Shown here: positions 1 through 49,373 of the stretch, piece by piece
Numbering within the stretch: position 1 is the first letter of the stretch
Layout of the letters: every line of letters begins with the position of its first letter
DNA from: Actinomycetota bacterium
GTDB lineage: Bacteria; Actinomycetota; Actinomycetes; Actinomycetales; Microbacteriaceae
Assembly (NCBI GenBank): GCA_018268455.1
Contig: JAFDWM010000008.1
Span: forward strand, 1-49,373
Direction of reading: 5' to 3'
DNA: 49,373 bases
Translations under genes and position numbers: made by a program
Notes under the pieces: generated by a model
What the model saw: only the letters and a program-made list of their open reading frames with translations
Told to the model about the DNA's origin: nothing
The model's database searches: none

Positions 1-38
1 GCGAGCTCCGCCTCGATCTGCAGCGGGATGGCATTCAT
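1..38 (-). CDS. 5' end of an unidentified gene (partial)
   Basis: An ATG at 38 overlaps the TGA stop of the isomerase gene by 4 bases (ATGA) and opens a frame that runs off the left edge. Only about 12 codons are visible, beginning MNAIPLQIEAEL. The overlap suggests a translationally coupled downstream member of the isomerase operon. The product cannot be recognised from so short a piece. Confidence 0.4.
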   Translation of the reverse strand, partial: MNAIPLQIEAEL

Positions 39-481
39 ACGCGAGTGTTCTCGGTTTCGTAGTCGTACAGAGCGACGAGCTTCGGCGCACTCCGCTCGTT
101 CTCCACGTACGACACCGACAGGTACTCGCGAACGAGTCGCTTGACCGACTCGACGCCGGTGACCTGAGCTCCGAAAGCGACCATGTTGGCGTCGTTGCTT
201 AGCTGTGCACGCTCGGCCTGGTACGCATCCGTGAGCAGGGCGCAGTATGCGCCGGGAACCTTATTCGCCGAGATGGAGACCCCGATGCCGGTGCCACACA
301 TCACGACACCACGCTCGACCTCCTTCGCCGCGACGCTTTCCGCCACCGCAATGGCCGTCTTCGGATATAGGGGGTCGTCGGAGCCGAAATCGCGAACCTC
401 GTGGCCGAGCTCGCGAAGGTAATCAGCGACGGCATCCTTGAGGGTTGTTGCGTTCGGGTCGCAGCCAATTCCAATCAACAT
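35..481 (-). CDS. RpiB/LacAB-family sugar-phosphate isomerase (DerI-like)
   Basis: The 148-residue product fits the RpiB/LacA/LacB family of aldose-ketose phosphate isomerases, normally about 140-160 residues. It begins with the family-type MLIGIGCDPN strand and carries the active-site loop VVMCGTGIGVSISANK, with the catalytic-type cysteine and threonine at about residues 62-64. The later segment SNDANMVAFGAQVTG matches the usual second active-site stretch. The C-terminal tail beyond residue 130 is like that of the actinobacterial D-erythrulose-4-phosphate isomerases (DerI/EryI) rather than housekeeping RpiB, so a role in catabolism of a C4-C5 sugar or polyol is likely. It diverges from the HAD phosphatase gene across a 109-base gap holding an inverted repeat, and the next minus-strand gene overlaps its stop. 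Substrate assignment is inference. Confidence 0.85.
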   Translation of the reverse strand: MLIGIGCDPNATTLKDAVADYLRELGHEVRDFGSDDPLYPKTAIAVAESVAAKEVERGVVMCGTGIGVSISANKVPGAYCALLTDAYQAERAQLSNDANMVAFGAQVTGVESVKRLVREYLSVSYVENERSAPKLVALYDYETENTRV

Positions 482-494
482 GCATGTCTCCTAT

Positions 495-508
495 CTATAC
501 CTGTATAG
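495..508. promoter_or_regulatory. Operator-like inverted repeat between divergent genes
   Basis: CTATAC and GTATAG flank a 2-base spacer, and a second AT-rich stretch with TATATC and GATAGAC follows at 514-529. It lies between the divergent isomerase (start 481) and HAD (start 591) genes, where a GntR- or LacI-type repressor of sugar genes would bind. The regulator is not in the window. Confidence 0.45.
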
Positions 509-590
509 GCTTGTATATCTGAGGATAGACCGAATCGACGTAAGATGGAAGATCGGACTGGATGGTCCGCCCATCGAACTGGGAGACAGC

Positions 591-1616
591 ATGGCCAGAG
601 ATGCCCACCCCACACCGCTCGATAGTGCGGACGTTATTCTCTCCGACCTCGACGGAGTCGTGTACCGCGGCGCAGCACCCATACCGCATGCCATCACCGC
701 TCTGAACTCGGCGCGAGAAAGTAAGACGGTGGGGTTCCTGACGAACAACGCCTCCCGGCTGCCGGCGGACGTAGCCGAACAGCTGACGACAATGGGACTG
801 CACGCCGACGCGGATGATGTCGTCACCTCGCCTCAGGCGACGCTGCTGCTCCTATCGAATGTGGTTGAGCCGGGGGCGCCGCTGTTGGCCGTCGGCGGTC
901 CGGGGTTGACGATGGTGCTCGAAGGGGCGGGGTACCGACTTGTTCGCACGGCGGACGAGCACCCCGACGCGGTCGTCCAAGGTTTCTCACAACACGTGAG
1001 CTGGACTGACCTGGCCGAAGCTACTTACGCTCTCGCCTCCGGGATCCCGTGGGTCGCCACAAACCTCGACACCGCCCTCCCGCTCGAGCGCGGACTGGCG
1101 CCTGGCAACGGAGCACTCGTCGCTGCCATCCGCGCTGTCGTCAACCGCGAACCTCTCGCTGCCGGAAAGCCCGAGACGGCGCTCTTCGACGCCGCCCGCG
1201 AGCGATTCCCCGGCTCCCGATGGCTGTTCATCGGCGACAGGATCGACACAGACATCAGAGGCGCAAGACGATCCGAGATGAGTAGCGCTCTCGTCCTCAC
1301 CGGCATCAGCCGGCCACGCGATGTCTTCGCTGCACCCCCCGATGCACGCCCCGACTTCATCTTGCGCGACCTGCGCGATCTCACCCTGCCGTACCCCTCC
1401 ACCCGGCTCACGCGCAACGACCAGTTCCTGACATCGACCGTCTCCAACGCGGTGGTCGCGGCTGAAGGACAACGTGTTCGCCTCGTCACGCCAGGAAACG
1501 AGCCGATGAATGTCATCCGAGCCACAGCCGCTCTCATCTGGGAATATGCCGCAGCATTCGACAGCCTCAAGCTCGACACCGAGCTCCACGACGTCATCAC
1601 CGCGGCCCTCGACTGA
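591..1616 (+). CDS. HAD-IIA (NagD-type) sugar-phosphate phosphatase
   Basis: The start is taken as the ATG at 591, which has GGGAGA seven bases upstream; the frame is open further upstream but without a ribosome site. The 341-residue product has the HAD order: motif I DLDGVVYRG near residue 18 with the nucleophilic Asp, motif II FLTNNAS near residue 48, the conserved Lys in AAGKPETALF near residue 187, and motif IV WLFIGDRIDTDIRGAR near residue 208. Use of DLDGV and TNN is typical of the HAD-IIA subfamily with a C2B cap (NagD, p-nitrophenyl phosphatase, phosphoglycolate phosphatase). About 75 extra residues after the core (from about 265) look like a small C-terminal domain. It probably dephosphorylates a sugar or glycerol phosphate in the cytosol and may act in the same pathway as the divergent isomerase. 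Confidence 0.85.
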   Translation: MARDAHPTPLDSADVILSDLDGVVYRGAAPIPHAITALNSARESKTVGFLTNNASRLPADVAEQLTTMGLHADADDVVTSPQATLLLLSNVVEPGAPLLAVGGPGLTMVLEGAGYRLVRTADEHPDAVVQGFSQHVSWTDLAEATYALASGIPWVATNLDTALPLERGLAPGNGALVAAIRAVVNREPLAAGKPETALFDAARERFPGSRWLFIGDRIDTDIRGARRSEMSSALVLTGISRPRDVFAAPPDARPDFILRDLRDLTLPYPSTRLTRNDQFLTSTVSNAVVAAEGQRVRLVTPGNEPMNVIRATAALIWEYAAAFDSLKLDTELHDVITAALD

Positions 1617-1955
1617 CGGCCGGTACGTCCCTCATCAGCACCTGCCGACCTCCTGCTCTGCGAAGATCCGCAACAGCACAACATCCCCCTCGCCGGAGGG
1701 CTGACGTCGGTTACAGCGCGGGAGAGTGCTCCGTCGCCCGTCGGATGGGCGGCGTTTGCTGGATGAGTAGACGGAAGGGGAACTCATGGCTAGGACGGCA
1801 GTTGCCCCGAGTTCGTGGATTTCGACCCGATGGTCTACGACATCACATGATGGCAGTGGCTTTCGCACCGGAGCGCTCCATCACCACGTGCCCCACACCG
1901 CTGACACGTACGTGTCAATCAGCGATCCGGCTCAAAATGCGGACATCGACTCGGG
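1617..1955. other. Intergenic stretch before the IS5-type element
   Basis: No convincing gene is seen in these 339 bases. A short frame from ATG 1786 (GGAAGGGG just upstream) encodes about 57 residues beginning MARTAVAPSSW and stops at the TAG in the insertion-sequence border. Codon use is unremarkable and no family was recognised. It may be a decayed gene end. Confidence 0.4.
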
Positions 1956-2573
1956 CTAGGGCGTGTCTGACAAAGGTTTGGTCCATGCGATGACGGTGTT
2001 GAGGACGACGGCGGCGCGGTAGATAACGGCGAGTTTGTCGTAGCGGGTGGCGAGGCCTCGCCATTGCTTGATGCGGCAGTAGCCGCGCTCGATGACGTTC
2101 CGGTTCCGGTAGTCGGCGGCGTCGAGACCGACGGGTCTGCCGCCGCGTGAGCCGCGACGTTTGCGGTGTCCTTTCTGATCGTCGGGCTCGGGAATCACGG
2201 CTTTGATGCCTCGGCCTCGAAGGTGAGAACGGATCGCGCGGGATGAGTACGCTTTTTCGCCCCGCACCGCGTCCGGACGGGTGCGGGGCCGGCCCGTTTC
2301 GCGCCCGACCCGCAGATGTCCCATCAGCGGCAGGAACATCGGAGAGTCCCCGGCCTGCCCTGGCGTGACCAGAGTGACCAGAGGCAGCCCATTGCCATCG
2401 ACGAGCTGATGGATCTTCGTCGACAGGCCACCCCTGGAGCGGCCGATGCCGTGATCAGGCGGCTCGACCTGCAGATTCTTGTAACTCGATCCAGCCCCCT
2501 GTGAGGCGGGTGATGCTCGTTGCGTGCTGATGCGCACGAGCAATCGTGGAGTCCACCGACAGCGACCAATCAA
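1956..2573 (-). CDS. IS5-type transposase, C-terminal frame (OrfB)
   Basis: This frame lies +1 relative to OrfA and overlaps it over 2455-2573. The family sequence resumes at GAGSSYKNLQVEPPDHGIGRS, which marks the crossover near the GGGGG run at about 2500. It continues with RGGLSTKIHQLVDG, AYSSRAIRSHLRGRGIKAVIPEPDDQ and ERGYCRIKQWRGLATRYDK, ending in the left inverted repeat. The third acidic catalytic residue is in NVIERGYCRIKQWRG. Where relatives usually have ADKAYSS, this copy reads GEKAYSS, so the second catalytic position seems to be Glu rather than Asp, which may impair activity. It is not expected to be made alone. Confidence 0.8.
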   Translation of the reverse strand: MIGRCRWTPRLLVRISTQRASPASQGAGSSYKNLQVEPPDHGIGRSRGGLSTKIHQLVDGNGLPLVTLVTPGQAGDSPMFLPLMGHLRVGRETGRPRTRPDAVRGEKAYSSRAIRSHLRGRGIKAVIPEPDDQKGHRKRRGSRGGRPVGLDAADYRNRNVIERGYCRIKQWRGLATRYDKLAVIYRAAVVLNTVIAWTKPLSDTP

Positions 2574-2850
2574 TCAGGCCCGCCGCGTCTGCTGCTGCCG
2601 TGATCATCGCCGCTACCCGATCCCACGTCCCGTCGAACGCCATCCGCCGATGCCACGTCCACACCGTCTGCCACGGCCCGAACACCGGCGGCAGATCCCG
2701 CCATGCGAGGCCAGTCCGGTACCGGTAGACGATGCCCTCGACCATCGTCCGCGCATCCGAGAACTTCCGACCCGGACGCCCCGTCGGACGTGGCAGCATC
2801 GGCTCGATCAGCGACCACTGAGCATCCGAAAGCATCCGAAAACGAGACAT
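2455..2850 (-). CDS. IS5-type transposase, N-terminal frame (OrfA)
   Basis: The start is the ATG at 2850, giving MSRFRMLSDAQW, the normal opening of IS427-type transposases; an upstream ATG at 2874 is less likely. The 131-residue product contains the DUF4096-like N-terminal segment with PTGRPGRKF, VYRYRTGLAWRDLPPVFGPWQTV and WHRRMAFDGTWDRV. The first catalytic Asp lies in SVDSTIARAHQHA near residue 105. It ends in frame 0 shortly after a GGGGG run, where ribosomes would shift into the second frame to make the full DDE transposase. Confidence 0.85.
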   Translation of the reverse strand: MSRFRMLSDAQWSLIEPMLPRPTGRPGRKFSDARTMVEGIVYRYRTGLAWRDLPPVFGPWQTVWTWHRRMAFDGTWDRVAAMITAAADAAGLIDWSLSVDSTIARAHQHATSITRLTGGWIELQESAGRAA

Positions 2851-2971
2851 GCTTTCAGGCTCGCAGCCAGCCACCCGAACCTTTGTCAGACACGCCCTAG
2901 CTCCAGCTGGTGGCGAAACCGTCAGGTGAGCGGCGCGGTCTCCGTGTGCAGCGGATGACGCAGCAGCTCTG

Positions 2972-3210
2972 TGTCGGATCTCGCTTGACTTGTCGGATCT
3001 CGGATGGGCTGACCGGGACTTCTCTCATTCGCGGTGCAGTCCCGGCAGAGCGGTCTGTCTCACACGAGTTGTCACGAATCCGACCCTGCTGCTCCCGCCT
3101 CGAAGCAGCACTACGCGGCGCGCCGAGCATCGGACAACTGGAGTGAGAATCCGACAAGTGGAGTGAGACGACTCGACAGGTCCGTGAGAATCGGACAACT
3201 GGAGTGAGAC
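2972..3210. repeat. Collapsed ends of an IS21-like element
   Basis: On the left, TGTCGGATCTCG occurs at 2972-2983 and 2991-3002, and a diverged copy of GTCTCAC..GAGTTGTC starts at 3058. On the right, the 20-base unit ATCSGACAASTGGAGTGAGA occurs at 3129-3148, 3149-3168 and 3190-3209, in opposite orientation. Multiple short repeats facing inward at each end are typical of the IS21 family. Only about 50 bases remain between the two sets, so this looks like an internally deleted copy or MITE-like relic. It does not match the repeats of the intact IS21 element at 9300-11859. Confidence 0.55.
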
Positions 3211-3234
3211 ACGACACTCTGCATGCTCTTGATC

Positions 3235-3247
3235 TAGCAAGTTGCTA
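3235..3247. promoter_or_regulatory. Palindrome upstream of translocase operon
   Basis: TAGCAA-G-TTGCTA is a perfect inverted repeat about 310 bases upstream of the FtsK-like gene. It could be an operator for the transfer operon. A partly similar GATAGTTGCT stretch lies at the far end of the operon near 8152. Confidence 0.35.
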
Positions 3248-3559
3248 TCTACCTGATGCCGGTGGGAAGCTCGCTCCGTTGCCTCGATCGGCAGTCGCGA
3301 GCTTATCACGGCTGTCAAGGGGGGTGCCAAATATCTGCCTATCGTCTGCATATGCCGCCGCACCCGCGCCGATGGCAACCCATCGGTAGTTTCTGCCAAC
3401 CGATCTGTGGTTCCAGCCCCGGGCGCCCGGGGGAAGTAGGGCCTTCGTCGACGCCTGCATCGCGTTCGCCGGTGATGTCCGATTCCGCTGGCAATGCCGA
3501 CCTATGTGCCATAGAGACGCATCGTCTCTGCAGCCGCTGATGCATAGGAGGTAGATGGG

Positions 3560-5629
3560 ATGTCTCGCGCAATGTTGGGTGTGAGGCCCGAGGTCGTGGA
3601 GGACGTGGCCGTGCGCGCGTTGCCGCGGCGGCCGCTCGCGTGGCCGATGCGGGTCGTCGTCGTCTTGGCGATCGCGTTGATGGCCGGAGGACTGGCGGCG
3701 TTGGCCGATCGCGTCGAGCTGCTGATGTTGGTCGTGGTCGTCGCGGCGGTGATCATCGCCGCCCTGATCGTGTTCGGTCATCGCGCGTGGCAACGCGGCC
3801 GGTCCATCGACCTGATGATCGAGGCGGTCAATTCTGTGGTGAGAGCGTCAGCTCCGACCCGAGACCTGGTGACCGTGTCGAGGTGGAGGGGAGGGTGGAT
3901 CGGCGCTCCGCAGCGCATCGTGATCCGCTACCCCGGAGATCTGGTCGACTCGGATCTGAAGTTCGCCGAGACGCTGGTCGTCCAGGTGAGCAACCGGATG
4001 GGGATCGCGTACCGGGTGAAGAAGAACGATGCGCGCCGATGCCTGATCACGCTGACCGCGGATCCGGCCGCCCCTGAGCCTGTGGTCGACCCGGATCAAT
4101 CCCGTCTGGAGAGCGTGCTGTCGGTGATCATCCCCGGGGTGTCCGTCGACGAGTTCGTCCGGGACAATGCCGACAACCTGCAGCGAACGATTCTGCACTG
4201 GCCGCCGACGTCGACTTCGCGGGTGTCGAAGACGATCTGGCAGAAGCAGGCTGTCGATGCCGTGCGCTCCTCGGTCGTGGCGCCCAACGCGGCGCAGCTG
4301 ACCATCGACTGGGATCTCACCGCCGATCGTGGCACCGTGCGCCCGCTGACGCCGCTGCCTGATGTGCTCCCTCATCCGCCCCGTGACGACGACAACCCGA
4401 TGAAGATCGCCTTCGGTCACTTCCGCGACGGGACTCCCTGCGTCTGGGACCTCGATGCTCCACTCCCGCACTTGCTGATCGTGGGTGGCACCGGTGGTGG
4501 AAAGACGGTGCTGTTGCTGTCGATTCTCACCGCACTGCCCACGGGGATGCGGCGTGACGCATTCGGTCAGTGGGTTCGCGACCCAGACATGCCGATGGCC
4601 GAGATCTGGCCGATCGACCCGAAGCGCCTCGGCCTGTTCAACCTCGGGCTGCTCCCCGGCGCGAAGCCGGCCGCGACCCGCGAGGCGGCGATCGTCACCT
4701 ACATCCTCAAGGTGAAGAAGCTCATGGACGACCGATACGAGTACCTCGAGCGGAACGGCCCTCATCTGCGCTCCACGCTCGACCCGCTCGTCCTCGCCGT
4801 CGACGAGGGCGAGGAGATGGCCGACATGCTCAACGAGTGGTGGAAATCCGGCGGCGGCAAGGCCGACTGGTGCCAAAGGATGGGTCTTGAGAAGGCGCCG
4901 ACCGGCAGCATCCACCCCGTGATGACGGCATTCGGCTCGATCCTGCGGCTCGGCCGCGAAGCGCGAGTGCACGTCATCCTCGCCTCGCAGCAGGCGGCGG
5001 CGTCGTGGTTGAGCACTTCGAGCCGATCCCAGTTCGCCGTGCGCATCGCGTTGCGCAACCTGGAGCAGTCCACCTCGATGATGACGTTCGGCAGCCTCGT
5101 GGCCACCGCCGGGCTCGAGAACAAGCCCGGCCGCGCCTGGGTGTCTCCGGGTATGGGTATCCCGCCCGAGCATGCGCAGATCTTCTGGACCCCGAAGCTC
5201 GCCCAGGGGCTCGGCGACGAGGACCGCGCGATCATGCACGAGCTCGGAATCACGCTCCCGGACGACCCGGACTTCGTTCCGCAAGACGACGTTGTCCAGG
5301 TGCCCACCGAGAACGGTGAGACCGAAGAGGTGGCAGAGACCGCCGGCGAGGAGGATGCGGGCCGCCCGCACCTGTATGCCGTCGAGGACTCGACCCCCAT
5401 CGAGGAAGAGAACGTGCGCAGCTTCGAGCTGTCGGTCTCCGAGCTCGATGTGGGGATGAGCATCCTCGTCGACGTCGACGGTGAAGGCGCGATCGCGACC
5501 GTGGAGTCCATCGACGTCGACCTGGAGGATCAGGACTACCTCATCCTGACCTACCTCACCGAAGACGGCGAGAAGGGTGAGGTCGCGGTGCCCGACGACG
5601 AACAGGTGACGATCCTGCTTCCGGAGTGA
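3560..5629 (+). CDS. FtsK/SpoIIIE-like DNA translocase (conjugation Tra-type)
   Basis: The ATG at 3560 has AGGAGG eight bases upstream. The 689-residue product has two adjacent hydrophobic segments at about residues 28-75, placing it in the membrane, then a soluble region and an FtsK/SpoIIIE motor. Walker A is GGTGGGKT at 309-316 and Walker B is LVLAVDEGEE with Asp415-Glu416. The later VHVILASQQAAASWLSTSSRSQFAVRIALRN is the usual motif III region. The C-terminal 120 residues are acidic and have no FtsK gamma domain. Such membrane-anchored FtsK-like proteins move double-stranded DNA during transfer of actinobacterial integrative elements and plasmids, rather than acting in cell division. The small genes downstream form the same transcription unit. 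No relaxase or integrase gene lies beside it. Confidence 0.85.
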   Translation: MSRAMLGVRPEVVEDVAVRALPRRPLAWPMRVVVVLAIALMAGGLAALADRVELLMLVVVVAAVIIAALIVFGHRAWQRGRSIDLMIEAVNSVVRASAPTRDLVTVSRWRGGWIGAPQRIVIRYPGDLVDSDLKFAETLVVQVSNRMGIAYRVKKNDARRCLITLTADPAAPEPVVDPDQSRLESVLSVIIPGVSVDEFVRDNADNLQRTILHWPPTSTSRVSKTIWQKQAVDAVRSSVVAPNAAQLTIDWDLTADRGTVRPLTPLPDVLPHPPRDDDNPMKIAFGHFRDGTPCVWDLDAPLPHLLIVGGTGGGKTVLLLSILTALPTGMRRDAFGQWVRDPDMPMAEIWPIDPKRLGLFNLGLLPGAKPAATREAAIVTYILKVKKLMDDRYEYLERNGPHLRSTLDPLVLAVDEGEEMADMLNEWWKSGGGKADWCQRMGLEKAPTGSIHPVMTAFGSILRLGREARVHVILASQQAAASWLSTSSRSQFAVRIALRNLEQSTSMMTFGSLVATAGLENKPGRAWVSPGMGIPPEHAQIFWTPKLAQGLGDEDRAIMHELGITLPDDPDFVPQDDVVQVPTENGETEEVAETAGEEDAGRPHLYAVEDSTPIEEENVRSFELSVSELDVGMSILVDVDGEGAIATVESIDVDLEDQDYLILTYLTEDGEKGEVAVPDDEQVTILLPE

Positions 5630-5640
5630 TCCCCGAAGTC

Positions 5641-5715
5641 GACAAGACGATCTCGTCTTTCTAGCGCATAGGAGTTAGACTCATATGCGTAAAGAAAGAC
5701 GAGATCGTCTTTGTC
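5641..5715. promoter_or_regulatory. Nested inverted repeat, likely operator/promoter
   Basis: Two arms (5641-5661 and 5694-5715) are near-perfect inverted copies, and each is itself a palindrome built on AAGACGA and TCGTCTT. Between them, 5664-5690 is a third imperfect palindrome, from GCGCATAGGAGT to ACTCATATGCGT. Parts of this middle block recur before the translocase (3542-3554) and after the operon (CGCATATGAG at 8144-8153). Lying between the translocase and the next gene, it suits a multi-site repressor target or a strong RNA structure. Confidence 0.5.
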
Positions 5716-5789
5716 CGATCTGGGCCTCTAACCGGACCCATGTCGAGTAGAGGCATCCCGCCTCATCCTCGACAAGAAGGAGGGTCATC

Positions 5790-6092
5790 ATGACCATCAC
5801 CCAGACCGCCCCCGCGAGCACCGCGGTGGGGGTCGATGTCACCGGCACGGTGCGCAGCCCGCTCATGCTCTTCCGCACAATCCCCGACCGCGTCCCGCAC
5901 GTCTCGTTCCGCATCGACGGCGTCGACGGGCCGTACAACGTGCACGCGCGCGGCGTGCTCGCAGAGCTGCTCCGGCAGACGATCCGCAAGGGCAACGCCG
6001 TGCGAGTCCACGCACCCTGCGCGGCTCTCGCGCACCCCGATCAACACGTTCCGGATCTCGAGGCAGACAGCGTCGAGCTCGATCTGCGTTGA
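5790..6092 (+). CDS. Small uncharacterised protein of the transfer operon
   Basis: The ATG at 5790 follows a strong AAGGAGGG site. The 100-residue product has a low-complexity start (TQTAPASTAVGVDVTGTV), then an apparent beta-rich domain with VSFRIDGVDGPYNVHARGVLAELLRQTIRKGNAVRVHA. The strand pattern is reminiscent of a small OB-like nucleic-acid binding domain, but no signature confirms that. There is no membrane segment or signal peptide. It sits between the nested palindrome and the next gene, in line with the translocase, so a part in DNA processing during transfer is possible. Confidence 0.7.
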   Translation: MTITQTAPASTAVGVDVTGTVRSPLMLFRTIPDRVPHVSFRIDGVDGPYNVHARGVLAELLRQTIRKGNAVRVHAPCAALAHPDQHVPDLEADSVELDLR

Positions 6093-6138
6093 CCTCCGCG
6101 TCAACGCCCGGACCCCCTGACGAGAGGACCTCTCACGG

Positions 6139-6900
6139 ATGTGTGACCCGAAGCCAGGTGCGCGGTGCAGCGCCGACACCTGGAAGGAACTGCAGCACGC
6201 GCGATCGAAGGCAGATGCCGCTCGACGAGATCTCGACCGCGCGCCCGAGGACCCTTCCGTGCGGCGCCGGCTGCACCAGGCCGTGAGTAACCTCGCAGAG
6301 AAGAGCGCCGCATACGACTCCTCGCCTCGGGGCCAGCGCGAGCTCGCGGAGAAGATCGACTCCGCAGCTGACCCGAACAACCCCGAGCTCGATGGTCTGC
6401 GCACTCGGCTGTGCGCCGGCCGGGCTACGCGCATCGCCCAGAAGCAAGCCCTCGCCCGGTCACGTGGCCTGTCCGGGGCGGAGGAGTCCCTCGAGGTGGA
6501 GCGTGCCCTCAACCGGCTCCGCCACCCGGACGGCGGATACACCCGCCACCCGAACACTGGTCGCGAGGAGAGCATCGGCTTCTTCGTCTCGCCCTACCCA
6601 GACCGCGAGGTAGCCATCCCCGTCGACCAGCTCCGACCCATCGACATCCTGCGATTCAGCAGGGCCAACGCCGATCTGCTGCGGATGGACTACCACTACG
6701 AGGGCGCCTGGCACGATCCTGAGACGGGAATCGTCTCCCTGGACGTGTCCGTGAAGACCCTCGACGCAGCCGAGGCTCGACGGCTCGCCGAGCAGCACCA
6801 GCAAGTCGCGTTCTTCGACGCGCAGACCGGCGCCTCGGTCGAGGTCGACCCGAATGCCCGCGACCGAATCTCGCACCTCAACGAAGGGAACCCGTCATGA
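6139..6900 (+). CDS. Uncharacterised mobile-element protein, MCDPKPG type
   Basis: The 253-residue product starts MCDPKPGARCSADTW, a Cys-containing opening that I associate with proteins of actinobacterial plasmids and integrative elements. Residues 12-85 are charged and helical, likely a coiled coil (WKELQHARSKADAARRDLDR). A more globular half follows, with IGFFVSPYPDREVAIPVDQL and WHDPETGIVSLDVSVKTLDAAEARRLAEQ. No catalytic motif was recognised. It overlaps the next gene by 4 bases (ATGA at 6897-6900), so the two are coupled. Function is unknown. Confidence 0.75.
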   Translation: MCDPKPGARCSADTWKELQHARSKADAARRDLDRAPEDPSVRRRLHQAVSNLAEKSAAYDSSPRGQRELAEKIDSAADPNNPELDGLRTRLCAGRATRIAQKQALARSRGLSGAEESLEVERALNRLRHPDGGYTRHPNTGREESIGFFVSPYPDREVAIPVDQLRPIDILRFSRANADLLRMDYHYEGAWHDPETGIVSLDVSVKTLDAAEARRLAEQHQQVAFFDAQTGASVEVDPNARDRISHLNEGNPS

Positions 6901-7112
6901 CGAAGGACCTCAAGTACCTCGGGGCCGCGCCCGGCGATCCGCTCACGGACATCGTCGCCGCCGTCGCCGCCGTCGCCGCCATCAACGGCCACACCCCGGA
7001 CGACGCCGAGCTGCGCGAGCTGCTCGACGAGCAGGCTTTGCCCTCCGATGACAAGAGCGTGCAGCGACTGCGCGCCATGCTCGTCGACGCCGGGCTGGGG
7101 GAGGGGACATGA
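6897..7112 (+). CDS. Small acidic protein, unknown function
   Basis: A 71-residue product overlapping its upstream and downstream neighbours by 4 bases each. The sequence is acidic and helical (AAVAAVAAINGHTPDDAELRE; LRAMLVDAGL). The overlaps on both sides and strong codon bias support a real gene. No family was recognised. Confidence 0.65.
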   Translation: MTKDLKYLGAAPGDPLTDIVAAVAAVAAINGHTPDDAELRELLDEQALPSDDKSVQRLRAMLVDAGLGEGT

Positions 7113-7468
7113 CCGCGCGATCCGCACAGCCCCGCACCCTTCGCGCCCGCATCGTGACGTCCAGCGAGTCGTCGATCGAGGTGCTCGCTGACCTCGTCGC
7201 CTCGGCCGACGCCCTACGGGCGGAAGCCGATGCGCGGCGCGCGCGACTGTCAGCCGGCAAGCTCGTCGCCGTCGCCGCGGCCGCGCGGGACATGATCGTC
7301 AAACTGCGCATCCGTGGGGCAGTACCCGAAGGCGACTACCTCGCGCTGGTCGACGCGGCGCGCATCGTCCTCTGCCGGCAGCGATTGCTCCTGCACCAGC
7401 TGCGCGCGTCAGGGGGAGCTGCCTCTGGGATCGGAACAGCTGCAGGCGATGGGGTGCAGGAGCCATGA
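7109..7468 (+). CDS. Small Arg/Ala-rich helical protein, unknown
   Basis: The start overlaps the previous stop (ATGA) and is preceded by GGGGAGGGG. The 119-residue product is rich in Arg, Ala and Leu, with long helices (EVLADLVASADALRAEADARRARLSAGKLVAVAAAARDM). It has no Cys, no signal peptide and no membrane segment. It may bind DNA or a partner protein of the transfer operon, but the sequence alone does not show this. Confidence 0.65.
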   Translation: MTARSAQPRTLRARIVTSSESSIEVLADLVASADALRAEADARRARLSAGKLVAVAAAARDMIVKLRIRGAVPEGDYLALVDAARIVLCRQRLLLHQLRASGGAASGIGTAAGDGVQEP

Positions 7469-7821
7469 GGACGCTCCGAGACAATGACGCTGCCGGCTAC
7501 CCGGACGGCGTCTCGAGCGATGATCTGCACCGCCGCCGCGAGGGCGATGAGCTCGGATACGTCCCGTCGACGGGGGACTGCATCCGGTACGCGATGCGCC
7601 ACTCGGCCTGGGACGAGAACGGACGCCGCCTCGAGGACTGGCCAGCCCGAGACGCGCGCGGGCCGTGGGGGCCGGCGACCGACGTCGTGAGCGTGACGCC
7701 GGTCGCCGAGCCTCTCATCGTGAAGGTCGCCTGCCGCAACCCTCGCAACGGTGAGCGCACATGGATCGACCTCGACTGGTGGATCTGCGAGCCGGTCTAT
7801 CAGGACGGAGCGCTCTGGTGA
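7465..7821 (+). CDS. Uncharacterised protein of the transfer operon
   Basis: A 118-residue product starting at an ATG that overlaps the previous stop by 4 bases. It is polar, with DDLHRRREGDELGYVPSTGDCIRYAMRHSAW and a tryptophan-rich end (ERTWIDLDWWICEPVYQDGALW). No motif was recognised. The GTGA at its 3' end couples it to the next gene. Confidence 0.65.
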   Translation: MRTLRDNDAAGYPDGVSSDDLHRRREGDELGYVPSTGDCIRYAMRHSAWDENGRRLEDWPARDARGPWGPATDVVSVTPVAEPLIVKVACRNPRNGERTWIDLDWWICEPVYQDGALW

Positions 7822-8111
7822 TCCCGTCGACATGGGAGGAGCGATCGCACAGCGATCCCTACTGCGCGGCCCATTGCTCAGCGGGGCACAAGCACAGCCA
7901 GTGCGGATGCTCGTGCAGCCACCGTCGCGTCGCCTCGATCTCTGATCGGTGGCAGGGCGCGTACTCCTACGCTCTGACGAACTCAGAGATCGACGACGCC
8001 GCAGCATTCGCGGATGAGTTCGCGGCCTACATCGAGGACAGAATGCACGAGATCCGATACCCCGATGTGCCCCTACCGACGCCCGAGGAGTACGAGCTCG
8101 CGCATCGATGA
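7818..8111 (+). CDS. Cys/His-rich small protein, last gene of the operon
   Basis: The start is taken as the GTG at 7818, which overlaps the upstream stop by 4 bases; an earlier in-frame ATG would create a long overlap. The 97-residue product has a Cys/His cluster near the N-terminus (YCAAHCSAGHKHSQCGCSCSHRR), a plausible metal-binding knuckle, then an acidic helical half (EIDDAAAFADEFAAYIEDRMHEIRYP). It closes the chain of 4-base-coupled genes begun at 6139, with the terminator 80 bases downstream. Confidence 0.65.
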   Translation: MIPSTWEERSHSDPYCAAHCSAGHKHSQCGCSCSHRRVASISDRWQGAYSYALTNSEIDDAAAFADEFAAYIEDRMHEIRYPDVPLPTPEEYELAHR

Positions 8112-8188
8112 CAGGTGCTCTGAACGCCTGGACATCATCGTTGCGCATATGAGATAGTTGCTGTGGGTGACCGCCCGAACTTCACCTC

Positions 8189-8228
8189 GGTCCCCGGAGG
8201 GTGCTGCATCCCTCCGGGGACCTTCTCT
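8189..8228 (+). terminator. Rho-independent terminator of the transfer operon
   Basis: A 13-base perfect stem (GGTCCCCGGAGGG, complement at 8210-8222), an 8-base loop and TTCTCT afterwards. It ends the plus-strand operon and may also act on the small minus-strand gene that stops at 8227. Confidence 0.85.
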
Positions 8229-8391
8229 ATGCGGCGTCTTCACCGCCGGGGGTGATCAAGGGCAGCAGGTCTCGCGCGGCCTTCGGGTACGCCGTCCGCT
8301 CGAGAGCGACCAGCTGTTGGCGACGCTGACGCGCCGTGCCGAGCGCCCAGGCGTCTGGTGCAAGTACCTTCTTGCAGGGAGCACTATTCAT
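8227..8391 (-). CDS. Possible 54-residue protein, unknown
   Basis: An ATG at 8391 opens a 54-codon frame with strong third-position G/C from codon 10 onward, ending in TAG right beside the terminator stem. The product reads MNSAPCKKVLAPDAWALGTA, then RQRRQQLVALERTAYPKAARDLL, a basic helical stretch. The Shine-Dalgarno is weak. It could be a genuine small gene or the preserved tail of a longer, decayed gene. A plus-strand frame over the same bases crosses the terminator and is less credible. Confidence 0.4.
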   Translation of the reverse strand: MNSAPCKKVLAPDAWALGTARQRRQQLVALERTAYPKAARDLLPLITPGGEDAA

Positions 8392-8602
8392 CAGTTCTCA
8401 CTTGCGGTGTAGCCGGATTCAGCAAGGCTTCGACGCGCAATCGTGAGAACCGTGCAGGAACGGTACGACGGGTAGACCGATGCCGCGTCAGGGCTGGCCG
8501 TTAACTCGAGACGTGTCCAGGGTTCCGCGTCATCACCGCTGCGAGAGAGAATTTCAACGCCGACGGCACTCGCTGTAGCAACAAGAGCTACGACTGACAG
8601 AG

Positions 8603-8848
8603 TCAGTCCTCGATGTCGCCTAGTTGTTCCCCGGCGAGAGCTCGTTGGACGAGCCGCGCATGTTCTGCGGACAACGGGAACTGGATCTCATCGCAGTCTG
8701 GAAAGTTCTCATCCCCAGCACTGACGCTCAGGAGGAAGTCGCCTCCGGGTTCTCGGAGCACGACGAGCATGCCGCTTGTCAGTGAAGGCTCTCCGTCGAT
8801 TGTGCTCACTGGCCAGGTCAGCGCGATTCGAATGAGTTCGTCGCTCAT
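8603..8848 (-). CDS. Small acidic protein, unknown
   Basis: The start is taken as the ATG at 8848 (MSDELIRIALTW), since the open frame upstream runs through the promoter region of the divergent gene. The 81-residue product is acidic and looks like a compact alpha/beta fold (MLVVLREPGGDFLLSVSAGD; EHARLVQRALAGEQLGDIED). It is divergent to a second small gene 99 bases away, so the pair may be a two-gene unit. No family was recognised, and no toxin or antitoxin motif is evident. Confidence 0.6.
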   Translation of the reverse strand: MSDELIRIALTWPVSTIDGEPSLTSGMLVVLREPGGDFLLSVSAGDENFPDCDEIQFPLSAEHARLVQRALAGEQLGDIED

Positions 8849-8947
8849 CAAGATGAAGCTCGATTCTGGTTGCACTTGCTTGTTGAGCCAGGCTACCGAG
8901 CCGACCCACGAGCCAAGCGGGTCGCCGTGCGCCGATATGGTGCACAC

Positions 8948-9286
8948 ATGAAGCACCTGCACTACGGCTCGATCGTTATAGCCATCTCTGATCAGTTGGC
9001 CTCGACCTTTCAGACAGCAGCGCACGACTTCATGGCCGCGGGGCGCTCTGCAGTCTGGCCAGTCTCGGGCTACCGCGATGATCGGGATGAGATCTCGATT
9101 CAGCTGGCTGTTGGTCCTGGGATTGCGTTTGCGATCACCGACACTTGGCTCCCCGACGAGCGCGAGCCTTCACGACACGATGCGGACTCGATCGCATACA
9201 TAGATGGCGAGCACGAAGCCCTCGAGAAGGAGCAGTTGAGCGAGGCGGTCCGGAACGTGCTGGTGTACGGCCGGTTCGACAGGTGA
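8948..9286 (+). CDS. Small uncharacterised protein
   Basis: The ATG at 8948 lies 5 bases after TATGGT, the arrangement of a leaderless actinobacterial transcript; the longer upstream frame is disregarded. The 112-residue product reads MKHLHYGSIVIAISDQLAST with alternating strands and helices (ISIQLAVGPGIAFAITDTWL), and ends naturally 13 bases before the IS21-type element. No family was recognised. Confidence 0.6.
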   Translation: MKHLHYGSIVIAISDQLASTFQTAAHDFMAAGRSAVWPVSGYRDDRDEISIQLAVGPGIAFAITDTWLPDEREPSRHDADSIAYIDGEHEALEKEQLSEAVRNVLVYGRFDR

Positions 9287-9299
9287 ATATTCGCTTCTC

Positions 9300-9390
9300 T
9301 GAGCGCCACGAGTATTGCGGTTGAGCGCCACCTGCTCGTGGGCGCGTTCGCGTCGTTGAGCGCCACCGAGTATTCGGGTTCGGCGCCACC
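9300..9390. repeat. Left-end repeats of the IS21-type element
   Basis: TTGAGCGCCAC or a close variant occurs at about 9299, 9320, 9356 and 9381, some followed by GAGTATT. These are probable IstA binding sites. Confidence 0.75.
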
Positions 9391-9444
9391 TTCCTAGGCT
9401 CCTTCTGCCGCGTGGCTGATCACGCGGCAGAAGGAGTAGTTCGG

Positions 9445-11004
9445 ATGGTACGCAGGATCAAGGCGAAGCTGGTGTTGAGGCTTCGCGCGGAGGGGCTCAC
9501 GGGTCGGCAGATCGCGGCGCAGGGTGTGTCTCGGCACTCGGTGTCGGCGGTGCTCGACGCCGCTGACCGGGAGGGCGTCGGCTGGGACGACGTCGCGGAG
9601 CTCGACGAGGCGGACGTGTATGCGCGGCTGTTCCCCGGGCGTGGTGAGCACGAGAGTGTTCACGCGCAGCCGGACTGGGACAAGGTGCATCGGGAGCTCG
9701 CGAGGGTCGGGGTGACGTTGAAGCTGCTGCATGGCGAGTACGTCGATGCCTGCCGGGCCAAGAGCGAGACGGCGATGGGCTACGACCGGTTCTGCAAGAC
9801 CTACCAGCGTCACGTGCTGGTGATCGGGGCGGCATCGCGGGTCGGTCACAAGGCCGGGCAGACGGTCGAGGTCGACTGGTCGGGCAAGACTATGCAGCTG
9901 ATCGACCCGGTCACCGGGCAGGCGACGAGGGTCTACTTGTTCGTCGCGACGCTGCCGTTCTCCCGCTACTCGTTCGTCGAGCCGACGCTGGATATGAAGC
10001 AGGACACCTGGCTGCGCGCGAACACGGCGATGTTCGACTGGTTCGGCGGGTCCGTCCCGCGGATCGTTCCGGACAACCTGAAGGCGGGTGTGATCAAGCA
10101 CCCTGCCGAGGGCGAGGTGGTGCTGAACGACGCGTATCGGGAGCTCGCGGCGCACTATTCGGCGGCGGTGCTGCCGGGACGGGTGAAGAAGCCGAAGGAC
10201 AAGCCGAGTGTCGAGGGCACGGTCGGGAACGTTGCGACGGTGGTGATCGCGGCTCTCCGCGACCGCACCTTCGCGACGCTGCCGGAGTTGCGGGCCGCGG
10301 TCTACGAACGTGTCGCCGCTTACAACGCGAAGCCGTTTCAGAAACGCGCCGGGTCGAGGCTTTCGGTGTTCGAGGGTGAGGAGAAGCCGCTGCTGCGGCC
10401 GCTCCCGCAGGTTCCGTTCGAGATCTCGCAGTGGCTCTACGGCCGCAAGGTCCAGAAGAACGGACATGTGGTGTTCGAGAGGAACTTCTACTCGGTCCCT
10501 TACGAGAACATCGGTCGGTCCGTCGACCTGCGCATCACCGACACCACCCTCGAGGTGTTCGCCGGGGATCAGCGGCTCACCAGCCATCTCCTCGCCCCAG
10601 CCGGGGTGGTCAACGAGTACCGGACGCACGACTCGGATCTGCCCGACGGACCCCAGTATCGGCAATGGGACGCGGAGCGGGTTCGGGAGTGGGCAGCTCG
10701 GATCGGGGAGGACACCACGACGATCGTGAACCGCATCTTCGAGTCCGTCCCGGTCGACGAGCAGGGTTTGGACGCTGCGCTGGCCGTGTTGCGGATGACT
10801 CGCCGCTACTCGGCTGCGCGGGTCGAAGCTGCTGCTGGGATCGCGCTGCAGTCGCGGGTGAGGTCGCCCAGGTATGCGCATCTGCGGCCGATCCTCGACT
10901 CGAATCAGGACCAACGCGGCACAGGCCCATGGTTCGAACCCGCCGACGAGGAACCCGCCGGCTATGTCCGCGGCGCCGACTACTACGCAGGAGGCACCCG
11001 ATGA
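9445..11004 (+). CDS. istA: IS21-family transposase IstA
   Basis: The ATG at 9445 has AAGGAG eight to nine bases upstream and gives MVRRIKAKLVLRLRAEGLTG, the usual start; the frame is open slightly further upstream. The 519-residue product has an N-terminal helix-turn-helix (GRQIAAQGVSRHSVSAVLDA), then the rve-type integrase core with the first Asp in TVEVDWSGKTMQLIDP, the second in IVPDNLKAGVIKHP and a Glu in KPSVEGTVGNV, followed by the Mu-transposase-like C-terminal domain with YSVPYENIGRSVDLRI. It catalyses DNA cleavage and strand transfer and needs the IstB ATPase. The frame is intact, so the element may be active. Confidence 0.92.
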   Translation: MVRRIKAKLVLRLRAEGLTGRQIAAQGVSRHSVSAVLDAADREGVGWDDVAELDEADVYARLFPGRGEHESVHAQPDWDKVHRELARVGVTLKLLHGEYVDACRAKSETAMGYDRFCKTYQRHVLVIGAASRVGHKAGQTVEVDWSGKTMQLIDPVTGQATRVYLFVATLPFSRYSFVEPTLDMKQDTWLRANTAMFDWFGGSVPRIVPDNLKAGVIKHPAEGEVVLNDAYRELAAHYSAAVLPGRVKKPKDKPSVEGTVGNVATVVIAALRDRTFATLPELRAAVYERVAAYNAKPFQKRAGSRLSVFEGEEKPLLRPLPQVPFEISQWLYGRKVQKNGHVVFERNFYSVPYENIGRSVDLRITDTTLEVFAGDQRLTSHLLAPAGVVNEYRTHDSDLPDGPQYRQWDAERVREWAARIGEDTTTIVNRIFESVPVDEQGLDAALAVLRMTRRYSAARVEAAAGIALQSRVRSPRYAHLRPILDSNQDQRGTGPWFEPADEEPAGYVRGADYYAGGTR

Positions 11005-11750
11005 GCCGGCTCGACTCCGAGACGAAGCGGAAGCTGCGAGAGATGGGCGTCCCCGCCCTCGTCGACGCGCTCGACATCCAAGACGAGGGCCTCACGATCG
11101 GGCTGGTGTTCGAGGAGCGGATCAAGCTCGCCGTCGACGACGCCCACGCCGCGTTCACCCACTCCAAAGTCGAAGGCCTCATCCGTCGCGCCGGGCTCCG
11201 CTACCCGAACGCGGACCTCCGCCGCGTCGACATGCTCGAACAACGCGGGCTCGACAGAGGCGTGATCGCGCAGCTAGGGACCTGCCAGTTCATCCAGAGG
11301 CACATGAACGTCGTGTTCCAAGGCTTCACCGGGTCCGGGAAGAGCTACCTCGGGTCGGCGCTGGCGAAGCAGGCGTGTCAGCACCGCTACCGGGCGCACT
11401 ACATCCGCATGCCCGACCTCGAAGAGACCTGGACCGCGGCGAAAGACAAGCCCGCCGGTCGGGAGAAGTGGTTGCGGAAGTACTCCACGTTCACGCTCCT
11501 CGTGATCGACGAATGGCTGCTCGACCCGCCCACCGACGACGTCCGGTCCATGCTGCTCGAGCTCCTCGAACGCCGTTACGACGCCACCTCGACGGTGTTC
11601 TGCACCCAGTATGCGAAGAAGGACTGGCACCAGCGCCTCGGCTCCGGGGTCCACGCCGACGCGATCATGGACCGCATCGTCCACAACACCCTCTGGATCG
11701 AGACCGGCGACGTCAACATGCGGGAGCACACCGCCGCCGCGGCCGGCTGA
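11001..11750 (+). CDS. istB: IS21-family helper ATPase IstB
   Basis: The start overlaps the istA stop by 4 bases (ATGA) and has GGAGG upstream. The 249-residue product is a DnaC/IstB AAA+ ATPase with Walker A GFTGSGKS near residues 111-118, Walker B TLLVIDEWL near 165-173, and the sensor region TSTVFCTQYAKKDWHQRLG. It assembles on DNA and selects targets for IstA. It is of normal length and intact. Confidence 0.92.
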   Translation: MSRLDSETKRKLREMGVPALVDALDIQDEGLTIGLVFEERIKLAVDDAHAAFTHSKVEGLIRRAGLRYPNADLRRVDMLEQRGLDRGVIAQLGTCQFIQRHMNVVFQGFTGSGKSYLGSALAKQACQHRYRAHYIRMPDLEETWTAAKDKPAGREKWLRKYSTFTLLVIDEWLLDPPTDDVRSMLLELLERRYDATSTVFCTQYAKKDWHQRLGSGVHADAIMDRIVHNTLWIETGDVNMREHTAAAAG

Positions 11751-11779
11751 ACCCGGGCCGGTGAGCGTCGCGCCGACCG

Positions 11780-11859
11780 GGGTGGCGCTCACCGGCAATA
11801 CCAGTGGCCCTGAGAGTGAATATCGAGTGGCGCTCAACCGCAATCATCAGTGGCGCTCA
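11780..11859. repeat. Right-end repeats of the IS21-type element
   Basis: GTGGCGCTCA occurs at about 11781, 11827 and 11850, with a diverged AGTGGCCCTGAG between, in inverted orientation to the left set. Confidence 0.75.
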
Positions 11860-11887
11860 CGACTCCAAATACTCAGACAGGCACGCA

Positions 11888-12079
11888 ATGAAGGATGCCG
11901 GAAGCTGGCGGTTCAGCGGGCATCCAGCCGTTACCGACGCACACGATCCTCAATCCGCCGTGAACTCCCTAAACCGCGAGGGAATCGATGTCGTCAGCGT
12001 GACTGAGAGCGGCGCCCCGGGCGACTCAGCTTGGTCGAACTTCTACATCCTCGGGCGGTATGTCGACACTCACCTGTGA
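11888..12079 (+). CDS. Possible small gene or gene tail
   Basis: A frame from ATG 11888, just outside the right IS end, encodes 63 residues (MKDAGSWRFSGHPAVTDAHD, then AVNSLNREGIDVVSVTESG). It reads like a folded fragment, but its 3' part overlaps the minus-strand gene ending at 12026 and no ribosome site is evident. It may be the remains of a gene separated from its beginning by the element. Confidence 0.3.
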   Translation: MKDAGSWRFSGHPAVTDAHDPQSAVNSLNREGIDVVSVTESGAPGDSAWSNFYILGRYVDTHL

Positions 12080-12226
12080 GATGCAACCGGTGGCGGGCTG
12101 CCAGTGCTGCTTGAGCGCTCTTGCGGGGTCGTTTCGTAGCGTGTCAACATCGGTGGGAGCTGGGTCGTGGAGTGCTTCGGTCACGATGAGGACGCGGCGG
12201 GTGTCGGGCTGGATGGCTGCCGTCAT
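12026..12226 (-). CDS. Small protein coupled to the helicase gene
   Basis: The ATG at 12226 overlaps the helicase stop by 4 bases (ATGA), and the GGGGAGGT at the helicase 3' end serves as ribosome site, which argues for real coupling. The 66-residue product begins MTAAIQPDTRRVLIVTEALH and has a strand-loop-helix appearance with no known motif. It may be an accessory or regulator of the helicase-nuclease, or a gene shortened during the nearby IS insertion. Confidence 0.5.
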   Translation of the reverse strand: MTAAIQPDTRRVLIVTEALHDPAPTDVDTLRNDPARALKQHWQPATGCISQVSVDIPPEDVEVRPS

Positions 12227-14814
12227 ACCTCCCCGATACGTGTGACAGTAAGCCTGTCGAGAACGTCTTCCGGCCGTAACCGGTGCTGATCGAGCAACTT
12301 CACAACTCCATCGGTACGTTCGCTCGCCACTTTGATGTTCCGCAGTAGCTGCAGACCTTCCCAGAGCCGCTCGGTATCTGTCGCGAGTGCGCGGATGTCG
12401 TCGGGTGTCACGCGGTAGCTGTCTCCGCCGGCAACTGCGATCGCGTCCTTATGGACGAGCGTGCGCGGGGTGACCATAACCGCTGCGCTAATCTCGGGGA
12501 CCGCGACCGCTCTGTCTTCCGCCACAAGTGCGAGGTGCCCGTTCACCTGCAGGGTGTCGGTCACACCAATAACGCCGTCGATCTTGTGTTCGCTCTTCGC
12601 CTCGACGCTGATCCACTGTGTCTCGTCCCAGCACCAAGCAGAATCGGTCCGCGAGTTCCCCTTCGGCTTGAACGCGTGCGCCCCTAGGAACAGCCCGAGC
12701 TGTGTGAGCGCGGGTTCGTAGGCCTTGTGGTCGATCTGCGAGAGGCCATCGAGCATGTTCTCGAACGCGGTCTTGAGCTTCGCGGGACTTCCCACCCCGT
12801 CTATATAGGTGCTGAGCCGTGATGCTGCACTCAGAAGCTGTGCGCTCGGGGCGAGAGCTTGCCGGCCTTGGAACGGAAGGAACGCTGCCATCCACGTAGC
12901 GGGCTTGGCGGCATCGACCGCCTGCGCGGCAAGCGCGTCCGCCCTGACGGCCAATTCTTCGTCGTTTGCATCGCGGGCGGCCTTATCGATGGTGACCGCG
13001 GCTCGGAACAGCAGCGTGGCTTGGTAGCCCCGCACCGCTGGATACGAGGTCAACGCGGTCGCCGCGAGGTGCAGCTTTTCGCTGGCCGCCTTCCAATCCG
13101 CGTTCCACATTCTCTCCATCGCTTCAACCTCGTGCTTCGCCGCCTCCGCGAGTCCGGGTGCCTCCGCGGGCTCATGCTGCACGGCAGCAGCCCTGATTCG
13201 CGCGAGCTCTTCCTCTGGGTCACTTCGCCACGGCTTGCCCTGCTCGAGGAACATCGCGACGTTCTCTCGAACGTCGTCGAGCGACGTATCGGACTGGTCC
13301 AGACCGAACTCGATTTCGGACTGCAAGTCAGGCGACAGTGTTGCGCGCATTTCTTCGCGGGAAAGGTAGGTGGTGGTCTCTTTATCGGCGACGATGACGA
13401 GTGCCCAGTCCCTTGGGCCGCGGGTGCACCGTCCGATGCCCTGAACCACGCGGCTCCGTACCCGTTCGGCTGAGACGGCGGCCGCGCGCGCACGGGAAGC
13501 GTAGAACCGCTCCTGGAGGTTGGTGACGCCGGGATATCCAGCCATCGTTACTGATCGGCAGGCCTTGCCGGGGAGATCGATGCCGTCGTAGCGGTTGGCG
13601 AGCAAAGCGACCGACTTGGTCGACGCGGCAAAGTCGTCGAGCGAATCCTCGACGTCGCCTTTTCGGAACACAGTCCAGTTCTTGGGCACGATCGTTGTGC
13701 TGGCGTTCTCCGCCTCCTTCTCGCTCGGGGTGATGACGATGGACTTCCCGACCGACTTGATGAGTTCTTTGGTGAGCTTGTCTGGATCCGCATTAGGAAC
13801 CAAGTGCGGGAATACGAGGAAGCGACGTCCGGAGGTGGGGGTTGGTGCTCCCTCGGGGCGGTGCAAGCGTGCGACGGATGGCCTTCCGAAGGCGCGCTCC
13901 AACTCGCCAGAGGTTCCGAGCGTCGCCGAGAGGTAGACCCGTTGCGTTGCCGAGGCGAACAGCGAGTTCTCGAATGTTGGCGGGGTGACGGGTCGTGCTT
14001 CGATCTTCGACCAGGAGACGTAGAGCGTGCAGGCAGCGAGGTGGCCTCCTATTGCGTCGAAGGCGAATTTCTGTGCTGCTGCGAACCGATCGGAGCGGTC
14101 AACGCGCGCGAAGGCGCCGAGAGCACGTGCAAGTCCCGGCAGTGCGTCGTCGCGTTGGGCGAGGACGAGACCGTCAACAAGTTCACGGGTTCCTGCGCCG
14201 GGGGTGTTCCCGATGAGCTGCTGATACCGCTCCTGGGGGAGCATCGGTGCGACCGCTTCCAGCGCCTCGCTCCAAATCGACCCGTAGAGGTGGCGTGGTA
14301 TTTCGACGGTGTACGCCTTTGACACGTACTGCTCGCCCGCGTGCGCGTCGTCGAACACGATGATGTCTGCCTCAATCAGCTTCGGAGACGTGTTGAAGAT
14401 CGAGCTGTAGGGGACCACGGCCGTAGCCTTCGCACGCTCGTACTTGCTTTGAGCCGACGGATCCCACTGCTTCCAAGACCCCGAGAGATCGACGACGTCG
14501 ATACCTTCCTTCTCCGCTGCCGCTACGACTTGACGCACGAGCTGCTTGGTTGGGCAGACGAAGATGGCGCGCCCCTTACCCTCGCGGCGCCGCCAGTCCG
14601 CGATAAGAAGGCCGGTCAACGTCTTCCCGGTACCAGTCGGCAGTTCGATCGCAAGATCCCGGGCACCCACGCGCTTCTCGGCATACTCGCGCAGCAGATC
14701 GACCTGCTGCGGCCATAGCGTGTCTGAGTTTTCCCCCGTCTTCCGCAGTAGCGGGAACAGCTTCTCCGGAGTTTCAGCGCGCAACTGCGTATCCGAGCGC
14801 TTCTTGATCGCCAT
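12223..14814 (-). CDS. SF2 helicase with C-terminal PD-(D/E)xK-like nuclease motif
   Basis: The 863-residue product has SF2 (DEAD/DEAH-type) helicase motifs: Q-like WPQQVDLL at 34-41, Walker A LPTGTGKT at 58-65, CPTKQLV near 88, a DDAH box at 155-158 in place of DEAH, YLSATLG (motif III), and the arginine-finger motif VVQGIGRCTRGPRDWA. A helical, TPR-like region follows. Near the C-terminus, TDSAWCWDETQWISVEAKSE places Asp724 and Glu738-x-Lys740 in the spacing of a PD-(D/E)xK nuclease. The combination suggests a single-chain helicase-nuclease that unwinds and cuts foreign DNA. It lies in a defence-type neighbourhood and diverges from an EACC1-like gene 95 bases away. The nuclease call rests on the motif only. 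Confidence 0.75.
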   Translation of the reverse strand: MAIKKRSDTQLRAETPEKLFPLLRKTGENSDTLWPQQVDLLREYAEKRVGARDLAIELPTGTGKTLTGLLIADWRRREGKGRAIFVCPTKQLVRQVVAAAEKEGIDVVDLSGSWKQWDPSAQSKYERAKATAVVPYSSIFNTSPKLIEADIIVFDDAHAGEQYVSKAYTVEIPRHLYGSIWSEALEAVAPMLPQERYQQLIGNTPGAGTRELVDGLVLAQRDDALPGLARALGAFARVDRSDRFAAAQKFAFDAIGGHLAACTLYVSWSKIEARPVTPPTFENSLFASATQRVYLSATLGTSGELERAFGRPSVARLHRPEGAPTPTSGRRFLVFPHLVPNADPDKLTKELIKSVGKSIVITPSEKEAENASTTIVPKNWTVFRKGDVEDSLDDFAASTKSVALLANRYDGIDLPGKACRSVTMAGYPGVTNLQERFYASRARAAAVSAERVRSRVVQGIGRCTRGPRDWALVIVADKETTTYLSREEMRATLSPDLQSEIEFGLDQSDTSLDDVRENVAMFLEQGKPWRSDPEEELARIRAAAVQHEPAEAPGLAEAAKHEVEAMERMWNADWKAASEKLHLAATALTSYPAVRGYQATLLFRAAVTIDKAARDANDEELAVRADALAAQAVDAAKPATWMAAFLPFQGRQALAPSAQLLSAASRLSTYIDGVGSPAKLKTAFENMLDGLSQIDHKAYEPALTQLGLFLGAHAFKPKGNSRTDSAWCWDETQWISVEAKSEHKIDGVIGVTDTLQVNGHLALVAEDRAVAVPEISAAVMVTPRTLVHKDAIAVAGGDSYRVTPDDIRALATDTERLWEGLQLLRNIKVASERTDGVVKLLDQHRLRPEDVLDRLTVTRIGEV

Positions 14815-14909
14815 CGTTCCCCCTAATTCGTCGGTGCCCCTGGGCGGAGCGTTCGTGCGCGACTGAGACCACCGCTCGAACAGCGTTCACGGTCTGGAAC
14901 ACTTGCTCC

Positions 14910-15332
14910 ATGAGCACTGACAAGGAAGTCGTACCCATACTGGTCACGCTAGGACATCTCGGCGACGACAGCCTGCAGCTGCGTTTCCCGTCGGAGCACA
15001 GCGACGAGATCCTGAAGCTTCTCGACGAGCACGGTATCGACCACAACACAGCCATGGAGCATTCCTATGATCCGACTGATTGGATCGAAGTAGTCAAGGT
15101 GCTCGGCATAGCTGCCGGCAGCGCCGGCGGCCTGCACGGTCTGGCGAAGGTGATTACGGCGTTCGTTCGTCGTCACGATGGCAAGCGATTCATATTCACG
15201 AAGGACGGCGAATCCGTAGACGCTCAGGGCTACTCCCAGCGGACGGTAGAGGCCATGCTCCAGAAGATGCCACAGGAGCAGGCAGATCTGGACGCCGCCA
15301 CCCGACGCGCGATGGGTATCGACGACGCTTAG
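14910..15332 (+). CDS. EACC1-like small conflict-system protein
   Basis: The 140-residue product starts with a beta-rich domain (VPILVTLGHLGDDSLQLRFPSEHSDEILKLL). A short hydrophobic Gly/Ala segment follows (VVKVLGIAAGSAGGLHGLAKVITAFV, residues 64-90), then RRHDGKRFIFTKDGESVDAQGYS and a helical end. This order (small domain, hydrophobic helix, basic RRxxG, strand pair) resembles the effector-associated constant component EACC1 described in NTP-dependent conflict systems. It diverges from the helicase-nuclease and precedes the AbiJ-type gene on the same strand. The family call is by resemblance only. Confidence 0.55.
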   Translation: MSTDKEVVPILVTLGHLGDDSLQLRFPSEHSDEILKLLDEHGIDHNTAMEHSYDPTDWIEVVKVLGIAAGSAGGLHGLAKVITAFVRRHDGKRFIFTKDGESVDAQGYSQRTVEAMLQKMPQEQADLDAATRRAMGIDDA

Positions 15333-15499
15333 AGCGGCACGGCACCGCTCCGAGCAAGTGCCATGGCCGCCCAATGGGACATTGAACTTGCCATGAAGTT
15401 CGGGCCTGGTCGTCTGGTGCAGTGCTCAATCGCAGTGAGCTTGAGGGCGCGGCCCGACCGTCTCGAGGCCGGGCTTGCGGAGTGCATAGCATCGGTGGC

Positions 15500-16438
15500 A
15501 TGCCGGCATCTCGCAATCGCATCTCTGCCATCACGCGTCGAAAGCTGTTCGATTCGATCGCGCTGTCAGGGTTGGGTTGGTCGGGCCGTCTCCAGGAGCC
15601 GGACTTCCTTGGGCGCCTCTACGATCTGAGCAGCTTGCCGAGCACGGATACGCGGTATCGCGATGCGCATGGAGACATCTGGCAGCACCGCGTGAACAAC
15701 TACGACTGGGACGACGACTGGGTCTTCTCGGACAGTCGGTTCAACCTCGCGCATGGTGATGACGATGTAGTTCTCGCGTTCCTCGCCGAGATCTTGCATC
15801 CCCTCGTTCGTTCCGACGAATCGGAGGTCGCGGCGCTCCTCAAGGGCTTCAACGAGGCGCTGGCCCGCGACGGGTATGAACTGTATGCCTCCGATTGGAT
15901 TAGCGGGCACGCTGTCTATGGCTGGCGGCGACTCGACGCGTTTCACGGCTCAGCGCCCGAGTTGCGTCTGAGCGAGCGGCCGCTCACGGATCCTGCGGTG
16001 CTTCAGGAGCATCTCACTCGGATCCGGGCCGGGCTGGTGGCTGACCCGGCGGCGGCGATCTCCTCGTGCAAGAACCTGCTCGAGAGCCTGTTCAAGATCA
16101 TCCTGGACCGCAGTGGCGTGAGTTACGGCGGCAACGACGACGTGCCGCGCCTGTATCGCAAGGTCGCCGAGCTGCTAGCTCTGAATGCGGAAGCCGTCCC
16201 CGAGTCGGCTCGCGCCAGCCAGACCTCTCAGCAGATCCTCCGAACGCTCGTGACGACTGTGAGCTCACTTGCCGAGCTGCGCAACGAGCTCGGAATCGGA
16301 CATGGGCAATCGTCTCGCAGCGCAGCGCTTGCTCGCCATGCCCGTCTCGCTCTGAACGCAACCGTGACAATCGCGGAGTTCGTCCTCGATACGTGGCAGG
16401 CGCGCATCGAGTCTGGCGCGTTGGAGCTCCCCAGCTGA
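15500..16438 (+). CDS. AbiJ-type abortive infection protein (NTD3 plus HEPN-like C-terminus)
   Basis: The start is taken as the ATG at 15500 (MPASRNRISAITRRKLFD), preceded by TAGCAT seven bases away, so the transcript may be leaderless; the frame is open further upstream. The 312-residue product opens with the AbiJ N-terminal domain pattern: ITRRKLFDSI, FLGRLYDLSSLPSTD, DIWQHRVNNYDWDDDWVF. The C-terminal part fits the abortive-infection HEPN-like domain: SCKNLLESLFKIILD, VPRLYRKVAELL and the motif RNELGIGHG (Arg...His), expected to be RNA-cleaving. Such proteins shut the cell down on phage infection. It follows the EACC1-like gene and faces a second HEPN-like gene tail to tail. Confidence 0.75.
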   Translation: MPASRNRISAITRRKLFDSIALSGLGWSGRLQEPDFLGRLYDLSSLPSTDTRYRDAHGDIWQHRVNNYDWDDDWVFSDSRFNLAHGDDDVVLAFLAEILHPLVRSDESEVAALLKGFNEALARDGYELYASDWISGHAVYGWRRLDAFHGSAPELRLSERPLTDPAVLQEHLTRIRAGLVADPAAAISSCKNLLESLFKIILDRSGVSYGGNDDVPRLYRKVAELLALNAEAVPESARASQTSQQILRTLVTTVSSLAELRNELGIGHGQSSRSAALARHARLALNATVTIAEFVLDTWQARIESGALELPS

Positions 16439-16454
16439 CTTGCGACCGCTTCGA

Positions 16455-17102
16455 TCACATCCGGCGGATATTAGCGAGTGCCTCATCGAGGGTGTGGAGC
16501 GCGTGGAGGACTTGGATCGAGCGGCTGAAGATCAGGCTCTCAAACATGGCGTCGTCGGTCTTGGGCATGACGGAGCGAGAGACGACCCAGGCGGCCCCTG
16601 ATTCGATGCCGACGTCGTCGCTGAACATGTGTGCGGCGACCTCGTTGCGGATCTTCACGAGCGTCTCTTTGAAGGAGCGGTCATCGGCTATGTCCCGGAT
16701 GCTTGCCTTGTAGGTGTTCTGCCCCGCGGTGAGCCCCTCGATGTCGATGAAGTCAGCGAACCGACCGGTCTGCGTGCGTGCAGTGCGTTGCAGGTCTCCC
16801 AGGACCCTGTAGACGCCTTCGATGCTCTCGCGCAGGACGAGGGCGAGGAGCTTCTCGGTCGTGACCCGCGCAGCGGGGTCTGCGGCCATGGCGCGCAGCA
16901 GCACGCGCATGTCGACGTCGATCTGGACGATGAAGAACCGAGCGGCCGCGTATGCCTTGACTACCGCAGCCTCGTCGCCGGCGCCAGCAACGCTCTCGAC
17001 GTCACGCGCCCGGTGCTCGAGGGCCTCGACAGCGAGCGGGATGGTGCGGTCGAAGCCAGCGACGCTGTCGGCGTTGGATGGCGGCTGGCTGGGGCTGCTC
17101 AT
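16455..17102 (-). CDS. HEPN-like protein, possible RNase or toxin
   Basis: The start is taken as the ATG at 17102 (MSSPSQPPSNADSV). An ATG at 17156 would leave only 14 bases to the divergent gene. The 215-residue product is almost wholly helical (RTIPLAVEALEHRARDVESVAG; SIEGVYRVLGDLQRTARTQ) and contains KIRNEVAAHMFS, where R-N-x4-H fits the HEPN RNase motif. A helical segment after it (SLIFSRSIQVLHALHTLDEALANI) is also usual in HEPN folds. It is convergent with the AbiJ-type gene, 16 bases apart. The RNase idea is inference from one motif. Confidence 0.6.
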   Translation of the reverse strand: MSSPSQPPSNADSVAGFDRTIPLAVEALEHRARDVESVAGAGDEAAVVKAYAAARFFIVQIDVDMRVLLRAMAADPAARVTTEKLLALVLRESIEGVYRVLGDLQRTARTQTGRFADFIDIEGLTAGQNTYKASIRDIADDRSFKETLVKIRNEVAAHMFSDDVGIESGAAWVVSRSVMPKTDDAMFESLIFSRSIQVLHALHTLDEALANIRRM

Positions 17103-17156
17103 CGTCTCAGCGTGCCACCGAATCGGCGGGGCCGGTGGACGTCGATCGAAAGTCAT

Positions 17157-17168
17157 CTTAAAGTTAAG
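17157..17168. promoter_or_regulatory. Palindrome between divergent genes
   Basis: CTTAA-AG-TTAAG sits immediately before the ATG at 17171. It could be an operator for the AbrB-like gene or carry the -10 of a leaderless transcript. Confidence 0.35.
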
Positions 17169-17170
17169 GC

Positions 17171-17503
17171 ATGAGTGGGTTGTTGGTGCATGGGCCGCGG
17201 ATGATCGGGGCGCGTCGGCAGTTGTCTATCCCGCGGCGCGTGCTGGTGTCGGCGGGGATCGAGGTGCCGGGTCGGGTGCGGTTCGAGGTGGCCGAGGGGG
17301 TGGTGTGTGTGCGTCGCGCGGAGGAGGGTGAGGAGGGTGCTCAGATGGTGTCGAAGGTGGGCCAGCTTGTGACTCCGCCGTGGGTGATGCAGACTCTCGG
17401 GGTTGGTGTGGGCGGTGCGATCTATGCTCGGCCGCGGGCTGACGCCGTTGTGGAGGTCCTAGCCGGGTCTCGTCTGCAATTTGAGCTGGAGGGGGCAGCA
17501 TGA
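17171..17503 (+). CDS. AbrB-like small protein, putative regulator
   Basis: The 110-residue product begins MSGLLVHGPRMIGARRQLSI and continues PRRVLVSAGIEVPGRVRFEV, a strand-turn-helix-strand run resembling the swapped-hairpin AbrB/SpoVT fold of antitoxins and regulators. A second half (MVSKVGQLVTPPWVMQTLGV) could be another copy of that type. It overlaps the next gene by 4 bases, so they form a pair, convergent with the TGT-like gene. The AbrB assignment is tentative. Confidence 0.55.
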   Translation: MSGLLVHGPRMIGARRQLSIPRRVLVSAGIEVPGRVRFEVAEGVVCVRRAEEGEEGAQMVSKVGQLVTPPWVMQTLGVGVGGAIYARPRADAVVEVLAGSRLQFELEGAA

Positions 17504-18120
17504 GCATCTCGATCGTGCTGCAGACCCCTCGTCGGACTGCTGCCGATCGCGCGTGGGGTGAGCCCGGGCTGCGGGATGCCGCGGCCGCTCACGCGACTAC
17601 GACGCTGCTGCCGGGCGCGGCGGTGTTGCCGTTGACGACGTTCCTGGACGCGAACGTGTATCCGGTGGTCGTCTGGGACCGGCGCGCGCTGTCGTTGCGG
17701 CTGACCCGGATGGATGGCCCGGCGGTGTCGACGGATGCCGTGCGTGACCTGCTGGATGCGGGGTGCCCGACGGTGCTGCGGGTCGCGGCGATGGTCGGGG
17801 TGGGCGCGCCGACGCCGACGAGGCGGGCGTTGCGGCCGCTGCGGTCACTGGCGAGGACGATCGGGATGTTTCCCGTGTTCCCGCGCCGGTCGCCGCTGGT
17901 CGCGGAGGAGTTCGACGCGCAGGGGACGGCGCTGGTGGTGTGTGACGAGTCGAGCGTCGAGGTGCATGTGGGCGGCGATGCCGGCGTGCGGGCGGGCTCG
18001 GCGTTGAGCCCGTTGTGGCGTCGGGTGTATGAGGAGCGGTTGTTCGAGTGGGCGATCCGGTCGGATGCGCTGCCGTGCGCGTTACCGGCCGTCGAGGGCC
18101 TTCACCCAGGAGTCGAGTGA
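17500..18120 (+). CDS. Uncharacterised partner of the AbrB-like gene
   Basis: The start overlaps the previous stop by 4 bases (ATGA). The 206-residue product has an alpha/beta look (VVVWDRRALSLRLTRMDGPA; AVRDLLDAGCPTVLRVAAMVGVG), an Arg-rich middle (RRALRPLRSLARTIGMFPVF) and a C-terminal helix (WRRVYEERLFEWAIRSDALP). No motif was recognised. Its 3' end overlaps the convergent TGT-like gene by 39 bases, so the two convergent pairs (17171-18120 and 18082-20261) form one tight four-gene block and may act together. Confidence 0.6.
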   Translation: MSISIVLQTPRRTAADRAWGEPGLRDAAAAHATTTLLPGAAVLPLTTFLDANVYPVVVWDRRALSLRLTRMDGPAVSTDAVRDLLDAGCPTVLRVAAMVGVGAPTPTRRALRPLRSLARTIGMFPVFPRRSPLVAEEFDAQGTALVVCDESSVEVHVGGDAGVRAGSALSPLWRRVYEERLFEWAIRSDALPCALPAVEGLHPGVE

Positions 18121-19173
18121 GCGGGCAGGCGCCCAGCGGACGTCTTCCATCTCGACCTGGATCTCGGAGTGCAGGGTCTGGGCGTTCATCGCCTTCTCGC
18201 GGAACGACTTGAGGTTCTCCTCGCGGGTTCCGGAGAGCAGGTTCGCCGCGAACGTGGCGATCGAGCCGATGCTGTGTTCGGGTGCGGTGTGCTCGGTGAC
18301 GTGGTCGAAGACCGCGCCGCCTTCGCAGATGTTGCAGTCGCACCAGAAGTAGTCGGCGGGGACCTGCGCGGCGACCAGCGGGAGCCGCTCGAGCAGGTGG
18401 TAGGACATCAGCCGCGGGACCAGCACGGAGGTGCCGGGGCTGCGGCCGCCGCCCTTGGAGGGCCAGATGTGGCGGAGGGTGCTGCTGGTGCCGACCGCGC
18501 CGAACCGGGCGCCGGCGGCGACCGCGGCGACGGCGGAGAGGTCGGTGCGCAGCAGCGCGATGCTCACCTGTGAGCCGAGCACGTGCAGCAGGCCGCGGAC
18601 GGTGTCGACGGCGCCGAACGGGTCGGTGCTGTGGCCCAGGGCGAGGGCGACGGGGACGCCGGCGCGGTCGATCGCGGTGCGCAGCTGGTCGGCGGAGTTC
18701 TTCAGGATGAGGGACTCGATGGGCAGCATCGTCATCACAGTCCCGGAAGCCTGGCTCGCGATGTCTGCGCCGCGGCCGAGCGCGAGGTCGACCTGGGCGA
18801 TGTTCTCGAGGCTGATGTAGCCGGTGTCGGTGAGCGCGACCGGCGCGCCGTGGTCGAGTTGCCAGGTGACCCATTCGAGGCTGAGCGGTGCGTCGCCGGT
18901 GGCGCGGTTCTTGCCGGAGTAGCGGTTCGCGTCGAACAGGATGCGCGATTCGGGGCCGGCGATGGAGCGGTGGGTGGTGAGCAGCTTGTCGGCGGCGGCG
19001 GTCTTGTTGCCGCCGGCGACGGTGTAGAGGGCGGTGATGCCCGCGTTGCGGCTGAACGCGGCGATGCGGTCGACCTTGGACTGCGGTGCGTGGATGAGGA
19101 TGGCGCTGTCGATGCCCGTCCCGGCGGGAACCGGGGCGGGATGGTGACCGGAGGGCGGGGCGAGGTCGGTCAT
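18082..19173 (-). CDS. TGT-like TIM-barrel zinc protein (putative)
   Basis: The start is the ATG at 19173, overlapping the XRE-ImmA stop by 4 bases; the open frame upstream is antisense read-through. The 363-residue product has repeated beta-alpha units (ILFDANRYSGKN; APVALTDTGYISLENI; PVALALGHSTDPF; ARFGAVGTSSTLRHIWP), as in a TIM barrel. Near the end is a CxCxxC cluster, CDCNICEGG with Cys278, Cys280, Cys283, followed by histidines from 291 on. CxCxxC plus His in this place is the zinc site of tRNA-guanine transglycosylases and their DNA-modifying relatives (DpdA). A base-exchange role is possible but unproven. It is co-transcribed with the XRE-ImmA gene. Confidence 0.5.
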   Translation of the reverse strand: MTDLAPPSGHHPAPVPAGTGIDSAILIHAPQSKVDRIAAFSRNAGITALYTVAGGNKTAAADKLLTTHRSIAGPESRILFDANRYSGKNRATGDAPLSLEWVTWQLDHGAPVALTDTGYISLENIAQVDLALGRGADIASQASGTVMTMLPIESLILKNSADQLRTAIDRAGVPVALALGHSTDPFGAVDTVRGLLHVLGSQVSIALLRTDLSAVAAVAAGARFGAVGTSSTLRHIWPSKGGGRSPGTSVLVPRLMSYHLLERLPLVAAQVPADYFWCDCNICEGGAVFDHVTEHTAPEHSIGSIATFAANLLSGTREENLKSFREKAMNAQTLHSEIQVEMEDVRWAPARSLDSWVKALDGR

Positions 19174-20261
19174 GTTGCGGCTCCCAACGTGATCGGAACG
19201 AGGTTCTCGGGTTGCGGGTTCTCCCCGAGGTAGTGACGGCGGAAGCCGTCTTCGGTCATGCCCGCCAGCCGTGCGATATCGGCGACGCTCTGGTGGCGGA
19301 TGTTCTTGTGGGCGTTGATGATCTGGGTGAGGGTGGACGGGGTCTCGACGGCGACGTCGCCGGGTTCGCTGTTGCGCCAGCCCATCTGGCCGAGGCGCAT
19401 GTTGAACTCGCGGTATTGCCGGTCGGTGATGATCTCCAGGTCGTAGGCGCGGCGGATCAGCGCGCCGATCGACATGCCCCACTTCTCCTTCAGGGTCAGC
19501 AGCCGCCGGAACTCTCCGGTGCGCAGCCCTGCCAGGTCGGGGCGGATGCTGTCGGCGGGCGCGAGCAGCTCGCCGGCGAACTTGTTGGCCTGGTCCTCCT
19601 GCTCAGGGCCGGGGATGTCGTGCATCAGCAGGTGCCCGAGCTCGTGCGCGACCGTGAACCGGAGCCGGTCGGGGGCGAGGCCCTTGGTTACCAGCATCAT
19701 CGGGAACCGGGACTGGTCGCCGGGCCAGGTGGAGACGGCGTCCTGCCCGGGGGTCGAGAGGGGGCGTTCGATCACGATGATGCCGGCGGACTCGACGATG
19801 CCGACGAGGTTGCGGATCGGCCCGTCGCCGAGGTCCCAGCGTTCCCGGAGCCGGCGAGCGACCTCGCGGGGATCGCCGTCCAGGTCGATCGGGTCACGGA
19901 CCAGGGTGCGTTGCGGCTGCGGCGCGATCCCGGTGAGCAGGCCCTCCATCGTGAGCCTGGTCAGGTGCGTGAGCGCTTCGATGCGTCGCATCGTGCGAAC
20001 CGTCATCGTGCTCGCCCGGCGGCGGTGGTGCAGGCAGCTGATCGCTAGGCCCGGGACGGTGGGCTGCTCCTCGAGGATCTCCGGCGGGCAGTCCAGCGCC
20101 TTCACGAGCGCGTCCCGGCGATCCGGGGTGAGCTCCAGCGCCCCGGTCTCCAGGCGGGAGATGACAGCCTGCGAGACCCCCGCCTCTCGCGCCAGCTCGG
20201 TCTGGTTCCAGCCCTTCGCCTCACGCAGCAGGGTGATCATCGAGATCGCCGCATCCGCCAT
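19170..20261 (-). CDS. XRE regulator fused to ImmA/IrrE metallopeptidase
   Basis: The ATG at 20261 has GGAGGTGA upstream. The 363-residue product has an N-terminal XRE helix-turn-helix (WNQTELAREAGVSQAVISRLETG, residues 18-40), a linker, then an ImmA/IrrE peptidase domain with HELGHLLMH at 206-214 and an acidic stretch (QEDQANKFAGELLAP) carrying the third ligand. The C-terminus has a further helix-turn-helix-like part (SVADIARLAGMTEDGFRRHY). Proteins of this type cleave or displace repressors to switch on mobile-element or toxin genes. Being 4-base coupled to the TGT-like gene, it most likely senses a signal and controls that protein or acts as its antitoxin-like partner. Confidence 0.85.
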   Translation of the reverse strand: MADAAISMITLLREAKGWNQTELAREAGVSQAVISRLETGALELTPDRRDALVKALDCPPEILEEQPTVPGLAISCLHHRRRASTMTVRTMRRIEALTHLTRLTMEGLLTGIAPQPQRTLVRDPIDLDGDPREVARRLRERWDLGDGPIRNLVGIVESAGIIVIERPLSTPGQDAVSTWPGDQSRFPMMLVTKGLAPDRLRFTVAHELGHLLMHDIPGPEQEDQANKFAGELLAPADSIRPDLAGLRTGEFRRLLTLKEKWGMSIGALIRRAYDLEIITDRQYREFNMRLGQMGWRNSEPGDVAVETPSTLTQIINAHKNIRHQSVADIARLAGMTEDGFRRHYLGENPQPENLVPITLGAAT

Positions 20262-20484
20262 CAGTCACCTCCGCCGACAAGGCTAGCATAAGAACTGCAT
20301 TGTTTGCCGGGTACATGTGCCGCTTGGTCGAGCGGCGTGTCGCCAGATAGTGGGTTGTGGTGCGAGGGGCTCCCCTATGTGCGGGACGGATCGTTGGCGA
20401 TGCCCATCATGCAGCAGGCCTCCGACTCCGACGCCGAAGTCTGGGGGTGCGCGATCCCGGCAGGTCTCTCTCGAGGAGGTCGCC

Positions 20485-20766
20485 ATGACCGGAACGTCGA
20501 CGCTGGTGGAGTTGCTACTGGCCCGGATCGAGCAGGACGAGCGGATTGTCGACTTGTCGCACCGGCATCCTCACGCGAGGCGTTACGGACGGCCGCCAGC
20601 TGATCGCGGTCGGGTCGCTATTCACGCTGGAACACTGCTATCGCTGTCCGACTCCCGCACACCTTCCTGTCGATCGGGCGTAAAGGCTCGCCCTCGCGCG
20701 ATCACGGACAGTGATCGCTCGCCCCAGGGCGCGCCGGTCGGTCAGCGGAGGCAAGTTCGATGGTGA
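20485..20766 (+). CDS. Remnant small protein (DUF6221-like start)
   Basis: A strong GAGGAGG precedes the ATG at 20485. The first residues, MTGTSTLVELLLARIEQDER, look like the beginning of DUF6221-type actinobacterial mobile-element proteins. After about residue 40 the sequence becomes Arg/Ser-rich (PSCRSGVKARPRAITDSDRS), with codon bias lost, and it runs over the 3' end of the convergent XRE gene. I read it as a frameshifted or truncated gene. Confidence 0.4.
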   Translation: MTGTSTLVELLLARIEQDERIVDLSHRHPHARRYGRPPADRGRVAIHAGTLLSLSDSRTPSCRSGVKARPRAITDSDRSPQGAPVGQRRQVRW

Positions 20767-21040
20767 GTTGGCGGTCGACGGCGCGCGCGATTCGTCGAAG
20801 TGTGGAGAGGGTGGGCTGCTGAGATCCGTTCTCGATGGCGGAGATGACGGACTGCTTCGAGCCGACTCGATCCGCGAGTGCCGCCTGGCTGAGACCCGCG
20901 GCCGTGCGCGCCTGATAGACCATCTCTGCCATCGCGCGCCGTGCCTCTTCCTCTTCGAGCGCGGCGTCGAACCGTGCGCGCTCGTCTGTCGTCATGGCCG
21001 CGAGCGATGCGACTTCCAGCTCCCGAAACGGAGTGCTCAT
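20702..21040 (-). CDS. XRE-family antitoxin-like protein (HigA type)
   Basis: The 112-residue product has an N-terminal helical linker (TTDERARFDAALEEEEARRA) and a clear XRE domain with the helix-turn-helix LSQAALADRVGSKQSVISAIENG, then QPTLSTLRRIARAVDRQLTI. This layout is typical of HigA/XRE antitoxins. Its ATG overlaps the stop of a short upstream frame (TGATG), as in higBA-type operons, but the upstream gene seems to be only a fragment. It is therefore an orphan antitoxin or a lone repressor. Confidence 0.75.
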   Translation of the reverse strand: MSTPFRELEVASLAAMTTDERARFDAALEEEEARRAMAEMVYQARTAAGLSQAALADRVGSKQSVISAIENGSQQPTLSTLRRIARAVDRQLTIELASADRPARPGASDHCP

Positions 21041-21210
21041 CAGTTCTTTCCTTGCTTGTGTCTTGCTTGCGCCCGACGAGCTCGAAGAATCTCGCCACGC
21101 TCATTGTTGCGCCATGTGCCCGCGGACTGCACCGTGTAGGCGGGCTTGCGTCGGTCGCGTTTCCGTAGGACACTTCTCTGTTCTGCTTGGAAGGGGCACC
21201 GGTGACGCAC
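21040..21210 (-). pseudogene. Remnant of a toxin-like gene upstream of the antitoxin
   Basis: The frame ends in TGA overlapping the antitoxin ATG and reads back through KPAYTVQSAGTWRNNERGEI and a basic tail, RARRAQARHKQGKN. Going upstream it soon enters the divergent gene at 21202, so at most about 56 residues from GTG 21210 are possible. The coupling is what a HigB/RelE-type toxin would show, but too little is left to name it. Confidence 0.35.
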
Positions 21211-21663
21211 GATGATGGCGATGTCGACTGGGAGGAGGTCATCCGCGGCATGATCGCGCGCAGCGCCGAGTCTGCTCCCACCGAGCCGGGGGTATACCGG
21301 ATGCCGTGTGGGAACTGCTACGTCGACTTCTTCCTCACCTCGGACGGCGCCGAACGGTGGCTCGTCCCCGGCGATGAGCGCAGCTACACCCGCGACACCG
21401 TCGCCGTCGCCCGGCACGGCGACTACCCGTGGGAGCGTATGTACACCCTCGCCCACGCCGCCGCAGAGATCCGGCGCCGCGCGGCCGACGTCGGGAGACC
21501 CGTTGATGCCTTGATTGAGGAACTGGCAATGATCGCGGAAGCGGCGGACGCAGCCGAGAACGAGGAGATCGCCCGCATCGTCCGGGAACGGCCCACCGAC
21601 AGTGAGGACATCCCGCTGGCCGACCTCGCTCGGAAGTTCGGGATCGATCTCGACGAACTCTAG
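21202..21663 (+). CDS. Uncharacterised acidic protein
   Basis: The start is taken as the GTG at 21202, which has GGAAGGGG five bases upstream; a TTG at 21187 would include that site. The 153-residue product has a beta-rich N-terminal part with a Cys pair (GVYRMPCGNCYVDFFLTSDG), followed by helices (MYTLAHAAAEIRRRAADVG; ALIEELAMIAEAADAAENEE). No family was recognised. It precedes the phosphoesterase gene by 79 bases, in which TCTATC/CTAGA-rich repeats occur (21666-21706). Confidence 0.6.
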   Translation: MTHDDGDVDWEEVIRGMIARSAESAPTEPGVYRMPCGNCYVDFFLTSDGAERWLVPGDERSYTRDTVAVARHGDYPWERMYTLAHAAAEIRRRAADVGRPVDALIEELAMIAEAADAAENEEIARIVRERPTDSEDIPLADLARKFGIDLDEL

Positions 21664-21742
21664 CGATATCTATCCGGGTCTATCGAAACGCTAGACATCG
21701 CTAGATTCTGCAAGAGCATCCATCACCTGCGAGAGGCCTGCC

Positions 21743-22540
21743 ATGAGTGAGTATCCGTGGTTCGACTTCGACCAGGTCGACTACGTCACTGCGGACACCC
21801 ACTTCGACCACGCGCGGATCAGCGAGCTCGCGGAACGCCCGTTCACCACCGTCGACGACATGAACACCGAACTCGTCCGCAGTTGGAATGAGGTCGTCAG
21901 CCCGACCGATGTGGTGCTGCATCTCGGGGATGTCGCACTCGGACCGATCGAAGAATCGATCGGCCTCACCGCGCAGCTGAACGGTTGCCGATACCTGGTA
22001 CCCGGAAACCATGACCGGGTGTCGCCCGCGACGCAGTCGAGGAAGGCGATCGAAAGGTTCGCGCCGCTCTACGAGGCGGCCGGGTGGACCATCCTGCCGG
22101 AGGTCATCGAAGGGACCCGGCGCGGGTACCGGATCCTCGCCTCCCACTACCCCTACAAGGGCGACTCCCAAGAGTCGGACCGGCACACCACGCACCGGCC
22201 GCGCTGGGACGACGGGATCCCGCTCCTGCATGGCCACACCCACGCACGCGATCACGGCCCCATCGGCCACCAGTTCCACGTCGGCGTCGACGCCCACGGG
22301 TACGCGCCCATCCCCTTCACCGTCATCGACGCCTGGATCCGCAACCTGCCGGACGTCGAGCCGTGGCTCGATGTCACGATCCGTGAGGCCCGTCAACTCG
22401 TCGCGGACTTTGACGCCAGCGAGACCTCGAACTCCGATGCCCTGTTTTACCAGATGGGATACAACGAACTGCTGATCGCGCTCGAGGACCTCCTCGGCGC
22501 GCTGGACCGCCAGTGGCCCCGCCGTGACGAATCGTGTTGA
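21743..22540 (+). CDS. Calcineurin-like metallophosphoesterase
   Basis: The 265-residue product contains the whole set of metallophosphoesterase motifs: DTHFDH near residue 18, HLGDVA near 57, PGNHDR near 83, SHYPYKG near 135 and HGHTH near 160. These ligand two metals for phosphodiester or phosphomonoester cleavage. The spacing is that of the small bacterial and phage-type phosphoesterases rather than MutT- or UDP-type enzymes. The C-terminal 60 residues are helical and unrelated to the core. In a defence-rich region it might act on a nucleotide signal or nucleic acid end, but its substrate cannot be read from sequence. The frame is intact and well biased. Confidence 0.85.
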   Translation: MSEYPWFDFDQVDYVTADTHFDHARISELAERPFTTVDDMNTELVRSWNEVVSPTDVVLHLGDVALGPIEESIGLTAQLNGCRYLVPGNHDRVSPATQSRKAIERFAPLYEAAGWTILPEVIEGTRRGYRILASHYPYKGDSQESDRHTTHRPRWDDGIPLLHGHTHARDHGPIGHQFHVGVDAHGYAPIPFTVIDAWIRNLPDVEPWLDVTIREARQLVADFDASETSNSDALFYQMGYNELLIALEDLLGALDRQWPRRDESC

Positions 22541-22970
22541 TCGCGAGCAGCAGTCATGTGCCGGCGGAACCGCGGAGCCGTGTCAAGGGAAAGCGATGCT
22601 GTGGGATTGAACGGCAGCCCGATCAAAATCGGGCCAGTTTGTGACGGCTCTCATGAGACAAATCGGTGCCAGCGTCGATCCGGTCGAGCAAGGGGTTCAG
22701 GTCAGCGGGTTCACGCATGACAGTTGGTCATGAGATCCCACAATCAGCCGCCGGTCTGTCAGATCGTATACGTACTGCCGCACACCCGAAGCGGAGGGCG
22801 GCATCCCTACCGTCACGACGCACCGTCCCGGGAACCACCAGCGGAGAGCCTTCACTGAGAGACTGCCGTAGGCGCGAATCGTGGTCTCGCAACCTCAGCA
22901 TCATGATCTCCGGAGAGATCAGTCGCGGACTCGTACGGTATCTACGCGGCAGCCCGGAGAGAGGGAGCAG
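22541..22970. other. Intergenic region before the NACHT gene
   Basis: No credible gene is seen in 430 bases. A small hairpin (CCCGAT/ATCGGG, 22618-22633) may end transcription of the phosphoesterase, though no T-run follows. A palindrome, GATCTCCGGAGAGATC at about 22911-22926, lies 45 bases before the NACHT start and is a candidate operator. Confidence 0.4.
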
Positions 22971-25706
22971 ATGGGCCACTACGACCTCAATCGCATGGGC
23001 TGGCAGCAGTTCGAGCACATGCTTCAAGCTCTCGCGAAGGCCGAGCTGGGCAATGGTGTACGCCCGTTTGGGTCCGGTAAGGATGGTCAACGCGACGCAA
23101 CCTTTGAAGGTCGGGTCACTTTCCCTGTGGGCAGCGCGAGCTCTTGGAATGGATACGGCGTCATCCAGGTGAAGCACCACGAGAAGCCAACCACAGCTAC
23201 CGCCGACTGGAAGTGGTTCATCGAGGAGGTGCGCGGCGAGATCCGCGGCTGGCTCGGCAAGAAGCGTCTCGGCAAGAAGACACCGAAGTACCTCCTCTTC
23301 GCCACGAACGTGGCGCTCTCCGGCACGGAGGGCAGCGGAGGGAAGGACCAGTTTGAGCTTCTGATGAGCAACTCGGCCGCCGAGCTGGGTTTGGACGGCT
23401 GGTTCGTCTGGGATTACGCGGAGATCCGCACGATGCTCGACAAGCACACCTCGATACGACAGCGGTACCTCGAACTGATCGTGACCGGCGACTTCCTCGT
23501 GCAACTCGAGTCTCTGCTGCCCAAGAGGACCGCACTTGAAGCCGACAGGCTGGCGGGTCACGCTGTCGCGGAACTCATCACCCGACAATGGGTTCGCACC
23601 GGCGACGCCGGCTACAGCGACACCTCAAAGGTCCGACTGGCGGACATTGCAATCGATCTCCCGTGCGTATGGCGCGCGGGGCCCGCCAACGAGGCCGAAG
23701 GCCGACGCATGGCTGCACGCGTAACGCTCGCGATCGGCAATCGCGCATTGTCCAGCTCTGGGGGCTCCGGCCCGCAAGGTGTGGTCCTGATCGGAGGACC
23801 GGGCCAAGGAAAGAGCACCATCGCGCAGGTGATTGCACATGCTTACCGGGTAGCGTTCCTCCGCGACACCGACATAACCCGATACGGCGCCAACGCGAAG
23901 CACGCTTTCGACGGCTTGCGCGACCGTCTCACCACCGCCGGGATCCCAGCCCCGAAGCGCCGACGCTGGCCCATCGTCGTCGAGCTGGCCAAGGCAGGAA
24001 CGTCGGTCGCTCGAGACGAAGGCGCCTTCTCGCTCCTCAAGTACATCGCTGACTCAATCCTCGTGGAGGGAAACCCGACCGACCCGAGCGCCCTGCTGGA
24101 ATGGATGAGCAGCTGGCCGGCCTGCCTCATCCTTGACGGCCTCGACGAGGTTCCAGATGCGAAAGTGCGCAGCAGGCTGATCGATGCCATCAGCAGCTTC
24201 GTGAGCGAACTCAGCGCTCAACGCGCCGACGTTCTTGTCGTCGCCACCACTCGCCCGCAGGGGTACCGCGGAGAGTTCGGCGACGCTCTACCGTGTGAAC
24301 AGTTGGAGTTGCTCGAGTTCACGGAAGGCGAAGCGCTGAGCTACTCCGAAGCGCTCACAGCCGTCCGAACGTCGGAAGACCCAGACCTCGCCGCGCAGGT
24401 CACCGAGCGGCTCATCACCGCTGTTCACGAACGAGTCACGCAGAGACTGATGACGACACCCCTGCAGGTGACGATCATGACCGCCCTTGCAGAGGAGGCC
24501 GTTGACCTTCCCAGCGACCGGTTCGAGCTCTTCGATCGCTACTACAAGGTGGTGTACGAGCGGGAGCTCGCCAAGAGCGAGGCGTTCGCCGAACTCAAGA
24601 CACTCCGCCAACACATCGATCACCTGCACGAACAAGCCGGCATCAAACTGCAGGCACGCACCGAACAACCTGGCAAATCCGACGCCGTACTGACGAAGAC
24701 GGAAATCGGTCGAATCCTCCGCAGGCGTCTCACCATGGCCGGATTCGATGAGACTGAGTCGGAGACGATTGCGGACAAACTCCTTCGGCTCTCCACCGAA
24801 CGGGTCGTCATGCTCGTCTCACGCAGGCCGGCCAAGTATGAGTTCGAGGTCAGATCCCTGCAGGAGTACATGGCAGCGCGAGCCCTCACGGACGGCGACG
24901 ACGCAACCGTGCTCGGCGGACTGAAGACGCTCATTCCGTCTAGCCACTGGCGAAACACCTGGCTCCTCGCCGCGGGAAGACTTCTCAAGCGGCGCGAGCA
25001 CCTCACAGACGAAGTCATACAGATCGTGACCGAGTACGACACCACCACAGCAGAAACTCCATTGACCGCCCTCGGTGCCGGACTCGCTGGTGAGCTCTAT
25101 CTCGACAATCTCGGCGCTGAGTTCCCCGCCGTGAGACGCGCGCTGCTGACGAGCGCGATGGCGCAGTTCGCGGAAACTGCTCCAGAGTTGCCCCGATCAC
25201 TCGCCGACCTTATGGATCTAGCGCTATCGCAGGCCGAGCGCGAAAGCGCAATCGCGCTGGAGTCGCTGCACGAACTCAGCAGAAAGAACCTCTCCAACCT
25301 CGCGACCAAGTACCTCAGCGAGCACAGCAGCGGCATGTCGCCGGCAGCCAAACAAGCACGAACCACGCTCACCGAAGGACGCAAGTACATCAAGCCCGGC
25401 GGCCAGACGACGCGAGCACGAGCGCAGATCCTCGCACGACACCTCGCACGAGTCGCTGCCACGGTGCCCGAGGCACTCGTGCTGGTCGAGCGGCTGAATG
25501 AGGAAGCCGCATCGACCAGCAGTAGCAGTGGCGCAACGGCGTCGGTGGCGCTCCTCCAGGCGATGGACCAACCCGCGGCACGAGCAGGACTCGCTTCCAC
25601 GATCAGCTCGATGGCCCATAGTCAGCCCGACGCGGCACACTATGGGACTGTTCTGCTTCGCCAACACGCGTCTAGATCGCTTCGAGGGCAAGGGTATGCC
25701 GGGTAA
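22971..25706 (+). CDS. REase-NACHT protein, bacterial NLR-type antiphage candidate
   Basis: The start is the ATG at 22971 (MGHYDLNRMGWQQFE) after GGGAG. In the 911-residue product, residues 1-160 look like a PD-(D/E)xK restriction-type domain: GSGKDGQRDATFEG followed by GYGVIQVKHHEK, giving D...QxK. A NACHT NTPase follows, with Walker A GGPGQGKST at 275-283 and Walker B LILDGLDEV (Asp389-Glu393), then TTRPQGYRGEF (sensor). The rest is helical and would be the sensor domain. Such REase-NACHT (bNACHT/Avs-like) proteins recognise phage components and degrade DNA. The C-terminus (HASRSLRGQGYAG) looks unnatural and stops 150 bases before a recombinase module, so part of the sensor may be missing. 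Confidence 0.8.
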   Translation: MGHYDLNRMGWQQFEHMLQALAKAELGNGVRPFGSGKDGQRDATFEGRVTFPVGSASSWNGYGVIQVKHHEKPTTATADWKWFIEEVRGEIRGWLGKKRLGKKTPKYLLFATNVALSGTEGSGGKDQFELLMSNSAAELGLDGWFVWDYAEIRTMLDKHTSIRQRYLELIVTGDFLVQLESLLPKRTALEADRLAGHAVAELITRQWVRTGDAGYSDTSKVRLADIAIDLPCVWRAGPANEAEGRRMAARVTLAIGNRALSSSGGSGPQGVVLIGGPGQGKSTIAQVIAHAYRVAFLRDTDITRYGANAKHAFDGLRDRLTTAGIPAPKRRRWPIVVELAKAGTSVARDEGAFSLLKYIADSILVEGNPTDPSALLEWMSSWPACLILDGLDEVPDAKVRSRLIDAISSFVSELSAQRADVLVVATTRPQGYRGEFGDALPCEQLELLEFTEGEALSYSEALTAVRTSEDPDLAAQVTERLITAVHERVTQRLMTTPLQVTIMTALAEEAVDLPSDRFELFDRYYKVVYERELAKSEAFAELKTLRQHIDHLHEQAGIKLQARTEQPGKSDAVLTKTEIGRILRRRLTMAGFDETESETIADKLLRLSTERVVMLVSRRPAKYEFEVRSLQEYMAARALTDGDDATVLGGLKTLIPSSHWRNTWLLAAGRLLKRREHLTDEVIQIVTEYDTTTAETPLTALGAGLAGELYLDNLGAEFPAVRRALLTSAMAQFAETAPELPRSLADLMDLALSQAERESAIALESLHELSRKNLSNLATKYLSEHSSGMSPAAKQARTTLTEGRKYIKPGGQTTRARAQILARHLARVAATVPEALVLVERLNEEAASTSSSSGATASVALLQAMDQPAARAGLASTISSMAHSQPDAAHYGTVLLRQHASRSLRGQGYAG

Positions 25707-25855
25707 GTCGGGTGTTGCGCTCACCGGCCAAGCCGCCCGAATGCGTGCGAGCCCTTGACCTTGTCCGGGCGGGTGTCTTCTCGTCGGTGCCATCGTCGGC
25801 GGGCGACTCGGATCGATTGTTGGTGCAACGCGTCCGGGAACTGCTCACCGCTTTG

Positions 25856-27820
25856 TCACGGTCGCGCAGGTTGTCGCATCGCGGGGTACTTTGCGTATGG
25901 TGCTGCGGCTGCGATTTGCCATCGTCGGGCGACGCTTGGCGCCACGCCTGTGAGGTCACAGAGAGGACCGATCGGCATGGTGCTGGCGAGGTTGAGCATT
26001 GCGGAGCCTCGGAGCGCGACAATGCTGCAGCCGAGCGCTTCGAGGCTGGTCACGGGACGGTCGTAGTCGACATGCGCACCCGCCCTGAGCTTGGAGGGAA
26101 AGAGCCAATCGGAATCGGTATCCCATCGTCGGGGCGCGTCGATCTGGCTTCGAATGAGCTCTGGGAGTGGCGGTGGCAGGGTGATTGGAGTCTGTCCAAG
26201 CCGAAGTTGAAGGGTGTTGCCATCATCGATGATGTCCGCGCGCGTGAGGCGCAATACGTGGGAAGCGGGTCGACCGTAGAGGCCGCTGATGAGACCTGTG
26301 ATCCGCGTGATCAGCGGCAGCGACTCGTCGGTGCTCAGTCTCTGGAGCCACTTCTTGTGTTCGTCTGGTGGGTAGCTGGTCGCTTTGAGACCGCTGGGAT
26401 GCTTGATGGGTCGGAGCCGTCTTGCGCGGCCCGTCCGCGCGGCCCAGCGGAGAAAGTTTCGCAGGGAGGAGGCTTCCTTTGGGTTGTCGTCGAGGTACTG
26501 CTCGACGACGCTCTGCGGCGCTGTCCCGAGATCGATGCCGTTCTGGTCGAGGTGGTTGAGGAATCTCTCTGCTGTGCGGCAGATCAGTCGCGCCCGCATG
26601 TAGGACCCGTCCGTGATCCCCTTTTGCCTGATGAGCTGGCGGGTGCGTGCGGTGACTTCCCATCGGCAGAACGGTGTGAGGTGTCGCGCGACGGAGTCGG
26701 GCCGGTCGCTGAGGAAGGCGTCGAGCCATCGCTCGAACCGGACTCCACCTTCATCGCGCGGCTTGAGGATGCCGACGTCTGTAAGCGAGTGCCGGAGTAG
26801 GTTGGCAGGCTGGAAGGCTGGATGATCATCGAGTGCAGTGTGGCTGATCGGGATCTCCTCACGCAGCATCTGCCGGAGCAGGGCTGCGGTGCGGCTTCGC
26901 TTGGTCCACTTCGCCATCGATTGGGGTTCAGGGTGATCGAGTAGCCGCACTTGCAGGGGTGCGAGGAGCGAGCGCGTTCGCGCGGTTCCTTCGGCAAAGA
27001 GGTCATTGACGCAGTCGGTTGCGTGGCAGCGATGGCAGATGCGGCCGTACCGTGGCTCTTCGTTGCCACAACGTGGGCATGCGTATCGGGGTGGGGTTCC
27101 GGCGCATGTGCTGCAAACCAGGTTGCCGGCTTCGTCCACCGCGACGAGCAGAGCACTCGTGTAGCAGGTGGGGCACTTCTTCTTCGTGGACTTGGCGTGC
27201 CGGTAGCACGACTCGCAGGTGTCTCCTCCGAGGAAGGAGACGGCGATGGTCGTGGTCTTGTGGCAGTGGACACATCGCCCGATGCGTCCATCCGCGCAGT
27301 TCTCGCAGACGCTATGGCCGTCGACTCGCTTGTGCGCTGGCTGCATCCGATCGCAGATCGTGCAGAGCCGGTAGTTGGCGGGATCCTTCCTCCAGCACGT
27401 CCCGCACACGGCCGAGCCGTCTTCGAGTCTGCGTCGAATGATCTTAGGGAGGTGGCATCGGCCGCAGATCTTCGGTGTCGCCTTGGTATAGCACCCGTGA
27501 CAACATCGTGAGCCGTCGGGGTGATTGGCTCCGAGCAGCAGATCTCGATCACAGTGTGTGCAGGCCGGCACGACAACATCGTGCCCTTGTGCGCGGGCGA
27601 GTCGGAGAAGCCGCTGCGCGGAACGACTCATCTGCTGATCGCCGTTGTGCGCGTAGTTGGGCGAGGTTTGCAGGTATTGGATGAGCCAGGCCCGGGCGGT
27701 CGGCGCTTCTACGACTAAACCGAGCATCTCGGCGACACCCGCCTTGCCGATCGTCTTCCACGGTTCCCCGTCGCTGACTAACAGGGCAGCGATGTCGGCA
27801 AGGGAGGTGGTGCTGCTCAT
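25856..27820 (-). CDS. Zinc-ribbon recombinase-like protein (TnpB-type)
   Basis: The ATG at 27820 overlaps the XRE stop by 4 bases. The 654-residue product has, at about 85-270, some seven CxxC pairs (CTHCDRD, CGRCHLPK, CGTCWRK, CENCADG, CPTCYTS, CPRCGNEE, CHRCHATD), a long array of zinc ribbons. The C-terminal 300 residues resemble a phage-integrase fold: RARLICRTAERFLNHLDQNG (core-binding), GLYGRPASHVLRLTRADI (first Arg) and ALRGSAMLNLASTM (second Arg region, with the usual His of HxxR replaced). A Tyr in PYAKYPAM may be the nucleophile. It resembles TnpB of Tn554-type elements. Loss of the His suggests an accessory or altered recombinase. Confidence 0.65.
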   Translation of the reverse strand: MSSTTSLADIAALLVSDGEPWKTIGKAGVAEMLGLVVEAPTARAWLIQYLQTSPNYAHNGDQQMSRSAQRLLRLARAQGHDVVVPACTHCDRDLLLGANHPDGSRCCHGCYTKATPKICGRCHLPKIIRRRLEDGSAVCGTCWRKDPANYRLCTICDRMQPAHKRVDGHSVCENCADGRIGRCVHCHKTTTIAVSFLGGDTCESCYRHAKSTKKKCPTCYTSALLVAVDEAGNLVCSTCAGTPPRYACPRCGNEEPRYGRICHRCHATDCVNDLFAEGTARTRSLLAPLQVRLLDHPEPQSMAKWTKRSRTAALLRQMLREEIPISHTALDDHPAFQPANLLRHSLTDVGILKPRDEGGVRFERWLDAFLSDRPDSVARHLTPFCRWEVTARTRQLIRQKGITDGSYMRARLICRTAERFLNHLDQNGIDLGTAPQSVVEQYLDDNPKEASSLRNFLRWAARTGRARRLRPIKHPSGLKATSYPPDEHKKWLQRLSTDESLPLITRITGLISGLYGRPASHVLRLTRADIIDDGNTLQLRLGQTPITLPPPLPELIRSQIDAPRRWDTDSDWLFPSKLRAGAHVDYDRPVTSLEALGCSIVALRGSAMLNLASTMPIGPLCDLTGVAPSVARRWQIAAAAPYAKYPAMRQPARP

Positions 27821-28143
27821 TGCTGGTTTGGGCGCACGATGCGGGCGGGGACGGGCCCTATTGCACCGTCAGTCACCGGTCGCCCCGTAGTTGCCTCCTT
27901 CGCAGCGGTGGCGGTCGCGGCGCTGAACGAGATGAGATCGTTGGGGGTGCAGTCGAGGATGTCGCAGAGCGCGTCGAGGACCTCAAGATTCAGGCGCTGG
28001 GGAGTGCTGGTGACCAGCCGATACACCTGTTCTCGGGATAGCTTCACGCCGCGGGAGGTGAGCAGCGGGACGAGCTCGGTGGTCTTGTAGATGTCGTGGA
28101 GCGCGAGGAGCCTTCTCAGGTTCCACTCGACTTTGCGGGTCAT
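27817..28143 (-). CDS. Small XRE-type DNA-binding protein of the module
   Basis: The 108-residue product starts at ATG 28143, overlapping the recombinase stop by 4 bases. It has a Cro/XRE-like helix-turn-helix (LLTSRGVKLSREQVYRLVTS) and the XRE-type continuation LNLEVLDALCDILDCTPNDLI. The tail is unstructured. Sitting between the two recombinases, it could control their expression or help shape the synaptic complex. It takes the place of a small third gene, though Tn554 itself has its small tnpC last. Confidence 0.75.
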   Translation of the reverse strand: MTRKVEWNLRRLLALHDIYKTTELVPLLTSRGVKLSREQVYRLVTSTPQRLNLEVLDALCDILDCTPNDLISFSAATATAAKEATTGRPVTDGAIGPVPARIVRPNQQ

Positions 28144-29234
28144 GCCGATTCCTCCTTCTGTCCGTGCACCCTGCTGAGCGCCTCCTGCAACATGCGGTTC
28201 TTGAAGTCGTCGCTGACCGACGTGTAGATGGCCGTCGTCGAAGATGCATTGTGTCCAACCTGCTCTTGGACGAATCGCTCCGCGTATCCGAACTCGATGA
28301 GGTGAGTGACGTAGGAGTGACGGAGACTGTGAAGAGTGAGGGTCTTGTCGAGCCCGAGATCGTCGCGGATGAGGGCGAAGCGTTGATTCGCATGCCGATA
28401 CGCGACTCGGCTTCCTCGCTCGGTGAGCCAGAGCGCTCGTGTATCGACCGCCTTCATTCGAGGACGAAGCTGCTCCACCCACACTTTGAGTCCATCGATC
28501 GCCCACTCGAACTCCGGCACGGCGAGTATGGTTCGTCGTCGAGGTGGGGAGCCTGGAAGCGCCTTCCCGAACCGCACGTGGATCTTGCCATAGCTTCCCC
28601 AGTGCGGAACTTCGGGGTTGGGGCGTAGGTCGTGCAGATCCAGCATCACCGCCTCCCGTCGACGTAGGCCGAACGCGTAGATGGTCTTGAAGAACTGCGA
28701 GTCGCGTAGCGCGGGTAGAGCACCCTTCCGTCCGGATCTGAGCAGGCTGACGGCGATCTCGTCAGCGCGGGCGAAGAAGGCTTCGAGTTCGTCGTAATCG
28801 AGTGGGCGACGGCCGGGCTTCGCCTCGAACTCGGACAGATGCGCGTATGTGTTCCAGTCGTGGCAGATCTGGCCAGGAGCCGTGCCGAACCGTTCGATGC
28901 ACAGGTCATGCCAGTCATAGGCGGGGTTCGAGAGATACCCGCAGAACCAGCGCAACCCGAGGTGATACCCACGGATCGTTGAGTGGGCGAGCTGGGTTCC
29001 ACCCGAGAGAAGTGACGATGTGTAGTCCTCGACATCTCTCTCCGTCCACTCCCACGGGTACTCGCCTGTGAATTGCTGAAATCTGCCCGCGATCGAGACC
29101 CGCGACTGGATGGTCGACGGCGCCAATCCTCGTGACCGCATCGACAGTGCGAACCCCTCGAGCATCTGGTCGAACATCATCTTCGCCGGGTCCAGCGGGA
29201 TCACCGGTGCAACACCGCGGAGTGTGCGCCTCAT
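28140..29234 (-). CDS. Tyrosine recombinase (XerC/TnpA-type)
   Basis: The start is taken as the ATG at 29234, which follows GAGGTGAA; an in-frame ATG at 29249 lacks a ribosome site. The 364-residue product has a SAM-like core-binding domain (GFALSMRSRGLAPSTIQSRV) and a phage-integrase catalytic domain: AFGLRRREAVMLDL with the first Arg, TLHSLRHSYVTHL (HxxR), QVGHNASSTTAIYTSVS with His and the nucleophile Tyr337. All catalytic residues are present, so it should be active. It is the first gene of the three-gene module. Confidence 0.9.
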   Translation of the reverse strand: MRRTLRGVAPVIPLDPAKMMFDQMLEGFALSMRSRGLAPSTIQSRVSIAGRFQQFTGEYPWEWTERDVEDYTSSLLSGGTQLAHSTIRGYHLGLRWFCGYLSNPAYDWHDLCIERFGTAPGQICHDWNTYAHLSEFEAKPGRRPLDYDELEAFFARADEIAVSLLRSGRKGALPALRDSQFFKTIYAFGLRRREAVMLDLHDLRPNPEVPHWGSYGKIHVRFGKALPGSPPRRRTILAVPEFEWAIDGLKVWVEQLRPRMKAVDTRALWLTERGSRVAYRHANQRFALIRDDLGLDKTLTLHSLRHSYVTHLIEFGYAERFVQEQVGHNASSTTAIYTSVSDDFKNRMLQEALSRVHGQKEESA

Positions 29235-29363
29235 TTCACCTCGATGCATCTATCCCAACAAAGATGGCTATGAGCCTAACACAAGGGCGTTTAATGCATC
29301 GTTCTCTAGTCGCGATCGGCGACGGTCACGAGATGTTCGACGACGATGCGGAACGCGACCAAA

Positions 29364-30347
29364 TCAGCTGCTGATCAGCCAAGAGCCCCCCGCCCAGAAG
29401 TCGAAGGTTAAGGTGACGCAGGCCCATCGAAACCCGGAAGCTTGCCCCAACAACGGCACACGCGACAGGATCACAGTCGTCAGCAGTGCATGGTGATCCC
29501 TCACCGCCCGCAATCTCCGCAGAGTCATCTGATGCAACAGTGCGCACTTGTAGCGGAAGTTGCCGGGGTGGCGGATCTTCTGCACTCCCACGTCGACGAG
29601 CGCCGTATGCAGCCACGCGCGAGGATCCTGCCCGGCACGACGCGGCCGGGCGCCGAGCTTCACCAGGTGCCGCTCGGCAGCGTCGCATCCCTGCTCCCCA
29701 GTGCGAAGCTTCGAGAGGGTCCGCTCGGAGAGCACGAGGCCGGCGGTGGGGACGTAGTTCAGGGTCCGCGGGGTGGATCGCCCCAGGGCGATCGCACCCG
29801 TGGCCTGGTAAATCGTGCCCACATGACCCCGGGAGACGGTCTCGACACGGGTGGAGATCTGGCCGTGCTCGTCGACGTCGGTGATGGTTCGCTGCCGTGG
29901 CATCGGGTCGGCGAAAGAGACGATCCCGAGGATGCCGGCAGCCGCTGCGCGCTTCCAGACCTGGGCGAGGAACCAGGACTCGGCGTTGGCGGGTGCGGCA
30001 TCCGTGAGCACGAAGCGGCCGAGCTCGAGGGATTGCGTGAAGGGGGCGAGTTCAGGGAAGACGTTGCTGACGACGGCTGCCCTCATGGGGACGGACAGGA
30101 CCGCGACGCCAACCAGGCCCGCGGGATCCTCGCTGGCCTCGGAGAACAGCCCCCACGCCATCCGGCCAGCCGGGTACGAGGCTGCGTAGTGGTGCCGGCA
30201 GACGAACGATCGCGCGACGGACTCCGGGATCTCGGCGACGGAGAACTGACGCGCGTCGAAGCCTCCCTCGGACAGATGACGCCACGAGTGTCGTCCCAGC
30301 GTCCACCGCTGGCAGGAGGACGATTCGGGGGTAGGCGTGCGGGTCAT
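29364..30347 (-). CDS. Mom-family DNA adenine modification protein, altered 3' end
   Basis: The ATG at 30347 overlaps the upstream gene by 4 bases. The 327-residue product has the Mom family hallmarks: VARSFVCRHHYAASYPAGRM, LVGVAVLSVP, LGRFVLTDAAPANAESWFLA, GIVSFADPMPR and GHVGTIYQATGAIALGRSTP. Mom proteins have a GNAT-like fold and convert adenine in DNA to a carbamoylmethyl-type base that blocks restriction. The last 45 residues (after DHHALLTTVIL, ending WAGGSWLISS) do not look like the family and lie next to the recombinase module, so the original end was probably replaced at the junction. It is the last gene of an operon from the promoter at 32067-32116. Confidence 0.8.
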   Translation of the reverse strand: MTRTPTPESSSCQRWTLGRHSWRHLSEGGFDARQFSVAEIPESVARSFVCRHHYAASYPAGRMAWGLFSEASEDPAGLVGVAVLSVPMRAAVVSNVFPELAPFTQSLELGRFVLTDAAPANAESWFLAQVWKRAAAAGILGIVSFADPMPRQRTITDVDEHGQISTRVETVSRGHVGTIYQATGAIALGRSTPRTLNYVPTAGLVLSERTLSKLRTGEQGCDAAERHLVKLGARPRRAGQDPRAWLHTALVDVGVQKIRHPGNFRYKCALLHQMTLRRLRAVRDHHALLTTVILSRVPLLGQASGFRWACVTLTFDFWAGGSWLISS

Positions 30348-30619
30348 CGGGCGGATCCTTCCGGGTGGGTGTCGTGCGGGACGCTGATCGTGGAGGAGGA
30401 CGTGCGCGGCGCGGCGAGGGCGATCGCGTACAGCTGTTGGAGTCGCCGGCGAAGGTGCGGATTCGCTGCAGCTGACCGGCGGAGCTCCGCTGCAGAGATC
30501 TCGCCCCCGAGGGTGCGGAGATCCAGGGTGGCGATCGCCCAGGCGCAGAGCGCGACGTCGTCGACGTCGAGCTCTACCTCGACGGTCGTCGTCTGCTGCC
30601 AGCTGAGCGCGGTCTTCAC
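30344..30619 (-). CDS. Small uncharacterised protein of the Mom operon
   Basis: The start is GTG 30619 after GAGGG. The 91-residue product has a strand (TTTVEVELDVDDVALCAWAI) and two helices (AAELRRSAAANPHLRRRLQQ), ending in a polar tail. It lies 7 bases after the DUF3560 gene and overlaps mom by 4 bases. No family was recognised. Confidence 0.65.
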   Translation of the reverse strand: MKTALSWQQTTTVEVELDVDDVALCAWAIATLDLRTLGGEISAAELRRSAAANPHLRRRLQQLYAIALAAPRTSSSTISVPHDTHPEGSAR

Positions 30620-30626
30620 TGTGCCC

Positions 30627-31301
30627 TCAACGGTTCTGCGGCCGGTGCCCGCTCAGCTGGTGGTACGGGACGGTTTCGGGCCAATTGCCACCGGAGTCGC
30701 TGCGGAGTGAAACGGTGGTCCGGTTCGCGCGGACGACCGTGTGCCAGCGGCCGCGATGCTCCACGAGATCTCCGGGGGCGACAGCTCTCCGATCGACTCG
30801 GGTGGCGCCGGCGCCGTTGAGGTGCGCCTGCTCCACGGCCTGCCAGAAGCGCAGCCGTCCCGTCAGCTGCTCGCGCTCGTCGAGAAGCTCCTCCCGCTCG
30901 GCGCCACGAGCGGGAGGGAACGTGACTCCAAGGTGGTTGCGGTAGCCGGCGAGATCTCGCGCCGTCGCGCGGAGTCGCCGCTGCAGCCGTTCGATCCTCC
31001 GGGCGGCGTCCTGCGGACTGGTCCTCACCTCGTGCCAGGTGGTGAGATCTTCGACGGGCTGGGGCAGTACCTCGAGCTCGACGAGGACGACGTGCCCAGC
31101 TCGGGTGAGCTCCTCCTCGGTGCGTGCGATGAGGTCTCGCCGCGGCGCACGGTCCTGCGAGGAGGGGACATACCATTTGGCGCGTCGTCGCGAGTACCGC
31201 CACCCGCACGCCCGGAGGGCCTCGGCTTCGGCCCCGTCGACGCGGACGCCGGCCAGCGTGGTGCCCTCGGCGCCGCGGTGGGTGATCCGCAACGAGCTCA
31301 T
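30627..31301 (-). CDS. DUF3560-type protein
   Basis: The start is the ATG at 31301 (MSSLRITHRGAEGTTLAGVR), overlapping the upstream gene by 4 bases; the frame is open further upstream. The 224-residue product has the DUF3560 N-terminal pattern: ITHRGAEGTTL, LRACGWRYSRRRAKWYVPSSQDRAPRRDLI, TEEELTRAGH. A long charged helical region (RRIERLQRRLRATARDLAGY) precedes a small beta domain (LVEHRGRWHTVVRANRTTVSL). DUF3560 genes are common on actinobacterial conjugative plasmids, but their biochemical role is unknown. Confidence 0.7.
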   Translation of the reverse strand: MSSLRITHRGAEGTTLAGVRVDGAEAEALRACGWRYSRRRAKWYVPSSQDRAPRRDLIARTEEELTRAGHVVLVELEVLPQPVEDLTTWHEVRTSPQDAARRIERLQRRLRATARDLAGYRNHLGVTFPPARGAEREELLDEREQLTGRLRFWQAVEQAHLNGAGATRVDRRAVAPGDLVEHRGRWHTVVRANRTTVSLRSDSGGNWPETVPYHQLSGHRPQNR

Positions 31302-31534
31302 GGCTCGTCCCGGAAGATCGCGATCGCGTTCCTGACGACCAGTCGGAGGAGGAACCAGAGCCCGATCAGCAGACCGAGCTCGAGCAGGGCATGCCAGACG
31401 CGGCCGCCGAGGATGAGCGCCGCGGCGACCGCGACTGCGGCGACGAGAACGAACACGGCGCCGGATGCCGCCCGGCTGGAGCGCTGTGAGATCTCCGCGG
31501 AGACATGGCGACGGGGATACGGAGCGATAGCCAT
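31298..31534 (-). CDS. Small membrane protein
   Basis: The start is the ATG at 31534 (MAIAPYPRRHVSAEI). The 78-residue product has a basic N-terminus, then two hydrophobic helices (AVFVLVAAVAVAAALILGG; LLELGLLIGLWFLLRLVV), so it is a two-pass inner-membrane protein. It overlaps the DUF3560 gene by 4 bases and follows the first operon gene by 2. Function is unknown. Confidence 0.65.
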   Translation of the reverse strand: MAIAPYPRRHVSAEISQRSSRAASGAVFVLVAAVAVAAALILGGRVWHALLELGLLIGLWFLLRLVVRNAIAIFRDEP

Positions 31535-31536
31535 GC

Positions 31537-32049
31537 TCAGCCCCCGATGCGTTGCGTCGGCTCCACCGCTGCACCGCGCCGCCACTGCGGTGTGAAGTCG
31601 CACAGGCCGGAGTACTCGACGACGCCCGGGTGGTCATCGCTGGCGACCAACGGCCAGGCGCGCAGCCGTGACTGGATTGCGGCCCCGAGCCTGTCGAGGA
31701 ACTTGCGGGCGAACGAGTCCGCCCAGTTCGGACTGCCGGCGCTGTTGTCGATGAGGAAGAGCCGGCATCGCTCCACTTGGAGGGCCTGCTCCTCGGTGAT
31801 GGTGAACGTCTCCCGCTGCTCGGGCTGCCAGATCAGATCGAAGACTGGCTGCCAGGTGTACAGCGGGGTGGGGTGATGGGTGCCGGCCGCTGCGTTCGCG
31901 GCCGCGTAGTTCTCCGAGCGCAGCTGACGGCCGATCCGATCTGCGGCCCTGACGATCTCCTCCGCGTCGCGGTCGACGGTGGAGTTGCCGATGACGGCGG
32001 CGCTCACGATGAGGTCGATGGTGTCTTTGGTGACGATCTGGACGCGCAC
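31537..32049 (-). CDS. First gene of the Mom operon, unknown
   Basis: The start is taken as GTG 32049, which follows GGGAGG; an upstream ATG would lie inside the promoter. The 170-residue product reads MRVQIVTKDTIDLIVSAAVI with an alpha/beta layout, then FDLIWQPEQRETFTITEEQA and WADSFARKFLDRLGAAIQSR. No motif was recognised. It begins an operon of five genes running through the membrane protein, DUF3560 and mom. Confidence 0.65.
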   Translation of the reverse strand: MRVQIVTKDTIDLIVSAAVIGNSTVDRDAEEIVRAADRIGRQLRSENYAAANAAAGTHHPTPLYTWQPVFDLIWQPEQRETFTITEEQALQVERCRLFLIDNSAGSPNWADSFARKFLDRLGAAIQSRLRAWPLVASDDHPGVVEYSGLCDFTPQWRRGAAVEPTQRIGG

Positions 32050-32066
32050 GAGAAACCTCCCTGCAT

Positions 32067-32116
32067 TTAGCTGACTTGACAGCATCGAATATAGGGCACA
32101 CATAGCAGATAGTCAA
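32067..32116 (-). promoter_or_regulatory. Regulon promoter-operator, copy 1 (Mom operon)
   Basis: On the minus strand: -35 TTGACT (32116-32111), 17 bases, -10 TATATT (32093-32088), then the downstream block GTCAAGTCAGCTAA (32080-32067), 18 bases before the GTG at 32049. This is one of the two copies (with that at 42476) that have TTGACT and ATGTGTGCCC. Confidence 0.8.
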
Positions 32117-32229
32117 CTGGTCAACCTCGTCGTCGACCGAAGCGTGCGGATCGGTAGGCCAGTGGACGCCTTCAGCCGGCCGCAGTGCGCAGCAGAGCGG
32201 CGCCCGGGCATGAGGGAGCGGGCTGGTTC

Positions 32230-32478
32230 TTACCGCCGGTTGCTCGTGGGTGGGCCGGTGTACCGCACGTACTCAGACCAGGTGCACTCCACGGCGAGGC
32301 GCATCGCGTCTTCCGGAAAGTACCCGATGAGCTGCCGCTGCTCAGGATCCTGCGACCAGGTCACCGAACGCAGCAGACGTCGCCCTTTGACTTCGACATG
32401 CCGGATGATCGCGATGCGCTTGCTCTGGTCGAACACGTACCAGATGCCCGGCTCTGGCGATCTCTGCAGCTGCGACAT
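32230..32478 (-). CDS. Uncharacterised small protein
   Basis: The start is taken as ATG 32478 (MSQLQRSPEPGIWYVFDQSK); the frame extends to a GTG at 32532. The product is 82 residues (100 from GTG), beta-rich in its first half (IAIIRHVEVKGRRLLRSVTW) and helical after (EDAMRLAVECTWSEYVRY). It lies between the type III restriction gene and the first regulon promoter. No clear ribosome site and no family were seen. Confidence 0.5.
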   Translation of the reverse strand: MSQLQRSPEPGIWYVFDQSKRIAIIRHVEVKGRRLLRSVTWSQDPEQRQLIGYFPEDAMRLAVECTWSEYVRYTGPPTSNRR

Positions 32479-32634
32479 CGGAGTCCAGTGCTGCACCACC
32501 CCGTGACCATACGCAAGGGTGCCGACAACCACACGGTTGCACAGACGAGCCAGGTCGAGTGTCCGCTCTAGGTGGCCATCAACGTCGGCGGCGCACCAGT
32601 CTGCTTCTGTTCCTAGGTGTCATCCCGAGGGCTG

Positions 32635-35130
32635 CTACTGATAGCGGCCGCCGTGCTGGTCAAACAGGGCGCGCACGTCGGCCTCGGTGCCGCCGGTCTT
32701 CGCCAGGGAGATCATCGCGTCCTGCGCTGTCGGGCTCGCGAGGTTCAGCTGGACGAGGACGTCGGAGCCCTTCTTTTCGTCGATGATCGCGAGAACGCGG
32801 CCGAGGCGGGTGGCGTTCTGCTTCGTGTACTCGGCGAGAGCGCCCCACTTCGGGATTGTGTCGCTGCGGGACGGATCGTGTGGGTCGATGATGTCTATGA
32901 GCACTTCGCCGTCGCGTTCGGTGAAGACCAGGAAGTCGGGATGCAGCAGGCGCTGCTCCCCGAGCGGGCCGTACGCGATCGCGATGGACTGGGTGCCGCT
33001 CGAGGGGTTCCGATACCAGGCGAGGGTGGTGTGGCGCTTCGTCTCCGTCTCGAGCACGGCGCGTTCCCACGTGTTGCCGTCGTGCGGGAATTGTCCGTCA
33101 GTGTCCGCGAGCAGGTGGCGCGGCCAGCGGTGCTCGGCGTCCTTCACTACCGTGTCCGCGGGTGCCTCGACGGGGATCTCGACGGAACGCTTCGACTCGG
33201 CGAACGCGGCGTAGAAGTCGGTCTCTGCGGTCCCGCCGATCTGCGACAGGGCGGCGGCGTGCTGCTTCCGCCATTGATCCAGCAGCGTCTGGCTGGCGTC
33301 CTCGACAGCTTTCACTGTGTCGGGCTGCTGTGCGACAGCTGCGACGATGAGGCGTGCGGCGTCTCCGTCCCGGTCGCCTTCGGGCTGGGCCATGTACAGG
33401 CGGTCCCAGAGCCACTTCGCTGAGTTGTCCGGGAGGCGGCGGGCGGCGATGTTGAACAGGTCGGCGACGTTACGGGTGGCAATCTTCGCGCTTTCGGCCT
33501 GCGTGCCAGTCTGCTCGCCGGTGAGCCAGTCGATCGCGAGGGTCTGATAGTCGACCTCCTCGTAGGCGGTCACCTTGTCGTCGACGAACTGCTGGTTGGC
33601 TTTGATGTGCTGCAGCAGGGTGTCGACTGCCCGGTCTTGAGCGATCCGCGGTGCGTCTTGGAGGATGCCGGTCTTCGCGAGCACCATCGCCGCGGTCAAT
33701 ACGCGGGATGTCGCCGGCCGCGCGGTCCGTGAGGGCCGCGACCAGCTGGGGAAGTCCCTGAACGCGGTCCATACAGCATCCGGCACGGCGGCGTTGCGGG
33801 TGACTGGCACCGGGTTCACCACGACGGGCGTTGCGACCTCGGTGTCGCCGGTGCGCAGGCGCATCGCGACCCGCTCGACGGACTCCTGATCGAAGTGCGG
33901 AAGATAGGTCCACACGGCGTTCAGGTTGTCGTCGCCGGCGACCCGCTTCGCGAGTGGGGTGCGGACGATGCGGCCGACGAGCTGGGTGATGGTCACGTCG
34001 TCGCTGGTGCCGCGGAGGGAGACCAGCACCTCGGCGCGGGGGCAATCCCACCCGGTCGTGAGCGCGTCCTTGAACAGCACCACCTTCACTCCGCCGGTCT
34101 CCTGGATCCGGGGTGGGTCGACGTAGCGCACGTCGTGGCTTCCGAAGGTGACCGCGGATCCGCCCTCGAGCGCGTTGGCGAAGTTGTCGATTGTGAGGGT
34201 TGAGTCGGCTTGCAGGATGTCCTGGATGAAGCCGGCCACGATGGTCTCATTCGGTTTTGCGGTCAGCTGTACGAGAAGCACCGGCTCCACGAGCGCATCG
34301 CCCGGATTCTGGTCCGCCCAGGACGCCCATCGCTGCTCCTGGCGGGCGCGCTGGATCGCCGCCTCCCGAACGAGGGTCGAGTCTGATGCGATCTCCTCGG
34401 TCGGATGCGCGAGGACGAGCTGGTCCTTCACGAGCCCGGACTCGCGTACCGCCGCAACCTCTACGTCGACCGCCTCACGGTACGCCCGATGCGCTGCGAT
34501 GTTCTTTTCGAAGCGCTCCGGAGTGGCGGAGACACCGACGACGATCGGCACCGGATTGCTCATCTTGCCGCCGCCCCGGGTCAGCTGCCCGAGGATCGTG
34601 TCGCCGCTCGCACTGGATCCGCCGCCAGTGCCCTGGTGCGCTTCGTCGACGAACATGACCACGCGGCTGCCGAACCGGTCGACCGTGTTGCTCAGGGTCT
34701 CCCACAGGGTGAAGGTGCGCCCATCCTTTGAGGTGTAGTTGGTCGCGCTGCTGCCGAGCTTCTGGGTGTTCAGAAAGTACACCCGGCCCGGTGTCAGTGT
34801 TTCCACGTCGTACTGCTTCGAGGAGTCGATGATGTGCAACCGGGGACGCAGCTTCTCGCTCGCGCGTTCGAACTTGTCACGAGTCTGCTCGTTCAGCTTC
34901 GGGTAGAGCGATACCCACAGGATGACCGGTTCCTCGCCGGGTATCACCGTGTCACCGAAAATCAGATCCTCGATGGCGGCCGCGGCGATGATCGTCTTGC
35001 CGGCACCGGTCGGTGCCGCGAGGCTCACAGCCGACGACTTACCCTTCGACGCGAGCCCGGCGCCCACTTCGATACCGCTGACGATCTCGCCGGCGGCCTG
35101 CGCCTGGTAGCCCCGGAGCTGGTACTCCAT
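32635..35130 (-). CDS. res: Type III restriction enzyme, Res subunit
   Basis: The start is the ATG at 35130 (MEYQLRGYQAQAAGEI), overlapping the mod stop (TGATG). The 831-residue product has SF2 helicase motifs: LAAPTGAGKTIIAA at 37-50, VVMFVDEAHQGTGGG (DEAH), VGVSATPERF (motif III), and QLVGRIVRTP (motif VI). The C-terminal part (GEVLIDIIDPHDPSRSD) holds the acidic stretch expected for the endonuclease domain, though the full PD-(D/E)xK pattern is not unambiguous. With Mod it forms the type III complex, which translocates along DNA and cleaves near unmodified sites. The length is somewhat below the usual 900-1000. Confidence 0.88.
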   Translation of the reverse strand: MEYQLRGYQAQAAGEIVSGIEVGAGLASKGKSSAVSLAAPTGAGKTIIAAAAIEDLIFGDTVIPGEEPVILWVSLYPKLNEQTRDKFERASEKLRPRLHIIDSSKQYDVETLTPGRVYFLNTQKLGSSATNYTSKDGRTFTLWETLSNTVDRFGSRVVMFVDEAHQGTGGGSSASGDTILGQLTRGGGKMSNPVPIVVGVSATPERFEKNIAAHRAYREAVDVEVAAVRESGLVKDQLVLAHPTEEIASDSTLVREAAIQRARQEQRWASWADQNPGDALVEPVLLVQLTAKPNETIVAGFIQDILQADSTLTIDNFANALEGGSAVTFGSHDVRYVDPPRIQETGGVKVVLFKDALTTGWDCPRAEVLVSLRGTSDDVTITQLVGRIVRTPLAKRVAGDDNLNAVWTYLPHFDQESVERVAMRLRTGDTEVATPVVVNPVPVTRNAAVPDAVWTAFRDFPSWSRPSRTARPATSRVLTAAMVLAKTGILQDAPRIAQDRAVDTLLQHIKANQQFVDDKVTAYEEVDYQTLAIDWLTGEQTGTQAESAKIATRNVADLFNIAARRLPDNSAKWLWDRLYMAQPEGDRDGDAARLIVAAVAQQPDTVKAVEDASQTLLDQWRKQHAAALSQIGGTAETDFYAAFAESKRSVEIPVEAPADTVVKDAEHRWPRHLLADTDGQFPHDGNTWERAVLETETKRHTTLAWYRNPSSGTQSIAIAYGPLGEQRLLHPDFLVFTERDGEVLIDIIDPHDPSRSDTIPKWGALAEYTKQNATRLGRVLAIIDEKKGSDVLVQLNLASPTAQDAMISLAKTGGTEADVRALFDQHGGRYQ

Positions 35131-37196
35131 CAGCGCCCTCCCACGTTGATCTCGAAGTTGCTGAGATAGTTCTCGTACAGCCGGAACGACGACACCTCGG
35201 GGCGCATCGCTCGCACGATCGGGCCGTACGTGGTCTCCGAGTCCGAGACGACGTAGACGGTCTCGATCTCCGGCCGGCTGTTCACGAGCTCGACGAACGG
35301 TGCCCACTCGGCGACGCTGAACAGCACCGCATAGTTCGCGCCCTCGGGCACCGCGAATGCCTCGGCACGCTCAGCGATCACCGGGCCGCGCCCGCCGGCC
35401 TTCACCCACAGCAGCGTCGCGATCTGCCGGAATGCATCGTCGGCAGCGATGTCATCGCGGTCGAGGTAGTCGAGCTTCAAAAAGGTCACGTTCTCGTCGT
35501 ACCCAATCGCACCCGGAATGCCCGACGCGATCTTCTTGCCGTCCGCGTCCATCACCGGGTCAGTGAGCTTCGAGCCGTCGCGCCGTGTGCCAGTGACAAC
35601 CGTCTGGATTCGCGGCAGCGTGACCTTCTCGAAAACACCTTCCGCCTCCCACTCGGGATCTCCCGCTGCATGGCCAGCTTTGGTGAGGGCCGTCGCCGCC
35701 TTCTGCCCTACCTCGTTATTTGTCACGACAATCGACTGCCTGTGGCCGCCATCGGTCGCGTTGAGCTGCAGAACGGCGTGCGCAGTCGTCCCGGTGCCTG
35801 CGAAGAAGTCGAGAACTACGGCACTGGGCTGGCCGCCTGTCGCGATGTTCACCCACCGCGCGATGACGTCGACGTCTTTCGGGAAGGGGAAGTCGTTGGT
35901 TCCGAGGATCGCAGCTAGTGACCTCGTAGCCTTCGATCGGTCCTGAGTGAACACGGGGGCAACAGACTGCTGGCTGCCGGCTTCCAGGAAGCGCTTCTGG
36001 CGCGCGGAACCGGTGCTGTCAGGGGCAAAGACGACTATGCCGTCTTCAATCGCTTGCATCATCCGCTCGCGCGACCAGATCCACCCGTTCGGATGCATCT
36101 TCACGGGCTTACCATCGACCGGGTGCGGAATGTCGTACTGAAGGTTCGGGCGGGGAAAGGGGTTTCGCAGATCGCCCGTGCTGTAGACCTTGCCGGCGTG
36201 CTTCGGATGGCCATCAACTTGGTCGTACATGTTGAGGCCGCGCTCGGCACGGGCCGGGTGGTCAGCCGGAAGGGCTCTGCGCCAGTTTCGGAGCAACGCG
36301 GTGGCAGCTGCAGCGTCATGACCGGACTCCTCCCACGCATCGAGCCCAGCCTGCAGTAGTTCGTCGTACCCGGGACGTGACTCCTTCCAGGCATCACCGG
36401 TAGAGAGAAGCGCCTTGTCCTTCGCGAAAAAGAGCATGTAGTCGTGCGTGTCGGCGATGAACTTCACGTTGTTCTTACGGCCGCCCTGCCACACAACGTT
36501 GCCGAGGAAGTTCTGCTCACCGAATACTTCGTCCAGGAGCACCCGAAGGCGGTGGTGCTCGTTGTCGTCGATGGCGACGATGATGACGCCGGTCGGAGCG
36601 AGGAGGTGTCGCGCGAGCTCGAGGCGCTTCTGCATGAAGCTCAGCCACTTGGAATGGCGGTATGCGTCCGCGTCGCCGACGTAGCGGTCGTTGTAGATCC
36701 AGTCGCCGGCGCCGGTGTTGTAGGGCGGGTCGATGTAGATCAGATCGACCTTGCCCTCGTGCGTGTATCGGAGCGTCTCGAGCGCGTGGAAGTTCTCACC
36801 CTCGATGACGAGGTGGTGCGGCTTGTCGCCGCCGCGCTCTATCGACCCGAGCGGCGTGAAGCCTGGGTAGACGGGCTCGTCGAAGACACGCGCGACCACG
36901 AGGTCGCCTGTCGGCACTTCGCGCGTTTCGCCGTCGTGGTGCAGTTGCGCGACTCCGCCGACGACCCTCTTCACCTCCCAGTAGCGCGGGTCAGAACCGT
37001 CGCGTAGCTGGGCGCGGACGCCGCGTCGCACGCGGGCCTTCGGGATGCGGATGCCTTCGGGGAGGTGCTCCTCGAAGTTCAAGCCCCACTTCTTCTTGCC
37101 GGTGATCTGGGTGATCTCGGCGGCGATGCGGTCGCGCAGGGCCTGGTCGGCTACCTGATCCAGCAGCACGTCTATGCGTCGCCGTTCGTCGGTCAT
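35130..37196 (-). CDS. mod: Type III modification methyltransferase, Mod subunit
   Basis: The ATG at 37196 has GAGGAG upstream. The 688-residue product is a beta-class N6-adenine methyltransferase: motif IV DPPYNTG at 156-162 precedes motif I LDFFAGTGTTAHAV near residue 465. The target-recognition region lies between (WQGGRKNNVKFIADTHDYML to NPFPRPNLQYDIPHP). It methylates one strand of an asymmetric site and confers specificity on Res. No simple-sequence repeat that would allow phase variation was seen. The pair lies within the regulon region but has no regulon promoter in the right orientation, so it may be an independent cargo. Confidence 0.9.
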   Translation of the reverse strand: MTDERRRIDVLLDQVADQALRDRIAAEITQITGKKKWGLNFEEHLPEGIRIPKARVRRGVRAQLRDGSDPRYWEVKRVVGGVAQLHHDGETREVPTGDLVVARVFDEPVYPGFTPLGSIERGGDKPHHLVIEGENFHALETLRYTHEGKVDLIYIDPPYNTGAGDWIYNDRYVGDADAYRHSKWLSFMQKRLELARHLLAPTGVIIVAIDDNEHHRLRVLLDEVFGEQNFLGNVVWQGGRKNNVKFIADTHDYMLFFAKDKALLSTGDAWKESRPGYDELLQAGLDAWEESGHDAAAATALLRNWRRALPADHPARAERGLNMYDQVDGHPKHAGKVYSTGDLRNPFPRPNLQYDIPHPVDGKPVKMHPNGWIWSRERMMQAIEDGIVVFAPDSTGSARQKRFLEAGSQQSVAPVFTQDRSKATRSLAAILGTNDFPFPKDVDVIARWVNIATGGQPSAVVLDFFAGTGTTAHAVLQLNATDGGHRQSIVVTNNEVGQKAATALTKAGHAAGDPEWEAEGVFEKVTLPRIQTVVTGTRRDGSKLTDPVMDADGKKIASGIPGAIGYDENVTFLKLDYLDRDDIAADDAFRQIATLLWVKAGGRGPVIAERAEAFAVPEGANYAVLFSVAEWAPFVELVNSRPEIETVYVVSDSETTYGPIVRAMRPEVSSFRLYENYLSNFEINVGGR

Positions 37197-37322
37197 CGGG
37201 GCAGCTCCTCAGCCTGGAGCGTCAGTCCCGGACGCTCACTCGTCATCACGCTATCGGGCGCTTATGCCGGGCGTGTCTGTCTGCAATGGGCCGCGGACAG
37301 AGAGGGCACCCGGCCGTGGATC

Positions 37323-37343
37323 GTCAAGTGTCAAGTCAACTAA
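37323..37343 (+). promoter_or_regulatory. Partial regulon operator (degenerate copy)
   Basis: On the plus strand GTCAAGT is followed by GTCAAGTCAACTAATC, the operator half of the regulon cassette. The expected TATATT upstream is absent. It has the opposite orientation to all full copies. An AGGAGGG and a 13-codon frame (ATG 37358 to TAG 37399) follow, possibly only chance. Confidence 0.6.
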
Positions 37344-37395
37344 TCCAGGAGGGCCGGATGTCCAGCGCTCCACTGACCGGGTGCCGTCTCAGATC

Positions 37396-37986
37396 TTAGC
37401 GGTCGCCCCCGTCGCCGGGGACTGACGCGTGCGGCGCGGCCGCGCATGCGCGCAGCCATGCCGCAACGCGCGCTTCGTCCCATTCCGTGATCTCGCTGGT
37501 GTGCAGTTGCGCGATCAGATCGTCGACGAGCCGGTTCCACGCTGCGAGGCCCAGAGGTGCTATTCCGGCGAGGGGGAGGCGTTGGCGCCACCAGGTGGAG
37601 GACTCTGCTGGGTTCCCGCCGGCGTCCGAGCCGCAGTTGGGGCACAGACCGAGGGAGTCGGTGGTCTTCCGCCGGTGCCAGACGACAACGGCCCCGCACC
37701 AGGCGCATTGGTGGACGAACTGCTCGCCCCGTCTCATGGCCTCGGTGGGCACGAGTTCGAGGCCGACGTCGGCGAGTTCGAACAGCGGCTCGTCGGCGGT
37801 CATGACTTCCCTCGCTTTCCGGGCGCCGACGCTCAGGGATCTCGCCGTGGCGATCCGTGGCCGGCCGATGACCTCGTAGTCGTGACTCTGCTCCCAGCGG
37901 TCGGCAGCGTCACGGCTCGTGAAGGGCACGGCCACGACCTCGCCGGAGGTGAACTCCACTAGGAGCACGACGCGCTCGTCATTCAT
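37396..37986 (-). CDS. Zinc-ribbon protein, unknown
   Basis: The 196-residue product begins MNDERVVLLVEFTSGEVVAV with a small beta/helix domain, and at residues 93-121 has CAWCGAVVVWHRRKTTDSLG then CPNCG, a two-CxxC zinc ribbon. The C-terminal 70 residues are helical. It overlaps the upstream gene by 8 bases and is last in the operon that starts with the first dprA-like gene. It may be a DNA- or RNA-binding accessory protein. Confidence 0.65.
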   Translation of the reverse strand: MNDERVVLLVEFTSGEVVAVPFTSRDAADRWEQSHDYEVIGRPRIATARSLSVGARKAREVMTADEPLFELADVGLELVPTEAMRRGEQFVHQCAWCGAVVVWHRRKTTDSLGLCPNCGSDAGGNPAESSTWWRQRLPLAGIAPLGLAAWNRLVDDLIAQLHTSEITEWDEARVAAWLRACAAAPHASVPGDGGDR

Positions 37987-38209
37987 CGGGGACCTCCTCG
38001 AGGTGTGCGCGGAGGTGGAGGCGATCGCGGATCTCGTCGACGATCTCCTCGCTGCCGCCGCCGAGGATCTCGTCGACGACCTCGAGGTGGATGTGTCCGG
38101 TCAGCCCGAGCTCGCGCAGCGCCGCGCAGACGGATGCCGCCTCGGCGGGGTCACCGAGATCCAGGACGACCCGTCGACGTCGCGGCGAGAGGTGGGTGAC
38201 CAGGCTCAT
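37979..38209 (-). CDS. Small acidic protein, unknown
   Basis: A 76-residue product whose ATG overlaps the upstream stop by 4 bases. It starts with a basic strand (HLSPRRRRVVLDLGDPAEAA) and ends with an acidic amphipathic helix (EEIVDEIRDRLHLRAHLEEV). No family was recognised. The overlaps on both sides support it. Confidence 0.6.
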   Translation of the reverse strand: MSLVTHLSPRRRRVVLDLGDPAEAASVCAALRELGLTGHIHLEVVDEILGGGSEEIVDEIRDRLHLRAHLEEVPDE

Positions 38210-39234
38210 GCTGCGACCCGCTTCCGCAGTGTCCGCTCGAAGACGGTCTGGATGTCGCCGCGGTGATGCCGCTCCGCGGCTTTGACGATGGCCGGCACGG
38301 TGCGGCCAACGATGGCGGCGGCCTGGTGGGGGGATTCGCCGAGCTCGAGCAGGAAGGCGATGTCGTCGAGGTACTCGGTGGCCGTGTATCGGGCGTCACG
38401 CGCCTTCGCCACTCCCTCCGGCACCTCGGTGGGGTCGTCGATGTCGTCCCAGGCGAGCGGGCCGACCCACCGGTAGTGCTTGGCGATCTTCTTGGCCCGC
38501 TCGGCGCGTACCCCGTCCTGCGGCTTGTCCCACTGCTGGATGAAGAGGGCAGTGACCTTGTTGCGGGTGCCGGTGGTGATGCGGTTCCTCCGTCCGTGCA
38601 GCAGGGTCCAGAAGTTCCCGACGCCCATCCCCAGCGCCTCGGCGAGAGCGGTCTCCTGCCATCCGATGGCGACGAGTGCGCGCAGCCGGCGGACGGTGCC
38701 TGTGGGATCGATGAGAGCGGCCTCGATGCTGTCGGCGGTGAGGGCGAGGAGAGCATCGGCGTACGACTTGCGGATCTTCTCCACGGGGGCACGCTGATCG
38801 GTTCCGCGCGGCCCGTAGATGAGGTCCATCATCGGGCCGTGCCCGACGCCTGCTGCCCGGCCGATGCGTTCGTAGCCGAGGCCGAGCTCGTGCAGCTGCT
38901 GGACGTGTGCGCGGACGGGGGCCGCGGGTACCAGGCGGGGGCCGATCTGGTCGTCTCGACCGTAGGCGCGCAGCCTGTTCCGTCGACGCTGCCGTTCCAT
39001 TGCTCGCTCGTGGACGCACGTGCTGCAGCGGCATCCGTGTCGCGTCCAGCAGGTGTCGACGTCGTGAGGATGATCGGGTGGGCACTGGTTCCGGATGCCG
39101 TTGGCGCGGGTGGGGCGGGCGGTGTGGTTGCCGGCGCGGTACTCCCGCAGGTAGTGCATGCGGCACAGCCCGCGAGCGGTGACCGGCCGGGAGCACTGCT
39201 CTTCGGGTGCCTGGCAGGTGCGATTGGTGGTCAA
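38206..39234 (-). CDS. Actinophage-type helix-turn-helix protein with zinc N-terminus
   Basis: The start is a TTG at 39234, backed by an AGGAGGTGA site ten bases upstream; starting later would cut off the Cys cluster. The 342-residue product has an N-terminal CxnCxnCxxH motif (CQAPEEQCSRPVTARGLCRMHY) and a second cluster (CWTRHGCRCSTC). Several helix-turn-helix-like repeats follow (HELGLGYERIGRAAGVGHG; GWQETALAEALGMGVGNFW; GESPHQAAAIVGRTVPAIVK). Proteins of this build occur in actinobacterial phages and plasmids and are thought to bind DNA. It is a candidate, though unproven, regulator of the repeated promoters. Confidence 0.65.
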   Translation of the reverse strand: MTTNRTCQAPEEQCSRPVTARGLCRMHYLREYRAGNHTARPTRANGIRNQCPPDHPHDVDTCWTRHGCRCSTCVHERAMERQRRRNRLRAYGRDDQIGPRLVPAAPVRAHVQQLHELGLGYERIGRAAGVGHGPMMDLIYGPRGTDQRAPVEKIRKSYADALLALTADSIEAALIDPTGTVRRLRALVAIGWQETALAEALGMGVGNFWTLLHGRRNRITTGTRNKVTALFIQQWDKPQDGVRAERAKKIAKHYRWVGPLAWDDIDDPTEVPEGVAKARDARYTATEYLDDIAFLLELGESPHQAAAIVGRTVPAIVKAAERHHRGDIQTVFERTLRKRVAA

Positions 39235-39252
39235 GGTTGTTCACCTCCTAGA

Positions 39253-39278
39253 CGGGGGCGGCTGGCGCCGCCCCCGTG
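39253..39278 (-). terminator. Hairpin between dprA-like gene and next gene
   Basis: An 11-base stem, ACGGGGGCGGC with GCCGCCCCCGT, and a TGGC loop, 4 bases past the dprA-like stop and just before the ribosome site of the next gene. There is no T-run, so it may be an attenuator or mRNA-stability hairpin rather than a full stop. Confidence 0.55.
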
Positions 39279-39281
39279 GGG

Positions 39282-40238
39282 TCAGAGGAGCGCGAGCGCG
39301 TCCGTGGCGTCGGTGACGAGGGTGGCTCCGCTCTCGCGGATGAGACGGTGGGTGCCGGCGCTGCTCGGGCTCGTGATCGGGCCGGGCACCGCGCCGACAC
39401 GTCGACCGAGCTGCGCGGTCTCAGCGGCCAGGAGCAGGGAGCCGCTGCGCCAGCCGGCTTCGACGATCACGGATGCCTGCGACAGCCCGCCGAGGACGCG
39501 AGCCCGAGCGGCGAAGCGCCACTTGGTGGGCGCGGCACCGGGGGCGAGTTCGCTGACGATCGCGCCGCCGGCGATCGCTACCCGGTTGATCAGGTCGTTG
39601 TGTCCTGCCGGGTAGGGGCGGTCGACGCCGCCGCCGAGGACGACGATCGGGGTGCCGCCGGCGGCGAGGGTGGCGCGGGTGGCTGCCCCGTCGATCCCAT
39701 AGGCGGCGCCGGTGGCGATCGCCACGCCCCGCTCGGTGAGCTCGGTGGCGAGCTCACCGGCGACGTGGTCGCCGTACCCGGTGGAGGCCCGCGCTCCGCC
39801 AATCGCGATGACTCGAGCGTGGCGCAGCGCGGCCGCGTCGCCGCGTACCCACAGTCCCGCGGGGCGGCGGTCGCCGAGTGAGTCGAGAGCGGTCGGCCAG
39901 GCGTCGTCCCCGGGGATGAGGAAGACGGCATCGGCGTGGCTGTCCAGCCAGCGCGCGGCGCGCTCGATCCCGTCGCCCAGGAGGGTGCGGGGTCGGATCT
40001 GGTTGACAGCCTCGATCTCGGTGGCGCTCAGTCCGGCGAGGTCGCCCGTGATGATCGTCGTGACGACGTCGCGGGCGGGAGTCTCGCTGCCGGTCTGCGC
40101 GCGACGTGTGAGCCAGGCGCCCAGGGTCGGGTTGTTGGGCTCTGCCCAGACGGTGAGCGCGAGGCGAGACTCGCGCTCGGTCCAGGTTGCGACCTCACCG
40201 GTCGTGGGGAGGGGGAGAGTGGTGGTGCGGGTGGTCAT
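39282..40238 (-). CDS. DprA/Smf-family protein
   Basis: The start is the ATG at 40238, with AGGAGG upstream. The 318-residue product has the Rossmann-type DprA core: VIAIGGARASTGYGDHVAGE, VAIATGAAYGIDGAATRATL, TPIVVLGGGVDRPYPAGHND, IVSELAPGAAPTKWRFAARA and SVIVEAGWRSGSLLLAAETA. DprA loads RecA on single-stranded DNA in transformation; copies on plasmids and phages are presumed to process incoming single strands or act as sensors. It is the first gene of an operon (40238 to 37396) under regulon promoter copy 3. A second, more diverged relative heads the next operon. Confidence 0.85.
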   Translation of the reverse strand: MTTRTTTLPLPTTGEVATWTERESRLALTVWAEPNNPTLGAWLTRRAQTGSETPARDVVTTIITGDLAGLSATEIEAVNQIRPRTLLGDGIERAARWLDSHADAVFLIPGDDAWPTALDSLGDRRPAGLWVRGDAAALRHARVIAIGGARASTGYGDHVAGELATELTERGVAIATGAAYGIDGAATRATLAAGGTPIVVLGGGVDRPYPAGHNDLINRVAIAGGAIVSELAPGAAPTKWRFAARARVLGGLSQASVIVEAGWRSGSLLLAAETAQLGRRVGAVPGPITSPSSAGTHRLIRESGATLVTDATDALALL

Positions 40239-40258
40239 CGGATCCTCCTGGATGATGA

Positions 40259-40308
40259 TTAGTTGACTTGACACCATCTAATATAGATCTCAGGTTGGAC
40301 ATGCGCAA
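40259..40308 (-). promoter_or_regulatory. Regulon promoter-operator, copy 3 (dprA operon)
   Basis: -35 TTGCGC (40308-40303), 17 bases containing ATGTC, -10 TATATT (40285-40280), then GTCAAGTCAACTAA (40272-40259), 20 bases before the ATG at 40238. Confidence 0.8.
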
Positions 40309-40312
40309 CCCC

Positions 40313-41104
40313 TCAGCCGTCGCAGCGCTCCAGGATGTGGGTGATGGCGAGGCGGTCCTCAGCGAGGAGGGGCAGCTGGTACTTGGAGGCGACGAAGGTG
40401 AGTCGGGCCGCATAGGTGCAGAGGTAGTCGGCGTTGGCGGGCAGCCACTGGCTGGGACCGCTGTCTCCCTTGGCGCTGTTGCTGGGGCCGTCGACGGCTT
40501 CGAGGTTGGCAGGGTCGTTGGCGAACTGCTCGCGCTTGTCGGCGGTCCACAGATCAGCGCCGGCGTGCCAGCTGCCCGAGAGGCTCCAGAGGTGGTCGAT
40601 CTGGACGAGCTCGCTGGTTCCCTGACCTCGCTGGAAGGTGATGTCTTGCCCGGTGTAGGCGTCATGCAGAGTCCCGGTCAGGACCACGCAGTCGTTCGTT
40701 CCCGGCTTGAGGCCGACGTCGACGAGATCTCTGCGGAGGATGTCGTTGCGGGTGTCGCACCCGTTCCGATCGACGTCGGCCCACCGCTGGCCGTAGGCGT
40801 CACGACTGTAGGGGAGAGCCGACTGCGCCTCACCCACGGCGGGGATCGTCGCGAGCAGCTGCAGCGTCGCGTCGGCATTGATCGTCGTGACGTCGTGCTC
40901 CGTGTCGGCGAGACCGGCGCCGATCAACTCGTCGATCGCGGAATCATCGGCCTGGGTGCTCAACTGCTGTACGGGCGACGATGGCTCGCCCGTCTCCGCG
41001 TGCGAGTCAAACGGGGAGCCCGACAGCCAGGTGATGCCGGCGACGACGGCAGCGAGGCTCGCGACGGTGAATGCCGGCAGCGCGGGGGAGCGTCTTCTGG
41101 TCAT
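40313..41104 (-). CDS. Secreted HNH-type nuclease (GmrSD/DUF1524-like)
   Basis: The start is the ATG at 41104, overlapping the upstream gene by 4 bases. The 263-residue product opens MTRRRSPALPAFTVASLAAV and continues hydrophobic to about residue 30, a signal peptide or anchor. The catalytic part has RNGCDTRNDILRRDL, IDHLWSLSGSWHAGADLW and FANDPANLEAVDGPSNSAKG, with Asp-His (IDHLWS) and Asn residues placed as in DUF1524/HNH nucleases of the GmrSD C-terminal type. It would act outside the membrane on DNA. As last gene in an operon with a DprA relative, it might cut DNA at the cell surface during uptake or transfer, or attack rivals. Confidence 0.8.
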   Translation of the reverse strand: MTRRRSPALPAFTVASLAAVVAGITWLSGSPFDSHAETGEPSSPVQQLSTQADDSAIDELIGAGLADTEHDVTTINADATLQLLATIPAVGEAQSALPYSRDAYGQRWADVDRNGCDTRNDILRRDLVDVGLKPGTNDCVVLTGTLHDAYTGQDITFQRGQGTSELVQIDHLWSLSGSWHAGADLWTADKREQFANDPANLEAVDGPSNSAKGDSGPSQWLPANADYLCTYAARLTFVASKYQLPLLAEDRLAITHILERCDG

Positions 41105-41283
41105 CGCCGGCCGCCGTCTCCGCCGGCTCGCTGCGGCAGCCGGGTCCATCCGCGGTCGGCGAGATCCGCGATCGCGCGCTCGAGCTCGGAGGTGGGGATG
41201 TAGAACGTCGAGGCGTTCTCCAGGCACTCCTGCAGATCGAGGTAGAACTCCTCTTCGGGCCAGTTGCCCCGGGACATAGTCAC
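41101..41283 (-). CDS. Small acidic protein, unknown
   Basis: The start is taken as GTG 41283, which overlaps the upstream stop (GTGA); ATG 41277 is the alternative. The 60-residue product includes WPEEEFYLDLQECLENASTF and ELERAIADLADRGWTRLPQR, two helices. It overlaps the nuclease gene by 4 bases and could be its partner or inhibitor, although it has no signal peptide. Confidence 0.55.
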   Translation of the reverse strand: MTMSRGNWPEEEFYLDLQECLENASTFYIPTSELERAIADLADRGWTRLPQRAGGDGGRR

Positions 41284-41738
41284 CACCCCCGGATCCGGTC
41301 TTCGACGTATCGCGCGAACGCCGCGCGCTGCGCCCCGGTGAGGGGTCGCGCCGCATAGGTCAGGGCCTCGATGTGCCGCTCGAGGTGCGCTGCCTGCTTC
41401 GCGGCTCTCTTGGAGGCGTCGGCATCCGCCTTGAGCTGGTACGCGGCCCGGTCGGCGACTTGCCAGGCGGTGAGGGTGGCCTCGTCGACGTCGGTGACGT
41501 GTCCGGCGATGCGGGGTTGGCGCGGGCCTTTCGAGAAGTAGACGTCGGGCTCGTCGGCGGGCGAGGAGATCGTGATGCGCGCCCCGATCTGCGCGCCGGT
41601 CACGAGCGGCGCGGTGTAGTAGCGGGTGCGGTCGCCTTCGAGGTAGGCGTAGCCGAGCTTGCCGTTGCTGGCCAGGGTGCGCCGGCCGATGTAGGTGACG
41701 TCGGTCGAGACCGGCTCGGTCGTCTCTGTGGTGCTCAT
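41280..41738 (-). CDS. Uncharacterised protein of the second dprA-like operon
   Basis: The start is the ATG at 41738, with GAGAGGAA upstream. The 152-residue product has a beta-rich first half (DVTYIGRRTLASNGKLGYAY; ARITISSPADEPDVYFSKG) and a long Ala/Lys helical second half (ADRAAYQLKADADASKRAAK), then AARPLTGAQRAAFARYVEDR. It may be a nucleic-acid binding protein with a coiled coil, but no signature is present. Confidence 0.6.
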   Translation of the reverse strand: MSTTETTEPVSTDVTYIGRRTLASNGKLGYAYLEGDRTRYYTAPLVTGAQIGARITISSPADEPDVYFSKGPRQPRIAGHVTDVDEATLTAWQVADRAAYQLKADADASKRAAKQAAHLERHIEALTYAARPLTGAQRAAFARYVEDRIRGW

Positions 41739-41764
41739 CGTGGTTCCTCTCTGGTCCCTGCAGG

Positions 41765-42457
41765 TCATAGGTGCGCGAGCGTGCGCGGATCGGACAAGGC
41801 GTCGAGCTCGTCGGGGGTATGGACGAGGGTCGCGAGATCTGCGGCGAGCAGCTGCCGGGTGCCGCGACCCGGGCGGGACTGATCAGTGGGCGTGGCGGCC
41901 ACGGCCCGGGACAGCCCGCCGGCGATCGCGGCCGCGGTCATCCCCGCCGATCGCGCACCGATCTCGACGAGGACGAGGCGAGCCGCGAGCGCGGCGATGA
42001 GGCGTGCGCTGCGGTGGGAGGTGCGGCCGCCCCGTGGCGACGAGGCCTCCCAGAGGATCAGCCCGCCGCGCTCGAGGATCCCCCGCTGCGCAGCGCGGGC
42101 GATATAGCCGGCCTCGGACGGTGGTCGGTCGGGGATCGCGATGATGCGCCCGCCGGCGCGGCGGGCGGCGTCGACCACGGCGAGATCGGTTCCCGTCTCG
42201 GAGGGAGTGACGAGGACCTCACCACGAGCGGCGAGCCCGGCGGCCAGCGCCGCGCCGGCAGCCCGACCGGCGACCGTCGCTGTACGCCCGCCGATGAGTG
42301 CCGTGCGCGCCCCGGACTGGAGAAGATCCAGAGCGCCGAGCGCAAGGATGCGCCGTGGAGCGATCGAGCCGAGATCGGCGAACGCTGCCGGCCAGCGCTC
42401 ATGCTCGAGGTGCAGTAGGACGGCGCCGTCTGCGCCGGATGTCTCGTGCGCGGGCAT
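41765..42457 (-). CDS. DprA-like Rossmann protein, diverged
   Basis: The ATG at 42457 follows GGGGGACG. The 230-residue product keeps traits of the DprA/LOG Rossmann fold: TALIGGRTATVAGRAAGAAL, LAARGEVLVTPSETGTDLAV, RAGGRIIAIPDRPPSEAGYI and LVLVEIGARSAGMTAAAIAG. The phosphate-binding GG.R...G and the VE.G.rSG stretch correspond to those of DprA, but the N-terminal SAM-like domain is missing and the core is shorter. It heads an operon of four genes (42457 to 40313) under regulon promoter copy 4. A paralogue under the same promoter type heads the neighbouring operon. Confidence 0.65.
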   Translation of the reverse strand: MPAHETSGADGAVLLHLEHERWPAAFADLGSIAPRRILALGALDLLQSGARTALIGGRTATVAGRAAGAALAAGLAARGEVLVTPSETGTDLAVVDAARRAGGRIIAIPDRPPSEAGYIARAAQRGILERGGLILWEASSPRGGRTSHRSARLIAALAARLVLVEIGARSAGMTAAAIAGGLSRAVAATPTDQSRPGRGTRQLLAADLATLVHTPDELDALSDPRTLAHL

Positions 42458-42475
42458 GACGTCCCCCTATCCAAA

Positions 42476-42525
42476 TTAGCTGACTTGACGGTTATAAATA
42501 TAGGGCACACATATGAGCTAGTCAA
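42476..42525 (-). promoter_or_regulatory. Regulon promoter-operator, copy 4
   Basis: -35 TTGACT (42525-42520), 17 bases, -10 TATATT (42502-42497), then GTCAAGTCAGCTAA (42489-42476), 18 bases before ATG 42457. It is nearly identical to copy 1 from -35 to -10. Confidence 0.8.
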
Positions 42526-42572
42526 GACGCCCGTCTCCGAGCGAGAGGATGCGCGCTGGGCAGCGGGGGACA

Positions 42573-42578
42573 TACCAT
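42573..42578 (+). promoter_or_regulatory. -10 of a probable leaderless transcript
   Basis: TACCAT lies six bases before the ATG at 42585, so transcription would start at or next to the start codon. It serves the plus-strand operon 42585-44441 and diverges from copy 4. Confidence 0.45.
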
Positions 42579-42584
42579 CTGGGC

Positions 42585-42755
42585 ATGAGGTTGATCGGGA
42601 CGGTGCGCAGCGAGCCGGAGGCGGAGCCCACGCGGATCGAGGTCGAGGCTGCGACCTACCCGGCCGCCCTCGAGCAGCTCGAGCAGCTCGTGCCCGCAGG
42701 GCATCAGCTCATCGCCCTCAGAGTCGATCGAGACGACGACCCCCGGGCCTCTTGA
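42585..42755 (+). CDS. Small protein heading the kinase-like operon
   Basis: The start is the ATG at 42585 (MRLIGTVRSEPEAEPTRIEV). The 56-residue product looks like a compact beta-alpha-beta unit (YPAALEQLEQLVPAGHQLIA). The stop overlaps the next start (TGATG). Function is unknown; it may be the inhibitor or regulator of the kinase-like protein. Confidence 0.55.
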   Translation: MRLIGTVRSEPEAEPTRIEVEAATYPAALEQLEQLVPAGHQLIALRVDRDDDPRAS

Positions 42756-43789
42756 TGTGTCGGTCGACAGAGGAGGGCGGCCGCCGCTGCCCGAACTGCG
42801 GCAGCGAGTCTGAACGCGCCACCCACAACGCCCGACGTCGGCAGAATCGCGCCGCCCGCTCGGCGATCGTCTCGTGGGCGCGGTCAGAGGGGGTGCCGGA
42901 CGAGGCGATCTCGCTCCTCGCGAAGGCGCCGCCCTCCGTGGCGAAGCGGTGGGCGCGCGAGGCGGGTGCGCCGGCATCGCTGCTCGAGGATCCCCCGCCC
43001 GCGTCCTCGGCGCGAGCAATGTCCCCACGGGAGGTGTCGGACATCTTCTGGGTGGGGCCGGATGTTCTCCCGTCGATCATCGCCACCGCCGCGCAGCAGG
43101 GCAGGCATCCCCGCGAGCGTGCGCTCCTGGATGCCGAGGTGGCCGGCCTCGAGTGGGCGGAGGAGTCGGGGGTGAACGAGACCATCCGGGTGCGACTCAC
43201 GGACGGCTCAGACGCCTACCTCAAGCCCTTCGACGGGCTGGATGAGGAAGCGAGCGAGGACTACGGGCACGACGGGCCGCTGCAGCCGGTCCATGAGGTC
43301 GCAGCGTGGGCGCTGGCGCGCGAGCTCGGCGGGCCGTGGGACGAGCTCGTGCCGCCCTGCGTGCTGCGCGAGATCGACGGCCGGCTCGGCTCGTTGTCGA
43401 TGGGCGTCCCGGGCAACGTGACCAACCCGCTGCCGGTCGTGCCCGAGGAGAGGATCCTCGCGGCCGGGTTCTTCGATGCCCTCATCGGGCAGCAGGACCG
43501 TCACGGCGGGAACCTCCTCGTCGACAAGGACCGGCTCTACCTGATCGACCACGGGTTCGCGTTCGGCCGCACCGGCGACGGGTACAACCTGCAGCTGCTC
43601 CAGCAGCGCCGCGTGTTCCACGCCCCGCAGCTCACGGACGGCGAGCGCGGCGCGTTGCATCGGCTCGTGGGGTCGCCGGATCTGTTGGGTGTGGCGCCGT
43701 TGCTCCAGGGGGATCGCGCGGACGCGCTGCGCTCGCGCGCGGAGATCATGCTGGCTTCGGGCCGGGTGCTGCCGGGGGGCTGGTTCTAA
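42755..43789 (+). CDS. Kinase-fold protein with Cys N-terminus (PI3K/HipA-like)
   Basis: The start is the ATG at 42755, coupled to the previous stop. The 344-residue product opens with MCRSTEEGGRRCPNCGSESE, a Cys motif common in actinobacterial mobile-element proteins, then a helical spacer to about residue 90. The rest resembles the kinase fold of the HipA/PI3K/FAM20C type: IRVRLTDGSDAYLKPFDG (ATP-binding Lys near 155), VHEVAAWALARELGG, LGSLSMGVPG, and the catalytic loop DALIGQQDRHGGNLLVDKDR followed by YLIDHGFAF, giving DRHxxN and a metal-binding Asp. It may phosphorylate a host protein or nucleotide, perhaps as a toxin. The family call is from motif only. Confidence 0.6.
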   Translation: MCRSTEEGGRRCPNCGSESERATHNARRRQNRAARSAIVSWARSEGVPDEAISLLAKAPPSVAKRWAREAGAPASLLEDPPPASSARAMSPREVSDIFWVGPDVLPSIIATAAQQGRHPRERALLDAEVAGLEWAEESGVNETIRVRLTDGSDAYLKPFDGLDEEASEDYGHDGPLQPVHEVAAWALARELGGPWDELVPPCVLREIDGRLGSLSMGVPGNVTNPLPVVPEERILAAGFFDALIGQQDRHGGNLLVDKDRLYLIDHGFAFGRTGDGYNLQLLQQRRVFHAPQLTDGERGALHRLVGSPDLLGVAPLLQGDRADALRSRAEIMLASGRVLPGGWF

Positions 43790-43819
43790 AATGCAGGGCA
43801 CGAGTGAGGTGGCATCCCG

Positions 43820-44116
43820 ATGATCGAAGTCGAGTTCCGGCGGCCCGCGGCGAGCGGGTATGAGGCGGTCGGTGTGCTGCGTGTCGAGGACGATGGCTCT
43901 TATCGGGTCTCGGGGGACATCGGGGTCGACCTCGAGGAAGTGACCATCATGGACCGGTCAGCGCCGGGCGGTCGTCTCGCGCTGGCCGATGATCCGGTTA
44001 CCTGGGCGCGCAAGGCGCGGCGGGCGTTCCGTACCGGCTACCTGGTGCCGGTGGTGGTGGCTGATACCTCCCCCGGCGGCGAGCGCGCCGATGGTGGAGG
44101 GTTGAGCGATGGGTGA
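43820..44116 (+). CDS. Small uncharacterised protein
   Basis: The ATG at 43820 follows GAGGTGG. The 98-residue product begins MIEVEFRRPAASGYEAVGVL, is beta-rich in the first half and has a basic helix (DDPVTWARKARRAFRTGYLV). It overlaps the next gene by 8 bases. Function is unknown. Confidence 0.6.
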   Translation: MIEVEFRRPAASGYEAVGVLRVEDDGSYRVSGDIGVDLEEVTIMDRSAPGGRLALADDPVTWARKARRAFRTGYLVPVVVADTSPGGERADGGGLSDG

Positions 44117-44441
44117 GCTGATCGATCCGGCCGATCCGGAGTACGAGTGGAAGGTCGCCGAGCAGTATCAGGCCCTCGTGGACGCGCCCGGGCCGGATGA
44201 CGACGCTCCTGTGCAGATCACGTCTCGGCAGGCGTTGAAGCTCGCGGCGATCGCCGAGGCCGTGGCAGCGGGGCATGTCGGATTCACCGATGCGCTGCGC
44301 GCAGGGGCCTGGTTCCTGCAGTGCGCGAACGCCGAGGCTCCCCACGTGGGGGATCGCATGCGGATGTCGATGTCCGCCGCCGAGGCGTGGGAGCGGGTGG
44401 ACGCGTACCCGTGGCCGCGGTCAGGGAATCCGCGGGGCTGA
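44109..44441 (+). CDS. Small acidic protein, unknown
   Basis: The start is the ATG at 44109, preceded by GGAGGG. The 110-residue product (MGELIDPADPEYEWKVAEQY) is mostly helical with ITSRQALKLAAIAEAVAAGH. It ends the plus-strand operon that began at 42585. No family was recognised. Confidence 0.6.
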   Translation: MGELIDPADPEYEWKVAEQYQALVDAPGPDDDAPVQITSRQALKLAAIAEAVAAGHVGFTDALRAGAWFLQCANAEAPHVGDRMRMSMSAAEAWERVDAYPWPRSGNPRG

Positions 44442-44616
44442 GCCGTACACGACCCGCCTGACGGCGATCGAGTGTGGCTCCGGGTCGGCGTGGGGAGTAG
44501 CCGGCTGCGGCGAGCGCGACTGCGGGCTCCGGAGTGGAGCCCATCCCTCCGAGGGGAGGCGGTGTGCGCTTCCCCTGGCCGTTGTGCGGTTGGCGGGTCA
44601 GTCCCCCTCTTGTCGA

Positions 44617-44666
44617 TTAGCTGACTTGACTACTACTAATATAGGGCCTGCTTCTGACATGCGCAA
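44617..44666 (-). promoter_or_regulatory. Regulon promoter-operator, copy 5 (orphan)
   Basis: -35 TTGCGC (44666-44661), 17 bases, -10 TATATT (44643-44638), then GTCAAGTCAGCTAA (44630-44617). No minus-strand gene follows, so it may make an antisense or small RNA, or have lost its gene. Confidence 0.75.
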
Positions 44667-44722
44667 GTCAGCCGCCGCCGTTTCGCCGTAGTCGTTGAGC
44701 TGCGCGCCGAGTCGCGTTCCGG

Positions 44723-44759
44723 CTCACAGGGTGGGGCGGCGTGCGCCCCACCCTGTGAG
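44723..44759 (-). terminator. Terminator of the DUF4192 gene
   Basis: A 16-base stem (CTCACAGGGTGGGGCG and its complement) with a 5-base loop, 2 bases past the stop at 44762. Confidence 0.8.
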
Positions 44760-44761
44760 GG

Positions 44762-45787
44762 TCAACGCTCGAACGCCCAGCGGGGCAGGTGGCCTGCCTG
44801 GACGAACGAGGCGACGATCTCGGAGAGGCCGTGGCCGGGTTCGATCGCGAGCGCCTGGCGGGCGTAGGCGTCGGCGTGGGTGGAGTGCCCGAGCGCCCAG
44901 GAGAGCCACGCGATGGTCGCCAGCAGGCCTGCGCGGAGGGGCTGGGGGGCGAGTGCGGTCAGGTGGCGCACGGTGGCGAGAGCGGCCTGCAGGCGGCGCG
45001 CGTCGGGTCGGGGAGCGTCGCCCCACATGATGCTGGCGAGGTCGGTGGGGTACTCCTCGCCGTGCTCCCATCCGGCCTGCGCCTCGGCGGCGCGCTCGCC
45101 GCCGTGCTCGTCGGTGGCCCACTGCACGATGGCGATGTCGCGGAGGGAGGGGCGGCTGAGGGCGAAGATCAGGCTGGCCGCGTCGAACGGGTCGATCTCC
45201 GTGGGCGGGGTGGTCGCGGCGACCTCCGCGAGCGCGACCCAGTCGGTTTCGGCGACGTCGGCGAGGCCGAAGTCCTCGAACGCGGCGAGCACGGCCTCGA
45301 GGCGGTCCTCGTCGGGGGCGGGGATCTCGGTGCCGCTGTGTTGGTCGCCGGTGGTGGCGCGGCCTGCGGCGAGCGCGGTGTTGATCTCGGCGAGCGGGTG
45401 GGGCTGGTCGTCGGTGAGGGCGCTTCCCCAGCCGTTGCGGGCGACGTAGAGGGCGTCCTTGATGCCGAAGCCGCATTCGGTGGCTCGGTCGAGGAGGGCG
45501 CTGATGATGGGGCGGGTGGTGTGCCCGTCCTGGTCGGTGTAGATGACCACGGCGACGGCGCGAGCGTCGGGGATGCGGCAGACGATGCCGGTGATGGTGC
45601 TGGCGAGGGCCTGCGGGTCGGTGTCCTCGTTGAGGTCGAAGCGTGCGGCTCCGGCGGTGTGGTTGCCGCGGAAGGGGACGACGACGATGGAGCGGGTCGG
45701 GGTGTAGCCGATGAGGGCGGGGATGAGGCCGAGGAAGTCGGCGGCGGTGGTGGCCTGGACGATGGTCGGCTGGGCGGTGGTGGTCAT
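44762..45787 (-). CDS. DUF4192 protein
   Basis: The start is the ATG at 45787, with CGAGGAGGAC upstream; the frame continues upstream through the promoter. The 341-residue product matches DUF4192: ADFLGLIPALIGYTPTRSIV followed by VVPFRGNHTAGAARFDL near the N-terminus, and a C-terminal helical part (LLATIAWLSWALGHSTHADA, YARQALAIEPGHGLSEIVAS) with a TPR-like look. DUF4192 is widespread in actinobacteria, on chromosomes and conjugative plasmids, with no established function. It is a one-gene unit with its own promoter (copy 6) and terminator. Confidence 0.85.
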   Translation of the reverse strand: MTTTAQPTIVQATTAADFLGLIPALIGYTPTRSIVVVPFRGNHTAGAARFDLNEDTDPQALASTITGIVCRIPDARAVAVVIYTDQDGHTTRPIISALLDRATECGFGIKDALYVARNGWGSALTDDQPHPLAEINTALAAGRATTGDQHSGTEIPAPDEDRLEAVLAAFEDFGLADVAETDWVALAEVAATTPPTEIDPFDAASLIFALSRPSLRDIAIVQWATDEHGGERAAEAQAGWEHGEEYPTDLASIMWGDAPRPDARRLQAALATVRHLTALAPQPLRAGLLATIAWLSWALGHSTHADAYARQALAIEPGHGLSEIVASFVQAGHLPRWAFER

Positions 45788-45809
45788 GGGGTCCTCCTCG
45801 GGACGATGA

Positions 45810-45859
45810 TTAGTTGACTTGACTACTATGAATATAGGGCATGGGTCCGACATTGGCAA
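45810..45859 (-). promoter_or_regulatory. Regulon promoter-operator, copy 6 (DUF4192)
   Basis: -35 TTGCCA (45859-45854), 17 bases with ATGTCGGA, -10 TATATT (45836-45831), then GTCAAGTCAACTAA (45823-45810). Confidence 0.8.
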
Positions 45860-45861
45860 CC

Positions 45862-45899
45862 CCCGGGGAGCGGGACGGCGATTCGCCCCGCTCCCCGGG
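45862..45899 (-). terminator. Terminator of the DnaJ-zinc-like gene
   Basis: A 13-base stem CCCGGGGAGCGGG with CCCGCTCCCCGGG and a 12-base loop, between the stop at 45906 and promoter copy 6. Confidence 0.8.
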
Positions 45900-45905
45900 C
45901 CTGGT

Positions 45906-46403
45906 TCACCAGATCTCGAAGCCCCCGCTGTGACGCGCGAAGCGGGCGAACGCGGCCACGTTGGCGACCTCGAACGGGTAGTGCCGCGCGCTCGGCTCGG
46001 TCTGCCCGGTGCCGCTGCAGGCATTGCACCCGCCGCGACCGGTCACGGGGTCGCGAGGCTTGTCGAGGCCGTTCTGCACGCCGATCTCGTCGGTGCGCAC
46101 CCCGGTGCCCGAGCACAGCCAGCACACCTCCATCGGGAGGGCGGCGAGGTAGACGCTGCGCTCCGCCTCGTACAGCGCGACAGTGCCGTTGGCGAGGTCG
46201 AGGTCGAGCGCGTCGGCCAGGGCGAGCGCGCCCGCGTCGTCGAGGCCGTCGCCGTCGTTGCTGTGCCAGTAGGTGCATCCGGCTGTCAGTGCCGGGTGCG
46301 CAGCGGTGAGGTAGTCGGCGAGCGGATGCCAGCCCCACACGCTGTTGCGGAAGTACTGCCCGACCTCGGCGGTCGGGTTCTTCCCGTAGACGTCCATACC
46401 CAT
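45906..46403 (-). CDS. Protein with DnaJ-like CxxCxG zinc pairs
   Basis: The start is the ATG at 46403. The 165-residue product begins MGMDVYGKNPTAEVGQYFRN, with WHPLADYLTAAHPALTAGCT. It carries two CxxCxGxG-type motifs, CWLCSGTG near 114 and CNACSGTGQTE near 146, as in the DnaJ zinc finger, so it probably binds one zinc. The MGMDVYGK opening recurs in mobile-element proteins I have seen in actinobacteria, whose role is unknown. It is a one-gene unit under promoter copy 7. Confidence 0.7.
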   Translation of the reverse strand: MGMDVYGKNPTAEVGQYFRNSVWGWHPLADYLTAAHPALTAGCTYWHSNDGDGLDDAGALALADALDLDLANGTVALYEAERSVYLAALPMEVCWLCSGTGVRTDEIGVQNGLDKPRDPVTGRGGCNACSGTGQTEPSARHYPFEVANVAAFARFARHSGGFEIW

Positions 46404-46424
46404 GTCGATCCCCTTTCCTTGGGA

Positions 46425-46474
46425 TTAGTTGACTTGACACCTACGAATATAGGAGGGGGGTCGGACATTGGCGC
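46425..46474 (-). promoter_or_regulatory. Regulon promoter-operator, copy 7
   Basis: -35 GCGCCA (46474-46469), 17 bases, -10 TATATT (46451-46446), then GTCAAGTCAACTAA (46438-46425). It is nearly identical to copy 8 from the -10 through the operator. Confidence 0.75.
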
Positions 46475-46488
46475 GGCGGAACGGCCCG

Positions 46489-46537
46489 GGCAGGCAGGAG
46501 GGGCGGAGCCGGCTCGACCCCGCCCCTCCTGCCTGCC
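46489..46537 (-). terminator. Terminator of the gene at 46544
   Basis: An 18-base perfect stem beginning GGCAGGCAGGAGGGGCGG with its complement at 46520-46537 and a 13-base loop. Confidence 0.85.
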
Positions 46538-46543
46538 GCGGTA

Positions 46544-47104
46544 TCAGGCGACGGTGGGGGTGAACACGCAGTAGGTCTCGCGTCCGTGGTGCCAGCCGTC
46601 GCACTCGATGTGCCCGAGCTTCCGGGCGTCGTTGCGGCAGGCGCAGCGCGCGGCGATCTCGTCGCTGTCGATGCGCGCGGCGTGCAGCGCCTCGATGTGG
46701 TCGAGCCTGTCGGCGAAGCCGTCATGGTCGGGGAGTCCTGCAGCGGCCCACAGTCGCGCGCACAACCCGAAGCCCTCGTGCGAGAGCGGTGCCCGCTCTG
46801 CGGCCGCGAGAAGGCCGATCACGACTTCCACAGCGGTGCCCGGGCGGGTGTCCTCCCCGTGGGCGACCCGTTCGAGGATCTCGCGCACGTGGGCGCGGTA
46901 GACGATCTCCACGCCCATCCGGGCGGATGCCTCATCGCCGCTCAGCAGGGCGAACGAGTGGTAGAGCTTGTCGGCGTCCTCGGGGTGGCGCAGCTGCGCC
47001 TGTGCGATCTCGTCCTCGGCCCAGCCGATGCGCTCGAAGATCGACCCGAGCGCATCCTCGATCCCGGCCAGGATCTCGGCCGCTCCAGTGGTGACGTCAG
47101 TCAT
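46544..47104 (-). CDS. Uncharacterised protein with C-terminal Cys/His cluster
   Basis: The ATG at 47104 follows AGGAGGACATC. The 186-residue product begins MTDVTTGAAEILAGIEDALG and is helical for most of its length (FERIGWAEDEIAQAQLRHPE; AVEVVIGLLAAAERAPLSHE). The end has CACRNDARKLGHIECDGWHH followed by a Cys, a possible metal site. No family was recognised. It is a one-gene unit under promoter copy 8. Confidence 0.65.
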   Translation of the reverse strand: MTDVTTGAAEILAGIEDALGSIFERIGWAEDEIAQAQLRHPEDADKLYHSFALLSGDEASARMGVEIVYRAHVREILERVAHGEDTRPGTAVEVVIGLLAAAERAPLSHEGFGLCARLWAAAGLPDHDGFADRLDHIEALHAARIDSDEIAARCACRNDARKLGHIECDGWHHGRETYCVFTPTVA

Positions 47105-47124
47105 GATGTCCTCCTAAATGTGGG

Positions 47125-47174
47125 TTAGTTGACTTGACACCTACGAATATAGGAGGGGGGTCGGACATTGGTGC
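47125..47174 (-). promoter_or_regulatory. Regulon promoter-operator, copy 8
   Basis: -35 GCACCA (47174-47169), 17 bases, -10 TATATT (47151-47146), then GTCAAGTCAACTAA (47138-47125). Confidence 0.75.
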
Positions 47175-47203
47175 GACGGGACGACGACTGGCGGGGGCAG
47201 AGA

Positions 47204-47234
47204 GAGGGGCGGAGCCGGCTCGGCTCCGCCCCTC
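47204..47234 (-). terminator. Terminator of the gene at 47248
   Basis: A 13-base stem GAGGGGCGGAGCC with GGCTCCGCCCCTC and a 5-base loop, 14 bases past the stop. Confidence 0.8.
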
Positions 47235-47247
47235 GCTCATCGGTGGA

Positions 47248-47742
47248 TCAGGCGCGTTCTGCCTCCCAGTCGTCCACGTCCAGCCCATCCCATCCGCGCG
47301 AGCGGAGGGACTCGATCACGTCGTCGCGGGTGACCTCCTCGGAGGCGATGTCTCCCGCACCGTCGCTGTCGCGGGCGGTCACCGTCTTGTAGACGGTGAG
47401 GGAAAGCGTGATGTCGAGACGGACCTCGAAGTCACGCTCACGGGGAACCCCGTTCAGTTCGTCCGCGAGGCGGTCGTACTCGGCGCAGAACCCGGCGTAG
47501 TCGGCGATCCGGCCCGCCTTGTCCCAGAAGTCGACGAGGCGGGGGTCGCCGCCGTCCGTGATCTGGTCGAAGCGCAGCCGGTTGTTCTCCGCCTCGAGCT
47601 CGGCCACGCGGGCGAGCGCGTCGCGCGCCGTGGCCTCGGCCCGGGCGATCTCGCCGATGGCGACCGTCCGGTTGTCGCGGATGAAGCTGATCTCGCCCAG
47701 CTCGGCCGCGGTGTCGGTTCCGGTGGTGGTGATGTCAGTCAT
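47248..47742 (-). CDS. Uncharacterised coiled-coil protein
   Basis: The start is the ATG at 47742 after GGGAGGACATC. The 164-residue product has a coiled-coil-like N-terminal part (IGEIARAEATARDALARVAE; LEAENNRLRFDQI), then FCAEYDRLADELNGVPRERD and a beta stretch (FEVRLDITLSLTVYKTVTAR), ending with an acidic SLRSRGWDGLDVDDWEAE. No family was recognised. It is a one-gene unit under promoter copy 9. Confidence 0.65.
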   Translation of the reverse strand: MTDITTTGTDTAAELGEISFIRDNRTVAIGEIARAEATARDALARVAELEAENNRLRFDQITDGGDPRLVDFWDKAGRIADYAGFCAEYDRLADELNGVPRERDFEVRLDITLSLTVYKTVTARDSDGAGDIASEEVTRDDVIESLRSRGWDGLDVDDWEAERA

Positions 47743-47764
47743 GATGTCCTCCCTAGAACGGTGA

Positions 47765-47814
47765 TTAGTTGACTTGACGTGTACAAATATAGGGGCCACC
47801 TCCGACATTGGGAG
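47765..47814 (-). promoter_or_regulatory. Regulon promoter-operator, copy 9
   Basis: -35 CTCCCA (47814-47809), 17 bases with ATGTCGGA, -10 TATATT (47791-47786), then GTCAAGTCAACTAA (47778-47765). The -35 and spacer overlap the terminator of the upstream gene. Confidence 0.75.
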
Positions 47815-47822
47815 GTGGCCCC
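47792..47822 (-). terminator. Terminator overlapping promoter copy 9
   Basis: A 12-base perfect stem GGGGCCACCTCC with GGAGGTGGCCCC and a GACATTG loop. It ends the gene at 47847 and shares its bases with the next promoter. Confidence 0.8.
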
Positions 47823-47846
47823 TATCCGCCTAGGGAGTGACGGGGA

Positions 47847-48497
47847 TCAGGAGGTCATGGCATCGACCTCCTCGGCCCATGCTTCGGGGTCGGCCTCGGC
47901 GCACTTGCGACGGATCTCACCGGCGATCTCGGCCATGTCGGCGGTGTCGTAGACCGTGGCGAGCGCCTCGGCCTCGCGGCGGGTGAAGTGCTCGAAGAAG
48001 TCCTCGCCCACCTCGATCCGGCCCAGCAGCTCGGCCAGCTCGCGCAGCTCGGCGCGCAGCCGGTCGAGCACCTCGGCGGGGGAGTGTCCCGGCTCGTAGA
48101 CCGGCTCCAGGTTCCCCGCGCTCGTGCGCTCGGCCACGATGCGCCCGCCCTGCCACTGCTCGCGGGTGACGCTCGGCTCCTCGCCGGTCCACTCGGTCTC
48201 GATCAGCACCGTCGCGGTCGGGTAGCGGTGCGTGAACGCTTCCCCGAACGTGGCGAGTCCCTCGGTCTCGTACTTGTCGTGGTACGCCAGGTGCGCACCC
48301 TCATCGTCGAGACCGAAGTCCGAGTCGAACCCGAGCGCCCGCCCGCCCAGATAGACCCGCTCCTCGCGGAGGCTCTCGCCGATCTCCAGGCCGTGCTCGC
48401 GGTCCACGCTCGCGTTCCACAGCGCCACCATGCTCTCCAGCGCAGCGACCTCCTCCCGGTTCGGGAAGGTGATCGTCACCGATGTCCACATGCTCAT
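47847..48497 (-). CDS. Uncharacterised acidic protein
   Basis: The start is the ATG at 48497 (MSMWTSVTITFPNREEVAAL); ATG 48491 is an alternative. The 216-residue product has an N-terminal ferredoxin-like or beta-alpha part, a mid segment with FGLDDEGAHLAYHDKYETEG and EAFTHRYPTATVLIETEWTG, and a helical end (DRLRAELRELAELLGRIEVG; EIRRKCAEADPEAWAEEVDA). It is strongly acidic. No family was recognised. It is a one-gene unit under promoter copy 10. Confidence 0.65.
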   Translation of the reverse strand: MSMWTSVTITFPNREEVAALESMVALWNASVDREHGLEIGESLREERVYLGGRALGFDSDFGLDDEGAHLAYHDKYETEGLATFGEAFTHRYPTATVLIETEWTGEEPSVTREQWQGGRIVAERTSAGNLEPVYEPGHSPAEVLDRLRAELRELAELLGRIEVGEDFFEHFTRREAEALATVYDTADMAEIAGEIRRKCAEADPEAWAEEVDAMTS

Positions 48498-48518
48498 GTC
48501 AGGCCCTACCTTTCTTGA

Positions 48519-48568
48519 TTAGTTGACTTGACAGCTACTAATATAGATGTAGGTTCCGACATCGGGAT
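48519..48568 (-). promoter_or_regulatory. Regulon promoter-operator, copy 10
   Basis: -35 ATCCCG (48568-48563, weak), 17 bases with ATGTCGGA, -10 TATATT (48545-48540), then GTCAAGTCAACTAA (48532-48519). It diverges from the plus-strand genes that begin at 48592. Confidence 0.75.
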
Positions 48569-48591
48569 CCACAGCACCGAAAGAGGCCGAA

Positions 48592-48852
48592 ATGACCGCC
48601 CAGACCATCGCCACAGCAGAGGCCGCGCTCGCCGCGCTGACAGGCAACGTGACCCACCGGCCCACCGACCACGAGATCGCGCTGGCAGAGGCCCTGCAGG
48701 CGCTCGTGAGCGACCACACCGCCCTGCTGAGGGAGGGGCACTGCGCGAAGGCGTGGGACGAAGGTGTCGAAGCCGCGCTCTACGCCGTGACATCCCCCGA
48801 GCCGGGCGCACCGTTCAGCGTGGGACCGAACCCCTACGAACCCGCCAGCTAA
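48592..48852 (+). CDS. Small uncharacterised protein
   Basis: The ATG at 48592 follows AGAGG. The 86-residue product (MTAQTIATAEAALAALTGNV) is helical, with HRPTDHEIALAEALQALVSD and REGHCAKAWDEGVEAALYAV. It resembles small helical proteins of actinophages and plasmids. No function is known. It is divergent to promoter copy 10. Confidence 0.65.
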   Translation: MTAQTIATAEAALAALTGNVTHRPTDHEIALAEALQALVSDHTALLREGHCAKAWDEGVEAALYAVTSPEPGAPFSVGPNPYEPAS

Positions 48853-48858
48853 CCGCCT

Positions 48859-48873
48859 CGGCGCGCAGCGCCG
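48859..48873. repeat. Short palindromic repeat, copy A
   Basis: CGGCGCGCAGCGCCG. The core GGCGCGCAGCGCC returns at 49283-49295 and 49342-49358. It lies between two small plus-strand genes. Confidence 0.5.
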
Positions 48874-48901
48874 AACCGACCACAGGGGAACGGGGGAGAA
48901 G

Positions 48902-49222
48902 ATGACTGACAGCACCCTCCGGCAGCCGATACCCAGACCCCAGAGCTACGCCGAGTACGAACGCGCCCGGCCCCACATGATCGACACCGCAGGCCGCCCC
49001 CTCGAACTCGCCTGGTGCCGCCCCTGCAACCGCCAACACTTCACCGTCGAACCCCACGCCGCCGATGTGCCCTGCCCCCGCTGCAAGGCCACCACAGGCC
49101 GCTGTACCCGCCCCTCCGGCCACGAGGCAGACGCCTGGCACAAAGACCGCCTCGACGCCTTCTACGCCTTCTGTGACGCGCTCGAATCTGCAGGGCACCC
49201 ACAGGTAGCCCGCTGGCCCTAG
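48902..49222 (+). CDS. Zinc-binding small protein
   Basis: The ATG at 48902 follows GGGGGAGAAG. The 106-residue product has CRPCNRQHFTVEPHAADVPC at about 40-59, then CPRCKATTGRCTRPSG and HEADAWHKDRLDAFYAFC, giving two CxxC pairs plus His/Cys and a basic helix. The GxHxxxxHxxR-like end resembles the zf/DNA-binding segment of small actinophage proteins. It probably binds nucleic acid, but the family is not certain. Confidence 0.7.
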   Translation: MTDSTLRQPIPRPQSYAEYERARPHMIDTAGRPLELAWCRPCNRQHFTVEPHAADVPCPRCKATTGRCTRPSGHEADAWHKDRLDAFYAFCDALESAGHPQVARWP

Positions 49223-49282
49223 ACCCCCCTCGCCAGCAGCAGCCGGCCCCTCGAACCGGCCACCCCCAGCTGGCCCGCCGGA

Positions 49283-49358
49283 GGCGCGCAGCGCCGACCC
49301 CCCACCGAGGCCGGAGGCCCGGCCTGCCGGGCCGACCCGGAGGGGCGCGCAGCGCCCC
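49283..49358. repeat. Short palindromic repeats, copies B and C
   Basis: GGCGCGCAGCGCC at 49283-49295 and GGGGCGCGCAGCGCCCC at 49342-49358, in GC-rich sequence without a gene (49223-49373). With copy A these form a small family of hairpin repeats; the second may end transcription of the zinc protein. Confidence 0.5.
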
Positions 49359-49373
49359 GGACCCTCCCCGACG

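Follow-up and report, generated by a model that had tools for sequence, protein, structure and literature searches.

The window analysed here, an actinobacterial DNA stretch of 49,373 nt, covers one plasmid end only, with the Tap gene outside it; from its sequence, the right end looks like the telomere of a linear Microbacterium plasmid. An array of regulatory cassettes begins 828 bp from this telomere-like end (Table 1). The shared box, GTCAAGTCARCTAATC, was matched at 10 sites in the window with up to three mismatches (seven exact, two with one mismatch and one with two), as compared with a mean of 0.33 and a maximum of 2 matches for 100 shuffled versions. A motif scan of the genome (3.6 Mb, 310 contigs), as suggested in an earlier note on this DNA, confined the 14-base box core (at most one mismatch) to the same 10 places, while a control pattern gave no match. 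Nine of the sites are full minus-strand cassettes, as the note had described, and in all nine exactly 7 nt separate TATATT from the box; the tenth, described as a partial minus-strand copy, turned out to lie on the plus strand and to match the box at 16 of 16 positions. The box pattern also matched once each in records of Flavobacteriaceae, Fluviicola and Woesearchaeota; these three matches were taken as chance. No match was found in phages, nor in viral_contigs by pattern or protein.

Table 1 Cassettes, genes and other features of the window.
Feature	Position	Strand	Description
Cassette 1, nearest the telomere-like end	48517..48568	-	-26 ATGTCGGA, -10 TATATT, box; precedes gene 47847-48497; matrix ranks 1-3 tied
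Cassette 2	47763..47814	-	-26 ATGTCGGA, -10, box; precedes 47248-47742
Cassette 3	47123..47174	-	-26 ATGTCCGA, -10, box; precedes 46544-47104
Cassette 4	46423..46474	-	-26 ATGTCCGA, -10, box; precedes 45906-46403
Cassette 5	45808..45859	-	TTGCCA, -26 ATGTCGGA, -10, box; precedes DUF4192 gene 44762-45787
Cassette 6	44615..44666	-	TTGCGC, -26 ATGTCAGA, -10, box; orphan-like
Cassette 7	42474..42525	-	TTGACT-17-TATATT, no -26, box; precedes DprA-like operon from 42457
Cassette 8	40257..40308	-	TTGCGC, -26 ATGTCCAA, -10, box; precedes DprA operon from 40238
Cassette 9	32065..32116	-	TTGACT-17-TATATT, no -26, box; precedes gene run from 32049 to Mom
Divergent DprA-like protein	41765..42457	-	First gene behind cassette 7
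DprA (PF02481)	39282..40238	-	First gene behind cassette 8
Candidate regulator	38206..39234	-	Several HTH-like stretches, matches phrog_1590; operon gene behind cassette
Mom family protein (PF25680)	29364..30347	-	Last of run behind cassette 9
Lone inverted box	37330..37345	+	Perfect 16/16, extra GTCAAGT in front, extended to GTCAAGTGTCAAGTCAACTAATC
Stem-loop holding the lone box	37289..37391	-	Candidate antisense RNA or 3' element; includes flanks of 6 nt (5') and 16 nt (3')
Telomere-like right end	49214..49373		GCTGCGC in palindromes; end base = plasmid B end minus one

The genes behind the cassettes encode DprA-like, DUF4192, HNH and Mom proteins as well as proteins without an assigned function. 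Neither ATG nor GTG occurs in the 45 nt that follow cassette 6 (44615), which therefore looks like an orphan promoter. One type of box precedes many operons of a single plasmid, as expected of the operator of a p576-type regulon. A gene in the window (31537-32049) has a homologue on plasmid A (RS21585, 34%), and each of the two follows the box type of its own plasmid. VirB4-like AAA_10 and TcpC-like proteins are among the products of plasmid B; an FtsK/SpoIIIE protein is encoded in the window. Two findings weaken the case for transfer, and for transfer as ssDNA: no relaxase was found among the eight plasmid A and B proteins tested, and PLSDB classes both plasmids as non-mobilizable.

Comparison of the cassettes revealed that seven of nine carry a conserved ATGTC whose GTC is followed by TATATT after 12 nt; the two lacking it are precisely those carrying TTGACT. 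The accessible parts of the PafBC literature give the damage-promoter motif as a directional TGTCGG/TGTCAG/TGTCAC-N10-TANNNT (PMC8151990) and describe PafBC as activated by ssDNA and binding a -26 motif (PMC11804915). The cassette spacing equals that of the published motif, and recA promoters in the genus share it too. Among 31 recA loci (from the window's own genome and 30 of 86 recA-positive genomes), TGTC-N12-TANNNT was found once upstream of every recA, its own included, and spacings of 7-17 other than 12 gave no match save a single one at 15. The narrower GTC[AG]G form was present in 29 of these loci (consensus ATGTCGGA, with A in 25 of the 29). When a matrix was built on these 29 promoters, the seven cassettes ranked 1-7 among 98,702 window positions. 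In a spacing control across seven plasmid regions, TGTC-Nk-TANNNT gave 8, 9, 7, 18, 19, 5 and 2 matches at k=12, whereas no other k between 7 and 17 gave more than a single match. The host genome contains four WYL matches; two of these WYL-domain genes share a strand and lie roughly 1 kb from each other, an arrangement expected for pafB/pafC, which they probably represent. Counting against a PafBC assignment, the published hexamer variants occur in only four cassettes (TGTCGG in three, TGTCAG in one); three others have TGTCC, whose final C is barred by the recA training pattern, and two have none. Judged on these motif comparisons, the upstream half of the cassette is very probably a PafBC-type promoter. 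The earlier note was right that most copies hold ATGTC, although its status as an incidental spacer feature did not survive the match to the PafBC-type -26 element.

The same promoter half was found joined to different boxes on further plasmids, from Microbacterium, Curtobacterium and Gordonia; plasmids A and B, both from strain No. 7, share it while differing in their box. Plasmids A and B show the hallmarks of invertrons, with inverted terminal bases and a GCTXCGC motif at both ends and a Tap homologue. The module was not found in the pieces inspected of the related plasmids of Xylanimonas, Cellulosimicrobium and Glutamicibacter, pAL1, FB24 plasmid 2 and pChr15, which counts against the model proposed below. 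A dyad spanning the predicted transcription start is present in the boxes of five plasmid families, with 4.75-6.85 of 8 positions matching; these cassette means omit four array-orientation sites without the pattern -10 (three on pYJNG and one on pC1c, with dyads of 6, 7, 6 and 8). None of 2000 shuffles reached the observed value in any family, and this excess over chance supports an operator-like reading of the boxes. The left arm of window-type boxes is partly made of the TT of the -10 element, which counts against that reading. Invariance of the box begins at the predicted first transcribed base. We consider it fairly probable that a DNA-binding silencer acts at the box. The idea of an element-wide promoter set that serves the DprA operons, the Mom operon and several single genes, each promoter having an operator-like site where transcription is predicted to begin, was upheld; the promoter class proposed with it was revised.

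Two proteins had been put forward as regulators, and only the one encoded at 38206-39234 remains a candidate. Its relatives are found on plasmid B (100%), PS02067 (99%), CSI-V and BWSM_6 (both 48%), all with this box, whereas tblastn against plasmid A, which has another box, returned only a 73-residue stretch at 34%. The protein was not found in G064, a box-bearing MAG, which counts against a regulator role; its predicted structure (mean pLDDT 43) was unusable and left out as evidence. The HTH gene at 27817-28143 had no tblastn match on box-bearing plasmid B or the CSI-V contig and has relatives on the differently boxed plasmid A (50%) and on BWSM_6, making it an unlikely regulator. The HTH gene adjoining Tap was rejected as specificity factor since its HTH is nearly alike in plasmids A and B despite their different boxes; we take its pAL1 counterpart to be the terminal protein. 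A small protein, RHH-like by reading, precedes Tap in plasmids A, B, CSI-V and pAL1, with Pfam matches (A, B) below cut-off and no box before its gene in A or B. Two plus-strand genes, 42755-43789 (344 aa) and 43820-44116 (98 aa), are common to the window, plasmid B and G064 and have no match on plasmid A; the former looks kinase-like in sequence, with a weak kinase-like Pfam match below cut-off.

We hypothesize that the cassettes, placed at one end of a linear plasmid, control a regulon for plasmid establishment. Control by the host PafBC activator together with a plasmid-specific silencer appears reasonably probable, and a role in establishment slightly better than an even proposition. The upstream half would be a PafBC/RecA-NDp-type promoter read by the host housekeeping sigma factor (-26 ATGTCNGA, 12 nt between GTC and TANNNT), and the downstream half an operator, a plasmid-specific dyad with the predicted transcription start at its centre, where a plasmid-encoded factor would keep the genes off in established cells. 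Upon entry into a cell devoid of this factor, ssDNA present during entry or telomere filling would switch on host PafBC, which would recruit RNA polymerase via the -26 element; the resulting burst of expression would be followed by renewed silencing of the array genes.

The promoter class, shared with recA, could instead indicate a programme in which DNA damage in a resident host, not arrival, induces genes for repair, replication or spread. The presence of UmuDC-like genes (within the CSI-V array region and, on plasmid A, away from the array) and of SOS-response-associated peptidase genes (A, B and pYJNG) is in agreement with such a programme. We nevertheless find it unlikely: the plasmid-specific operator on every cassette would silence the genes in a resident host unless it were also released, and some array genes resemble relaxase-adjacent genes of other plasmids. 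On two Arthrobacter plasmids DUF4192 (with DprA too on one) lies upstream of, and points towards, ParB and the relaxase gene, which speaks for the establishment model.

The lone inverted box raises another possibility, that the box is an RNA address: an antisense RNA made from the lone element would act in trans, pairing with the 5' ends of cassette mRNAs (box to Shine-Dalgarno) and silencing them, so that no protein repressor would be required. No TATATT or other promoter was seen before the lone box, which lies in a stem-loop whose stem begins about 10 nt past the stop codon of 37396-37986. An inverted box copy inside such a stem-loop was found in all five families examined. The outer stem, to which our claim is limited because the interior aligned poorly by MAFFT, comprises 17 predicted pairs, six of them changed on both sides in some sequence and one of these six broken in three of seven. 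Mean duplex energies of the lone elements were stronger with their own leaders (-35.6 to -45.3 kcal/mol) than with shuffled own leaders (-21.9 to -26.5 kcal/mol) or leaders of other-box families (-19.9 to -32.5 kcal/mol). The lone copies retain the transcribed half and lose the dyad (1, 2, 2, 4 and 0 of 8), and box invariance from the predicted first transcribed base also fits pairing. Unlike the lone copies, however, the cassettes conserve the dyad upstream of the start, which would be superfluous for RNA pairing. No lone copy was found in the G064 contig, an incomplete plasmid, and none in opposite orientation in the Gordonia plasmid; the stem-loop was not flagged by a simple terminator scan, and Rfam gave four weak matches, none above gathering, and no family for it. 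As the sole mode of silencing, RNA pairing does not seem likely. Three further opposite-strand matches were not accepted as lone elements: those at pYJNG 31107 and M. paraoxydans 17375 do not resemble leaders, and pC1c L153:25276 is a cassette of its own. A doubtful variant of the establishment model would retain PafBC as arrival detector and end the burst by a tag-recognising antisense RNA, the 3' end of one induced operon. The common tag would be the 5' end of every establishment mRNA, from box to Shine-Dalgarno, and tag and antisense copy would match within a plasmid family but differ between families, which would keep co-resident plasmids such as A and B from cross-silencing.

The model of the earlier note, in which each cassette is a plain housekeeping promoter plus an operator, ATGTC has no role and a plasmid repressor alone matters, draws on the -35 region. 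Across 49 distinct cassettes on six contigs, 27 have a good -35 (differing from TTGACA by at most one base, at a spacing of 17 nt), 16 combine it with the -26 element, 13 lack GTC in the -26 slot and two have neither. Together with the two window cassettes lacking the -26 element, these counts indicate that PafBC may be dispensable at many cassettes. Yet the -35-like hexamer said to be shared by all window copies is not: TTGACT is found in two of nine, TTGC.. in three, and the remaining four have no TTG in that slot but carry the -26 element. The top ranking of seven cassettes by the recA-trained matrix, and the exact spacing, which recurs at recA and in the arrays of other plasmids, also make this model rather improbable. 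Promoters of the Frpo type, formed when the entering strand folds, are most improbable and were rejected as a general explanation, because although two cassettes that precede related genes form very stable ssDNA folds (z -5.26 for cassette 2, whose -26 element sits in the loop of a 15-pair hairpin, and -4.77), z fell below -2 in only 3 of 14 cassettes tested (nine in the window, five of the nine in G064), and the genes are oriented away from the telomere-like end, where a strand entering 5' end first would be the coding strand.

To our knowledge, how actinobacterial plasmids survive their first minutes in a new cell is largely open. A term search of the accessible part of the published leading-region survey did not return the word Actinobacteria. 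If the establishment model is true, the host's ssDNA-sensing damage response would serve as the arrival signal, without need for a single-stranded promoter, and this design could turn on protective genes as the plasmid enters a new cell. Combining TGTC-N12-TANNNT with a repeated box would find candidate establishment genes in unannotated plasmids, and the box-antisense idea becomes directly testable.

As far as the accessible parts of the cited papers allow comparison, the cassettes resemble mycobacterial PafBC-dependent (RecA-NDp) promoters in the TGTC-N12-TANNNT layout, its direction and the match to recA of the host genus (PMC8151990, PMC11804915, PMC6789036), but they are plasmid-borne, arrayed and each joined to a plasmid-specific operator, a combination not found in the literature searched. 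With actinobacterial invertrons that use Tap and a terminal protein, such as pAL1, the plasmids share the terminal bases at both ends (GCTGCGC), a Tap homologue and an HTH gene behind it, whereas a regulatory array adjoining one telomere was not found described for invertrons in the available text (PMC7276702). Like the Frpo/ssi promoters, as described in the accessible text, the cassettes precede anti-defence-like genes in a presumed first-entering region; unlike them, they form no general hairpin (3 of 14) and their orientation is unfit (PMC11541004). A parallel in regulatory logic is the pLS20-family plasmid p576, for which the consulted sections describe a repressor-run, zygotically induced establishment regulon, EGeRS2 (PMC8708921). 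In both, a repeated regulatory sequence precedes several operons, and a recipient without repressor would undergo a transient burst, which is proposed here; p576 relies on strong promoters and a ribbon-helix-helix repressor, whereas our cassettes combine a damage-type promoter with a putative repressor on a linear plasmid (PMC8708921).

Ten matches to the box GTCAAGTCARCTAATC were found in the window (seven exact, two with one mismatch and one with two), the shuffled window giving a mean of 0.33 and a maximum of 2, and a whole-genome search indicated that the box core is absent elsewhere in the own 3.6-Mb genome. The earlier note described nine full copies and one partial copy, all on the minus strand; nine are indeed found there, but the tenth lies on the plus strand and has no TATATT. 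The fixed spacing between TATATT and the box was also borne out, the distance being exactly 7 nt in 9/9 minus-strand copies rather than about 8. The -35-like hexamer thought to be shared is in fact variable: two of the nine cassettes have TTGACT, three TTGC.. and four no TTG. ATGTC, proposed to be held in most spacers, was confirmed in 7/9 cassettes, always with 12 nt from GTC to TATATT, and the cassettes lacking it are exactly the two with TTGACT. One orphan cassette, also present in plasmid B and PS02067, faces plus-strand genes; the 45 nt that follow it contain no start codon, and it may be the source of a non-coding or antisense transcript.

The promoter half of most cassettes resembles recA promoters of the host genus. 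TGTCRGTG-N8-TANNNT had six matches in the own genome, one of them before recA. Scanning 480 nt upstream of recA at 31 loci, one from the own genome and the rest from 30 of 86 recA-positive genomes, revealed TGTC-N12-TANNNT once in each of the 31 loci; all other spacings between 7 and 17 gave a single match in total. The narrower GTC[AG]G-N10-TANNNT was present at 29/31 loci, with the consensus ATGTCGGA. A matrix derived from these 29 recA promoters alone (8 positions of the -26 element and 3 of the -10) placed seven window cassettes at ranks 1-7 of 98,702 positions; neither TTGACT cassette reached the top 15. An excerpt from PMC8151990 gives the motif of PafBC, a damage activator, as directional and made of TGTCGG, TGTCAG or TGTCAC, 10 nt, TA, 3 nt and T; according to an excerpt from PMC11804915, ssDNA switches PafBC on, and the -26 element is bound by PafB. 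The own genome has four WYL matches, two of them ~1 kb apart on one strand. CAATGTCSGA-N9-TANNNT, counted in any gene context, was detected in 56/89 genomes of the genus (reversed control, 0).

The same promoter half was found with other boxes. Window positions 30000-49373 are 98.3% identical over their full length to plasmid B (NZ_CP012699) of Microbacterium sp. No. 7, which has the same 9+1 sites; plasmid A (NZ_CP012698) of this strain carries related genes, but TGTCAGATACACAAC boxes. GTCACATTCAC boxes were found in pYJNG and the M. paraoxydans plasmid (25 and 27 core matches), TGTCAGGTCTAC in Curtobacterium pC1c, and yet another box sequence in the two cassettes of Curtobacterium pC1b. Gordonia pSMJS1.2 carries five cassettes with TGTCGGTG (in four of them TTGTCGGTG), joined to an unrelated downstream repeat that occurs six times. 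Across seven regions, TGTC-Nk-TANNNT occurred 8, 9, 7, 18, 19, 5 and 2 times at k=12 and 0 or 1 times at every other k of 7-17, but not every k=12 match is a cassette: one of the 8 in the window (at 32528) is not, nor are three each of the 18 of pYJNG and the 19 of M. paraoxydans, two of which start inside a box. The module was not found in the examined pieces of Xylanimonas, Cellulosimicrobium, pAL1, Glutamicibacter, FB24 plasmid 2 and pChr15.

An exact-pattern scan of an 84,980-genome collection returned several window-type sites each in Microbacterium sp. CSI-V, Microbacteriaceae PS02067, Microbacterium MAG BWSM_6 and actinobacterial MAG SZAS-4 (G064). It also gave two sites on a 6.6-kb Microthrixaceae MAG contig; three further single matches are probably due to chance. 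Among 148 genomes of relatives, allowing up to 2 mismatches, the box was found only in the own genome and G064. Full copies numbered 53 on six contigs (window, B, PS02067, G064, CSI-V and BWSM_6), the search pattern itself fixing the box core, TATATT and the 7-nt spacing. Of these, 49 were distinct, although they do not amount to 49 independent events since the window, B and PS02067 are near-identical. The -26 GTC was seen in 36 of the 49 and a -35 within one base in 27; 16 had both elements and 2 had neither.

Dyad symmetry was scored with 7 core bases (TGTCARR type) and 8-base arms in five plasmid families. Cassettes had 4.78, 4.77, 6.85, 5.26 and 4.75 dyad matches of 8 (9, 13, 13, 19 and 4 cassettes), levels reached by 0/2000 shuffles in each family; in the window-type box, the left arm takes in the TT of the -10. 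Because the boxes form a dyad above shuffles, the sequence data favour a dimeric DNA-binding silencer that would be centred on the predicted start.

An inverted box copy within a long stem is also present in all five families. In an alignment of seven elements, 6 of the 17 predicted outer-stem pairs showed changes of both partners in at least one sequence; of these six, one was broken in 3/7 elements. The window stem begins ~10 nt past the stop codon of 37396-37986. On the sense strand, the box is followed by a Shine-Dalgarno-like stretch, as in cassette leaders, in 4/5 families; the order differs in pC1c. Predicted duplexes with own leaders (8, 12, 11, 16 and 3) averaged -39.1, -39.7, -36.8, -45.3 and -35.6 kcal/mol, against -23.5, -22.1, -21.9, -26.5 and -24.0 kcal/mol with shuffled leaders and -19.9 to -32.5 kcal/mol with leaders of other-box families; much of this advantage is due to the box alone. 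Lone copies had 1, 2, 2, 4 and 0 dyad matches of 8. The conserved stem, leader-like order, duplex energies and poor dyads make a trans-acting antisense RNA plausible. Counting against this reading, the lone element was not flagged by a simple terminator scan, and no inverted copy was found in the Gordonia plasmid or seen in the 30.5-kb G064 contig.

Coordinates of lone copies and neighbouring features (window unless stated; L and G handles are other plasmid or genome records)
Feature	Location	Remark
Lone inverted copy, window	37330	
Lone inverted copy, CSI-V	18289	BWSM_6 too
Lone inverted copy, plasmid A	122049	
Lone inverted copy, pYJNG	85456	M. paraoxydans too, 68304
Lone inverted copy, pC1c	L153:26005	
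Orphan cassette	44615-44666	
GC-rich inverted repeats	46498-46528; 47204-47234	94% alike, between array genes; possibly terminators
Type III restriction-modification pair	32635-37196	MTase_III 35130-37196, REase_III 32635-35130; directly behind lone stem-loop, inside array region, no cassette of its own
Defence-like genes	12223-20261	PDC-S28 helicase, AbiJ, RmrA-like HTH-peptidase
One-mismatch box 7 nt after TAATAT, plasmids L142 and L147	G148:C8:96989; G149:C179:67167	Precedes membrane-protein-like gene, far from array
Repeat array, Xylanimonas plasmid	L114:13942-20180	Own repeat, GACCAACCAC..CGGCGG before genes, no -26 element
Ribbon-helix-helix-like small protein	L030:34104-34316; L032:7872-8150; L151:17506-17751	Reading of sequence; weak Pfam support; directly upstream of Tap gene in several linear plasmids

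The first -10 of the array lies 828 bp from the end of the window, whose last base corresponds to base 2 of plasmid B. Homology between the PS02067 contig and B starts at B's base 11 and is preceded by 36 unmatched bases resembling a sequencing adapter, and the CSI-V and G064 starts are at most 6 bp apart. Both ends of B start CCGTCGGGGA and both ends of A start CCTGCGGATG, followed at all four ends by GCTGCGC, resembling the invertron telomere motif GCTXCGC (excerpt from PMC7276702). B also encodes a 1672-aa homologue of the telomere-associated or telomere-binding proteins that linear plasmids such as pAL1 have. Although A, B and pYJNG are each recorded as circular, we think, judging from the matching, telomere-like ends, that A and B are linear.

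Genes behind cassettes encode DprA-like proteins, an HNH (GmrSD_C) protein, DUF4192 and Mom, among others. Plasmid B encodes VirB4-like and TcpC-like proteins and the window an FtsK/SpoIIIE protein; a relaxase was not found among 8 proteins tested. A ParB and a relaxase gene are preceded by DUF4192 and DprA in Arthrobacter pChr15 (MOBF) and by DUF4192 in Arthrobacter FB24 plasmid 2 (MOBP), pointing towards the relaxase gene in both. This arrangement suggests that such genes may have a leading-region role. Neither zygotic-type repression joined to a damage-type promoter nor an antisense version was among the literature matches listed. On p576, a repressor is known to be released zygotically (excerpt from PMC8708921). 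The activator, the silencer and the timing are what we infer; the promoter-operator architecture itself is new and well supported.
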